DNA of 64,000 bases from Loxodes magnus (lineage: Eukaryota > Ciliophora > Karyorelictea > Loxodida > Loxodidae): assembly GCA_946699065.1 (NCBI GenBank), contig CAMPDV010001320.1, forward strand, positions 62,001 to 126,000, given 5' to 3'. Position numbers and translations under genes: made by a program. Within the stretch, counting starts at the first letter, position 1, and every line of letters begins with the position of its first letter. The notes under the pieces were generated by a model. The model had not been told where the DNA came from, did not search any database, and worked only from the letters and a program-made list of their open reading frames with translations. This document shows positions 1 to 64,000 of this stretch, in pieces.

Positions 1-1689
1 TTTTAAACTAATTTATTATTCTTAAACTTCAGTTGAGTTACCATCTTAAGAAATAATTATAATAGTTTAGCTTATTCTATTTGCTCTTTCTATATGTGAT
101 AAAGTTTCATTTAAAATGTTATGGTTCTTATAAGCAGGCATTACTATAGGATAGATTTCTTCTCTATTTAGTTTATATTATTATATTAATGCTTGATATT
201 CTAGTTTAATTTATTCATAAATTTCAGGATATCATTAATTGAAACTATAAGTAGGACATACTCTTCCATCTCAAGCCATCTAAAGAAAATTAGTCTTGGT
301 AATCTATCCAATATGATATTTGCCCATTTTATATGCATTTTAAAGATAAAAATTCTAACCTTCTTTGCTTGGTAAAAATGCATAATATTTTCCCTTTAAG
401 GTCATTTTTTTGCGGAATTCTAGTATAGAGTTGAAGGAAATAGTTTCTGAATTAGAATCTAAGAGTTTATATTAAGTAGAAAAATAAAAGCCCTTAAATT
501 CTAATGGATTAAGGTTTCCTACTACCTCATTATTCCCTATTTCTGGATGATATTTCTTTACTACTTAAGCTCCTATTCTAAACCTTATTCCTGTTTACAT
601 TAGTCTATAATAATCCTAATCATCTATTTTAATCAATTTATCATTTACTTTAATTTAAGCTTTTGGGCTATTAAAGTTTTCTTATACATCAAAGAAAGAA
701 GTTCCTAAAGCTGTTAACACTAACTAGATATTGTATCATTAATCTTATTTTATTTCAATCTAAGTATCATAATAATTGCATCCTCTATCAGATCCAGTTT
801 CAAGTGTAATAGTTCATTTTTGATTAGAAGAATACACAAGATATAAGAAATAGCCCCAAGTATAGCTAAAGGAATCACAGCCTTCCATTTTATTTCCTAG
901 AATAGCAAAGTGTTGGTACTTTTCTTATCCAGGAAGTATTTTCTTATTGATATTGTTTTAAGAGCTTATTTTATTTTAAAGTTCTAAGTTATTAAAGTTG
1001 AATTTAACTCATAAAGAAATATATAGCTCAGGAAAGTCAAAGGAGCGGAAAGGTCCATGTATTATAAATTGCTAGTTTTTCTTTAAGCTTATTAAAAACT
1101 TATTTTAATCAGCTACTTTCTACCTTCATTTTTGCAAAGGATTAAGTAATTAAATTTTCTAAGCTAATGCTTAGTTTTAATTAATTCTAACTCCAACTTA
1201 ATTTTAATTAGTACTTTCTTATTTACCAATTTTCTACTAATAGCTTCCAGTTTTATTTGACTTTTTTACCTGATAAGTATTAGTTTTTCATTTATGCTTT
1301 ACTATTTTATTTTATTTTTGATCCTCTTAGTTGATGGTTTTCCTTTAAGCAATTTTAGTTATATTTTTAGATTATCAAATGCTATCTTTTTTCCACTTAC
1401 TTATATGCATTTTACTTGCCTTCTTTTCTTTAAAGTCCTCAACTTTTATTTAGGTTGTTTCTCATTTATTTACTTATTTGTCATCCTTTTCAATTACTTT
1501 AAGTTCTTGAGATATATTCAAAGGCAGCTATATCTACTCAATCTTCAAAGGACTCGTCTTTTTCCTCTTTTTCTCTTAATCAAATAACTTTATTTTAATC
1601 TGCTGCTAAAAGGTGATGAAATAGAAGTAAACTACTAAAGTAAGACAGCAAAGAGCAAGAAAGAAAGCGAAGGCATTTTAGTTCCTCAT
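1..1689 (-). CDS. LamG-GT13 glycosyltransferase, copy 1 (3' end outside window)
   Basis: Type II membrane glycosyltransferase, read with TAA/TAG=Gln and TGA=Trp. The start is the ATG at 1689, which opens on MRNQNAFAFF and a hydrophobic anchor of about 20 residues. A Gln/Lys/Asn-rich stem follows to about residue 205. A concanavalin/LamG-like domain begins at IIHGPFRSFDFPEL (His near residue 211) and includes GNKMEGC and LETGSDRGC. The GT13 domain starts with WDGRVCPTYSFNQWYPEIYE and runs to IIIISQDGNST, which resembles the IIVSQD segment of N-acetylglucosaminyltransferase I. The window edge cuts the frame before the Glu-Asp-Asp metal motif. All 563 visible codons are in one frame, so this copy looks functional. 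Role (transfer of a sugar such as GlcNAc in the Golgi) is inferred from the family. Confidence 0.8.
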
Positions 1690-4600
1690 GTTTATTAAGA
1701 TAAGACTGATTTAAATAAAATAGTGACTTCTAGTAGTTAATTAAGTATTTAAGCAGCTAGTTGAAAGGAGAGAAGAGAATACTGGCATGCAAGCACTGTT
1801 AACTTTGTATTAGTAAGCTTAGGATTTAAGTTAAGCATTAAGAATAAAATTAGAGTATATGATTAAACTAAGTTAGCTAAGAAACTATTAAGCTAAATAT
1901 GAATATACTTAGTTTAGCTTATAAATAAGAAGCTTAATTTTTAACTTAGCTTTAGTTAGAACTAATAGAGTGATTAGATGGATGACAAATACTTAATAGC
2001 TTTCTATTGATAAAGCTTCATGTTACATATAATTAATTAGATTGAAGAATAAGTTGAAATATGTGTAGCAAAGGATATAAAAAGGATGCTTGTTATAAGC
2101 AATGACATTTATAAACTTAATAAGCTTTAAATAAAATTAGACTAACAAGTTTAAAAATTCACTATAAAGTGTTTTGGTAAAGATAGGATTTAAAGAGAGA
2201 AATGGGTAAGTATTTAAACTTAAATAAATAAAATGGAATTGTACAAATTCTAGCTCTAAACTAAGGCAAAATTATGGATTAAGACTAAAAAATACCTAAA
2301 TAATTATAATGAAATGAGGCAGAAAAATAATAACCAGCACAGAATAATCTTGAAAAAGCTTGAAAGGTTATTCAAGAAATTAATAAAATCTAGAGTTCAT
2401 AAAAGCGAAACATATATGACTAGTAAGAATTGTTTGCACAATAAAAATAGAAATACTAGAACTATAGGAAAGAAAATAATATTATAATCATAATTATATT
2501 AATAAGCAGAAATCAAATTGAGGTCAAGTGTAAAGTTATTTTAACTAGTTCAACAAAACCACCTTTAAGCCTCAATAATTAGATTAAATAGAGGCATAAA
2601 AGGATTATAAGTCCTATGTTGATAAGTAAATATCAATTTACAACTAGAATATAACTTAAAAATTATAAGAGAAACATTTGAGTAGAACTATGATAGAAAA
2701 ATAATAGTGAGTGATAATGAATCTGCACAGCTAAATATTAATAAGATTAAATTATAAATTCAAAGTGAGTTTCTTCATTAGCGTTTCACAATCAAAGTTT
2801 TATGACTATAAAACTAAAGCAAAGTAGAATTATTAGTTTAGTTTAAATTTCATTGCTAATATTTTTGCATAATCTATATATCAAACTAGATTAATAAAGC
2901 ATTTGGAAATAATACATCAATTTAGATTATCTTTGATACTCAAACTCAGCCTAATAAGCAAAATAAGATTCAACTAGAATATGTTTAAAAATAAAAAAAG
3001 CACACCTTTAAAAAAGCAATTTCTAAGTTTATAAGCTTTTACTCTATTTCAATTTAATTAAGTAACAAGTATAAAAAAATGTATTTATGATTATCTTAAT
3101 AGCTTTATATAAGTATAAAGGATAAAATTATAAGTAAATAATAACTTTATTAGTAAAAGATGAATAATTAGACTTATTTCCTTTAATTTAGTCATAATGC
3201 AAATCCTTAGCATATAAAATAATTTTAATTATATTAAATTTATATTTTCAGTTGATAAAATGATTTACAACATAACTAAAATAAAATTATATAATGAAGT
3301 GCTATTTTAGAAATTAACTAGAAAACAAGAACTACAATTCTTAAAATTATGTACCTTTTATATAAAGCTACAATCAACACTGTAGCCACTATTTCTACTT
3401 TATAGAACCAATTTTAGTTTTATAGAAAAATTTATTATCTTGGAAAATCTTAAAAATTGAAGAAAATATAAGTCTTGATAAATTAAATATAGACTAATTG
3501 AAAAATAACAATAGCTTATATTTCAAGAATAAACCAAATAAGCAAAGTTTTAGCATTCAAAGTCATAAATTTATCTTAAACTTAAGCATATCCATGGTTG
3601 CTTTACTATTATTTAATAACTATAATTAAATTTTAGTCTTAAGGAGATTACTATCAAATGTAAATTACAGATTAAAATATGATTAAAGTAGTGCTAGAGT
3701 ATCTTCTATTCTATAAATAAACCTTTCTGACTTTTGGTTTTATCAAATGATTTACTTCTTGCATTTGATTCTAAATATATTTTTTTAATTTCATTCAATT
3801 AACTGACTTATAGCTACTTGATTAATAGTAGTTTTATTTCTTTGGGTACTATAATTCCGCTTTTCGATATTTGAATTAATAAGTTTGTTTTATCAGGAAA
3901 GCCCAATATAGAAAATTGGTTAAGTCATATAGTCGAAAAACATTAAATAGTAGTTGAAAGTAACTTTAAATAAAACCAGACTCAGGCATCAAGGATAAGG
4001 TTACAAAAATTCTAGAAGTTGAAAAACCTAATAAATATAAATAAAGAATACGGAGCCTCTCCACAAGATTCAAATAAAGCTTTAAGAGCATTTATTGATT
4101 AATGTCTAATTATAAAGCCCTTTACTTTATCTCTTAGCTTATTAAAACTATACTATTCTATTCCTTCTATTTAATTCACAAAGCATAATTAATATTAATT
4201 TTAACTGTAGAATCTTTATCTTAATGCTTAATTACGCTGAACTTTCTATTTAAACTAGAATAAGTAGAAGTCATAATCCAACTAATAGTTATTTAGGTCT
4301 TATCTACTAAAAGTTAAGTTTGGTTTGCTATATTTAAATGAAACTGGAAATTTTATTCTTATAACTATGTTAAAATTCAGCTCTATCTGAGAATAAGTAA
4401 TTTTTCTTGGTTGCTTTAAACAATCCATTTGAAATATGAAGATTATTCTATTATTAAGATTATTTATCAGATAAAATTGGAATAAATAGCTTAATAACAT
4501 TTCCTTATTATACTAGAAACTTTACCATTCTATATTTATATTCCAAGAAATTTACTAATTATAGTAAAGGGCTATACTGGAGTAGAGTAATTCAAATTCA

Positions 4601-5520
4601 TTATTTTGTGAAGTTAGAAAGGTGTGAATGGAAACTAAAAGGGATATAAGTCAAAAGAAAATAGGAATTTAGTTCAAATATCTCTATTTAATATCATAAA
4701 AAACTCAAAAGGTTTAGAACTAAAATCAAATTAGTGCATTAATTCAAACTTAATTATTAATTGGAATATATTGAGGCAACTACCTTAGGTTCAAATCTTT
4801 CCTCTCAACCACTTTTAGTTTATTTACTAATTATAATCTTCTGATCAGTTTCTGTAAAAATAGATCACGTGCTAGTGAATGAACCTCCATAGTCAAGGAT
4901 TACCAAAACCAATTAAGTATCTTGATTCGTATTCTTCAAATACTTTGATTCATAAATAATTAATTTTATCAAGCTACTTCAGATTAATTCCTTAAGACTG
5001 GAAGTAAATCATAAGATATTAATCCTAACAATTTTAACTAACTTAGTTTCATTATTATTACATAAGTTTAAACATCTCAATAAAAATACTAAGAGCAATA
5101 GGAAATCTAGCAAGTAACTTCAGACAATATTAAACCTAAAGACATTGCAATAAATAACTAGCATTGCACTTTAACTTCGTTAATTTATACAAATTGGGTA
5201 AGTAAAGTAAATAGACATTCCTTCATTTTGAGTATTGGCTAAATATTGTAGTATATATAGCAAAGATATACAATTAAAGTGTATAGTTCAAATTACTTAT
5301 TAAAAAAGATTAGTCTTTTCTTATCAATTCTTAAATAATGAGTAAAACAGTAAGCTTTGCTTGAATTTCGTTAAAAGGCAATTATTTAACTTAAGGGTTT
5401 TGGTATATGACAAATTTTGAGGAAGAGAACAATTTTAAATAATATAATCTGAAAACAATTTGAACAGGTTGTCTGATAGTTTATTTCAGAATAAAAAATC
5501 ATTATCTAAAAACAGTTTGA
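1690..5520. other. unassigned AT-rich stretch upstream of copy 1
   Basis: No gene is recognised here. The plus strand from about 2210 to 3090 can be read as a Lys/Asn/Gln-rich frame with few TGA codons, but no motif supports it. A block near 3057-3110 resembles 31229-31290, which lies at a similar place upstream of copy 2, so part of this stretch is the remnant of a shared 5' flank. Confidence 0.3.
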
Positions 5521-5521
5521 A

Positions 5522-5830
5522 ATGTTGGCAAATTCTCGTCGAATAGAAATAAAATTAAAAGGTTCTACTACTGAGAATGACTAATAATCAAGGAGTAAAT
5601 TACCCTAAAGTAAAAAGCAGGAAATCTCTCCGAAGTTTTCTTTGCTAGAGTAAATTAATAAGATTAAAGAACCAAACATAGTTGTAATAAATTATGAAAA
5701 TGAGGAAAGAAAGTTGATGTTAGATATTAATTCAGATGAAAAAAGTCTGTCAAGTGACTGAAGTTCTAGTAAGAGTATAAAATTTCTAGTTTTTTTCGTT
5801 TTTATTCTATTTTAGTGAAAATGCTTTTAT
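5522..5830 (+). CDS. hypothetical ORF fragment, duplicated at 31.5 kb
   Basis: A plus-strand frame from the ATG at 5522 reads MLANSRRIEIKLKG and continues to a block NYENEE...LDINSDEK, followed by a short hydrophobic run. The same peptide pattern (V-x-NYENEE, LDINS-x-EK) occurs in the paralogous segment at about 31760-31850. Both lie upstream of a LamG-GT13 copy. Conservation at the peptide level across two diverged copies is the only reason to call it coding. The 3' end is unclear because several in-frame TGA codons follow and could be Trp or stop. No family is recognised. Confidence 0.35.
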
Positions 5831-5834
5831 TTTT

Positions 5835-7060
5835 ATTTCCATCAATGATAAACTTAAAATTAAATCTCAATCTTATTTCTTTATGCCTGTTTAAATAGAT
5901 ATTGAAAGTAATGATTATAGAGCTTCAGCTAAAATGATAAATAAGTATCAGAGCTAAGCTTAAAACAATTATTAGACAGGTTAAATTCACGTTTTCTTAG
6001 TATATGATATAATTTTAGAATTTATAAAGAGAAGATTTGAAAATTTATCTTTGGATAATTGATGTAAGTAACGAGTTAAACAGCTAATATAGTAAATTAT
6101 TCAATTTAATGTAGGTAAAATTTTAAATAAGCGCTACTAACTGAAATTATTTATAAGATACTAATGTATAATTAAGGATTTAAACTATTTGTCTTAGTCA
6201 TTCATTAATCATTTTTATTACTCTAGTTTTCAATATTGATAAGCTATTTATATCCTTGTATACTATACAATTCTCTTTATCCTTTTAATAGCCATTCGTT
6301 ACTATTTAAATATCTTTTACATCATTAATTTGCTTCATTTAAGTTATCAAATATACTTTTAATACATTTATAAGAGGTTTATTTACTTCTATGTCCAGTT
6401 ATAACCATAAAGCTTTTATACAAATAATTAGTAATCCTGATACCTATATTTAAGCTTTTATTTAGTAATTGGCAAACTGATTTGCAGACTTAAATTATTA
6501 GATTATGATTTTAACCAGAATGATAGCATAAGTGAATCCAAATCTATTTTGATTAATTTACAGTAACTTAATTTTTAAAGAGAATTAGCCTCTTTCTAGT
6601 AAGAATCTATTATTCCTTTGTAAGAGTAGATTACTCGTCAGGATTAGCGCATTAGCTGTTAAGTGAGGGCTATATTCTTGGTTTAGAGGTATCAATTATA
6701 TAAGATTTATCTTAATAGCGAGTAAAGACCTAAAAATAATTAGCTTAATAAATTAGATAGAACTAATTAAGGAATATCTAACTAGACTAAAAGGAACTAA
6801 CTTGTTTAAATATAAGTTGATATATGATAGCTAATTAACAAAGCTAAATTTTCTATCTGGCATCTAGTCTAAAGCTGAGTCTTATAATTATTTAAATCTT
6901 TTTAATTTTTAACAGGGCGAATCTTAATTTTTATTTTAGTATTTAGGCCTTGAAGTTAAAATAAATTATAAGGAACATGGCTTGATTAATATAGATATAT
7001 TAACCAATTAATTTTAACCAAAAGGGTTAGAGTTATATTTAATTAGAAGAAATGTTTCCT
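5835..7060. other. unassigned, partly duplicated at 31.9-32.4 kb
   Basis: No gene is recognised. Segments such as the one around 6000-6120 (TTAGTATATGATA; AGCTAATATAGTA) reappear in the same order at about 32070-32170, which makes this a diverged segmental duplication rather than unique sequence. Confidence 0.3.
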
Positions 7061-7062
7061 CC

Positions 7063-7512
7063 TCAAATTAAAGAAAATTAAAATTTTTTATTATTCTTTG
7101 CTTGACTGTATATGTCTTTATCTGAATCAATTTCAAACTGGGAAAGGTCTTCTTTCTGTTTAATAAACTAATAGAATTGCTCTTCCATCTTCTGTAATTT
7201 TTCTCAAAATTTCAAATAATTAAAAGGTCATCGTTGCCCCTTTGAAGCTATTTATTTTGTTGCTATTATTTATCAAGATCCCGCTTGAATAGAGTCCCAC
7301 ATGAAAAGCTAATATCGATTTCTTTATGTAAATACCTCCAAAATAGTTATAATATAATATCCTCTATGTTCCAAATTATTTTCAGTGTTTATCAAGTACT
7401 CTTTTTCACTTTAAGCTTTACCTCCATAAATGCCAGTCTTTTGACAACAATAAAAACGTTTAATTTAGGGCTTGAAATAAAGTTTTTATTATATAATTTT
7501 TAAAACCGCCAT
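7063..7512 (-). CDS. hypothetical protein, 149 aa
   Basis: A single frame runs from ATG 7512 to TGA 7063-7065 (149 residues). It opens MAVLKIIQQKLYF and contains FYCCQKTGIYGGKAQ and LFMWDSIQAGSW, then a charged helical tail ending QAKNNKKF. Three in-frame TGA codons would be Trp, two of them next to Gln-rich stretches and none in the last 50 codons. The residue mix (Gly, Asp, Cys, Trp) is less biased than in surrounding non-coding frames. No family is recognised. Its 5' end abuts the structured locus at 7.54 kb. Confidence 0.4.
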
Positions 7513-7518
7513 AGTTGT

Positions 7519-7535
7519 TCGAAGGTGAACAACAA
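7519..7535. other. perfect 7-bp hairpin at the edge of the 7.5-kb structured locus
   Basis: GTTGTTC and GAACAAC form a perfect inverted repeat around a short loop, just outside the RNA-like module that begins at 7542. Confidence 0.4.
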
Positions 7536-7541
7536 GGTCAT

Positions 7542-7993
7542 CTTCATCAGAGGTTGGGAAAGTTAAGTACCCATAATCGACTTTATGTCTTCCTCTGCTT
7601 TGGTTTGGCCTCGAGACATAAGATTCTTAGACCTTCGACACTGGCTTGGCTAAGTTTAGCTTAGTTTAGTTTTAATTCTGGAACGAAAAAGAAATAATAT
7701 TACGAGCTTCATCAGAGATGGGGAATTTAAGTACCCATAATTGACACATGTCGTCCTCTGCTTTGGTGATATAATGAGACACAATCCTGCCATGTCCTTG
7801 GACCTCCAGCAAGTATTAAAGATACGAGTATTCTAAAATTATATCAGTATTGAACATTTTTATCAGTACTGAATAATTATACCAGTTGAACAAGGTTTAT
7901 GAGTATCTGATAATTTTATCAGTAGCAAACATTCTTGTCAATATGAAACATTTTTTTTAAAGAGCTGCGCACCAACGAGAGTGCTACGAGCTC
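7542..7993 (+). ncRNA. candidate structured RNA locus with tandem module and 3' hairpin
   Basis: This GC-richer island carries two copies of a roughly 60-nt module, at 7542-7603 and 7707-7766. Each begins CTTCATCA, ends TGCTTTGG, and holds an outer CAGAG/CTCTG stem and an inner TGGG/CCCA stem around TTAAGTA. The copies differ in length by 2 nt, which argues against protein coding. Downstream, 7962-7993 can fold as a GAGCT/AGCTC stem with an inner GCAC/GTGC stem, followed by TATAATAAAA. A shorter locus with the same end boxes and a similar hairpin lies at 51466-51640. No known RNA family is recognised. Transcription and strand are inferred. Confidence 0.4.
7838..7955. repeat. degenerate short tandem repeat
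   Basis: Four to five imperfect units of about 20-24 bp built on TTTTATCAGTACTGAA lie between the second RNA-like module and the terminal hairpin. Confidence 0.5.
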
Positions 7994-8003
7994 TATAATA
8001 AAA

Positions 8004-8755
8004 TTTATTTATTTATATTAGAAATTTTTATTCAATTTCCATCTTGAACTTCTTCTTTATTTTTCTATGGATTTGCTGCTAGGTTTTTTTATTAATATAA
8101 ATTTTAAAGTTAAGGTTTCAATTTAAAGCTAAACTTAACTTACCAAGCATTAATCTTTCTTTTTTTATTTTACAAAAGAAGCCTAAGATTCTAATTTCCG
8201 TCTTCGTAATCTGTATTTCTGCATTCATTTTCTCATTAAGCATTAAAGCTAAATAACTCCTTGCTCAAGAGACTTCTCAAATCTTTTCAGTTTGTTAGGA
8301 AATTAAGTATTTTACAATCCTTAACCTGAGTAGATTTATCTTTTCTGTATTTTTGACTCTTGTTAGTTAAATAAGACTTAAGATTGATCTATCAAGTTAG
8401 AACTTAAGGTTTAGATTCCCGAGTTTTAATTAATTTTTTATTAAATGATGATTTAATAATAGATATATGAGAGTAAATATTAACTAAAAATAATGCATTT
8501 TAGAATATCAAAAAACTAAGAAAGAAAGCGAGGATTTGGTTCTAAAGGAAGTGAATAGCAAGAAAATATAAAGTATGGAAGATATTAATAGTTTCTTATA
8601 TAAAGATATCAATAGCTTAGTAGTCTTATAGAAAAATATAATTAGTTAAATGTTTTAAGCATTTATAAATAATTTTATTTATAAGCTTAATTATTTGTCA
8701 GGATTCAAATAGGATTCTTCGTGGTTCCAAAAAAGTAGGAGTTAATTACATCCTA
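8004..8755. other. no recognisable feature
   Basis: AT-rich sequence with homopolymer runs. No gene, repeat or structured element is seen. Confidence 0.4.
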
Positions 8756-8759
8756 GAAA

Positions 8760-9547
8760 TTTTAGGATTAGGAAAAGAAACCAAAATGGTTATCCATCAA
8801 ATCGAATCTTCCACTTCTGTAGAAAAGCCTAGGAAATAGGCTAAAAGTATTATGCGCTCGGAAGTCTCGAATCTCACCAAGAGCAGTAAATAAGCCATAA
8901 TTAACTGATAAAGTGATGTTAGATCTCGAGGAAGAGATAAAAAAGCTGAAGAAAGATAATAAGAGATAGGTGGAAAAACTTGAAATTGCAGAGGAAATAG
9001 AATTGAGAATCATGAACTAAGAAACAGATCTTAAGCATTTTGAAATATTTCAAAAGACTAGAACAATTAATCATAACACTAACATAGAAGCAGAAAGAAC
9101 TGGTCAACAAATAGAAAGAATAGAAGAAAACCATAAAAAATTGCAGCATTAAATGGACATACAATAATAAGGAAATGACCCAATGATAATCGAAGGAGAA
9201 ATAACTCAAGATTTAAGCCTAAAAGAAGAGTAAAAAGATTCTATTTATGCAACTCTCTAAGACATCAATGGGCAATATAAAGAATTTCAAAATTTTAAAT
9301 AAGAATACTAAAACTACTAGAAGAAGTTGAAGAATAAAAAGAAGCTACAACAGTAGCTACAACTAAAAAGAGAAGGATTATATTGCAACAAATTTGGAAA
9401 ATATACAAGATGAAAGATACCAATAATTTTCTAGGCGAAAGGATACCTCAGGGATAGTATGTATAGCAAGGATGAGAGTTATAGAGATATTTAAACTTTT
9501 ATATTTAGCCTCTATATCAATCTAAAGGTTGGCTGGTAAGAGGTTGA
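8760..9547 (+). CDS. coiled-coil protein with CNKF / LGER-QGQY tail, paralogue 1
   Basis: One frame reads PKWLSIKSNLPLL, SRISPRAVNKPQL and then a long Glu/Lys/Gln coiled coil (VMLDLEEEIKKLKKDNKR), NDPMIIEGEITQDLSL and GLYCNKFGKYTR. The C-terminal part continues in the next frame as NFLGERIPQGQYVQQGWEL and QPLYQSKGWLVRG, ending at TGA 9545-9547. The switch lies near 9420, so there is either a very short intron or a lesion. The only early ATG in frame is at 8916; the frame is open further upstream, so the start is uncertain. Paralogues lie at 10.1-10.9 kb and at the right edge of the window (63.7-64.0 kb). Function is unknown. Confidence 0.5.
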
Positions 9548-10110
9548 AATATCTCCAAAAAAGTTAAAAATTTAATTTTTTAATTGTATTTATGATTAAA
9601 TTTATTAAAGGCTTTAGGACTTTATAATATTGAGATAAGATTTAAGGTAATAAACCGCTTGCTTCGAATATCAAAGATTAACTATTAATATAAAGATTTA
9701 TAACTTAGAGTTTTTTGAATGATACAAGCTTTAAAACAATTAAGAAACAATTAATTTAAGATATAAAAAGGGAAATACTCATGTAATTAATGTAGATCTT
9801 ATATATATGTTATTATACTCCTTCATTTAAGAGAAGTAAAATAAAAGACTTAATTTAATTTTAGTTAATTACAAGTCAAACTTTAAGTTAAATATTTCAT
9901 AAAAAATAGATTAAATAAAGAAATTGATATATATATTTTAAATTTGGAAGGATTCAAAGAGATTTCTAAATTATCTCCAAAAAGTTGAAGAGGAAACCTT
10001 AATCCAATTTTAGCCAGTTTTCTTTTCTTAACCGTAACTGCCTGGAATTCAATCAGTATATGGCGAGAAGAATAATTTCTAGTAAGTTACGCACGTAATA
10101 AGTCCTACAT
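9548..10110. other. spacer between two paralogous coiled-coil genes
   Basis: AT-rich, no gene recognised. ATTTCCAAATTATCTCCAAAAAG-type sequence near 9962-9984 echoes the region just after the first gene (9547-9566), suggesting the pair arose by tandem duplication. Confidence 0.3.
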
Positions 10111-10113
10111 CCT

Positions 10114-10886
10114 ATGAAAATCCAAGGAAGCAGATAAAGTCTTCTCTTCACTAGGATGTTTCAGAACTTAATCCTTCTGGCCGATATTAAATAGCTCATC
10201 AAAGTTGTGCTGAACCTTCAGCAAGAGGTTAGAAAATTGAGAAAGAATAAGGAAAAGCTGATGGAACAACTCAGCCTAGCGGAATAAATAAATCCGGCCT
10301 TATGTCCTAAGAAAGAGAACTAAGCGCTTTCTGAAAAATATCTTAAGACCAGAATAACTAATCCCAAAATTAACTTCAGAAGCAATCTGATCTGATTAAT
10401 AGACTGGAAATAGTAGAAAAGAAGCTTGAAGAACAAAAAGCAGATCCAATGATGATTGAAGAGACCAATAGGAAAACTAAGGTTTAATCACAAAAAGTAG
10501 TGAAAAAAGTTATTACAGCAATTCAACAGAACACTTGTGAAGACACTGCATGAAATTCCAAATTTTCGAGACGTAGTATTGATATAAATAAAGAAGAATA
10601 CAAGCACAGTAGAGGAATAAAAACAAATATAGTAGAGAAAGATCAGAGAAAAACTTACTTAAATAAATTAGGATACATCTATAAGAGAAAATTTGATTAG
10701 AAATAAAGATAGAATTGGAAATAACAAGAGCAATGGGAAGAGTTTGACTTTTAAAACTTTATTTTTAATACCGGAGCAATCTGGTGTTCAGCATAAAGAG
10801 GTGAAAATCCTCGATAATCGCTAAACTCAATTTATCTTATTTTTATTAGAAAGAAATTGATAATAGGAACAGTGGAAATTAATTGA
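10114..10886 (+). pseudogene. coiled-coil protein, paralogue 2 (frame-disrupted)
   Basis: The frame from ATG 10114 gives VVLNLQQEVRKLRKNKEKL...LAEQINPAL...KTRITNP, which aligns with the helical core of the 8.8-kb gene. From about 10385 the matching peptide moves to another frame: DLINRLEIVEKKLEEQ, ADPMMIEETNRK, LNKLGYIYKRKFDQ and a Trp/Gln-rich end, up to TGA 10884-10886. At least one frame disruption near 10380 separates the halves. A tiny intron cannot be excluded, but no convincing splice signals are visible. It shares the DPM-I-E landmark with its neighbour. Function is unknown. Confidence 0.45.
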
Positions 10887-11818
10887 ATATCCTGGTTTCG
10901 TCAGGAACATTTATTATTATGAATAAAGTAACAAAATTTTTATAGTTCATTCTTTAATATTTTTTTGAAAAACTTAATTAGGTAAGAATGAGTAGCTGAA
11001 TTCGTAACCTGAATAAAAACTAAAAGCTAGTACACGAAGCAAGCTTTTAAATTAATGTGTTAACTAGATTAAAAGCAACTCCGAAAAAAGGCTTTACTAA
11101 AATTTATAACTCTTTTAATAAAACATGCTGAACTTTTAATTTACATAGGCTGTGCTTCTTTATTATTAATTCTCTACTATTCTTCGATAAAAATTTCATT
11201 TTCAATCGTTTTACTCAGATGGCTGTGATTTAAATTTATCCCATTTCATCCTTTATGTAGCAGTAATCTTGGAATTAATAGTCTAAATATTTTTAGTGTT
11301 TTAATGATTTGGTACAATATATAATAATATTCTTTTTTGTCTATTAAGATCATCGATATACTTTCAAAAGCATATACCTTTAATCATTTTATTTAAGTTT
11401 AGTTTTATTAATATTCTTCATATTTCCATCCTATAATAGAACAACGCCTAACTTAGACACATAAAGTTGATTTAATTAGTATCTTAAATTATCTCCACGA
11501 GCATCTAATAGTAAATGATCCAATACTAAAGACTAAGTTATTTTATTTTCTCCTTTGCAATTCACTATTATATTCTCTAACCTTATACCAAATATTGAAA
11601 ATATACATTATTAATTTCTTATGATATTATACCCTTTAACTATAAATTATATGCAATCATTCATAATAAATTCTACCATTAAGACTTTATTATAATCTCT
11701 CTAAACTCGTTTCTTCTATTCCATTTATCTCTTAACTAATAAGAAATTTTATATTTAACCTAGTTTCATTAAATATAAACTAAGCAGCATTATAATTTGT
11801 TTATTTTTTTAATTAAAA
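10887..11818. other. no recognisable feature
   Basis: AT-rich intergenic sequence upstream of the divergent LamG-GT13 pseudogene. Nothing could be assigned. Confidence 0.4.
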
Positions 11819-13829
11819 ATGAAACTTTAAACCTTAATCTGTTTGCTGGCTTTTCTTCTTCTTTTTTTTAAATTCTTTATGTTTCTAAAATTCAAAGAGC
11901 AAAATAATCTTAAAGCATCTCAGCAAGGACATAAATAGCCTATCTTCCATATGACTTCTATTAATATAGCCTAGTAAGTTGACCAGACTTAGTAAGTTGC
12001 CGAGTAATAAGAAAAGATACTCAAAAATCTACCTAAAGATGGTATTTAAATAAGTCTCCTACCTGATAAACAGTTTATAATCCATGGACCAATAAGTTCT
12101 TTTGACTTTCCTGAGTTACATATCTCTATCTGGGTGAAATTTAGATTAGACAAACTTCTTATAACTAGTGATCAATAAGCTTCAACTAATAGTAATAGTG
12201 ATAAATTCTACGCTATATTTGGAAATAAAATTGAAGGATGTGGTGCCTTTAGTGACTATTGAGGATATTTTTTATACCTAGTTTATGCCTCGTAGAGCTA
12301 AACTAAATGGAAGATTGTTCTAGAAATGGGATCAGATAAAGGATGTCAGTATTTGAATATGAGTAACTTTGAAATAAGATAAGATATATGGTATAATATC
12401 CAAATTCTTTTGACAGCGTATGGAACATCCTTTTTTGATAGAGCTGAAAATAAGTAAAAACCTAGAGCGTAACTAAGATTAAACGACAGAATTATTTCAA
12501 GCTATGATTTGAATTATCATCGGCTATTGTAAACGGGAAGACGGTTTAGAATCAGAGCTTAAGTTATACGAAAACAAGAAGTTAAGAAAGGATGTACTGA
12601 GTTGGTTGGAAATCTTAACAACTTTGAATTTAAAAATTTTTAAATTCAAAATGAGTATAAAGATTTGAGCTAAGCTTAGAATTTTGAATAAATAGCATAA
12701 GAAAGTAGTATTATTCGCTTTTTAAGCAATACTTACATTAAAAGTGAATAGTATATGAACTTAAATTAAAAGAGAGAAAGAAATTATCTTAATGAAATTT
12801 CCAATGTTTGGCAGATTAACAATGTCATTATGGTCAATTCCTAGATTTTAAATTCACTCCTGAGTTTACTTATACAGAGCAGAAATGTGATAGTTTAGGC
12901 ACTATGGAGTATTATCCCGAAATTTATGAGTCGGTTTAAAAGCAGTACCAAGCCTTTGTAGATACCCTAAAATTAAGCACAGAAGAATTATTCCCTATTA
13001 TAATGCCTGTTTTTATGAGATACAATATTTTATTTTAAACTCTATAATCTCTTGAGAGAGTAGATAGAATTAAAAAATCTACTATCATAATCTCTTAAGA
13101 TGAATCTTCAAAAAATGTCACTGATATTATCAAGTCCTTCATACACAAAGGTATTCTCAATATCATCCAGACCCTAGCTTTCCTTCAACTTTAACTGATA
13201 AACTTCAAAGAAAAACATTATATTAAGCTTCTAATGTCTTTTTCCTTTTCAATCTTATGTTAAATTATTTGAAGGTGAAATCAGTGATATACAGTGAAGA
13301 GGATATATTATCTATGGACTTCTATTAATATAATAAATGGATAAACCAAAATTCATCCACAACTATTAAAATGGAAAAAGAGTTTGCTTTGCATCTATCT
13401 CAAGTAAAGCTAATAACAACGACAATTATTTAAATCTCTTTAAAGTTAATTTCAACCAAACTGACTTAGCTTAAAGCTTCATAGTACCTAATTTCATGTG
13501 ACCTGATCTTAAGTCTATTTTTTCACAATGTAATTGATCTTTAAGAATCAGAGAATATTTTGCAAGAACTTGAGAAAAACTTTTGTGAATCCAGATATAT
13601 CTCGTGGTAAGCATATCAGTTAGCAAGGATCAAATACTGTTACTCCATCTTAGCCAAATAATTTATAAATGGAGATGTAGTATTTGAATTTTTTGCTGAT
13701 AGACTATGAAGTTAAATATGAAAACTTGGAGCCTAATATTATCATTCCAAAATATCCCAACATAAGGATATGTCTATCATAAACTTAGACTGGGATTCCT
13801 TAATGAGCATTTCAAATAGGATAATTTGA
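11819..13829 (+). pseudogene. divergent LamG-GT13 glycosyltransferase, copy 6 (several frameshifts)
   Basis: ATG 11819 opens MKLQTLICLLAFLLLFFKFF, a clear signal anchor. A Gln-rich stem and a LamG-like domain follow (IIHGPISSFDFPELHISIWVKF, GNKIEGC, LEMGSDKGC, with conventional TGG at one Trp where other copies have TGA). GT13 landmarks appear in shifted frames: YYPEIYE, IIIISQDESS, YSEEDILSMDFYQYNKWIN (the EDD motif is EED here), FIVPNFMWPDLKSIF and a tail ending WDSLMSISNRII before TGA 13827-13829. About five frame changes occur between 12900 and 13780. It is the most divergent copy and is probably a decayed member. Confidence 0.75.
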
Positions 13830-14865
13830 TTTCTTTGAGTCTAGAAATATTTTTAGATGAAATAATAAATATTTAAGTTCTATTTCATAATATAATGAAT
13901 CTGTCTTGCTTAAATATATCTAGTCATTATAATAAACTAAAGTCTATTTAATAGAGAGATATATAAGATAAAAATTCAGCGAATGAACAAGTTTGTTTTA
14001 TGAGATGAAATAGAATTAATTATATGGGTTAATGATAAGTTCTGTTTTCTAACGTAAGTAATCTTAAATTTTAAATTTTATGAGAGATATTGTAATTTTG
14101 TAATGATTGATTATATTTACAATAACTTTTTATATAGATTTTGTCAAGTCACTATATATTAAATTGTTTACTATACTAGTAACATTTTTTTTTCTTTTTA
14201 TATTAAAGTTTCCTCTATTTTATTAGCTGATCTTGCTCTTTCACCTATTTTTTATCATTTTATTAGACTATTTGAAATTGAGTTTATTAGATATATATTT
14301 ATTAATTATTAATGCAAAAGTATTATTCTATGACACCGTTTGCTTACCAAAATTTAGTTTTTTGTTATAATTTAAAAGCGTTCAAGTAATAAATTCTGTT
14401 AATGAGGAACTAAATATATTATTAAAAATCAAATCTAATATTTTAAACCTAAATTTTCCTTGTAGTTTCATTCTTATGATTTCATGTGCTTTTTTCTTAC
14501 TAATACTGATATTTAAAATTTAATATAGTTAAAAGAGGAAATTCTATATAAATCTTGCATTTGCATTTTGTTCTTATTCACATTTTCATTTTTGTGACGT
14601 TATTCAAATATTTATTAGCGTACTATCCTATTTCATCTGTTATATTACATCAATAGGTTATATTCTGCTCTTCATTACTTATCAATTAAAAATCTTTTAG
14701 CATCTAAACCTCCTTAATTCTCTTTACTCTCTATTGCTCTAATGATAATAAGAGTATAATTTTATTAATTTTATAGCACTTAGACTTACTAAATTTTATT
14801 TCATTTTTGAGAAAGTTTAAAATGTAAAAGAAGTATATATTTTGAATAATAAGAAAGTAGCTTTG
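13830..14865. other. no recognisable feature
   Basis: AT-rich sequence between the copy-6 pseudogene and the next ORF. No repeat or gene could be supported. Confidence 0.4.
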
Positions 14866-16968
14866 ATGCTTCGATATTCTGCAGGTTTTAATTCTGGAAG
14901 CACTGCTCGAGCTTAGTAATTAAGATTATATAGTTTTTCCCTTACTTAAAACTTAAACTGATTTATATGATTTAAATTGCTTCTTTAAGTCTGAATTAGA
15001 TATGGATTGTTATATATGGAGTGTTTTTAGCTTTTTAGAAATGAAAAGCCTCTTTTTTAAATTTAAGACTTATTGTTACTTTTAATGACTTTTTATAAAA
15101 TGACTAGGGAATTAAGTGAAGGCTTATCCTTTTTTATCTTACTATCCACTAAACATACTAAAACAGACTAAATCTAATCTTTGATCTGTACTATAGAAAA
15201 ACCTTTAGACCTATTTATAATTCTTATTCTTAAAAGCAAAGGAAGAAATCATACTTGACATGATTATTGCTACTTCAAAGCTTTCAGCTCTGCTACCTAA
15301 TCTCATTCTCAGTCTTCTTAATTATTGCTTATTCTCACATTTCTTCCTTAAAAGCTTCTAGTAGATTAAACTCTTATTACTACCTTCTTTCTACTATTTT
15401 AGCTTATAAGCTATTAACTAGATCTATAATATTTACCTTTTAAAAAACTCATACAAATTAAAATAAAGCGACTTCATTTTAATGAGTTATGCTTATATAA
15501 TAAAAAATTCCCTTAGTTAATACAACCAAACTTATGTATTCATTTAATTGGAGTTTAGTCCTTTTCTTATGTTTAAACTTGTAAATATTAGTAATTTAGG
15601 AATTTTATCTTACTGGCTCTTAAACAATTAATTCTAGAGATTCTAAGAACATTGAACTTATATCTCTCTTGAATAGTTTTGTTTTCTAATATTTTAGATT
15701 GAGAATATAGTATAGATAGATGACTTTGCAAAGATAGTAAGTGAAGATAGTTAAATTCGAGATAAATAGTAAACTATTGCAATGAAATCCTTGCTCTAAG
15801 TCAAGTAAAACCAAATAGAGGATGAATATAGGTATACTGCTCGTGCTACTCGACTCTTATTTGTTTGCTATTTTTCTTGATCTGTGATCTTACAAAGAAT
15901 GCTTATCTAAAGTCTACTTTCTATCTTAAATATCTTTACAGTAAAGTGACTGTCTTCTTTTCTTAAAATTGTGGTGTTATTCATTATACTATCAAAGAGT
16001 TATTTGGATAAAAACTACTTTACTTAGCAAGAGTTGTTTTATAAAAGTAAGTTGATAAATATTTGCTTCCATCTTTTAATCTAAAACATTTTTGAGATAT
16101 ATAGGAGAAGAACTCCTTTGATCTAAGTATTTATCCTCTCTTACTTTTAAAATATCTATCATATGTTTCTAACTCTATACTAAAGCTAGTGGATTCCTTT
16201 CTTCTTACATGCATTATTTAAATATTTCAGTAGAAAAAGCTTTAATTACACTAATATAAGTAGCATAAAGATAGAAAATTCATTCTCATAACTTAGAGCA
16301 AGAGATATGATGGAAAAAAGATGAAAGGAAGAGTATAAATAGAGGATGAAAGTTCGAAATTGTATTAAGTATCTCCTGATTTAATTTAATTGAAGAGCAT
16401 TTTGGTTATTTAATCACAATGCTCGGATCAATATATCAACAAAAGAGCAAATGTTTAAATGTAATTTTCAATTTTAATTATAATTGAAGAAATATACTTA
16501 GCTTGAGAATTTAAAAACTATTAGGACTATTTAATGTAAGATTCTACTTAAATGAGATACCCAACCACTGAAAAATCAGAGAGCTCTTTTATAAACCTCT
16601 TCATGAACTACAAAGTATTTTAGCAAGATATCTCATTAAAGAAAACCATATCAAAAGAGCTATTAAACCCTCTCTGGATTTAATATAATGGCTATTTAGA
16701 TTTTTTTAATTCTTTCTTAAATAGAAAGAATGATTTCCTTTATATATTTCCTCTAAAATTAGTCAAATATCATTTATCAATATTAGCCTTTTCTAAGCTT
16801 ATTTATAAAAATTACAAGTGCTGCATTAAATTCATATATACCAAGTATTATGAGTATAATCAACTACTAGGAAATACTTAATTTATTCTCTTTAAATGGA
16901 TTTATCGTCCTTTCTTGCCTTTGGAGATAGAATTTCGAGTAATAAAAAAAAATTTTAAAGATTAATGA
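14866..16968 (+). CDS. hypothetical protein, about 700 aa
   Basis: A single frame runs from ATG 14866 (MLRYSAGFNSGSTARAQQL) to TGA 16966-16968. About eleven in-frame TGA codons would be Trp, with none in the last 150 codons. The best-supported part is 16321-16968, with YPTTEKSESSFINLF, LLNPLWIQYNGYLDFFN and YRPFLPLEIEFRVI. Hydrophobic runs near codons 325 and 425 may be membrane segments. The upstream part is less certain; another frame over 15715-15830 (DDFAKIVSEDSQIRDKQQ) also looks plausible. It is convergent with the PARP gene, with 54 bp between the two stop codons. No family is recognised. Confidence 0.45.
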
Positions 16969-17022
16969 AATTTGAGATTTAAGAACTATAAATAGTTTAA
17001 GGTAAATTAAGTTTAGACTTAT

Positions 17023-19034
17023 TCAATAGAACTATGATTTTAGAGGTATGTAAGAGATAAGGAAAAGAGGAAAGCACCTATTGTTTTCATAAACTATATG
17101 CATTCCATTTCCATCTGTGCAACTATCATTTGAATCTAGATTCTTAATTGAACTACAAAAGTCCATGCTTTCTGATAATTTCTATTTACCTGTTATTACA
17201 TTCACCAGTAGCATTTATTAATCCTAGTCTTATGATAAATGGGTATAACCTTAACAAAAAGAAAAACTTTCATGAAAGTAAATTCCTTTTCCATGCAAAC
17301 CGTCTTTTGCAAACTCTAATTTAAATCCTACTTCATCTTTCATAATAAGCAAAGGATCATTACCTCGAGTACCGTGGAAAAGCAACTTTCTTTAAACAGG
17401 TTTTTCATATTTTGCTGTCAAAATATCAACGTTAGCTTTAAATCTAACATATTGATCATAATTAAGGATCCTTTAAACGTACTATATTTAAACTCTGCTT
17501 GTTTAGCTTATCATCCTTACTATTTCTTAGTTGTCAGTACTATCCTCTGATAGATATATAACGTCAAAACTTTTCATGCCATTAATTTTATGAAATCCTG
17601 GTATTTAATACTCATTGGCATTCTACATACTATTGCACTAAAATATAGCACTATGGTTCTCCTAACAATATGGACATTAGTAAGCTTCACAAATCAGACA
17701 TTACTAAAATTTGATTTTTATAAGATTCTAGTATTAAGTGAAATACTTGTCTATGAAACCTTGAGGGATTTAGAGTTATCCTTCAAATTTAATCATCTAC
17801 TCTGTTAATTGATCAATGAAGAAACTTTTAAGGTCTTCGTCCTTACATCTTTTTTCTATATGAATGTATCAAGAAGCTGCACGAACTTTTCTTTTTTGAT
17901 TTAGTCTTAATGAACCCCTTAAAACTATAATAACTCATGAGTTTTTTCAATATCATATTGAGTTCATAACATTGCTTGGCAACTCTATAGCACTCCATAT
18001 CCTTTTTATAATAGGGATTATAAAAAGACAGCTTGAATCTCTAGAATATTATAAAAGTCCTCTATTTATATCTCTCTAAAATCATTTGACATGTTAATCT
18101 TGTTCAGATTCAAGAAAAGTTCCTAGTTATTTACCAAAATGACGCAATCTTTGTTTTAGCACGCTTTACAGTTTTCAATGTTAAATCTATGCAATTTTGC
18201 TAAATCAGTTTGCTCCTTTCTTAAGATCTCTTTTTAGCATATTTAATTTGGTTTGTTTTATTACCTACATTCACTACAATAATGTGCTTGACATAAATCA
18301 CAAAAGAATTAATTTTTCTTAACTTCCATTACTACAACTGATTAGCACTTTAGACATTCTATAGTTTAAGTTTATCTCTCCTCTTTAATCTCCTCAGCTT
18401 TTTTTAATGAAGATAGCAACTTTTAGGACAGTAGCTACACTTCTTTTTCCTTTAAATCAATCTTACAAACTAAGCATTTAACTTACTATTATGAGACTAA
18501 AGTAGATATCACGTAAGGTTTTAAAGCTGTGAAGCATATATAATGACTGCAACCAAATGTTTAATAAATATTTTAGCTATCAAGCCATAGATTGCAATGC
18601 TAGCATTACAAGGACTATTTTTTAATTTGTCAGACAACTGTATCAGCAATCTGCTTGTCTATCTATTTTGTGCAAACTATGCATGTAAATTGCTCATATT
18701 GAACAAGTTTAGTCTTTTGTAAGGAATTCACTTAATAGAACTTTTCAGTAATGCAAGAATTGCAGTATAAATGGTCACAGATTAACTTGTAAAGTGCAAT
18801 TTTAGATTATTTTAAGATTTATTCTGACTTCTAGCATTAAGCACAGGCTTTCACACAGCGGTACTTCTGGTATTAGAAAGTTTTAACAGATAGTTCTAAA
18901 TTAGAATAGTGTAAGTCAGAGCAAAATTTGTTTATTAGCTACTTTAGTTCAGATTCAGTCATACTATGCTGCTTTAGTTCGATTTAAATCTACTCTAGGT
19001 TTTAGTTAAAACTCTTAATAGCAAGGTTTTGCAT
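17023..19034 (-). CDS. RING/IBR-type zinc fingers plus PARP catalytic domain
   Basis: ATG 19034 opens MQNLAIKSFN. Cys-rich clusters follow: C60-C94 (with ICDHLYCNSC), C118-C190 (TCIVC, LQCQHC, GCSHYIC, KCLVC) and an IBR-like C227-C266 (ECLKC, FFCDLCQAHYCSEC). The C-terminal half is a poly/mono-ADP-ribosyltransferase domain: LLFHGTRGNDPLLI, LHGKGIYFHESFSF, MLLVNVITGK, HIVYENNRCFPLFLISYI. The NAD-binding His (FHGT) and Tyr (GIYF) are present. A further CLICEAYQCPYC finger precedes it. Stop is TGA 17023-17025. The reading frame changes twice, around 18000-18150 and 17880-17930, so short introns or lesions are present. Family knowledge suggests ubiquitin-linked ADP-ribosylation; that is inference. 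Confidence 0.8.
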
Positions 19035-20425
19035 TATAAATCTGAAAATAAACTTAGCAATAAATTTTTATTTTAGAAATATTAGAGATTTATGGTCTAT
19101 TATTTAAAGTCAATCATAGACTTTATAAAAGATGCTAAAGGAAGATTTAAAATATTCATTATGATAAAATACAAAGTAGAGAGAAAGTTTTAGTATAAGC
19201 TAGTTTAAGATTATTTAGCTCATAAGAATATCTATTCAAATGAGAACTGAATAAAGAAGCACAAGAATGCAAGCATGAAATTTATAATAATTATAAGGCC
19301 TAAAATCCTACATTTATACCTTTTAAGAAATTGAATAATTTTAAATTTTAAATTGCATAATAACTAATATAATTTTAAGCATAAAGAGTAAGCATATTCA
19401 TTTTTAACTAAAAAGAATAGCAAGTTAAATCTCTTTTAGCTATTTAATAATAATAATAATGACAATCAACAACTTATTTTAACTGAAATTTACAACAAAA
19501 GGTATATAAGTATCTAAGAAAGAATGATGAAAATATTATAATATAAAATCTTAATTTATACAACTACTTTAATTTTTACCTTTCTTTAGTTTTTACTTAA
19601 TTAATAAAAAAGCAAAAGGAAAATTTAGAAATATATATTGCCTTTTAATTATTTTTTTTAATGAAAATAAAGCTAGTTCGTCTTATTCTTTTCATATTGA
19701 GAATATTACCAGATATCACATTTATATAATCCTATACTTAAAGTATAAATCTAACCTTATTCTACCTAAGTGAAAATTAAATAAGGTAGGCAATATTTAT
19801 AACAGCAATGTATTTACTTTCTTGTAACTATTTTATTTCTATTATGTATTTTATTAACTTTATAGTGTATTTATGTATTTTTATAGCTCTATGCATAAAG
19901 CATTTACTTTATATGAAATTTCTTAGTATATTGATGACTGCAATGATATTTATTTCTAATAAACTTAATTATTAAAATCAAAGGTATTTATTTTTCCTAG
20001 ATTTGTTGGATATATTCCTTTATTTTTTCTACATATTTCTTATTAGCTTTTTATCAAATCAACATCGCTTAGCTTATTCGTTTTCAATATGATATGATCA
20101 AGTAATAATTGTTTGCATTTTTAAGTTGAGAAGTGAACAGAAAAAAGTAAATTTAGCTAATTTAATAATTTTATGTCTTATCCCTTGACTTTATTTATAA
20201 TAATGATCTCTTGCATTTCTCATATGATAACAGTGTGCTTGTTACTGTTATATCTACTAGTTGCTTTAATTCAAAATAGTACCAGATTAAAAAAAAGCTA
20301 CTAGTTTATTTGCTATTCCATAAGCAAAGCATTTTAATTCCTTAAATATTTGATATCACTAATGAGATAACTAAAGCACCTAGCCTAAGCAAACAAATTT
20401 TTTATCTAAAGTTGAAATAAAAAAA
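19035..20425. other. no recognisable feature
   Basis: AT-rich interval upstream of the zinc-finger/PARP gene. It probably holds that gene's promoter, but no motif is visible. Confidence 0.4.
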
Positions 20426-20716
20426 ATGAATATCAAGGAAATTTTTATAGCATTGAAAAGCTTCGAATTGAAATTATATGCAGATAATAAAAAAGAGAAG
20501 AGTTCTTTTGTTTTCATAGTTGATATATCAAAATCTTTATATACTCGAATCACACAGAAGTAAAATCTATAAGCATCTAGAATCTAATTGAGCTTTAATA
20601 ATTATAAATTTATAGAGTAGTAGTAATGAGATGTGATATTACTAGATTCACTTGATATAGATAATTATACTTAAATAAAGAAGCTATTTAAATAAATATC
20701 TTAGTTTTTTGCTTGA
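20426..20716 (+). CDS. small hypothetical protein, 96 aa, VWA-like start
   Basis: ATG 20426 to TGA 20714-20716 gives 96 residues. It reads MNIKEIFIALKSFELKLYAD, then SSFVFIVDISKSLYTRI, then QWDVILLDSLDIDNY and a short helical tail. The hydrophobic strand followed by D-I-S-K-S resembles the DxSxS metal site that opens a von Willebrand A domain, but the rest of such a domain is missing, so this may be a fragment or coincidence. One internal TGA (20627) would be Trp, and the peptide after it keeps the same character. It faces the 3' end of the MORN gene. Confidence 0.4.
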
Positions 20717-20894
20717 TTTTAGATTAAATAAAATATAAGTATAATAATTTGCATCTCCTTTATATATTATTAATAAAATTTAGATGTAAATTTTAGACTT
20801 TATATTTGCTTTGATTTATGTTTTATGTATTATTATTTATCTATTTACTATACATACTTATGTAGTTAATATCTAAAAATTAAATGATTTATAA

Positions 20895-23800
20895 TCATTG
20901 AAGTTTGTTTTGACTAACTAAGATATGCTCTTCTTAGAAAATAAGTTGGATATCTTTATCCTCTTTCTAATCTTGAAGAATATTTTTGTCTCCCTTTATT
21001 TCTATACTATCACCTTGCTTGATTTTTATTAGTTCCTTTTCATGTTTTTAAAGTTCTTATAGTTTTCTTTATTATATTTCAACTAATGCTAAGTTCTAAT
21101 CTTTTTCTCATTATTTAATTTCTTCTTTACATTATTCTTAAATAATTTTTATTTCTTCATAAGTTTTGCTTTTAAATCCCTACTTTTAACTTTAAACCTA
21201 TTATCCTTCATTTAAATCTTCCTTTACAGTTATTGCATCTCTATTTGCTTATAATTTGCCAACTTCTCAATATCCCTCATATACATCTCCTCTTTATGAT
21301 TTGAAGATTCCTTATCCATTAATTTAATTATTACTCCATTCTCCTTTGTATATATCTCCATTACTGAAACGGTAAATTCCTTTTCCTTGCCTTTTATCCT
21401 CTGATCAATGACCTTCGTAATAACTTAAATCATTATAATACATTATTCCTATGCCATGCTTTTTCTCTTTAAATCAGTTCCCTTTATAGACATTCCCGTT
21501 TGAATAATAAAGTATGCCTTCCTAAAATTTTTAATTTTCTTCTCAATTACCTTCATATTTATCTTTATTAGCATAGGTTTCAACTCCAAACCCCCATTTT
21601 TATCCCTTATATCAATTCCCTTAATATTAATTTCCATTAATGCCTTTTAAAATTCCTTATCCATTCTATTAGTCATTATCAAATTATCCATCATATTTAT
21701 CACCATTTTTGAAGGATTAAATTCCATATCCACATTTTTTATCTTCTTTAAACTCTCCTTCATAAATATCTCCATCTACTTAAGTTAAAATTCCTTTGTA
21801 CTTTTATCCATTTAATCATTTGCCTTCAAAATTTGTTCCATCTAGTTATTTTAGAATTCCTTATCCATGCTATTTATTTCCCATCCATTTTCCTTCATAA
21901 ATATCTCCATTATAATAAATTAATTTTCCTATCCCTTATCTTTTATTCTATATTCATTAACCTATATACTAACTTCCGTCCTAATATTTCATACAACCTA
22001 ATCCATGCTACTTTCCTTATATCCAGGTACCTTCATAAACATCTCCATTCAAGTAAATAAATTTCCCTTTGCCTTACATTAAGTTATTTGAAAATTCTCC
22101 TTCATATCTGCCACCGTTATTAATAATTCATATTCCAAATCCATTCTTTTAATTAGAAAGTAAAGACCCTTCATAAAAGTTTTATTATTAGCTGTAAAAC
22201 ATTCCTTTACCCTCTTTTTTATCTTTAAACCACTATCCAACATATCGGGCACCATTTTAATAAATATAAATTCCTACTCCATGTCTTAGTTTATTTAAAA
22301 TCTCACCTTCATATAAATTCCCGTTTTAATATTTAATTTTTTATTTATTTAAATTTCCTTTAAATCACTCTCCATTATATTCTATTCCATTCTTAAATAC
22401 ATAAGTTCATTTTTCTTTTATTTCTCCAGTTACTCATTCTCCTTCATATTTATCTCCATTCTAGTAAATTAAAACACCTTTACCTTATTGCATGTCATTA
22501 ACCTAATTTCCTTCATACTTGTTTCCGTTTTTATACCTTAATATTCCTCATCCATGCTTTTGTTCATTTTTAAACTCTCCTTCATATTCATCTCCATTAG
22601 CATAATAATATTTTTCTATTGCTTGTAGTTTATCTTAGTTTCATTATCCTTAATACTTATTTCCATTTTTGTATTTATAGATTCCATTGCCATTCTTTTA
22701 ATCCATTTGCCATTATCCTTCAAATTGGTCTCCATGATTAAAATAAAATATTCCAAATCCATTTTTTTAGTTATTTATTCATTCTCCTTTATATCGGTCT
22801 CCGTTTGCATAATTATATACTTCAATCTCTTTTAGATTATCTTAGTCTCATCTTCCTAAATATTTATCTCCGTTTTTTAACTTTAAGGTTCCACGACCAT
22901 GTTTCTTATTTTGGAGTCATTCACCTTAATATTTGTCTCCATTAGCATAATAAAATACTTATATAGCTAGCAATTAATCTTCGACTCATTATCCTTAATA
23001 CTTATCACCATTTTTGTATTTATAGATTCCATAGCCATTCTTTTTATCCTAAAATCAACTTCCTTCATATTCATCTCCGTTTTAATAGAATTAAATTCCT
23101 TAATCTTGCTTAAAGTCTTAGAATCATTTTCCTTAATACTTATCTCCATTCTAGTAAATTAAAACACCTTTACCTTACTTCATATTATTCACTCAATTTC
23201 CTTCGTATTTGTTTCCGTTTTTGTACCTTAATATTCCTCATCCATGCTTTTGTTCATTTTTAAACTCTCCTTCATATTCATCTCCATTAGCATAATAATA
23301 CTTTTCTATTACTGCCAGTTTATCATAAAATCATTTACCTTAATATTAATTTCCGTTTTTAAGATTGTAAATACCAGTACCATGCTGTCTATTTTTGTAT
23401 CACTCGCCTTCAAACTTATCTCCGTTATGCAAAAACATCTGTCCTTTACCTTATTTAAGATCTTTAGCTCATTACCCTATATACTTATCTCCGTTTAGAT
23501 AAGTATAAGATCCTACTTTCTCCCTTGAGTTATTAAATCAAAATCCATAATATTTTTCTCCATTCTGATATAATTAAACACCTTTACCATTTCTCATATC
23601 TTCTTCTCATTATCCAGTAAAGGCTTCTCCATTTATTTAGCAAAATTTTCCATTTCCTTACTTTTTATTCATGTATCATTCACCTTCATACTTATCTCCG
23701 TTTACATAAAAGCAAATTCCTTACCCATGCTTTTAATTCTCTTTCCATTATCCCTCATAAAAGTAAAGATTCTACTTTTAAAATGATCCATTTCCTTACA

Positions 23801-24317
23801 TTTTATTCATGTATCATTCACCTTCATACTTATCTCCGTTTACATAAAAGCAAATTCCTTACCCATGCTTTTAATTCTCTTTCCATTATCCCTCATAAAT
23901 GTAACGATTCTACTTTTAATAAGATCCGTATCCTTACCTTTTGTTCATGTATCACTCCCCTTCGTACTTATTCCCATTTAGTAACTAAATTCCTTAACCT
24001 TGCTTTTAATCTTCTTTTCACTAACCTTCATACTTTGAACCATTTTAGTACAAAATTACACCATATCCGTTTCTCTTATTCTCTCTCATGTCCCCAAAGT
24101 AAATACTATTATCACTATAGAAATGAAATATTCTCTATCCCTAACATTTATTATTCACCTATCTGCTCTCTTTTATATATTTCGTATACCTGCATTCATA
24201 AAATATCATGTTATCGAAGAAATACTAATTCATAGCTTCTTTCGAACTAAACAGCAAAATAATCTTTTACTCCTCTTATCTAACTTTTTTACTTTTATGT
24301 CTCTTTTCTTCCTCCAT
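20895..24317 (-). CDS. MORN-repeat protein, 1140 aa
   Basis: One uninterrupted frame of 1141 codons runs from ATG 24317 (MEEEKRHKSKKVRQEEQK) to TGA 20895-20897. After an 86-residue lead there are roughly 40 MORN repeats of 23 residues with core NG-x-KYEG-E/Q-W and G-x-G. Examples are NGSKYEGQW, NGDKYEGEW and KNGNKYQGQW. The W is usually TGA, which fixes TGA=Trp. A Gln/Glu/Lys-rich coiled-coil tail of about 110 residues follows, ending LIFQEEHILVSQNKLQ. The repeats show higher-order duplication with a 690-bp period. MORN proteins usually bind lipids or scaffold cortical and cytoskeletal structures; that role is family knowledge, not shown here. The gene lies 82 bp downstream of the 24.4-kb gene. 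Confidence 0.93.
22456..23340 (-). repeat. higher-order MORN duplication (690-bp period)
   Basis: About 200 bp starting near 22456 recurs near 23146, nearly unchanged and exactly 690 bp away, which is ten 69-bp MORN units. A second offset of about 345 bp (five units) connects 22645 and 22988, and a 138-bp pair (two units) repeats at 23690-23945. Stepwise unequal exchange inside the gene explains this. Confidence 0.75.
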
Positions 24318-24399
24318 TTTATTTAAATAAAGCTGGCCATTCTTTTATACTTATATAAATCTAATAATTCCTTTTCGCGTTATTTCAATAAAAATTATT

Positions 24400-24966
24400 T
24401 CAGCAATGACTATTAATCTAGAGATATTTGAACTATTAACAAGTTAATATAATAAAATTAATATAACTATATTAGGAGCTTAATTATTTGCTATATGACT
24501 CATATGAGAATAAGTTAATTTAAGTATTATATTAATGCTATTTTTAGAAGTTATATCTGATACCTGCTTTTCCTCACACTTGTTATTTTCTTTTCCAGTT
24601 TGATTTTTCCCTTCGATTAATTAATGCTATCTTATCTTATGGACAAAGTAACTCTCTTCACTAGATAAATTTACAATAACTGCAGGCTTTTTTCTAACTT
24701 TCTTTGAGTGTAATGATGCTAATTAATTCATAATAGCCACTTCGTACTTGCTTATTTTCTTCTATTAATAGCTTTAGTTTATTAAAATATCTAGCTTTTG
24801 ACTATCAAAGAAACTCCATATGAGCTTGGCTTTTTTGATTTTCAGCCAAATAATTCCAAACCCTTCGTACAATTAACACTTTAAATCTTTGCTTTAAGAC
24901 TAAAAATTCCCAATATAAGGGAAATACCCTTTATGCCAAACTCAAAATATGAAAACTAAAATGAAA
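24400..24966 (-). CDS. hypothetical protein upstream of the MORN gene
   Basis: One frame ends at TGA 24400-24402 and is open upstream through at least 24966. It reads RVFPLYWEFLVLKQRF, VRRVWNYLAENQKSQAHMEF, LLIEENKQVRSGYYELISII, KKACSYCKFIQWRELLCPQD and INRREKSNWKRKQQVWGKAG. The balanced residue mix and Cys pairs look like real protein. The first ATG in frame is at 24819, but the peptide is convincing before it, so the true start lies further upstream. It is on the same strand as the MORN gene, 82 bp away. No family is recognised. Confidence 0.5.
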
Positions 24967-24984
24967 TTATTCTTTGCTTTTGCT

Positions 24985-25590
24985 TGAAAAGTGTTAGAAG
25001 ATTTAAATAGAGACTTAAACATAAATTTATGTACTGAGTCAAAAAACTAAGACAGCTATTTATTTAGTCTTAAGAAGATTAAGGTAGCTTATTATAAATT
25101 AGATAAGTTTGGTTAACACTGATATGTGTAACTACTTGCTTGTCTGTTTATAAATTAGAAATTTATAGATGTGAATATAAATTCATACCTAGAAGAATAA
25201 AAGGATTATTTTAGAAAAGTTTATTCTTCATTCAAAGTTAATATCAAATAGAACTTCCTGCTTTAAACTATCCATATTAAGTTATAACTCAATATAATTG
25301 ACCATAAAAATGAATAATTAACTTTTATCAAATTTTCTAATTTAAATTAAATGAATACTAAATTTAGGTGAAAGCACCCTTTATTATATTTTCTTTAAGA
25401 TAAGAGAACCAGAATGTAAATAAATAATATAAATAATTATTTCAAATAGAGAAGAAATTATGCTATGAAGAAGAGAAAACTAACTTTTCATCATAAAGTA
25501 GTATAGTACTTATATCTTACTTTCTATTTATTTATAGTTATATAAAATAGGATTTTAATATTTATATGAATTATTTAAAATCTATATAAC
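24985..25590. other. unassigned; partly duplicated near 33.0 kb
   Basis: No gene seen. The segment about 25440-25520 (containing AAAGTAGTATAGTACT) matches about 32990-33075. Confidence 0.35.
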
Positions 25591-25593
25591 TAA

Positions 25594-26320
25594 CAAGCTA
25601 GTTATAAGATACTAATCCATATTCTTTTTTACCAAAAGTAAAAGAATAAATAAGCTAAGATAAGCATTCTATACTTATAAAATTACCTTTTTTACTTTAG
25701 GAATTGTAATAGATATAAAGAACTCTATCATATTACTCTGATAACTCTAATATAAAAGTTACTTTATCATACTCTTATTGATATCTTATGTATTCTTCTA
25801 GTTTAATAGGAATATAAGATATATTAGTACTCTAAGATTTACTCATTATAATTATACTCTCATACTAACTATCAAATCTTTATTATAAACTAAGTTAGTT
25901 ATATTCGAGAAGGTAGAAATACCTTAGCAAATATCTTCATTATTACAACTTGTATTAACTAAGAAGTTATATGAGTTAGCTTTTATCATTTAAAGTATGA
26001 ATATAGATTGAAAAATGTATATAATTAAATAAAGAGTATAAAGCTTTAAATATAATATGAAAAGTTATAACTAATTCAAATCTTTCCTTTGTATACTTTC
26101 ATCAGAAAATCTCACGAAAAGGTATCTGTTGTTTTCAAAATTGTACTATCGAACTAAAGCAAAATATTAGACTCTTTATTTGTATATTTCACAAGATAAA
26201 CTGTTAATTATAAAATTTAATGCTATTTTTTCTAGATTTTTATAGAGTGCAAGATTAAAACTTTCAGAGTGAACACTATCATTATGACTTCAAGTTGCAT
26301 GATTTCCTAGATTTCTAGCA
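25594..26320. repeat. segmental duplication, left copy (partner 33927-34650)
   Basis: About 720 bp of 3' flank plus the final part of a LamG-GT13 gene is nearly identical to 33927-34650, which is the same region of copy 3. The match is very high, including non-coding flank (AAGCTAGTTATAAGATAC), so the event is recent. It breaks off inside the gene near 26320. Confidence 0.85.
26076..26320 (-). pseudogene. 3' remnant of a LamG-GT13 gene
   Basis: Only the last 80 or so codons of the GT13 domain remain, ending in the family's MKVYKGK-type tail and TGA 26076-26078. The match stops near 26320 and unrelated sequence follows up to the stop of copy 2. It came with the 720-bp duplication from the copy-3 locus. 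Confidence 0.75.
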
Positions 26321-27040
26321 TTTTTAATAATTGGCACTACTACTGTTGCCTGTATTGTTTGTGCAATACTAAGTTTACATTAAAGCAATTTTAACAATTT
26401 AAAAGTTATTAACTATAAATACTTATTATATAAAGCATCAAAGGAGCTTAATTATTTATTTTAAAGGTTTAAAGCTTCTTTATATAAATAAAATTAATGA
26501 AATAAAGCTCAAAATCCATCTACTTTTATTTTTTCTTCTAATTTTACCTGAATAATAGTTATTAATAAAAGTAAGCTTACAATTAATTAAAGGCTATTAG
26601 GTTATTTTTTAAATATATTAGAGTTAGAATAGTAAATGCTTCTAATTCATTTTATAAGCCCAGCTATTTCCAAAACCTCCTATTTCTTAAGAACTTTGCT
26701 TACTAGATTAGGTACTTAGTCTATTTATTTGATATATAGCTATTTTAATTAAAGCCAAACTGATGTATTAAGGATTTTAAACTACTTTAAGTTTGGGACT
26801 TTAAATTACTTAGTAGTAAAAATGGTATAAAGAGTATAATGATAAAATATATCTTTAAGAATAAGAAAGAAATAAAATAGCTATAATAGATTTAAATTTT
26901 TAGGTATTAGATGCTTAATAAAATAGATAAAACAGTCCAAACATAAGATTTTGCTATACTTTAAATAAACTTAACAAGTGATTTAGTTATATGATGCTAA
27001 AAGTTATAAAATAATATTATAATGTTAAATAGTTAATTGC
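26321..27040. other. no recognisable feature
   Basis: AT-rich sequence between the remnant and the stop codon of copy 2. Nothing assigned. Confidence 0.4.
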
Positions 27041-30000
27041 TCAAATAGACCCTTTATAAACTTTCATTAGATAATCCCAAGAAAAGGTTTATTATTTTTT
27101 ATAAGTAGTACTGTTGTAAAGAATTATCTAGGGCTAGATATCTTTGTAGTTCACTGGAAAGTTTATTAACTTTAAGTTTTTTGTTGTTTGCTCAAGTTTT
27201 TGCATTCTCACAGAGCTAAAAACTTTAGAATGAATACTTTCATTGTGACTTCATATAATATGCTTTCCTCTTGGAATCACTGGGCTTACAAAAGTTTTCC
27301 TCAAATTCTAGTTAAAATGTCAAAATGCTCTTAGAGGTCAATCACAACCGTTGAATATACTTTTTAGTTCCTTTCAAATGTAATTTGGAAGTATAAAATT
27401 TCAATGCCACATAGGTTTATCGAATCACACTTGATGCAAAGTTTAAATTTTAGTCAAATTTTTAGCATAACTTGTTATTGATGCTGCAGCTATTCTCTTT
27501 CCAAATCTATTATTATGTATAAACTCTCTATTTATTCACTTACTAAACTCGAAAAAGTCTACTGACTAATAAACATCATCTTCACATCATAAAATTGACT
27601 TAGCTTTTAAACGTTCAAATGTAAGATTGAATAAGAAAAAAGCATTTGAGGCACATTGAAACTCTCCGTCTTTATTCTAGCTTTTAAACTCCTAAGGAGT
27701 TTCAGTTTTAGGATGTTTTACATGAATAATATTTAAAATTCCTCTGTTCTTGAAATCATTTATAACGTCTACAACTTATGAAGAATTACCATCTTAAGAA
27801 ATTATTATAATGGTCTAGTTTATTCCATCTGCTCTTTCTATATGTGATAAAGTTTCATTTAAAATATCATGTTTCTTATAAGCAGGCATTACTATTGGAT
27901 AAAGGGTTTCTGTATTAAAATTGAATCTTTTTATATAAGCATCATATTCTTTTTTGACTTATTCATAAATATCAGGATATCATTAATTAAAAGTATAAAT
28001 TGGACATACTCTTCCATCTCAAACCATTTAAAGAAAGTTAGATTTTACTATCTATCCGTAATGATATCTACCCATTCTATATACATCTTAAAGATAAAAA
28101 TTCTAATCTTATTTGATTGGTAGAAATGTATAATATATACCTTTTATACTCAATTTTTTTCTAAATTAATTTATTGAATTTAAGGAAGCAGTTTCATGAT
28201 TAAATGCTAAGATTTTATACTAAGTAGAAAAATATAAGCTCTTAAACTCTAAAGGATTAAGATTTCCTACTATTTCATTGTTTCCTACTTCTGGACTGTA
28301 TTTCTTTACTACTTAAGCTCCTATTCTGAATCTTATAGCTGTTTACATTAGTCTATAATAATCCTAATCCTCTATTTTAATTAATTTATCATTTATTTTT
28401 ATTTAAGCTTTTGGATGTTTAGAATTTCCTTATACATCAAAGAAAGAAGTTCCTAAAGCTGTTAACACTAACTAGATATTGTATCATTAATCTTGTTTTA
28501 TTTCAATCTAAGTATCATAATAATTGCATCCTCTATCAGATCCAGTTTCAAGTGTAATAGTTCATTTTTGATTAGAATACACAAGATATAAGAAATAACC
28601 TCAGGTATAGCTAAAGGAATCACAGCCTTCCATTTTATTTCCTAGAATAGCAAAACGTTATTAATATTCTTTTTCAGTAGAGTTTTCTTAGTTTTAATTG
28701 AAAGACGAAGATGTATTATTTTAAAAGATTAAGTTACTAAATTTAAACTTAACTCATACAGAAATATAGAGTTCAGGGAAGTCAAAGGAGCGAAAAGGTC
28801 CATGGATAATAAATTGTTAGTTTTTCTGTAAGCTTATTAAGAATTTATTTTAAGTAGCTATTCTATTTCTCTATTTTTAAAGGTGATTAAATTTTTTATT
28901 TTTCTAATTTAAAGTTTTGCTTTAATTCTATCTAATTAAATCTTAAATTTAATTTTTCCCTTCTTATTTAACGATTTTCTAACTAATATCTTCAGTTTTA
29001 TTTTACTTATTAGCTTAATATGTTTTATTTTTTTATTTATTTATTTTTATTTTTCTTTAGTTTTGGATTTCTTAGTTAGTAATTTTCCTTTAATCAATTT
29101 ATGATGTATTTTTATTAAATCCAAGACTATCATTTTTCCACTGATCAGCTCATATTTTGACTTTTTCTTTTTCTTTATTATATTCTTCCTCTGTATAAGC
29201 TACTTCTAATTCATTTTCTTTATTATCATCTTCCTTATTCTAAGCTGTTTCTAATCCTCTTTCTTTATTACCCTCTTCCTCTGTATAAGTTGTTTCTATT
29301 TAATTTTCTTTACTATAATCTTCCTTTGTCTAAGCTGTTTCTATTTAATTTTCTTTACTATAATCTTCCTTCATCTAAGCTGTTTCTATTTAATTTTCTT
29401 TACTATAATCTTCCTTCATCTAAGCTGTTTCTATTTAATTTTCTTTACTATCCTCTTCCTTCATCTAAGCTGTTTCTATTTAATTTTCTTTACTATCATT
29501 TTCATTTGTCTAAGCTGTTTCTATTTAATTTTCTTTACTATCCTCTTCCTTCATCTAAGCTGTTTCTATTTAATTTTCTTTACTATCCTCTTCCTTCATC
29601 TAAGCTGTTTCTATTTAATTTTCTTTACTATCATTTTCATTTGTCTAAGCTGTTTCTATTTAATTTTCTTTACTATCCTCTTCCTTCATCTAAGCTGTTT
29701 CTATTTAATTTTCTTTACTATCCTCTTCCTTCATCTAAGCTGTTTCTATTTAATTTTCTTTACTATCCTCTTCCTTCATCTAAGCTGTTTCTATTTAATT
29801 TTCTTTACTATCCTCTTCCTTCATCTAAGCTGTTTCTATTTAATTTTCTTTACTATCCTCTTCCTTCATCTAAGCTGTTTCTAATTTGCTATCTAAATAG
29901 TGTTATTGCTTTCCTTAATAATTATTTGATTAATTTACTTGTTCTTCATTCTATCAAGTTGGTTTAAATTATTGAGACATATTAAAAGCTGGTTACTTCT

Positions 30001-30154
30001 TCTCAATCTTCAATAAACTAACATTTGAGAAATATTTCTTGTAATAAACGAATTCTATTTTAATCTGGTATTAAAGCATTAGGATATAGAAGTAGACTAC
30101 AAGAGTTATAGAGGTAATAGAAATAAAGAGTCTCAAAGCTTTTGAATTCTACAT
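27041..30154 (-). CDS. LamG-GT13 glycosyltransferase, copy 2, with 15-aa repeat stem
   Basis: One frame of 1038 codons runs from ATG 30154 (MQNSKALRLFISITSITLVV, signal anchor) to TGA 27041-27043 (tail WDYLMKVYKGSI). The stem is about 430 residues, much longer than in the sister copies, because of about 16 tandem copies of a 15-residue unit. The LamG-like domain starts at residue 451 (IIHGPF...). The GT13 domain includes WDGRVCPIYTFNQWYPDIYE, VMPAYKKHDILNETLSHIER, IIIISQDGNSS, the WCEDDV metal motif at Glu858, DFFEFSKWIN, and IPRGKHIIWSHNESIHS, the counterpart of the GnT-I/POMGnT1 C-terminal block. Conserved Trp codons are mostly TGA. It looks intact and was probably a Golgi-resident transferase; the donor and acceptor are unknown. 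Confidence 0.9.
29160..29885 (-). repeat. 45-bp tandem repeat, about 16 units, in the copy-2 stem
   Basis: The unit encodes ETAQMKEEDSKENQI. The inner units are almost identical, and the left-hand units (29160-29290) are degenerate. The period of exactly 45 bp keeps the frame. The plus strand also stays open across this repeat, giving an artefactual hydrophobic repeat ORF. Confidence 0.92.
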
Positions 30155-31530
30155 GAATAATAAAAAATTAGATTTATAAAGCTTATTTAAATTCTAAGAA
30201 ATTACACTAGTTATTAATTAAGCCTTTCTAATATCTAGTTTATTAAATCACTAGTTTACTACCACTTCTACCTTCTTTAGCAATTAACTTACACTTTTAA
30301 AAGTCTAATTTAAGAATCAACTAAGGCATAAGCTTAACTTAGTTTGGCTAAGAAACAATAACTTTAATTGCTAGTAGATTTAGCTTTTAATAGGTAAAAT
30401 AATCTAATTTAAAAATAAATCTGCCATTTAGTAAGATTAATCCTTAGATTGGTGAGAGTTCTAACTATAAACAATTAATTACCAACTTACAACTAATTAA
30501 TACAAGTCAAGAGATAAAACGACCTATTTATACTTGCAAATTAAGTACTTCGCTAAGCTATTTCTATATAGTAAAATAGATCTCTTAGCAATCAAAAATA
30601 GACGATTGATATGAAATAATTATTAATCTAAATCCTCTAATAGCATATCATATAATCATTCTTAAAAAGCATTATTGTAAGAATAATACTCCAATCATTA
30701 TTTAAGATAAGCATATTGCTAATTATTATTATATCTTAGTTATTTTCTTTTAGATGACATAGATCACAATAGAGATTTACATTCCATGCTGATACTTTAG
30801 AATCAATTAATAACTGATAAATAAGTATATCGATAATATCTAAATATTTCAATATAAATGTATTGCAGTAAAAACAACAAGATTATAATTAAGCTACATA
30901 GATATCTAAAAACAAAGCTTTATTATAAATCTTAGAGTAATTTATCTTTCTCTCATGTCAAAGTGTTAATTTTACTACATTGCTAAGACAACTAAGAATT
31001 GATGTCAATCTAAATCTCTTTTTTAGCATAGCTTTATACAAAATGATATGTCAAATTATGGTTGAAAAGCATTTAAAAATAATAAATATAGTGTATCTTA
31101 TATGCTTTCATTCATTCAAACAAGCATATAAAGATTAAAATAAGCTATATCTTAAAGTAGCAAAGTAATTTCTTAATAAATAGTTGTTACAAGCCTTATA
31201 GGAGTTCTACAGTAACTCAATTTATCTTCTAAGTAACTAAACATAAAAATGTATTGATGATTATCGTTAAAGCTTTCTTCTTTATATATCTAAAAATTGG
31301 TTAAAGTAAAATATAAAAATAATTAGATTTAATTATTTATCATACCTGCTAGTACATATACCAAAGGTATATAATTAAAGTTATACTAAATTATTATAAT
31401 TTAATTAATATTTCTTGTTCTTTCTGTGAAAATCAGTGAAACAGAAAGTTCTATCATAAAATTTTTATAGGTTAAATACGTAATTGAAGGTATTGGATTA
31501 TGAAGATTATGAGAAAATAAAATTTTTTTT
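30155..31530. other. unassigned 5' flank of copy 2
   Basis: No gene recognised. The part near 31229-31290 resembles 3057-3110 upstream of copy 1. Confidence 0.3.
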
Positions 31531-31536
31531 GTTATA

Positions 31537-31870
31537 ATGAAATCAGGAAACCAACTTAAAGAGCTATTGTAGTAGTTAAATATATTAATAAAATAAATCG
31601 TCTAAACAAATAGAAAATAAGGGTAAACGTTCTTCGACTATAATCAGCTACAGAGAAATTATTTATGAGAAAGGATTAAAAGCAAATAGTTAGATGCTTA
31701 AATTAAGTACCAAATTTCTTTCTGAAATATTTCAATTTGATCCAGGTGAAAGATAGTGTAACCAAACTTAATTGTAGTAAATTATGAAAATGAGGAAAAC
31801 AAGTCGGTATTAGATATTAATTCGAATGAGAAAATCAATAAAGAAAATGAAATTCTTCTTAAGATTATTA
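31537..31870 (+). CDS. hypothetical ORF fragment, paralogue of 5.5 kb
   Basis: ATG 31537 gives MKSGNQLKELLQQLNILIKQ, leading to PNLIVVNYENEENKSVLDIN and a short hydrophobic stretch. The NYENEE...LDINS block aligns with 5680-5770. The two copies have diverged at the DNA level but keep the peptide, which suggests past selection. The 3' end and function are unknown. Confidence 0.35.
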
Positions 31871-32379
31871 AGATTTTACTCATTTGCATCTTATTTATAA
31901 AATGTATTTTTAAATTTTTCCATCAGAGTTAAATTTAAAGTTATATATAAACCTATTTTTTGTATACACATTTAAATAGATAATTAGAAACAAAGGATAC
32001 ACTACTTCAAATAAGAAAATATCAAATTAAAAGGGATTTTTTAAAATTGTTATTAGAAACGTTATCTTTAATCCCTCTTAGTATATGATAGAGAAAAGAT
32101 TTGAATAATAGCAATGAACACTAGAATAAAAGTTACAAACTTAAATAGCTAATATAGTATATTACTCAATTTATATAGGACTATTTTCAATAAACGTAAA
32201 TAAATAAATTTGCTATAAGAGATATTATTATGTATCTAGGCTTTTAATCTATTTAACTTAGCTATTTCATAGATATTTTTATTAATCAAGCTTTCAATAT
32301 TATCATAGCTATTTAAATCCTTATTCCTTATGCAATACTTTATTATCCTTAATATAAGCTATATAAAAATTGGAGAACG

Positions 32380-32590
32380 ACTGGAAATTGACTGTTGATT
32401 TCGATAGTTGCATTCTAGCAAGCAGAGATACGCAGTTAATACTGAACACCAACACTGTTTGATAGCTCGCAACTTTGAGGGCAAAACCATTTCATTCTGA
32501 TCTCACCCTTTCTATACTTTTTAGAGGAAAGGTAAGTATTATATAAATGATATCATAGAGAAACAAGAAATTGAACTTTATGCGGTTCGA
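32380..32590 (+). ncRNA. candidate structured RNA island
   Basis: Less AT-rich than its surroundings. AGTTGC (32406-32411) pairs with GCAACT (32469-32474), enclosing a perfect CAGT-TAAT-ACTG hairpin (32433-32444). CGG...CCG near 32582-32597 may form another stem. No tRNA, snRNA or RNase P pattern is satisfied. Compositional outlier plus structure is the only support. Confidence 0.25.
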
Positions 32591-32599
32591 TAAAGCCGA

Positions 32600-33926
32600 A
32601 AGACGAATCTATCTTATCTTATCTTAATTTAATCTTAATTATAAGCTATAAGCTGGTATTTAGTATTATATTAATAAATTATCTTTTCTTTGCTTAAGTT
32701 ATCAAATTAACTTAAATTAGATTAAGAAAATGAAATCTATTAATTTTTACTCTATCTGCAAGACTAAAGCTTTATATAAGAATAATGAGTAAATCTAAAT
32801 AAAAAAGTAAGCACTTATTTAATAAAGGACTTTCAGAAATATCCTAAAATATATCATTAGAGTATGATTTTTAAATAGATTGATAGTAAATATGAGAATT
32901 GCTCTCTACTCTAGCTAGTTTACTGTAACTAAGCATATATTAATAAGATATATTACATATTTGCCTTTAAAATAACATATTGCTTTTAGAGCATAGAGAA
33001 GAAATTATGCTAAGAAATAAAGTATTAACTAGCATATGAACATAAAGTAGTATAGTACTCATAACTGATTATATATTAGCTTGTAGCTATATAAAAGAAG
33101 GCTTTTATATAGTTGTATTAATTATTAACAAATACTCTTTATATCTACTTTAAAAGGCTATTACTTGATGGTAGAATATTTTAAGAGTTTGAAATTATTA
33201 AAGTCTAAGAATAATAAAAGTTAAATGGAAGATGGAGGGAGAAGGTAGAGATAGATTGTTTAAAGTTTCGTTAATAAAAAATAATTATTATATTATAGAT
33301 TAAAGCTAAAGCTAATTATCTTAAATCTAGTTCTTAAGTTATTCAATTATTTAAATTGAACATCTATTATTAGCTTCTTAGATAAGCTAGAGGTTTTTAG
33401 CTTTTAATATAAAATTTAAATGTAATAAAGTCAAACAAAGGCTGTAGAACTAAATTATTTTCTACCAAGATTTAAAGGGTACTTGTTAAAATATTACGAA
33501 GCTTTTTCCGTGAAAAGCTAGTCCTTTGATTTCTTTTTATGAGCAATGCTAAATAAATTTTCTTATATATTTAAGATTATTAATCAAAAATGTTCTATAA
33601 AAACAAATAATTTTCTACTCTAATCAGCATCAACTAATATCTTTAGAATTAGTTTAGCTAGCTTTATGCAAATCTTTATTATTAATTTAACCTAAGACTT
33701 TATTATTTTCACGTTGCCTTAAATTTCATTCTTCATATTAAAGTGAATTTATGGCCATACTCATAGACTAATTTCTAAGAAGATATATTCATAAGCAAAT
33801 TTTTAGTCTAAATAGTATAAATAACTTAGGAACAGATAAGAAGAAAAGAATGAGAAATTATTTAAACTATATGATTGAACAAAACCAATAAAATACATAT
33901 TCATAAGTAAAATCCACATAATTAAG
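32600..33926. other. unassigned; holds an extra segment absent from the paired locus
   Basis: The block about 32990-33130 matches 25440-25590, and 33927 onward matches 25594 onward. The roughly 790 bp between (about 33131-33926) has no counterpart at the left locus, so it is either an insertion here or a deletion there. No terminal repeats or transposase were recognised. Confidence 0.4.
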
Positions 33927-34650
33927 AAGCTAGTTATAAGATACTAATCCATATTCCTTTTTACCAAAAGTAAAAGAATAAATAAGCTAAGATAAGCATT
34001 CTATACTTATAAAGTTACCTTTTCTTCTTTAGGAATTGTAATAGATCTAAAGAACTCTATCATATTACTCTGATAACACTAATATAAAAGTTACTTTATC
34101 ATACTCTTATTGATATCTTATGTATTCTTCTAGTTTAATAGGAATATAAGATATATTAGTACTCTAAGATTTACTCATTATAATTATACTCTCATACTAA
34201 CTATCAAAATCTTTATTATAAACTTAGTTGTTATATTCGAGAAGGTAGAAATACCTTAACAAATATCTTCATTATTTTAACTTGTATTAACTAAGAAGTT
34301 ATATGAGTTAGCTTTTATCATTTAAAGTAGGAATATAGATTGAATATGTATATAATTAAATAAAGAGTATAAAGCTTTAAATATAATATGAAAAGTTATA
34401 ACTAATTCAAATCTTTCCTTTGTATACTTTCATTAGAAAATCCCACGAAAATGTATCTGTTGTTTTCAAAATTGTACTATCGAACTAAAGCAAAATCTCA
34501 GGTCTCTAATCTGTGTAATTCACTTGGAAATCTATTAATTATAAAGTTTTAGTAATTTTTTCTAGGTTTTTATAGAGTGCAAGATTAAAACTTTTAGAGT
34601 GAACACTATCATTATGACTTCAAGTTATATGCTTTCCTCTTGGAATCGCA
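33927..34650. repeat. segmental duplication, right copy (partner 25594-26320)
   Basis: Contains the 3' flank and terminal codons of intact copy 3. It is the likely source of the truncated duplicate at the left locus. Confidence 0.85.
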
Positions 34651-36881
34651 GGACTTACAAAAGTTTTCCTTAAATTTATATTGAAATGCCAAAATGCTCT
34701 GAGAATTCAATCACAAGGAACAAATACACTCTTTAGTTCCTTCCAAATATAATTTGGAACTATAAAATTTCAGTGCCATTTTGGTCTATCAAATCATACT
34801 TAATGCAGAGATTAATTGTTTGTAACATTTCTAGCATAGTTTGTTATTGACACTGCACCTATTCTTTTCCCATACTTATCATTATGAATAAACTCTCTAT
34901 TCATTCACTTACTATACTCGAAAAAATCAACGGACTAATAAACATCATCTTCACATCATAAAACTGATTTTGCTTTTAGATGTTCGAAAGTAAGATTGAG
35001 CAAGAAAAAAGCATTTTAAGCACAGTAAAACTCTCCATCTCTATTCCAATTTACAAATTTTTTATAATAAGTTTAAATATCTAAAGGAATCTCCGTTCTA
35101 GGATGCATTACATGAATAATATTTAAAATACCTCTATTTTTAAACTAATTTATGATATTTTAGACCTATGGTGAGTTTCCATCTTAAGAAATTATTATAA
35201 TGGTCTATTTTATTCCTTCTGCTCTCTCCATATGCTATAAAGTTTCTCTTAAAATCCTATGTCTTTTATAAGCAGGTATGACTACTGGATAGAGTTCTTC
35301 CACATTAAGTTTAAATCTCTCTATAAATGCTTCATATTCTTTTTTCACTTATTCATAAATTTCTGGATATCATTAATTAAAAGTATAAGGCAAACATTCT
35401 CTTCTATCTCAAGCCATTTAAAGAAAGTTAGATTAAGCAACTTATCCGTAATGATATTTTCCTATTCTATACACATCTCTAAGAAAAAATCTCTAATTTT
35501 CTTTGCTGGGTAAAAATGCGTAATACTTTCCTTTTACTGGCTATTTTTTTTAAAATTCATGAATAGAATTTAAAGAAGCTGTTTCTTAGTTAAAACCTTA
35601 GTTTAATAGATTATACTAAGTAGAAAAAAAGAAATTCCTAAACTCTAAAGGATTAAGATTTCCTACTATTTCATTGCTTCCTACTTCTGGATGATATTTC
35701 TTTACTACCTAAGCTCCTATTCTAAATCTTATAGCTGTTTACATTAGTCTATAATAATCCTAATCATCTATTTTAATCAATTTATCATGTATTTTTATTT
35801 AAGCTTTTGGCTTTTTAGCATTTTCTTATACATCAAAGAAAGAAGTTCCTAAAGCTGTTAACACTAACTAGATATTGTATCATTAATCTTGTTTTATTTC
35901 AATCTAAGTATCATAATAATTGCATCCTCTATCAGATCCAGTTTCAAGTGTAATAGTTCATTTTTGATTAGAATATACAAGATATAAGAAATAACCTCAG
36001 GTATAGCTAAAGGAATCACAGCCTTCCATTTTATTTCCTAGAATAGCAAAGCGTTATTAATATTCTTTTTCAGTAGAGTTTTCTTAGCTTTAATTGAAAG
36101 ACAAAGGTATATTATTTTAAAAGTTTAAGTCACTAAATTTAAACTTAACTCATACAGAAATATAGAGTTCAGGAAAGTCAAAGGAGCGAAAAGGTCCATG
36201 GATAATGAACTACTAATCTTTTTTCAAACTTATAAGGAAATCAGTTTAAGAAGGAATTTTTTTCTTGTATATATGCTTATTATTGGACTGCTATTCTTTT
36301 TAAAGCTTAATTTTCTTCTAATTATTATTTTTAACTGCTTAAGTGTATCCTTTGATACTAATATTTGTTGACTAAAGAGAACTTTGATTATTTATTTTTT
36401 TATCTTAAGGAGTATTATTTAACCTCTGCTATTAATCACCAACTTAAATATTTAGGTACCCTAAGCTTTTATTATACTACTTAAGATTTCCTTCTTCTTT
36501 TTTCATATTAAAATCTTAACTACTATAGCTCTACTAAGAGGCAGGTTTTTCTTTAGTTTTCTTTTTAATGAAAAATTTATTTCTCTCATACTAAAATATC
36601 TTCGTTCCGTTCTATTTTAATCCTTCTTATTCAGTGCTAACCTACTAAGCTTATACCATTCTATCTAGATTGCTACTTGCCTAGGTTATATTTCTCTGCT
36701 GTTTTGATATATTTAAAACTTTTTGAATTTTCTCTATTTGAGGAACAGCCTTCTAGTTCTAATCGTTCTTTTCAATGAAAAGTATCTGTATTTGAAACTA
36801 AGAGACTATGATATAGAGGTAAGCCAGTATTGAAAGACAGCTTAGAGCAGCAAAGAGTTAGAGGAGCTTAGAGGTTTGCAT
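34407..36881 (-). CDS. LamG-GT13 glycosyltransferase, copy 3
   Basis: One frame of 825 codons runs from ATG 36881 to TGA 34407-34409. The signal anchor reads LLQLFAALSCLSILAYLYII. The stem (about residues 35-215) is rich in Gln, Asn, Ser and Lys. The LamG-like domain starts near residue 228. The GT13 domain covers roughly 480-824, with QMAWDRRECLPYTFNQWYPE, the Glu-Asp-Asp motif at 644-646, AIPRGKHITWSHNDS and the tail SWDFLMKVYKGKI. It lacks the 15-residue repeats of copy 2. The central DNA, coding the LamG end and linker, is nearly identical to copies 2, 4 and 5, while stem and parts of the GT domain differ. Looks intact. Confidence 0.9.
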
Positions 36882-38820
36882 TATTAAAAACTCCTTTAAT
36901 TAAAAAAAGCGAAGCTAAAGTAAATAGATCTATAGATTAGTTAAGAGATAAAGACTTTTAAATACAGAAGGCTAAGCAATACTCAAGGAAGTATCTTTAG
37001 CTATATTAAAGAGATGGAAGCATTAACAAAGAATTAAAGCTTCAAAGAGAGGGGCTTTTAAAAAGCGAATATAGTTAAAGCAAGATAAAAAGATAAATTT
37101 GATTATGAAGTTTGCAGTAGCTAAGTTAAAGGTTGAGGAGTTATATATAAAAAGAGTATCAAGTAGATAAAGCAAGTCAATCAGATATGAAAAAAGAATT
37201 TGAAATGTGATAAGTATAATGATAGCAAGAGACTAAATATAAGATTAAGTTATTAAATATATTATATTCTCAGTTTTCCATAATCTATAAAAGAATCAGC
37301 TTAGCAATTAAATTAAACTTAAGCCAATAAATTAGTAGAAAAGCTTTAATTAAAAGAATAAGTATATCATAAAGTCTAAGAACTAGAAGATTAAATTAGA
37401 ATAATAAATTCTAAGTTGAAATGAAGAAATAGGAATAGCTAATTAAAGGGAAATCTGATAAAATAGAAAATAGTTGTACAATAATCATCTTCATCATGCA
37501 ATTTCATTTAATCTTAATGCTTTAAGTTCTATATTTACACCTTAAGGTTTATAAACATAGTAATATAATGATAAAAACTTTGAATATAATCAAGAAAGTA
37601 TTCATTTTAACACTTTAATAAGGAACTTAATTTAGACAAATAACTCAAGCAAAATAAGTTTCAAATAAGTATTTTTAAATCTTCTTCATTAGAATAGAAA
37701 CGAATCAGGAGGATATAAAGCTAAAGATACAAATATTAATATTAAAAATAAGGTGCTTAAAAAGAAGTTAAAACATATCTAAGTAAATAAATATAAGTCA
37801 CTATTATTATTTCCTTTATACTAAAAGGGAACCATAGTGAATATGTTTATCATAAAGTTCTTAATTCAGAGCTAAGATTTAGTTATGTATCCTCATTAAT
37901 ATTTTTAACATAATCCTCTTGATAATGTAGTCATAAAATATTAAGCCAAACTATTTTATAGCGTTATATAAGGATACCTTTCGGAAGGTAGGTAGAATGT
38001 AAGTGACGTAGTAAGGAAGATTGAGTATTTAGAAATTAGAAAACCAACTCTAATGCTTGATTTAAAATACTGAAAATAGTATTTAGAATTAAATTAAAAT
38101 AGTTAATGAACTGAGTAATTGGACTTTACCTATTAAATAAATGATGACACTTTAAAAAAATTTAATTGAATAAGCAAACAAAAGTAGAATATAGTAATAA
38201 GTACAGGAGAAGAAGAGATGAACATAACTAGAGATAATAGCTTCATGATGAATAAAAGATGCTATATAAAAGTAGCCTAACTAACAGATAATTAGAAAAC
38301 TAGAAGAAGAGATATAAATATTAGTCAATATAAGAAAATCAAGACTGAATCGAAATTAGTTAGAATACTCCTAAATCTTAAATTTCATCTAACTATCTTT
38401 TCTACTATCCACTTACAGCTCAAAGATTATAAATATATATCTTAAAGAAAAACAGTAATTAATACATTTCCGCATTTAGGTATTTCTTAAAACATATTTA
38501 TTCTTACATACAACTATTAAGTTAAAGCTTTTGAACTTTAGAGAAAATAAAGTAAATAAGCTTTATTTATTTTTTAAAGGTTAGATTTTAGCTTAGCTTT
38601 GGTTCTTTTACTTCGATCAACTTTTTAAATCTTAAATCTTAAATAAAGTTAAGATTAAATGAAAAGTGATATATTAGACTCTATAAAGTCAATGACTTAC
38701 TTTTTTAATGATTAATATCTAAAGCATGCATTTTTAGCCTACTAAGGATGTCATTAAAATATATTAGTAACTAAGAAGGAAATTAAAATTATAATAGATT
38801 ACGAAATTACTAAAGCTTAA
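36882..38820. other. unassigned A-rich stretch
   Basis: The plus strand is purine-rich with many possible Gln/Lys/Asn frames. None carries a motif or clear start, so no gene is called. Confidence 0.3.
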
Positions 38821-40398
38821 AATTTAGACCAGGACGAGATTATTTAAGTCATATAAAAATAATTTTGCAACAGTAAAATCAAGGGAAAGCTAATGATTAG
38901 ACATAAACTTTAACCTTTTAAGGATGTGACGCCAGCAAAATAAACTAATTCTTTGAGGTGATTTTCAATAAGGCAGTGAAAATCATAGAAGAAAGTAATT
39001 AAAGAAGCTAGTGTTGCTTTCTAGGAAATTACAAATAGAAAATCAGAAAATCAGAAAAATTGATTGAGAATGAAGTTAGCTTTAATTTAGGGAACTTAGT
39101 AGCAAAATAATGAATTGCGATAATACAAAAAGAATGTTTAAATATTACCAGCTTAAAATTAAGAGATGTAGATTAAGCTTAAGAATAATAAGGTGGCTTT
39201 CTAAGAAATAGGAATAAATTAAATAAATTTTAAACTAAACTTCATGATAAGAATAGTTAAAGCAAACCTTATAATTTGCTACCTGTTTGTTAATAAATAT
39301 TTCTAACTACACAAATTAACTACAGAATTATAAGTAATAATTAACCAACTAAATCAATGAAAATATTTTGATAATCTAAGCTATGATTACAACCAACTAA
39401 AATACTTAAAATAGAGAGGAGAAAATGCTAAAGAGCTAGATGCTTATAATAGCTAAATAAGTATGAGACGAAAAGTTTATTAGATTAACATAAAATATAA
39501 TTAAAGGTGATAAGAGTATTTAAGCTTTCCTAGTTAGCTTCTACCAATTTATTTAAATTATAATGATAAAATATAATATTTAATATATAAATAAAAAATT
39601 AGAAAATCAATAGGAGGGTATTTGCAAAAGCTATTCCAACATTCATAACTGTTAAATAACTTCAAATAGAATAATTACAGTGAATCAGAAATATTCGTAA
39701 AAACTTTACTCAGAGAATAACTAAAAGAAGAAATGTAAAATGGAATAACTTTTTACTGATAAATTAGAAGCTTTTCGATAAATAGTAATAAAATTTGAAC
39801 TAAAGTAGATAAGACATTATGAAGAACATACTAGTAATAATTTACGTAATTTAAGAGATTGCAAGTTAAATATATTCTAAAAATGATTGAATTCTATTGA
39901 TCTTTTAAACTACATAATGAAATAATAAATAAGCATAAGCAAGAAATTTTATCAATAAATCAAAAGGATATTATAAGATAAATTTACTCAAGTTTAAGTA
40001 ATAATTATATGCTTGTTATGAGAGGTTAATAGAGATTTTATGTACTAAATTTATTTAATTAAATAAGCAAAATAAATAAATTTAATAGCATTATTTGCAA
40101 CTGAATCATAAAAAACTAAAAATATAAAAATTAGTGGATATCAAATTATAGATAGAACTAGATAGAAAGAATTAAATAGAAATAAGAACTAAGATTTATA
40201 AAGTTAAACCAATGGGAAATAAATAAAGAACATAAAAAGAAAGCAGCAATTTCTAGCTTTAGTGTAGAGTTTAAAAAAGCATTCACAAGAATTTCTTGTT
40301 AAAGTGTTAGGAATATAATCCATATTATTTAATTACATTTCAAACTGGATTGTTTGGTTTATCTTTTAATTATATTTGATTATAATTTATATCTTTGA
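38821..40398 (+). CDS. possible coiled-coil protein region
   Basis: A plus-strand frame ending at TGA 40396-40398 contains NLSYDYNQLKYLKQRGENAK, SESEIFVKTLLREQLKEEMQ, YYSLSNNYMLVMRGQQRF-like and KKAAISSFSVEFKKAFTRIS segments. A neighbouring frame over 38940-39300 (FEVIFNKAVKIIEESNQ, DVDQAQEQQGGFLRNRNKL) looks equally good, so either there are frame changes or only part is coding. The composition suggests a helical Gln/Lys-rich protein. The start is not determined. No family is recognised. Confidence 0.3.
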
Positions 40399-41101
40399 TT
40401 ATATATTTTAAAGATATTTAATTTTAATTAAGCTATTCATTATGAGTAAATTGAAAAACACAAATAACGCAAGGAATTGAATTACCATTTAGTATCTGAC
40501 AAGATAGATTAAAGTTGGTTACTATCGAATATGTGTAGTAAGTAGTTTGAAGTGATTTTTCATACTATATCTAAGGTATTTTAGTGATTATAATTAATTT
40601 TTGTTTTTAAGTATTATTATTTAAGTTGAGTAACGAAATTCTATTTATGAATAAAGAAAACCAAAATAAATAGAAGTATTAATATGTACAACTTATAAAG
40701 TTTAAAGATAATCACTTAAGCTTTTACCACTTAGGTAAATAAATTTTAATTTATAGCTTAATTTCCTTCCTTGGTATGATCTTATTATTTAGCCTCCTTA
40801 AAAGATTAAAATTTTTTAGTTTATAAAGGCAATTAAAGCTTAATAAATATCTCTATTTACTGTAGCTGTTTGGTGTAATTATGATTAAATAGCTAGTATT
40901 AATTTTGATTGAGCTGATACAAGCATTAAAATAATTTTAGAATGTTTAATGTATAAGCTTGATTTAAATTAAGTCATAAGCTTTGAATATAAAGATATTT
41001 CCTTAATTGAAATATTAATTTATGGTTTCTAGTGAGTGCTATGTGAAAAGTACTAGTAAGCTTTATAACTTTTGAAAATAAAAAGTTATATAGAAAATTA
41101 A
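40399..41101. other. no recognisable feature
   Basis: AT-rich interval, nothing assigned. Confidence 0.35.
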
Positions 41102-43069
41102 ATATACTAGAAACTGACTTAATATCAGATACCATTATCATAATTGCATTTTATCTATAGACACAATCAAATTTAAATACAAACTATTTTTAAATTAAAC
41201 CTTATCAGAGTAGGAGTCTAATAACTCAATTCTTCTGCTGAAAAACCCTTGGAAGAAGGATATCATTTAAATTCCAATCTAAATGCATTGAATATATAAA
41301 AAATACAGACTTTGCCAAATGAAAGCAGAACTATAAGAACATCTCATCCTTTAATAATGGCATGCTTAAGCTTTGTTAAAGTATTTCAAGAGCAAGCTAT
41401 TATGCTATATAAGAGGTCTTTTTATCCATAATAACTAAAGCTTGCCTTAAAAGAGATGCTTGGTAGGTTTAAATCTAATTATTATTCTATTTTTTAATAT
41501 TAAACAGCACTTAAAATATTTAATCTTTATCTTTCAAAAGTTTCGTTTTGTAAAACCTTTAATGAGTGAATCGACTAAATAAAGAGGTTAGTATGGTATC
41601 ATCTATAAATTTTAACAAAAAGGGTATAAGATCCAGTAAAATTATACCTTAAGCAAGGCTTTCTAAAATAGCAAACTAAAGGGTAAATGTATCTTAATTA
41701 TCTCTCTTTAAGAGTTGATTAAATAACTAATTTCATTAGTCTGATAAAAACTAGCACTTTACCCACCACAACCTCATAACTAACAATTGACTTGATACTA
41801 AGAAAGCAAGTTGTATACTTTAGATTATAATATAAATTCTATACAATAATAAAGCTTATTAGATATAGCTAATTCTTTAATAAAGCTTTAGCAGTAAGGA
41901 TCAAATAAATATTGCTTAAGACTCCGTCTCTTAAAATAATCCTAGAAATAGTTAGTATAATGAATATAAAAGATCTAATAATCAGCTGATATTAGTTAAC
42001 TAAGCCTATGGTACTATAATTTTAATTCTTAACTATTTTTATCTCTTAATATTGAATACACAGCTAAAATCTAAAAAGTTGCATCTATTAAGATGATATT
42101 TAAATCACTATGACTTTATAAGATAAGCATGAATATTAAATTTTATTCTAAATATGCCCATAGATTTATCCATAAGAGATTTGTATTACTTTTAATTAAC
42201 TCAGAAACATATAAAATATCTAACAGTACCATAGCCTTTTATATGTAGATCCTACTTAATATGGTAGCTGCTATATATATAATTAATATGGATAAAATAA
42301 AGGCTGAAATAAGCAAATTCTATCTTCCCTAGACTTTAATCAACTGTTAATACCAGAACTCTCAGCTTATCTTGATTTAGTTTTTAATAATTTCTTAACA
42401 TACTTAAAAATAAATCTTTAAGTTAAGCCTCGTTATGGAATTATTTTAGGAGAGTTTTTATAAATATAGGTTTAAATTGAAAGCTAAAGAGTATAACTAA
42501 GGAGTTAAATACAGTGTATAAGAAGTTTGCTCAGTTATGAAATTAAAATAGAGCTATAAGCAAATTATATTAAATAGAATGTTAAATTAAACTTATTATC
42601 TATATTAAAGTGTAAATAGAGGTGTAGAGACAAAGTAAGAAAAAGCTTAGTTAAAAGCAGTAAAGCAATAACTTTGCCTCTTAACTGAATAATTAGACTC
42701 TTTCCATAATTATTATAATAAGAGATTAATAGTCTATTCTTACTATAATAGGTAACAGAGAATAATAAAAAGACTTGGAAAGAACTAGAAACTACCTTTA
42801 TATAAGTAATTTCTATTAATAAAAGAGAGAACAAGTTAGATCATATTTAATCAGATTTTGCTTATAAACTACTTTTTAAACAAGATCTCCAAAATTTTAT
42901 ATCCACTTAAAAAGAGCTCGATGTGGAATTAAGAGATAGATTTTCAGAGAAATAATTGAATATAAATAAAAGTAGCTTAGTAAGAGTCACAGAAGAGAAA
43001 AGAAAGATATAATCAAGTAAGAAATACCACAAATTAAGAATTTATAGGCTAAATATATTAACTATATGA
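41102..43069 (+). CDS. hypothetical helical protein, about 650 aa
   Basis: One frame stays in register from about 41102 to TGA 43067-43069, with only about four internal TGA codons and none in the last 130 codons. Segments include NSSAEKPLEEGYHLNSNLNA, LSFVKVFQEQAIMLYKRSF, LKEMLGRFKSNYYSIFQYQT, YGIILGEFLQ, KTWKELETTFIQVISINKRE, QKELDVELRDRFSEK and VRVTEEKRKIQ. The long amphipathic helices with a VFQEQ...FNEWIDQIKR pattern recall BAR-type domains, but this is a guess. The start codon is not clear. Its stop lies 295 bp from the stop of LamG-GT13 copy 4, which converges on it. Confidence 0.5.
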
Positions 43070-43364
43070 AGTAACTATTTAGAATGATAAATTAATTAAT
43101 TATATGATATATTCCTTACTTCTAGTCTTAATATAATCAATTATTAAACTTATTAATCAAAATCATTTAATAGGCTAAATTTAAAAAATGAAAAAGAAGG
43201 ATAAAAAAAAGCTTAGAGTAACTAAAAAAAATTTTAAAAAATATAAGAAAAATTATGCTGATTGTATCAGTTAAAATTTAATGATATATAAAGTAGCTAA
43301 TATATATAATAACTACTTAGAGAAAAAATAAACTTTAAATTTTAATTAAAAGTATTAAAATAAT

Positions 43365-45794
43365 TCAAATTCTTCCTTTATATATTCTCATTAAAAAATC
43401 CCAAGAATAGGTCTAAGTTGTTTTTAAAATTGTACTATTGAGCTAAAGCAAAATCTCGGGTTTCTAATTTGTGTAATTCAGTTTGAAATCTATTAATTAT
43501 AAATATTAGATCATTACTTCTAGTTACTTTTAGCTCTCAGGGTTCAAATCTTTAGAGTGAACACCATCAATGTGACTTCAAGTTATATGCTTTCCTCTTG
43601 GAATCGCAGGACTTACAAAAGTTTTCCTTAAATTTATATTGAAATGCCAAAATGCTCTGAGAATTCAATCACAAGGAACAAATACACTCTTTAGTTCCTT
43701 TCAAATATAATTTGGAAGTATAAAATTTCAGTGCCAATTTGGCCTATCAAATCATACTTAATACAGAGATTAATTGTTTGTAACATTTCTAGCATAGTTT
43801 GTTATTGACACTGCACCTATTCTTTTCCCATACTTATCATTATGAATAAACTCTCTATTCATTCACTTACTATACTCGAAAAAATCAACGGAATGATATA
43901 TATCATCTTCACATCATAAAACTGATTTGGCTTTTAGATACTCAAATGTAAGATTGAGCAAGAAAAAAGCATTTTAAGCACATTGAAACTCTCCATCCCT
44001 TTTCCAGTTCTTAAAATCTTAAGGAGTTTCTGTTTTAGGATGCATTACATAAATAATATTTAAAATTCCTCTATTTTTAAATTCTTTTATGACATCTAAA
44101 ACCTCTGATGAATTACCATCTTAAGATATTATTATTATAGTCTAGTTTATTCCATCTGCTCTTTCCATATGCTATAAAGTTTATCTTAAAATGTTATGTC
44201 TTTTATAAGCAGGGGTTACTATAGGATAAAGTGTTTCTATACTAAGATTAAATCTTTTTATATAAGCATCATATTCTTTTTTTACTTATTCATAAATACC
44301 AGGATATCATTAGTTAAAAGTATAAGGTAAGCATACTCTTCAATCTCAAACCATTTAAAGAAAGTTAGACTAAACAACTTATCCGTAATGATATTTTCCT
44401 ATTTTATATGCATCTCTAAGAAAAAATCTCTAATTTTCTTTGCTGGGTAAGAAATTATAATATTTTCCTTTTACTGGCTATTTTTTGTAAAATTCCAATA
44501 TAGAATTTAAAGAAGCTGTTTCTTAGTTAAAACCTTAGTTTAATAGATTATACTAGGTAGAAAAAAAGAAATTCCTAAACTCTAAAGGATTAAGATTTCC
44601 TACTATTTCATTGTTTCCTACTTCTGGATGATATTTCTTTACTACCTAAGCTCCTATTCTGAATCTTATAGCTGTTTACATTAGTCTATAATAATCCTAA
44701 TCCTCTATTTTAATCAATTTATCATGTATTTTTATTTAAGCTTTTGGATGTTTAGAGTTTTCTTATACATCAAAGAAAGAAGTTCCTAAAGCTGTTAACA
44801 CTAACTAGATATTGTATCATTAATTTTGTTTTATTTCAATCTAAGTATCATAATAATTGCATCCTCTATCAGATCCAGTTTCAAGTGTAATAGTTCATTT
44901 TTGATTAGAATACACAAGATATAAGAAATAACCTCAGGTATAGCTAAAGGAATCACAGCCTTCCATTTTATTTCCTAGAATAGCAAAACGTTATTAATAT
45001 TCTTTTTCAGTAGAGTTTTCTTAGCTTTAATTGAAAGACAAAGGTATATTATTTTAAAAGTTTAAGTCACTAAATTTAAACTTAACTCATACAGAAATAT
45101 AGAGTTCAGGGAAGTCAAAGGAGCGAAAAGGTCCATGGATAATGAACTACTAATCTTTTTTCAAACTTATAAGGAAATTAGCTTAAGGAGGGTTAATTTT
45201 CTTTAATCTCTACTAAACAATAGCTTGCTTAACTTTTTAAGAGTACTCTTATTTTTTATTTTTATCAATATAATTTGTATTTAAAGTTTAGTTTACCATT
45301 GTCTAATTTTTTAAGGTAACTTGTTCTGTTTTATTAAAGTTATTGCTGTCTAGAACACTTTAATCTGATTATAAAGTTTTCAATATATTTAAATAATTTT
45401 ACTCTTGGATAGTGTTGTTTTATTAATAAATCTTAGAGTAGCTGGTTGTTTATTATGGGACTTTGATATTTTTCTTCTTTATTAAAGTTTTAATTTTATC
45501 TCATCCAATTAGCTGAGTTTCGTTTTATTAATATTCCTCTTAATTGGTCTTTTTCTATCTAATATCTTATATTTAGCTTAACTTTTCTTCATTAAAGGCT
45601 ATATCTTACTAATTTGAAATATTCAAAGCCAATTAGATTTTTTCAAAATTTGAAGGAACGGATTGATATTTCTAATGTTTCTTCTCAACTAATATGATAG
45701 TAATATTGTACTAAGAGGTGATGATGTAGAGGTAAAATATAATAGAAAGGCAGGAAGCAGGTATAAAGAGGTATAGTAACTTAATGGGCTACAT
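43365..45794 (-). CDS. LamG-GT13 glycosyltransferase, copy 4
   Basis: One frame of 810 codons runs from ATG 45794 (MQPIKLLYLFIPASCLSIIF, signal anchor) to TGA 43365-43367 (tail WDFLMRIYKGRI). The stem covers about residues 35-205. LamG starts near 220 and GT13 begins near 475. The metal motif Glu629-Asp-Asp is followed by an FFEYSKW-type segment, and PRGKHIT marks the C-terminal block. The last 40 stem codons and the LamG domain are almost identical to the inverted copy 5 at 53-55 kb, although their outer stems share little. Looks intact, and is presumably a Golgi transferase like its sisters. Confidence 0.9.
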
Positions 45795-46204
45795 TTTTAA
45801 ATTATAGTATTTAACTTTTAATAAATTCATCTTATTAAATTATATATATGTCTTCCCTTTTATCTATTTAGCTTAACTATATTCACTTTCTCTTCCAACT
45901 ATCCTGCTAGGAAGTGATAAGTCAGGGATTAAAAAGCTTTTAAAAAGTAACTGGTTAGTGGAAATTGCAAAGAAGGTATCTAATTGATTGATATTTAGCA
46001 CTTTTGGTAAGATATTTTAGCTCTTATCACTTAATTATTTAATTTATTTACCTATTTGGAGTTTTTCAAAAACTAGATAGGAATAGATTTATAAGAGGAA
46101 CAGTTGCTAAGCAAAACTATTTTTTGGTTATTTAAGCTTACTGTAATTAAGTCTATTATACCCTTGAATCAGGCTAAAAAGGATTAATATTCTTATTAAC
46201 TTTG
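45795..46204. other. divergent intergenic region
   Basis: Lies between the start of copy 4 (minus) and the start of the 46.2-kb ORF (plus), so it probably holds both promoters. No motif is visible. Confidence 0.35.
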
Positions 46205-47668
46205 ATGGTACTTGAAATTAAGGAAAAATAGGATAAAGATGTTAAAGACACAAATATAAAAGATTCTAAAATAAACATATATAAATTGAAAGTATATGAG
46301 AATATAAAAAGAATGCATTAGGAGCTTACAAACACATTAGAGTTACCATAAAGTAAAGATAAAGTAGTTAAGATATAGCTTATATAATACACGCTATTTT
46401 AAGATAGAGTCTAAAAGATAAAACTCTATATATATAAATTTATAAATATCTGAATATTTAAAGGCTATCCAATTAGATAGCTCCAACTACAAGAAATATG
46501 TTCTAGCCTTTTAGTTATATTTGCTTATTTTAATAATCTACCTTATTCTAAGAAAAGCTTGTATAAATTATATTGCTTTTAAGATAATAAAGTAGAGAGT
46601 AGAAATCATAATATTATCAAGCTAAACAAAAAATTATCTTAGAATGTTTGAAGCTTCTAGAGACTTAAAAGAAATATATTGAAGAGACTATTAGTAAAAT
46701 AAGTGTATTTTACATCTTTATTCTGCTTTTAGAGCACTAAGGATTATTTTATTCACTTTAAAATGTTTGCTAACTTGAGAACTAATCCATAAGTATTTTA
46801 TACGATTAAATGATTTAAAGCTTATTAAGAATATAATAGCTTAAAATTACACTTTTTAGCTTTAATAAAGGAAGAAGTTATTTATATTAATGAAAGCTTA
46901 TAAAGAAGCATTTGGTATTATAGCTTAGAGCTAATACATTTATAAAGCAAAGTACATTTCACTAGATATTAGTCTGAGATTTGTTGATTATAGCTAAGGA
47001 AGAACTATTCAATGAAATAACTTAAATTTTAATAAGGAATTTAATTAAATTTCATATGACAACCTCTATATGCTTAGTATGAGAGAAATCAAATTGCTTC
47101 ATACTATAATTAAGATTTAAATGATACAAACTTAGAAGGATGAATTATCTTTACAATGAAATATAAGATTGTATAACTAAGTTTACAGAAGTATCCATTT
47201 ATAAGTCTGATTTTTAACTAAGTCAAAAGAGAAACTTCTATACAAATTTTAAGGATTTTAGCAATTAGGATCTTATTTTAATGAGTAGGATTTTTTATAC
47301 TTACTTTAAGGGATTCTAATTTATGCGCTTAGATAAATTAAAATTATAGCAATTTGAAGATAAATAATAAAAGTAAGGTAAAGCAACTTAAATTATAGAG
47401 CTAATTCTATATAAATTATAAAAGAGTAAGCTAAAGTATAGCTGAGATTTACTTACACTAATTAAAATAAGAAAGTGACACTAAAATTAATAGCTTACAG
47501 CTCTAAAATACATAGAATTTCTTGAAATAAGATGAAAACTCTTATTTGGTTTTAATATCTTTGCTAAAATAATAAGTATCTTTTATAATAAGCTTATAGA
47601 TTTTAATTTTTATAATATTCACTAAATTTAATTAATTTTAGGTATAAAGGAAAAGATTGGCTTAATGA
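46205..47668 (+). CDS. hypothetical helical protein, 487 aa
   Basis: ATG 46205 to TGA 47666-47668 is one frame of 488 codons. It begins MVLEIKEKQDKDVKDTNIKD and continues KVYENIKRMHQELTNTLELP, LVIFAYFNNLPYSKKSLYKL, FKMFANLRTNPQVFYTIKW, LALIKEEVIYINESLQRS and QDENSYLVLISLLKQQ. About seven internal TGA codons would be Trp, with none in the last 100 or so codons. The charged start and regular helix-like pattern support coding. The family is not recognised; a TPR-like or other alpha-helical scaffold is possible. Confidence 0.45.
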
Positions 47669-50026
47669 CTATATATTTAAGGAATTAAATTTAATAAATC
47701 AAAATAATTTTAAACTTAAAAATATTGTACTATTATAAGTTGAGTATATTACTGTTTGATATATGTTTGATTGATATATAAAGGAATAAGTAACTTAAAT
47801 ATAATAGAAAATTATATCAGATATTTATTTTAATCTGTTAATTATGATAAATTGCTTTAACTTTAAGACATCAAATTGTAAATTAACTTTAAAAGTTCAG
47901 AATGTTGCTATATCTTATTTAAACTCTGCTTTGCTATCTGAATATATACTTAGATATCAATTTGATTGAGTTACTACTAAGAAGTTTTAAGAACTTATTG
48001 TCTTAATTTACTTTTTATCTTGCTGAATATGAAATGATTGCGATGAGCTATTTTATCAAGATAAATTTATGTTTTTGCTCATAAACAAGTTTATTTATTT
48101 TCAGGTGGAAGGAATTTCCCAAGTTTGATTGGTAGATTCTGATAATTTTATGTAATCCTTCGATATAATTCTACTTTGGTTTTAAAAACTAAGAAAGACG
48201 TAAATTTGAAACTTTTATAATACTCTAACCTAGTAGCGAATCTTTTTTAAGTTTTGATTTATATATTTAAATCTATAAAATTTCATAACTGTATTATTTG
48301 CTTGAATGTAATAATTTGAATATTAATGCTTCTATATTATTTCTATCTTTTCTTCTAATAAATAAAGATTATAAAAGTAAGACAGATAGCTATTGTTAGT
48401 TAAGAAGATCTAATTAAATATTTTATCTAAATTCTCTAAATTATACTTAAATTACTTACTTACCTTTAGCTTTCAAACTTTATACCCAAGTTACTTATTA
48501 AACTACTTTAACTTTCTATATTACGTTTTTCATATAAATCTATCTGAGGATATGAACACATTAGCCTTACTAGCTTTCTTTATAGATTTTAATATTTTGG
48601 TTACAAAAATCAGGGTAAATAGCATGATTGAAAAAGTTGGAAACTATGAAAGATAAGACAATAAATATGGAAAACTTGAGTTTGTACATAAGTTAAGAAG
48701 AGATAGCATTAAACTAACTAGAAATAGTAAAAATAACTAAGTGATATAGAAATAGACAATACTCTATTAGAATAAAATAACTTAATCTATGTAGCTTTAA
48801 AATACACTAAGTATGAATAGCTTAAGTAATAGATATTAACTAATTTTAATTTAGATTTATTTTAAGCAATTTAACTACTTAATAAATGATTTCAGTCTAG
48901 TAAAATCAGGATAACACGTTCTTAAGGATACCATATTATTCTAGTGGTTTGTTATATTTAGTTAGTCAAATTTAATACATTTACATCTATAGTGCTTAAC
49001 TTGCTTTATATTAGATGAATTTGAATCTTTTATATTTTAAGAGGTTTTAAATAAAAGATATTTTAAATTTAAGCTAGTGAAATAAATCTTAACTGATATA
49101 ATCACATCATTTTAACTATCCTAAGAGTTTAAATTATAAGAAAGATAATTTTTAAACAAGGATTAGTCAATTAAATGAAAATTCAATTCAAAAGGGGGCT
49201 AATTGGTATTAAGAATTATCATTCTTAGTATGATTATACTATGTATTGATGATTAAGTATCAAGTATCCTTTAATTTTATAACTAATTTAATATATTGCC
49301 TGATATACAAATCAAGACATCTTTATATGAATTCTATGGTTTTATTATATCTAAGCAAATAATAATATAAATAAGTGAGATTATTACCAAAAAAGTAATC
49401 ATATAGTCCATAATGAAATGCATACCAAAAGCAATTATAACTTAGAAAGGAGAAATCTATTCTCTTTAAATTATTGCTTTTTATATGTATTGTTTTGCTT
49501 CTAGAAACTCATTTATACTAAGAATAATTTTTATCTATGTAAAATACTATTTTTTGCTTCTCTCTAGAATTAAATTTAGATTGCCCCTCAGAGTAATTTA
49601 ATTATACTATCCTTACTATTATTTCTTCACAATCATAAAGAGTGATATTATAATTCAAACGATATTTCTATATATCTGTAAATCATTTTCGGTATAATTG
49701 AAGATATTAAAAGTAAAAAGCCCAAAGTAATTAATAAAGTTGGATAACTAAAAAGCTAAAATTACTGTTAGCTAACTAATTTATATCCACCCTTAAACCT
49801 AGAAAGAACTCATCTGCACTAATTAGTTTTATTAATTTTGTTCCTTTATCCACTGTGATTTACTCTTAGTATTGATTTGATATATAGTGAAAATAATTTT
49901 CTTATAGCTTTAGTTTATCATTCGTCCTTTTATTTAAAACTTGCTTTTTATTTAATTATTAATTATAATCATAGAAAGCCTTTATCGTTAATAAAATGTA
50001 TGATATATTATATCCACTAGATTGAC
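47669..50026. other. no recognisable feature
   Basis: Long AT-rich interval. Short open frames occur on both strands, but none is supported by motif or duplication. Confidence 0.35.
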
Positions 50027-50799
50027 TGACTATATATCTATATCTAAAATTTAAATTGCTTTGCTAGATTTACAATACTAACTTTACTCTTTATATACCA
50101 ATCAAATATAAATCTCTAATTGCATTTAGAAACAAATTAACTACACTTTGGTTATGGAGCTACTCAAAATTTATACTGGGTTGGATCTTAGGTTAACTAA
50201 TTGTTCACAAAAGGAGGTAAATCTGTGCTAAATAGGAGAATATACAATATAGTTATAATATCTAAGTCAAAAAAGAAAAATTTAGCAATAAGTATTTTGA
50301 AACTAAAGAGCTAGTATTATAATATAAAATGGGATAATTAGCTTTACTTTTATGTGTTAGAGTAAATAATGCTTATATAGTTAATAAGTTATTCAGATTT
50401 ATTCATCTCTAATACTTTATTTATCTGAAATTTTATAATGTAATTAACTAATTCACTCATGAAATTTAAGCAGCAGCTTAATGGGAAAATTAGTATCTTA
50501 TTAGTTTCCTTTACGTTTCATGCGTTATAAGATATATCTTAAATTATTATTAATAAAGGCTTACTAATATACAGGTAGTTACTTTATAGATTAAATAGTA
50601 AATATTAAAGTTTATTGGTTTAATATAAGATGACATATCATATCTTCTTATACATTTTTTAGAGTATTACTATAACTATTAGCATTGGTTTTGTCTTTTT
50701 ATTCTAACATAAATATATTGCTCTGTTCTAATAAATATGAGATAAACTCCAATACTTGGAAATACCTCATGTCACCTAGTCATAAAGTTATTTTCTTGA
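50027..50799 (+). CDS. hypothetical ORF, about 257 aa
   Basis: A frame with no TGA for about 250 codons ends at TGA 50797-50799. It reads YKSLIAFRNKLTTLWLWSYS, QVKKEKFSNKYFETKELVLQ, CVRVNNAYIVNKLFRFIHL, LIQDDISYLLIHFLEYYY and MRQTPILGNTSCHLVIKLFS. The long TGA-free run before a TGA is the pattern expected of real 3' gene ends in this code. Another frame over 50150-50250 (GYGATQNLYWVGSQ) also looks reasonable, which lowers confidence. The start is not determined. Confidence 0.35.
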
Positions 50800-51465
50800 T
50801 ATTTAGCAAATGTATTAAGTAATTAAGAATAATATGTATATTCACATCCTATATAAGCTATTTTAGAAATATAATTACTAAACTTTTATCCTTCTTTATA
50901 GCTCTTATATCCTCAATCATGCATCAGTTATAAGCCTCTTTAGATGTATTTAAAGTCAATTATATATACATTTTATTTCAAAAATCTAAAAATTACTTAT
51001 AGATCTTTATAATTTTCTAAACTTTTTAAGCATTTTGCTAGAACAATTCTGGATTATCTAATAATTATCTTAATCATATTTATGTATTTACTCTAACTTT
51101 TAGGGTTAGATATTTTTTAAAGTTTAAGCTTCTATTTATCTCTAGTACTAGAACTTTTCATTTAAGTTTATCTATTTTATAAATTTAACATCACAGTCTT
51201 ATAATAAATTCCTACCATTTTCCTTATAAGATATTCTATAATTACTTCAACTTTAAAAATTCATTGCAACAAGTTTAAACTCAATGCTTCATTTCAGTGT
51301 AACTACCAATTAACAAATTTCTATAGGTTTAATAGACAAATACCTTTTTAGTAGTTTTATATATATAATTTAAATAGGGTGGACATTGCCTCTAAAGGTT
51401 ACTAACATATTTAACAAGTATCAACTGACTCAGAAAACCTTCTAAGTGAAAGACCAGTTTTATCT
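50800..51465. other. no recognisable feature
   Basis: AT-rich sequence before the second RNA-like locus. Confidence 0.35.
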
Positions 51466-51640
51466 CTTCATCATGGATTGAAAATTTGCATGTAATCGCC
51501 TGTTGGCATCTTGTGCTTTGGAGAGTTAAAACCGTAACCTCGCTCATAATTAGAAGCAAGAATTCAAGGGGAATATTGGAAATTTAAAAACTTTAAAATT
51601 GACTTCTTATAGTGCTGCACACCATTGAGGTGCTGCGCAC
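51466..51640 (+). ncRNA. candidate structured RNA, relative of the 7.5-kb locus
   Basis: It shows the same order of elements as 7707-7993: CTTCATCA (51466-51473), a 40-nt insert, TGCTTTGG (51514-51521) and then a hairpin at 51612-51640. In the hairpin GTGC/GCAC and CACC/GGTG pair around ATTGA. TTTAATAAAA follows, as TATAATAAAA does at the other locus. The hairpin shares GCTGC-CACCA-GAG-GTGCT-CG with 7965-7988. The island is clearly less AT-rich than its surroundings. No known RNA family is recognised. Confidence 0.38.
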
Positions 51641-51659
51641 ACTTTAATAAAAGTATTTT

Positions 51660-52960
51660 TTAAATGAATTTAATCTAGTATGCTCTATAGTTTAAAGGAT
51701 GTTATTAAGTTACTGAAGCTTAAAAATGTTAGTTTTTTAAGTTCAGTATATTTAATAATTTCTTAATAATCAGAATAATTTAGTACTCTTCTATCTACTT
51801 TTATAACTAATTTAGGAGTTTATTGCTATTTCTTAGGTTTAAAAGTTTTTGGTTTATAGGATTTTAAATAGAAATGAACATATAACTACTCTATCTTTTA
51901 ATAGTTGTACTCTTTTTTACTAAGATATAACTCTTTTAAACAAATATTAGATTTAAGTAATTTATACTTATATAGATGTATTAAATATGCTAATAAGGCT
52001 TTAGACTTTTAAATATAATATCTTATATATTATTTCTAATCTTTAGTAAGGTAAAAGCTATTGATTGACAAGCTTCCCTTTCAATTAATTATATTTTTAT
52101 CCTAAAAAGCTCCAAGTTGCTTAGCTATTGATTTATTTCTTAGATATAGTATAGAGTATGAAACTTAAGACTTAGATAATCGATTATCAAAGAATCGTAC
52201 ATACGAGATTAGATAAACTCTTTATTATCTACACATAAATAACCAAAATTAATTATCACTTCAAAGACTACAAATTTGCTTAGTCTTCGATATTAAACTA
52301 ACAATCTAATACCTTAAAATTTCTTGATTCATTTATGCTTAAACTAGCAAATCTAAACTATACTTAAGTTTTAATTAACTAAACTAAAATTTATTATAAG
52401 TATCAAAAGTCAAAATTTCCAGGGTAATTTTTTAAAAAGAGTTTAGATGATAAATGAAGATTTAAATTTGAATTTTAAGCTTAAAAAGATTTTTTAGTTT
52501 AGAGTATAGTTATATCCCATTAATATAGCAGATAAACCAATATAGAATAAAAAATAGAAAATGATAAATAGCATTAAGATCATTTAATGCAAGCGAGAAG
52601 AAAGAAAATAAATTAAAATTAGATTATAAATTATACTAATTTTTAGTTTTCTTAGGTATAACAAAGTATTTTTGCTAGCTTAGCATTTCTTTTAATTTAA
52701 GATTACTATTTTTAATTATTAGGTATATCATCGTATGGTTATATTTTAAATCAGAGTTTTCTCTTTTTCTGATATATTAAGTTAAGATATTTAAAGTCTT
52801 ATATTCTAATTTTCTCTAGTTTTTCAATTATCATTGAAGCTAAAGTAAGTATTACCAGATTATTTTTAACCTAGTTGCATATTGAGCTTAGTTAGAGATT
52901 ATGAATATAAGATGCTTTATTAGTTTAATTTAATTTATTTACTTAGCATATCATTTAATA
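51660..52960. other. no recognisable feature
   Basis: AT-rich 5' flank of copy 5, nothing assigned. Confidence 0.35.
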
Positions 52961-55367
52961 ATGCAAATCTCTAAGCTTCTTTAACTCTTTATAGCTATCA
53001 CCTGTCTTTCAGTGCTTATTTACCTTTACATCATTACTTCGCAGTTTTAGATAGCTATTTTATTCATTGAAAAGGATAATTAAGACTGGTAAAAAACTTC
53101 CACTAAGATAGAAAATATAAAAATACCTTTAAATATATCAAAGAAGCTGAGTGGAGAAAGGCAGATTGATAAAACCTCAGATAAAGAAGAAATTCCTCAA
53201 TGGTAAAATACTAGTTAAGTAGATAAAAACTAGAATGCTATAAGAAACAGTAATAAGGAAGAAAATAACCACTCAGTCTAAAAAAAAAGTAGCATTGCAA
53301 CTGCTAACTGAAAAAATATAAGCTAAGCGGAATAAGAGCTTTTCAGTATGAAAAATATATAAATTAAAAGTAGCAGCCTAGATTAAAGAAATATAAGCAA
53401 TATAACTAAATTATAATTCAGAAATATTACTTAAGAACAAAGAAATTCAAATAAGTCTAATATTACTAATATCAAAAGATAACAGTACTCTTAAAAAGTT
53501 AACCAAGCTATTGCTTAGTAGAGATTAAAGAAAATTAACCCTCCTTAAGCTAATTTCCTTATAAGTTTAAAAAAAGATTAGTAGTTCATTATCCATGGAC
53601 CTTTTCGCTCCTTTGACTTTCCTGAACTCTATATTTCTGTATGAGTTAAGTTTAAATTTAGTGACTTAAACTTTTAAAATAATATACCTTTGTCTTTCAA
53701 TTAAAGCTAAGAAAACTCTACTGAAAAAGAATATTAATAACGTTTTGCTATTCTAGGAAATAAAATGGAAGGCTGTGATTCCTTTAGCTATACCTGAGGT
53801 TATTTCTTATATCTTGTGTATTCTAATCAAAAATGAACTATTACACTTGAAACTGGATCTGATAGAGGATGCAATTATTATGATACTTAGATTGAAATAA
53901 AACAAAATTAATGATACAATATCTAGTTAGTGTTAACAGCTTTAGGAACTTCTTTCTTTGATGTATAAGAAAACTCTAAAAAGCCAAAAGCTTAAATAAA
54001 AATACATGATAAATTGATTAATATAGAGGATTAGGATTATTATAGACTAATGTAAACAGCTATAAGATTCAGAATAGGAGCTTAGGTAGTAAAGAAATAT
54101 CATCCAGAAGTAGGAAACAATGAAATAGTAGGAAATCTTAATCCTTTAGAGTTTAGGAATTTCTTTTTTTCTACTTAGTATAATCTATTAAACTAAGGTT
54201 TTTACTAAGAAACAACTTCTTTAAATTCTATATTGGAATTTAGAATAAAATAGCCAGTAAAAGGAAAATATTATAATTTCTTACCCAGCAAAGAAAATTA
54301 GAGATTTTTTCTTAGAGATGTGTATAGAATAGGAAAAATATCATTACGGGTAAGTTGTTTAGTCTAACTTTCTTTAAATGGTTTGGGATGGAAGAGTATG
54401 CTTATCTTATACTTTTAACTAATGATATCCTGGTATTTATGAATAAGTAAAAAAAGAATATAAAGAATTTATAGAGAGATTTAAACTTAATGTGTAAGAA
54501 CTCTATCCTATAGTAACCCCTGCTTATAAAAAGCATAACATTTTAAGAGAAACTTTATAGCATATGGAGAGAGCAGATGGAATAAAATAGACCATTATAA
54601 TAATATCTTAAGATGGTAATTCATCAGAGGTTTCAGCAGTAATAAATGAGTTTAAAAATAGAGGAATTTTAAATATTATTCATGTAATGCATCCTAAAAC
54701 AGAAACTTCTTAAGATTTTAAGAACTGGAATAGGGATGGAGAGTTTCAATGTGCTTAAAATGCTTTTTTTCTTCTCAATCTTACATTTGAGTATCTAAAA
54801 GCAAAATCAGTTTTATGATGTGAAGATGATATATATCATTCCGTTGATTTTTTCGAGTATAGTAAGTGAATGAATAGAGAGTTTATTCATAATGATAAGT
54901 ATGGGAAAAGAATAGGTGCAGTATCAATAACTAATTTTGCAAGAAATGTTGCAAACAATTAATCTCTGTATTAAGTATGATTTGATAGACCAAATTGGCA
55001 CTGAAATTTTATACTTCCAAATTATATTTGAAAGGAACTAAAGAGTGTATTTGTTCCTTGCGATTGACCACTTAGAGCATTTTGGCATTTTAATTAAAAT
55101 TTAAGGAAAACTTTATAAGTCCTGCGATTCCTAGAGGAAAGCATACGGCGTGAAATAGTAATGATAGTATTCATTCAAAATATTTCGATGCAAAACGAAT
55201 GAAGATATTTGAGAGTTTAACTGGAAACTTAAAGCTTATTGACTTTTCAGTAAATTACAAAGATATAAAAACCTTAGATTTTGCTATAGTATAATAGTAC
55301 AATCTACAAAACAACTTATACCTTTTCATGGGATTTTCTAATGAGAATATATAAAGGAAGAATTTGA
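52961..55367 (+). pseudogene. LamG-GT13 glycosyltransferase, copy 5 (inverted, frameshifted)
   Basis: ATG 52961 opens MQISKLLQLFIAITCLSVLI, a signal anchor. An Asn/Ser/Lys-rich stem and LamG domain (IIHGPF at residue 212) are in frame. The GT13 domain is complete in content: VWDGRVC, ISQDGNSSEVS, LWCEDDIYHSVDFFEYSKW, AIPRGKHTAWNSNDS and the tail WDFLMRIYKGRI ending at TGA 55365-55367. Three single-base indels relative to the sister copies change frame: an extra A in the A-run at 54334-54338, a loss near 55111 and a gain near 55265. It is otherwise close to copy 4 in inverted orientation, so it is a young pseudogene, unless the indels are sequencing errors. Confidence 0.85.
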
Positions 55368-56903
55368 GACATCAAATATTTTAACAAAATTAATACATAT
55401 TAATTAATTTTTACTAAGCATATATATTTATTATTTGGTATGCTAGCTATTAGAGAACTAAATATTACAAAATGAATAAAATAAAATATTTACTTTAATG
55501 CAAAATTATTTAGGTTATTTCCTCTATATAGAACTATAAAAAAATACTTAATCACTATTATTATTCAACTATCCACTTTTACTTATTAGTCATTGAGTGG
55601 AGTTTTAGGTATTATTTAAAAATCAAGATATATAAATTTTGATATTTGTTAAGATTGTTAAAAGGAACATTCAACTTTTAGGTTAATAATATGTTAATCT
55701 ATTGCATATTTAATACAGGTATTGCTTTTTTATTAGCCTTAAGCACATTGAAACGTTTTAAAATAATTATGATATTAGTTTTATAATCTTCTTTATAGAT
55801 AGTATTTATAATAATTAATAGGTATTTTAATATATATACTTATCTAATCTCTTCAGAGTTACCTTTATATATTTACTTCATTTGATAAGTTTAAATATCT
55901 CCTTGATATATTTATTTAAATGCAAGTCTCTTTCTTTAACAATAAATTATCTTCATTGAAATTATTAGCCTTTCTACTTAAAGATAGTATATTATTTCCT
56001 CTTTAGTTTTAGTTTAAATTGGTAAATATATTTAAGGTGCATTTGGTAATCAAATAGATTCTATAAGTTTAGTATATCGAGTTTTATAAATATTAGAGTT
56101 TTAAAGTTTATAGACTTTACTTGTATTTTCATAGATCTATTTTACTTTTTTTCATGCTAAAGATCTTTAATTTTAATTTATTTTAATATAGGGGAGTTTT
56201 AATTTATATATCAATGAAATTTGGTTCTTGATTATACTCTTAACTTACTTTCTCCAATACTATTATTCAAGAACCCATACTTTTAGTGATACTTATAACC
56301 TCTTAATTTTTCAAAATTTTAAACTAGTGATGCATTAGAAAAATAATTATATTTTCTAAGATGTATAAAATATAACTACTAAATAGATAGTGAGGAAATA
56401 AATAAACTTTATAAGCTATGAATGTTTCTACTTTATCTATATTCTACTTATTACTTATTCCTCCTTTTTAATGCTATTGAATAAAAATATATATACAAGC
56501 TTTCCTAATCACTATTTCTCTGTTTTTAATATATATTTATTGATTGTTCAATTGTATTTAGTTTAATTATTTAATAACCCTTTTTAAGAAGTTAATTATG
56601 GAATAGCAAGGTTAAATTTATATACCATTAATTTATTTCATAATAGCTTGCTATAATTAATCTTGTATATAATTAAATTCTGATATTTTTAGAAGTTAAA
56701 GCTATATCACTGAGATAATAGTTCTTTTAAAATTGGGAATTTAAGATATTAGTAATAAAGCTTAATTTTATTTTTTAATTAGTGTATTAGTACTTAAATC
56801 ATTTGATGTTACAAACTGATTATTACAGTTAGATAGTGTTTAGATTATAGTGCTTATGCTTTTAATTAATGTCTTATATACTTTAAGTTTCTCAATTACA
56901 TTC
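55368..56903. other. no recognisable feature
   Basis: AT-rich interval between copy 5 and the next ORF. Confidence 0.35.
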
Positions 56904-58874
56904 ATGTTTAGAACTTTTAGTTTGGCTTTTTTACAATTAATATTTTATTTTTTGCGCTTTCGCTGCGTTTTTGCTATAGTTAGTTTTTATTTTGCATAAA
57001 TATTTGTTAAGAAAGCTATTTTCTTAGCTATGTATATATCATAAGGGTATTAACTACACTTAGGATCATTTATAGTAACTTTCGATACATTATCTATAAG
57101 AACATTGAGAGATTTTTATACTTTTTTACTCTTTTTGAGGTATAAACATAATTTCTAGCTTTTTACTATTTAATACTTAGCTATTTCTTTACATCTTCAA
57201 ATTGAATAGTTATCTCATATAACTACTAAACTATTCAATTTTAGGATTTAAAATGACTTTTACAACAGTTATTTTTACAATTTCACCCTTCAGCTATAGT
57301 TACTATTAATATATAAATAAAGCTTTTAAATATACTACTTTCTATTAGAGTTTATTCCCAATGTTTGATATCTCAATGATAATTTTATAATTTTCTACAC
57401 TGTTATTGTATTAATTATCTCTATAAATATACAAGAGATTTGCTTTATCTCCTATTTATGGAATATGCTTTGTAAGATTTTGATTTAAAGAAGATAAACT
57501 AGGATCCTTTTAGTGCCAAAAATCACTTTTGATTTCATTGGTTCACAAGCTTCTTCTATTAGTAATTTAGATATTTATAGCCAGTTTAGTGAATATATCT
57601 ATTTGTTTTTGTTACATGCTGATCAAATAAATTTATCTATTTATTTGAAACAATTAGAAGGTAAGATCTAGTTTCATATCACTTGAAGAACTATTTTTTT
57701 ACCTTTAGATGGTAAAAACTATAATACTTAAAATATAGGTTTTATAGTAAAATCTAAAGAAACACAAGGTAACAATTATAACTATGATGTATATTGTGAT
57801 TGTATTGAGGAACTTATATATCTTAAAAAAGTAAATGAAAAAAGTAAATGAAAAATGTAACTATTTTCAATTAAATATTAGATTATATTTAAATGGATTA
57901 AATCTAACTAAATATCATACAGTTCATATTTTCTATTCTTAGATCTCATCTTTTAATAGGTAAACAATGGTAAGCAATCTACAATGTGATACAGAAGAAT
58001 TCCTGTACAATTTTGCTAATAACACTTTTGCGAGAAGGGGATTTATTATTTGATTCCCTCTTATAGAAAATAACTAAAACTATATAGTTCTATTAATTTA
58101 CTTTGAACCTTTTAAAAACTAATATCTTAAGTATATGTTTTAGGTATAAATATGAAGAATTCTTTAGTCTTATACTATTAATATGATATATAAATATTGT
58201 TTATGCACTCAATATAAGTTTCCTAAAATTAGGAATTTGTTGTTAGAGTAAGAAAAAAGTTCTAGTTTATATAATCTGATCAAAGGGAATGTATAGCTAA
58301 AATTATAAAATAGATAATTGAAATAAAGAAAGCTAAAGCAGTGTATATCTATTACTAAAATAATATGATACTAATTCAAAATAAATAAGGATATAAAAAT
58401 TGTATAAACATTTAAAGGATAGAAATTTATAATTGATTGATTATAAATCAAGTTAAATAGATTAAAAATCATCATTATATAATAGTATCAACATTAAGGA
58501 TTTTATTTATATAGCATTTACTTAGTTTTGATAATCTGATTCTGAATGATACGCTATACTAAAATTTTTAAGCTGTATTTGCTATTTAAGTATTCAAAAG
58601 CAAAATAAATCAAAATTTTTTTTCCGAATATCTAAATATCTTTATCAAACACTTTGAATATTAGACCTTAAATACTATATCTCTTTATTATCTAAATGTC
58701 TATTTTAATATGTATTAAAGAAAATAAATTAAGAAGGGACTTTAAGTTTAGTATTGAAGAGAAATAAAATAAGAACAAATTTATAAATAGGCTTATTATC
58801 AATAAGTTAATCTTTAAAAATGTTTATACACTTAAATATTATTACAATTAACTGGATTAACTTTCTTTATCTGA
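56904..58874 (+). CDS. hypothetical membrane-associated protein, 656 aa
   Basis: One frame of 657 codons runs from ATG 56904 (MFRTFSLAFLQLIFYFLRFR, hydrophobic N-terminus) to TGA 58872-58874. Notable segments are GSFIVTFDTLSIRTLRDFYT, VPKITFDFIGSQASSISNLD, YSQFSEYIYLFLLHADQIN, TIFLPLDGKNYNTQNIGFIV, YNYDVYCDCIEELIYLKKV and YRRIPVQFCQQHFCEKGIYY. A signal peptide or anchor is likely, and another hydrophobic run lies near residue 170. The few internal TGA codons would be Trp. It could stop early at the TGA near 57850, but the peptide continues convincingly. Its 3' end is only 14 bp from the stop of the minus-strand gene at 58889. No family is recognised. Confidence 0.55.
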
Positions 58875-58888
58875 AATTGAATCTAATA

Positions 58889-59250
58889 TCAGCTTGCTTT
58901 CCTCACTTGCTTAAATATATTGTAATTATGCCTTGGCTCCATAATCTCGTTTACAGTACATAATATATTCAAGACCTCTGAAAGATTTCCTGCTCCATTC
59001 AATTATATAAATTACTATTTGCTTTTAGTTCCTCTTACTAATAGAATCCATTTAGCTTTATTTTCTGTCAAATAACTTTTACCTTACTCTCTTACTCTAT
59101 TAAGAATCTAATTTTCAATATTTGAATGAACTATTAGATAGCGTCTCCAAATCTATTTCTGACTACATTATAAGCAATCATTTCCTATTTTCTTTATATT
59201 AATAATTTTTACCAAAAGCCTTTAGTGAAGTTAATACCTGATAAAACCAT
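58889..59250 (-). CDS. hypothetical small protein, about 120 aa, one frame change
   Basis: ATG 59250 opens MVLSGINFTKGFWQKLLIQR and AYNVVRNRFGDAIQQFIQIL. The later part, in a different frame, is SYLTENKAKWILLVRGTKS, LNGAGNLSEVLNILCTVNEI, MEPRHNYNIFKQVRKAS, ending at TGA 58889-58891. The switch lies near 59085, which implies a tiny intron or an indel. It is tail-to-tail with the 656-aa ORF. No family is recognised. Confidence 0.45.
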
Positions 59251-59535
59251 CATTAAAAATTATTTATGACTAGTTATTTTTCAGAGTGAAAAATAACTAA
59301 AATTTTATTAATAATTATATTTTATTAATTCTAATTATATTATTTTCGCATATGCTTGTACCTTATAATGTAAATTATTAATTATAATTATTATTTTACT
59401 TTCCTTATTTTTAAAATTAATCATAGTAGCTTTAATTAAATCCTTTGTTGTTTCCTCTACTTTGCTTAATTTTTTAATGTGCTAATAAGATTTTGCAATT
59501 ATTGTTATATGTATTAGGTTATATGAAAATCTAAA
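59251..59535. other. short intergenic region
   Basis: Between two minus-strand genes. No motif seen. Confidence 0.35.
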
Positions 59536-60480
59536 TCAAATTTTCTTTAATAAAGATAGCTAGGTTTATTTTTGTTAAAGTATATTTTACTTTATTTTGT
59601 AAAAGAATTTGTATCCAAGCAATAGATATATCCAATAGCATCCCAATCAATCAATATCTAGACATATAATAATATTTATGTAATATTTCCTTAGTAAATA
59701 TAGTTTAAAACAACTTTCCTAATTTGCTAATTGACTAAAATCATTAGTTCTATTATGATTTTTTGTAAAGATAGATTGAATCATGATAATATATCTTTTG
59801 CCTCATTCTCATACTCCTTTTTAATTCGAATCTTTCACTTTCTTTCCCGAATCATACATTCTAAAATAATAATCCAAAAATAGCTCCTTAATAAATATCA
59901 ACTATTATGGATAAAAGCTAAATTAAATGACTCTTTGCTTAGATTATTAAAGAGAAACGAGAAGAAGAAATAGTACTTATGAGTTAAGGTTATAATATAT
60001 AAAAATTTGATTTAGTAATAAATCCCAAATATTTGAATACTCGTTAACATATACCTGTTTAATCATTTTATTTTACACCAGCTTTTGGATTTTCAATTTT
60101 CTTAATTCTAAATTGTAGCTTTCAACAGCTCAATTATTTTTATTTTGTCTCTTTAATTTAAAAATTTTATTCTTTTTACCTTTCAAGTTCTATTTTATGT
60201 TTCTTCTGTTTTTTAAACTTATTTTCAAAAACTTAGATGTATTCTAATATTTTTATTTGTCTTTCTTTAATAAAACTTTTTCTACCTCATATATCTTTCA
60301 GTCAAAACTATCGCTAGAATGAAGATATGAAATGAATGGTTTTAATAAGGTTTATCTTATAATCCTTTAAAATAAAATACCTTTAAATATACAAAGATAG
60401 ATTATCCTTAAGCAAGTAATTTAATAATTCTTATCTATGCTTTCTTTATAGGTGGAAGATAAATAAAATAAGTAATATTT
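59536..60480 (-). CDS. hypothetical protein, about 310 aa
   Basis: One frame ends at TGA 59536-59538 and is open upstream to at least 60480. It reads FISYLHSSDSFDWKIYEVEK, a Lys/Gln-rich coiled coil, VYVNEYSNIWDLLLNQIFIY, FYPQQLIFIKELFLDYYFRM, YDSGKKVKDSNQKGVWEWGK, NRTNDFSQLANQESCFKLYL and a hydrophobic stretch CLDIDWLGCYWIYLLLGYKF near the C-terminus. The start codon was not located. The balanced composition around YDSGKK and NRTND supports coding. No family is recognised. Confidence 0.5.
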
Positions 60481-60959
60481 AAAACTTAGTGATCATATAA
60501 GAAAAAATTGCTTAACATGGTTTAGAAATAGCAAATAAAGATAAATGTAATAAAGTTAATATTATAGCTTAAATAATAAATGAAGATTGATAGAAACAAA
60601 GTGCTAACACTATTAGACATATATAATAAGTTTAGACTTAAAGTTAAATCTTTTATCTTATTTTAATATCTTTATTTAAAAATAAATATTTTCTGTATAA
60701 ATGGAATAATATTGGTAGAAAGGATATAAGAAGAAATAAACATTAAAGATAAAAAGCTAAATATTTTAAATAGTCATTCTAAAATTGGAGAAAAATATAC
60801 TTAATTTGTAAGCAAAAGAACAAAAAATTCTTAAAACTATTTGAATAAGATTGAAGAAGTAGAAATAAATCAATGAAACATATAATTTTTAGTCATCTAA
60901 TCAATAATTGAATGTCGTGAGCAAGATTTTATTTATCTGATTATTCCTCAATTTTGAAA

Positions 60960-61180
60960 GAAGTCTATTGTTAGATCCAAGATCTTAAAGCTAATGCATC
61001 TGGAGATTATCTGGTTTTGGAAGGGGTTTGAAGTCTATGATAATGGATTATCCATTCTATACATATGATGATACCTGCTTGTAGAAATTGAACAGCAGAA
61101 TATCCCTGTAATTTCTCTCGAAAGGCCATTTATTAAAAGCATCTCGGTAAGAGCTTAGCTGTTCTAAAGCTCTTAGTTAA
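60960..61180 (+). ncRNA. candidate structured RNA with possible pseudoknot
   Basis: Less AT-rich than its surroundings. The perfect stem TAAGAGCTT (61148-61156) / AAGCTCTTA (61167-61175) has a loop containing GCTGTTC (61158-61164). That loop is exactly complementary to GAACAGC at 61090-61096. The latter also sits in a hairpin GAAATT/AATTTC with inner CAG/CTG (61084-61115). The two folds compete. AATGGAT/ATCCATT near 61040 forms a further palindrome. No known RNA class is recognised. Confidence 0.35.
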
Positions 61181-61189
61181 TAATTAATA

Positions 61190-61750
61190 ATAAATTGATC
61201 ATTTTAGTCAATTGGGATAATAAAAAACACTAAAAAACTATAAGTCCTAATTTAGTAAAGGTCAATTAATAAGATTTATTTGATATTAAAAAAATTAGAT
61301 ATACTTAAACTTTTAAGCCATATACTAATAAACTATTTTATTTTATAATAATCTCTTTTATAAAGAATTATATTTATATAAAATTACCTACATCAATGTA
61401 AACTATATAAATAATAGAAAATGTGTAGAGTTGAATTTATAAAATCTAATAATTAATTTAATTTATAGATAATCTCTGTACAAATTTTATAAATTAATTA
61501 ATTAACGAGGTACCACCATTAATACAATCACCACGATTAAAAAAAGCAAAGCTTATTGTTATTAGATTAAGTTTCACCTGATTTTTTTTTCTTCTTTTTT
61601 CATTACAAAAAAATTTATTTTATTTATTTTATTTTATTTTTTGGATTCTTTCTAAAGGCTAAATTTTAAAGGAATTAAAGAATATTTCGATACTTGACAA
61701 ATATCGTAGTTGAATTAAATTTTTATAAATAAAAATAATATCTAATCTCT
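61190..61750. other. no recognisable feature
   Basis: AT-rich, with T-runs around 61578-61640. Nothing assigned. Confidence 0.35.
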
Positions 61751-61789
61751 TTCATGTCTTTAGGTGTTTTTCAATTCCTTTCCATTTTT

Positions 61790-61860
61790 CCGAAATTTAA
61801 AGACAGGAGAACGCTGAAATCTGGATTTATGTGCTCCTTATTCAGTTCTCGTAATGCTAG
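61790..61860. other. hairpin-rich, GC-richer island
   Basis: GAGAAC-GC-TGAA (61807-61818) pairs with TTCAGTTCTC (61841-61850), with AAATC/GATTT inside. The plus strand also has a 77-codon standard-code ORF over 61754-61987. Which of these, if either, is functional cannot be settled by eye. Confidence 0.3.
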
Positions 61861-61975
61861 TGTGAATTCTCGTTTAAGTATAGCTTATCATATAAAGGGA
61901 ACGTCCTTACTTATTCTTGGAAGTATCTACTACGAGATTATTTTTAATGCAGCTACATTGCACCGGATTACATAC

Positions 61976-62752
61976 TCAGTTGATTAGAACACATCGTCTA
62001 TTTTCAATTTTATATTATAACAAAGAAAATAATTTTATTTCATACTAAATTTAGTAATCTAAATTATTTTTTTATGTTTTGAAAAACTCTATAATAATTA
62101 GAGTATAATTTTGAAAATATAGAAATAAAATAAATCTATCTAAATAAATAATTAATTTAAAAAATTAACATTAAAAAAATTTGGACATAAGATCTAAAAT
62201 ATAATAATTATGGGCTTTAAAAGTTTTTAACATAATATATTTTATTAATTTGATGTCGCCTTTATTCGACTTTTCACGTATCAGTTTGTAAAAAATCTCA
62301 TGAATCTTTGTAAAAATCATTGAAATCATCTATGTCTTCTCCAAATTTGCATTCTCAAATGATATGTTTATACTTTTAATCAATTCTTTCTTTACTATTG
62401 ATAATTTATTCAAATCTCATTTGCTTCCATGCATTTGCTTGGTTTTTCTTTTTAAGCATCTAACATTTACTTGTAATAAGTTTTCATAAATCATTTTCTT
62501 CCTATAAAGATCGCCTTCAGATGTCCTATAAATCTTGATTATATTTTTCAGAATTTTTATTTTCTCTTTTATTAATTTTTTTATCTCAAACAGTTCTTTT
62601 TTTGTGTGCACTATCCTTCTAAAGAATAAGGTCATAATTGGTCTTCTTTCTATTACTTGATTAATTATCTATTTTTTATGTTTAATTAGTATTTAAGTTT
62701 GATTGTTCAATCTCCATTGAATTTTGTATAGCTTTAATCATAATTTATTCAT
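61976..62752 (-). CDS. hypothetical basic helical protein, 258 aa
   Basis: ATG 62752 to TGA 61976-61978 is one frame. It begins MNKLWLKLYKIQWRLNNQTQ and continues NQVIERRPIMTLFFRRIVHT, KKELFEIKKLIKEKIKILKN, YRTSEGDLYRKKMIYENLLQ, VNVRCLKRKTKQMHGSK and KSINISFENANLEKTQMISM. It is strongly basic and helical, plausibly a nucleic-acid- or cytoskeleton-binding protein. A TGA at 62417 would be Trp, since the peptide keeps its character after it. The last 90 codons are more AT-biased, so the true end may be earlier. No family is recognised. Confidence 0.55.
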
Positions 62753-62970
62753 GGTTTACTTAATTAAATTTCGAAAATCTTATTTGTATTTTCTTATTTT
62801 TTAATTTCTTAATTAAATAATGCATATAAGCTTATAGGATCAATTCTACATTCATAATTTTATAATTATTTTATAGTTAGATAATTTTTAAGTTAAGGCT
62901 GTTTATTTACTGAATTAGAATCTGCACTTCATCATAGAACTTTAAGTTATCAGCCTATAACGAATAAATC

Positions 62971-64000
62971 TCAATCTACATTATCTTATTGTTAGTTATT
63001 AAATTGATTTTAGGTGAATTATTTCTTAATACAATTTTATTATATAAATTAAGCAGCTTTACCTTCTTAAATATATTGAAGGTAATTAGAATTAAATAAA
63101 AGATAAATAAAAATTAGCTGTATGCATAAAACTTGGTTTGGATATTTCATTTCTTCACAAGTCATTCTATATATAAGAAAGTTGCTATCATGAACTTACT
63201 CAAATAATTTCAAACAAATGCGATTAAAAAAATGAAGCAAGAATAAAAAATCGAATATAAAGCTTCTTATATTTGTAGGATATTGCCATGTCTTAAATTA
63301 TCGGTATAAAGACCTTTAATTCATTTTATCCTAAAGTAAATTTAAAATTTTAAGATTATTTCTCCTTAATATCCTCTAATAAATTAATTGACTTATTTTA
63401 ATTATTAAATGCAAATAAAATAATTGAACTAGATTTACTTCTACTAAATGATTTAGCTCCTTTTATTAAATTAAGAAAAGCATAGGCAAAGCAAGCTTAA
63501 TTGTCTAATCCATAAACCTTTAATATTACTATTTTAATTATACCTAAGCATTAAATTATTTATCATTATTTCTAAATAAATACTTTAGTAAATTTTTAAG
63601 CTTAAAAATTAATTAGGAATTTGTATGAAAAATCTTTTTATCAAATTAAGCGATGTAAAATTTCTTATTTTGTGGAAATTACATATAATACAAGAAAAAC
63701 AAAAATTCTATTTATAAAAATACAAAATTATGTTTGGCGTTCTTTAAGGTATTTTAACCTCTTTCATACCAACCTCTCGATTGCTCTAGACTTTAAATAA
63801 AAACGTATGAAGAGCTTTACAACTCTTCTCCATACCATGCATATTGTCCTTGAATTCTTCTTTCACCTAGACGCTAAATATCTTTTTTCTTGTAAATTTT
63901 CCAAAATTTATTACAATATTCTCTTGATTGTTTTAGTTGTTTTTGTCTCTTCATTTGGTTTTCCAAATATTTCTAATATTTTTAATAATCTTACTTGAAA
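62971..64000 (-). CDS. paralogue 3 of the CNKF / LGER-QGQY family (5' end outside window)
   Basis: A frame with no TGA for 343 codons ends at TGA 62971-62973 and runs off the right edge. Near the edge it reads REYCNKFWKIYKKKD, LGERRIQGQYAWYGEEL and IQSLEQSRGWYERG, matching YCNKFGKY, LGERIPQGQYVQQGWEL and QPLYQSKGWLVRG of the 9-kb gene. Unlike that gene, it has no TGA after the final block and continues about 280 residues: MDQTIKLALPMLFLIQQKEL, LYRQFKTWQYPTNIRSFIFD, LFEQVHDSNFLIYRMTCEEM, KYPNQVLCIQ. Function is unknown. Confidence 0.55.

Follow-up and report, generated by a model that had tools for sequence, protein, structure and literature searches.

The window, a stretch of 64,000 nucleotides from the 706-Mb genome of Loxodes magnus, contains six copies (A to F) of a gene that couples a LamG-like domain to a GT13-like glycosyltransferase domain, together with a 3' remnant (Table 1). 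Self-blastn, translated search and gene models place all seven where the first-pass annotation of this DNA had put them. Its count of four readable and two decayed copies holds if A is taken as readable; strictly, three copies (B, C and D) are intact, and E and F are decayed. Copy A extends beyond the window to about position -580, with a frame break near position 20, and copies E and F lie on the strand opposite to A-D. A seventh, decayed copy (L009) is located about 12 kb before the window.

Table 1. Features of the LamG+GT13 array in the window (positions in nucleotides)
Feature	Position	Strand	Remarks
Copy A	1..1689	-	Start codon 1689; anchor, stem, readable LamG, linker, start of GT13-like part
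Copy F	11819..13641 (about 13640+)	+	Diverged, decayed; anchor and LamG (12038-12673) open; GT13 part split over three frames (12976-13149, 13221-13349, 13349-13561)
3' remnant	25576..26355	-	GT13 C-terminal end and downstream sequence
Copy B	27041..30154	-	Intact, 1037 aa; LamG about 28205-28846; GT13-like 27044-27910; stop TGA 27041-27043
Stem minisatellite of copy B	29169..29883	-	15.9 copies of 45 bp
Copy C	34407..36881	-	Intact, 824 aa; anchor 36777-36881, stem to 36243, LamG 35598-36242, GT13-like 34410-35300; stop TGA 34407-34409
Copy D	43365..45794	-	Intact, 809 aa; anchor 45690-45794, LamG 44535-45179, GT13-like 43368-44237; stop TGA 43365-43367
Main zone of coding-limited variation, array position D	43146..45344	-	About codon 150 to 219 bp past the stop
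Copy E	52961..about 55370	+	Inverted; anchor, stem and LamG open (P0004, 52961-54346); GT13 frameshifted; frame breaks near 54340, near 55100 and another after about 55230

Copies A-E share 80-92% DNA identity over 1.1-1.9 kb (self-blastn), and the proteins of B, C and D are 90-97% identical in LamG and 71-82% identical in GT13, so the likeness between copies is not due to chance. The remnant (25576-26308) matches the 3' end and downstream sequence of copy C (33908-34638) with 93.6% identity over 735 bp. Identities from the translated genome search are understated (copy D scores 90% against itself) because stop codons were scored as mismatches. The proposed order of anchor, stem, LamG-like and GT13-like parts is supported, with the matches to LamG and GT13 obtained at the level of the family; the anchors of A-F were read by eye, and the hydropathy listing shows an anchor for D, E and F among the regions listed.

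The frames of the copies are open solely if TAA and TAG are read as glutamine and TGA as tryptophan. This agrees with the karyorelict code (table 27), in which TGA encodes tryptophan inside genes and acts as the stop at the gene end (PMC11441545). Among 29 array copies (without L037, which is broken), the tryptophan codons upstream comprise 383 TGA and 133 TGG, the last 20 codons contain 29 TGG and no TGA, and TGA directly follows the final residue in 29 of 29; since the copies are related, these are not independent cases. A neighbouring MORN-repeat gene, read in the same way, matches PF02493 at 1.2e-120. Together, this gene and the tryptophan usage support table 27 as the real code here, with reassigned TAA and TAG, internal TGA as tryptophan, TGA as the stop and depletion of TGA before the stop. 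The standard code was rejected, as it yields just two open reading frames of at least 150 aa in 64 kb, and so was table 6 (TGA as stop alone), under which the 12-16 in-frame TGA codons in each of B, C and D would break the genes.

When searched singly, copies B, C and D gave no Pfam match to GT13; the best match of the window copies was MGAT2 in C, whose 23.8 bits fell short of the cut-off (27), with none in B. Because the window copies alone also found nearly nothing with phmmer in the PDB, relatives from other contigs were brought in, and a family alignment (A2) of 10 members, with relatives from elsewhere in the genome, was used. At E<=0.1, GNT-I (PF03071) was matched by six of these members (best 1.9e-11) and MGAT2 by five (1.3e-5). 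The match to GT13, which no single window copy gives, is one at the level of the family, and at that level the catalytic part did not fail to match GT13. A search with PF03071 found seven places above the cut-off in the Loxodes genome, all of them LamG+GT13 proteins with a hydrophobic N-terminus, and a single match, below the cut-off, in a control set of 14 genomes. Against the PDB, the A2 profile scored best with GnT-I (1fo9; 3.9e-9), followed by chondroitin synthase, another glycosyltransferase (5.8e-6); MGAT2 scored 0.07 and POMGnT1 3.1. Judged from these profile comparisons, the closest relative of solved structure is GnT-I (MGAT1) and not POMGnT1. The contrast with the POMGnT1 stem drawn in the first-pass annotation is supported.

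Alignment of A2 with rabbit GnT-I by hhalign gave a probability of 97% and an E-value of 7.8e-11 (in a one-template comparison) over 202 columns with 18% identity. The EDD motif is invariant in all 10 A2 members and is aligned on E211-D212-D213 of rabbit GnT-I; in the array it is present in copies A-E (in A past the window edge), is changed to EED in the decayed F, and the decayed G is without the region. D291 of rabbit GnT-I, the catalytic-base aspartate, aligns two residues off the CD[WF] motif of the family, where aspartate is found in 8 of 10 members and histidine in L002 and L007. A structure model of the LamG+GT13 part with the window copies as sole input (pLDDT 35) was too poor for fold comparison.

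The N-terminal domain gives a similar picture. Laminin_G_3 (PF13385) was matched by seven of the 10 A2 members (E<=0.1; best 5.4e-10), and neither B, C and D singly nor the LamG part of F gave a Laminin_G_3 or LamG match in Pfam. As a family, these sequences thus appear to belong with the LamG/ConA-like domains. A model of LamG alone was also poor (pLDDT 45, pTM 0.45); used in Foldseek, it gave a best E-value of 0.017 and none of 387 matches at or below 0.001, and nearly all of the 50 matches listed were pentraxins, LamG domains, galectins or similar, judged from their titles. The fold predicted earlier for this domain, a jelly roll, was weakly borne out in this way, and no other fold emerged. 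An ILEI/PANDER-type stem domain was absent among the six Pfam families matched by the A2 members (E<=0.1).

A genome-wide count gave at least 242 distinct places with family members, at least 183 of them 1400 bp or more in extent and so long enough for both LamG and GT13. The local amplification described before is real, but it is part of an expansion throughout the genome. Searches for relatives yielded 83 pattern stretches in viral contigs and 43 in bacterial and archaeal genomes, none of which was confirmed, so this method did not point to an origin from viruses or bacteria. The main text of the genome paper (PMC11441545) does not contain the terms 'glycosyl', 'laminin' or 'gene conversion', and no description of the LamG+GT13 architecture across highly diverged subfamilies was found in the open-access literature searched.

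Variation among copies sharing array position D was found to be confined largely to the coding part. Among the 18 copies with the flanks of copy D (some of which cover the flanks in part), one of 2228 flank sites is variable (1/1001 and 0/1227), whereas 197 of 1812 sites are variable from LamG through the linker to GT13 (LamG 36/642, linker 54/297, GT13 107/873). Minor variants at this position are present in paralogs elsewhere in 220 of 264 cases, against a null mean of 96.5 and a maximum of 121 in 2000 draws; the donor set consisted of 18 non-D sequences, L028 and L037 being themselves located at position D. L028 agrees with L039, from position C, at 46 variants in a row, which span 558 bp. 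Since the flanks are near-invariant, the coding part is variable and the minor variants are common in paralogs, ectopic gene conversion explains the pattern most simply, and members of the family appear to exchange coding sequence. Conversion from paralogs is clear at position D and partial at position C, where variation continues to 1122 bp beyond the stop codon and the remnant shares only about 500 bp of this stretch; it is not seen at position E, where the flanks of the eight copies are not invariant. The pattern comes from one assembly, made with Falcon and Racon (PMC11441545). Both the coding-limited variation at the D flanks and its match to paralogs elsewhere are new.

The stems differ in another way. 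The minisatellite of copy B is in frame and encodes a 15-residue repeat with a consensus of about KEEDSKENQIETAQM. Across five units the repeat number is 15.9 (copy B), 27.9, 10.9, at least 23.3 and at least 29.0; all five lengths differ, and all four other units compared differ from copy B.

The GT13 domain is under purifying selection, with pN/pS of 0.14 (position D), 0.25 (E) and 0.31 (C). The corresponding values for LamG are 0.51, 0.41 and 0.22, those for the linker range from 0.31 to 0.63, and those for the stem are 0.72 and 0.66 where computable. The GT13 values therefore indicate constrained enzymes rather than diversifying antigens. Diversifying selection on the exposed part was not seen, pN/pS being below 1 in LamG, linker, GT13 and the computable stems, and the earlier idea of a system for variable surface glycans is a guess.

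Taken together, the copies probably represent a large Loxodes family of Golgi GlcNAc-transferase-like type II enzymes with a lectin module, which exchange their coding parts by ectopic conversion. Each protein would be retained in the Golgi by a signal anchor together with a short cytosolic end, and a fast-changing stem would project the LamG module (a ConA-like lectin) with the GT-A catalytic domain behind it. The GnT-I-related domain would use a metal-bound sugar nucleotide via EDD, with GlcNAc as the presumed donor sugar, and LamG would most probably bind the glycan or glycoprotein substrate and present it to the transferase domain; glycans that are secreted or at the cell surface may be affected. 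The genes would sit in segmentally duplicated multi-gene units, in which ectopic conversion exchanges the sequence from about codon 150 to shortly after the stop because it is mainly that part which the array positions have in common. Purifying selection would keep the enzyme working, and the stems would change through in-frame changes in repeat number.

It is unlikely that the GT13-like domains are mostly inactive, lectin-like or scaffold proteins that merely keep the fold, the family having grown as binders of surface or mucus glycans. Among the window copies LamG is indeed conserved best, the position of the catalytic base is uncertain, with histidine in two of the 10 members, and it is difficult to imagine hundreds of active GnT-I-like enzymes; yet EDD is retained throughout A2 and in copies A-E, and GT13 has a lower pN/pS than LamG at D and E, though not at C. 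Unlikely, too, is an origin of the coding-limited diversity in assembly or polishing, by mixing of paralogous reads in the conserved coding part. The units are near-identical, the average coverage is about 20-30x with Racon-polished contigs (PMC11441545), and the 16 D-position genes include three identical pairs among contigs, which may be loci assembled twice. Mixing would, however, tend to homogenise copies, and these 16 genes comprise 13 distinct sequences; the minisatellite lengths also vary across units. Moreover, HiFi reads are usually longer than the gene plus its flank.

A generator of diversity akin to antigenic variation, in which conversion and stem repeats vary the glycan coat, possibly in somatic nuclei, is likewise unlikely. 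It would fit an array of donors, invariant flanks, a mosaic coding part and stems of varying length, but pN/pS below 1 in LamG, linker and GT13 means that a large share of the exchanged variation does not alter the protein, and contig C1170 carries two units with the flanks of position D, so that at least some copies are within-chromosome duplicates and not alternative states of a locus.

Seen as constrained enzymes that undergo conversion, the family can be compared with several known systems. It shares with GnT-I/MGAT1 (GT13, PF03071; PDB 1FO8, 1FO9, 2AM3) the EDD motif, the alignable columns of the catalytic domain and a type II anchor, and differs by the low identity and a base aspartate that is not securely aligned; MGAT1 is not known to carry a LamG domain and is typically encoded by one or a few genes. 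POMGnT1 (GT13; PDB 5GGF) has the same layout of a lectin-type module in front of GT13, but its stem domain is ILEI/PANDER-like instead of Laminin_G_3, it carries EED instead of EDD, and its sequence match has an E-value of 3.1. GnT-II/MGAT2 (GT16, PF05060) resembles the family in weak Pfam matches over the first ~70 residues of the domain, which across the family are weaker than those of GNT-I. The VSG, pilin and msg genes are ectopically converting families with invariant flanks and mosaic coding regions fed by paralogs, as in Loxodes, where the genes, known here from sequence alone, are instead predicted enzymes under purifying selection. The array is an unusually clean case in which coding-limited ectopic gene conversion can be measured against invariant flanks.

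It is conceivable, if improbable, that the lectin-guided glycosyltransferases of Loxodes form a recombining repertoire, resembling antigenic variation but varying the enzymes that write the glycan coat rather than coat proteins, with sets perhaps specific to a nucleus or clone; if so, substrate choice would vary via LamG and reach via stem length. Glycans in the ciliates studied most thoroughly are very simple. A report on Tetrahymena (PMC1431531) describes the N-glycans of a secreted recombinant protein as plain structures ending in mannose, chiefly Man3GlcNAc2, and likens them to those on the cell's own secreted proteins. Given N-glycans as simple as those described there, at least some 180 places with lectin-fused, GnT-I-like genes are unexpected in a ciliate, and they suggest that karyorelicts possess a glycan chemistry as yet unknown.

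With a GC content of about 24%, the window belongs to a genome of 705.7 Mb in 7843 contigs; the accessible text of Seah et al. 2024 (PMC11441545) gives 706 Mb for the macronuclear assembly of Loxodes magnus, and translation table 27 with context-dependent UGA. Under the standard code only two open reading frames of at least 150 aa occur in the 64 kb; reading TAA and TAG as glutamine and TGA as tryptophan makes a MORN-repeat protein (PF02493) and the LamG+GT13 copies visible. In 29 array copies (L037 excluded), TGA directly follows the final residue in all 29, and tryptophan is encoded by TGA 383 times and TGG 133 times before the last 20 codons, and by TGA 0 times and TGG 29 times within them. 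True Loxodes stops are described in the same accessible text as preceded by about 20 codons depleted of in-frame UGA. The strong GC skew and the 69-, 138- and 345-bp tandem repeats at the MORN gene are probably due to that gene, and a repeat pair in the window is perhaps a mobile-element remnant (see table).

Features of the window, in window coordinates
Feature	Position	Strand	Observation
Copy A	start at 1689		then runs out of the window
Copy B			intact, 1037 aa; no introns in modelled part
Copy C			intact, 824 aa; no introns in modelled part
Copy D			intact, 809 aa; no introns in modelled part
Copies E and F		inverted	broken
3' remnant	25576-26355	-	
MORN gene	20601-24200	-	29 scored PF02493 stretches, 1.2e-120; readable under table 27 only
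Repeat pair	5670-6284 and 31760-32350		68% identity; outside LamG+GT13 genes
Frame, coiled-coil-looking	8502-9299	+	raised GC; one Pfam match, far under cut-off
Frame, coiled-coil-looking	9801-10799	+	raised GC; no Pfam match

The six LamG+GT13 copies (A-F) and the 3' remnant were all recovered where the first-pass annotation had placed them. The domain order in A-F is hydrophobic anchor, stem, LamG-like domain, linker and GT13-like domain, the anchor being judged by eye and, among the hydropathy segments listed, present for D, E and F. Among B, C and D, LamG is the best conserved part (90-97% pairwise identity), with GT13 at 71-82%, the linker at 67-84% and the stem at 17-30%. In copy B the stem carries an in-frame 45-bp repeat, with 15.9 copies in the window and 27.9, 10.9, at least 23.3 and at least 29.0 (an array extending past the end of the fetched stretch) in four other units.

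Pfam matches to GT13 and LamG appear at the level of the family, not in B, C or D taken singly. In an alignment of 10 members (B, C, D and seven from elsewhere in the genome), six match Pfam GNT-I (best 1.9e-11) and seven Laminin_G_3 (best 5.4e-10) at E<=0.1. Copy B alone has no Pfam match; copy C alone has only a weak MGAT2 match (23.8 bits vs. a cut-off of 27) and no meaningful match in the PDB. A genome search with PF03071 scored seven candidates, all above cut-off and none inside the window (one of 14 control genomes gave a signal, under cut-off); all seven are LamG+GT13 proteins with a hydrophobic N-terminus and kin of the window family. Against the PDB, the alignment profile found GnT-I (3.9e-9), chondroitin synthase (5.8e-6), GnT-II (0.07) and POMGnT1 (3.1), and no LamG structure by sequence. 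Comparison with rabbit GnT-I by hhalign gave 97% probability (with a single template, so that its E-value cannot be read as one from a database search) and placed the EDD motif, invariant in the 10 members, on E211-D213. D291, the catalytic base of rabbit GnT-I, aligns two residues off the family Asp, and two of the 10 members have His there. L002 (contig C35) and L007 (C18) form a subfamily that keeps EDD but has His where the other members have the conserved Asp, close to the residue presumed to act as catalytic base; it is possibly a branch with a different mechanism or an inactive one. Predicted structures were too poor for the LamG+GT13 whole (pLDDT 35) and poor for the LamG part alone (pLDDT 45); with the latter model Foldseek gave 0 of 387 matches at E 0.001 or better, the 50 titles shown being, as titles, almost all ConA-like jelly rolls.

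The amplification noticed in the first-pass annotation reaches at least 242 distinct places on at least 122 contigs (five protein searches merged), at least 183 of which attain 1400 bp, enough for both domains. These counts are lower bounds, each search having scored 56-69 of 598-948 candidates (56, 74, 63, 63 and 69 matches listed; window copy B absent from one), and may be inflated by decayed copies and twice-assembled contigs, only some places having been inspected. Pfam searches of the genome gave 11 matches for LamG (controls: 4/14 genomes) and 19 for MGAT2 (0/14). At least six more GT13-like places, from other subfamilies, lie on contig C426, with both orientations represented.

Among the matches listed, the flanks of copy D recur at 18 copies, spread over 17 contigs of which C1170 has two; a C-type copy lies 8.9-9.5 kb from the D-type in at least 11 of the 18, and a B-type copy another 7-16 kb on in at least nine of those 11. 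On C1170, again among the matches listed, two units with D-, C- and B-type copies stand in opposite orientation. The region has the appearance of a large cluster of segmental duplications, which may be connected with the additional k-mer peaks described for the genome (PMC11441545, accessible text).

At position D the first 16 genes fetched comprise 13 distinct sequences (three identical pairs). Across the 18 copies the near flanks hardly vary, with 1/1001 variable sites upstream and 0/1227 downstream (L019, L025 and L037 with partial coverage). Variable sites number 9/450 in codons 1-150, 36/642 in LamG, 54/297 in the linker, 107/873 in GT13 and 31/270 after the stop, the farthest 219 bp past it; a far-upstream stretch exists in two unrelated versions (146/450). 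The variable zone roughly equals the sequence common to different array positions. Of 264 minor alleles, 220 are also present in a set of 18 sequences taken from other array positions, whereas placing the same changes at random sites gave a mean of 96.5 (s.d. 7.2, maximum 121) over 2000 draws; since the copies are related, the conversion figures are descriptive and give no strict probability. One D-position copy (L028) agrees with a C-position copy at 46 consecutive variants over 558 bp (99.1% vs. 90.6% to the D consensus); the best tracts of the other 17 span 7-14 variants. Ectopic gene conversion is the simplest account of this pattern. At position C (four copies) the variable zone begins at gene nucleotide 574 and extends 1122 bp beyond the stop, only about 500 bp of which are also in the remnant. 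At position E (eight copies) there is more variation in the upstream flank than within the gene, so this group lacks the coding-limited pattern.

For positions D, E and C (13, 6 and 4 distinct sequences), pN/pS was 0.51, 0.41 and 0.22 in LamG, 0.39, 0.63 and 0.31 in the linker and 0.14, 0.25 and 0.31 in GT13; in the stem it was 0.72 and 0.66 for D and E and not computable for C. The exchanged differences are therefore ones that separate functional enzymes, and many are silent.

A LamG+GT13 family of this kind was not found described in the open-access literature (without preprints, with few subscription papers), and 'glycosyl' and 'laminin' are absent from the main text, as far as accessible, of a study of ciliate gene families including Loxodes transcriptomes (PMC6935857). 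Paramecium bursaria is reported to have fewer N-glycan biosynthesis genes than P. caudatum (PMC6474222, accessible text). The reading with the best support is a lectin-guided family of Golgi-type, GlcNAc-transferase-like enzymes that has expanded in Loxodes and is kept moving by gene conversion. This expansion is surprising because Tetrahymena attaches N-glycans ending in mannose to a secreted protein (PMC1431531, accessible text). The family would presumably have an effect on surface glycans.
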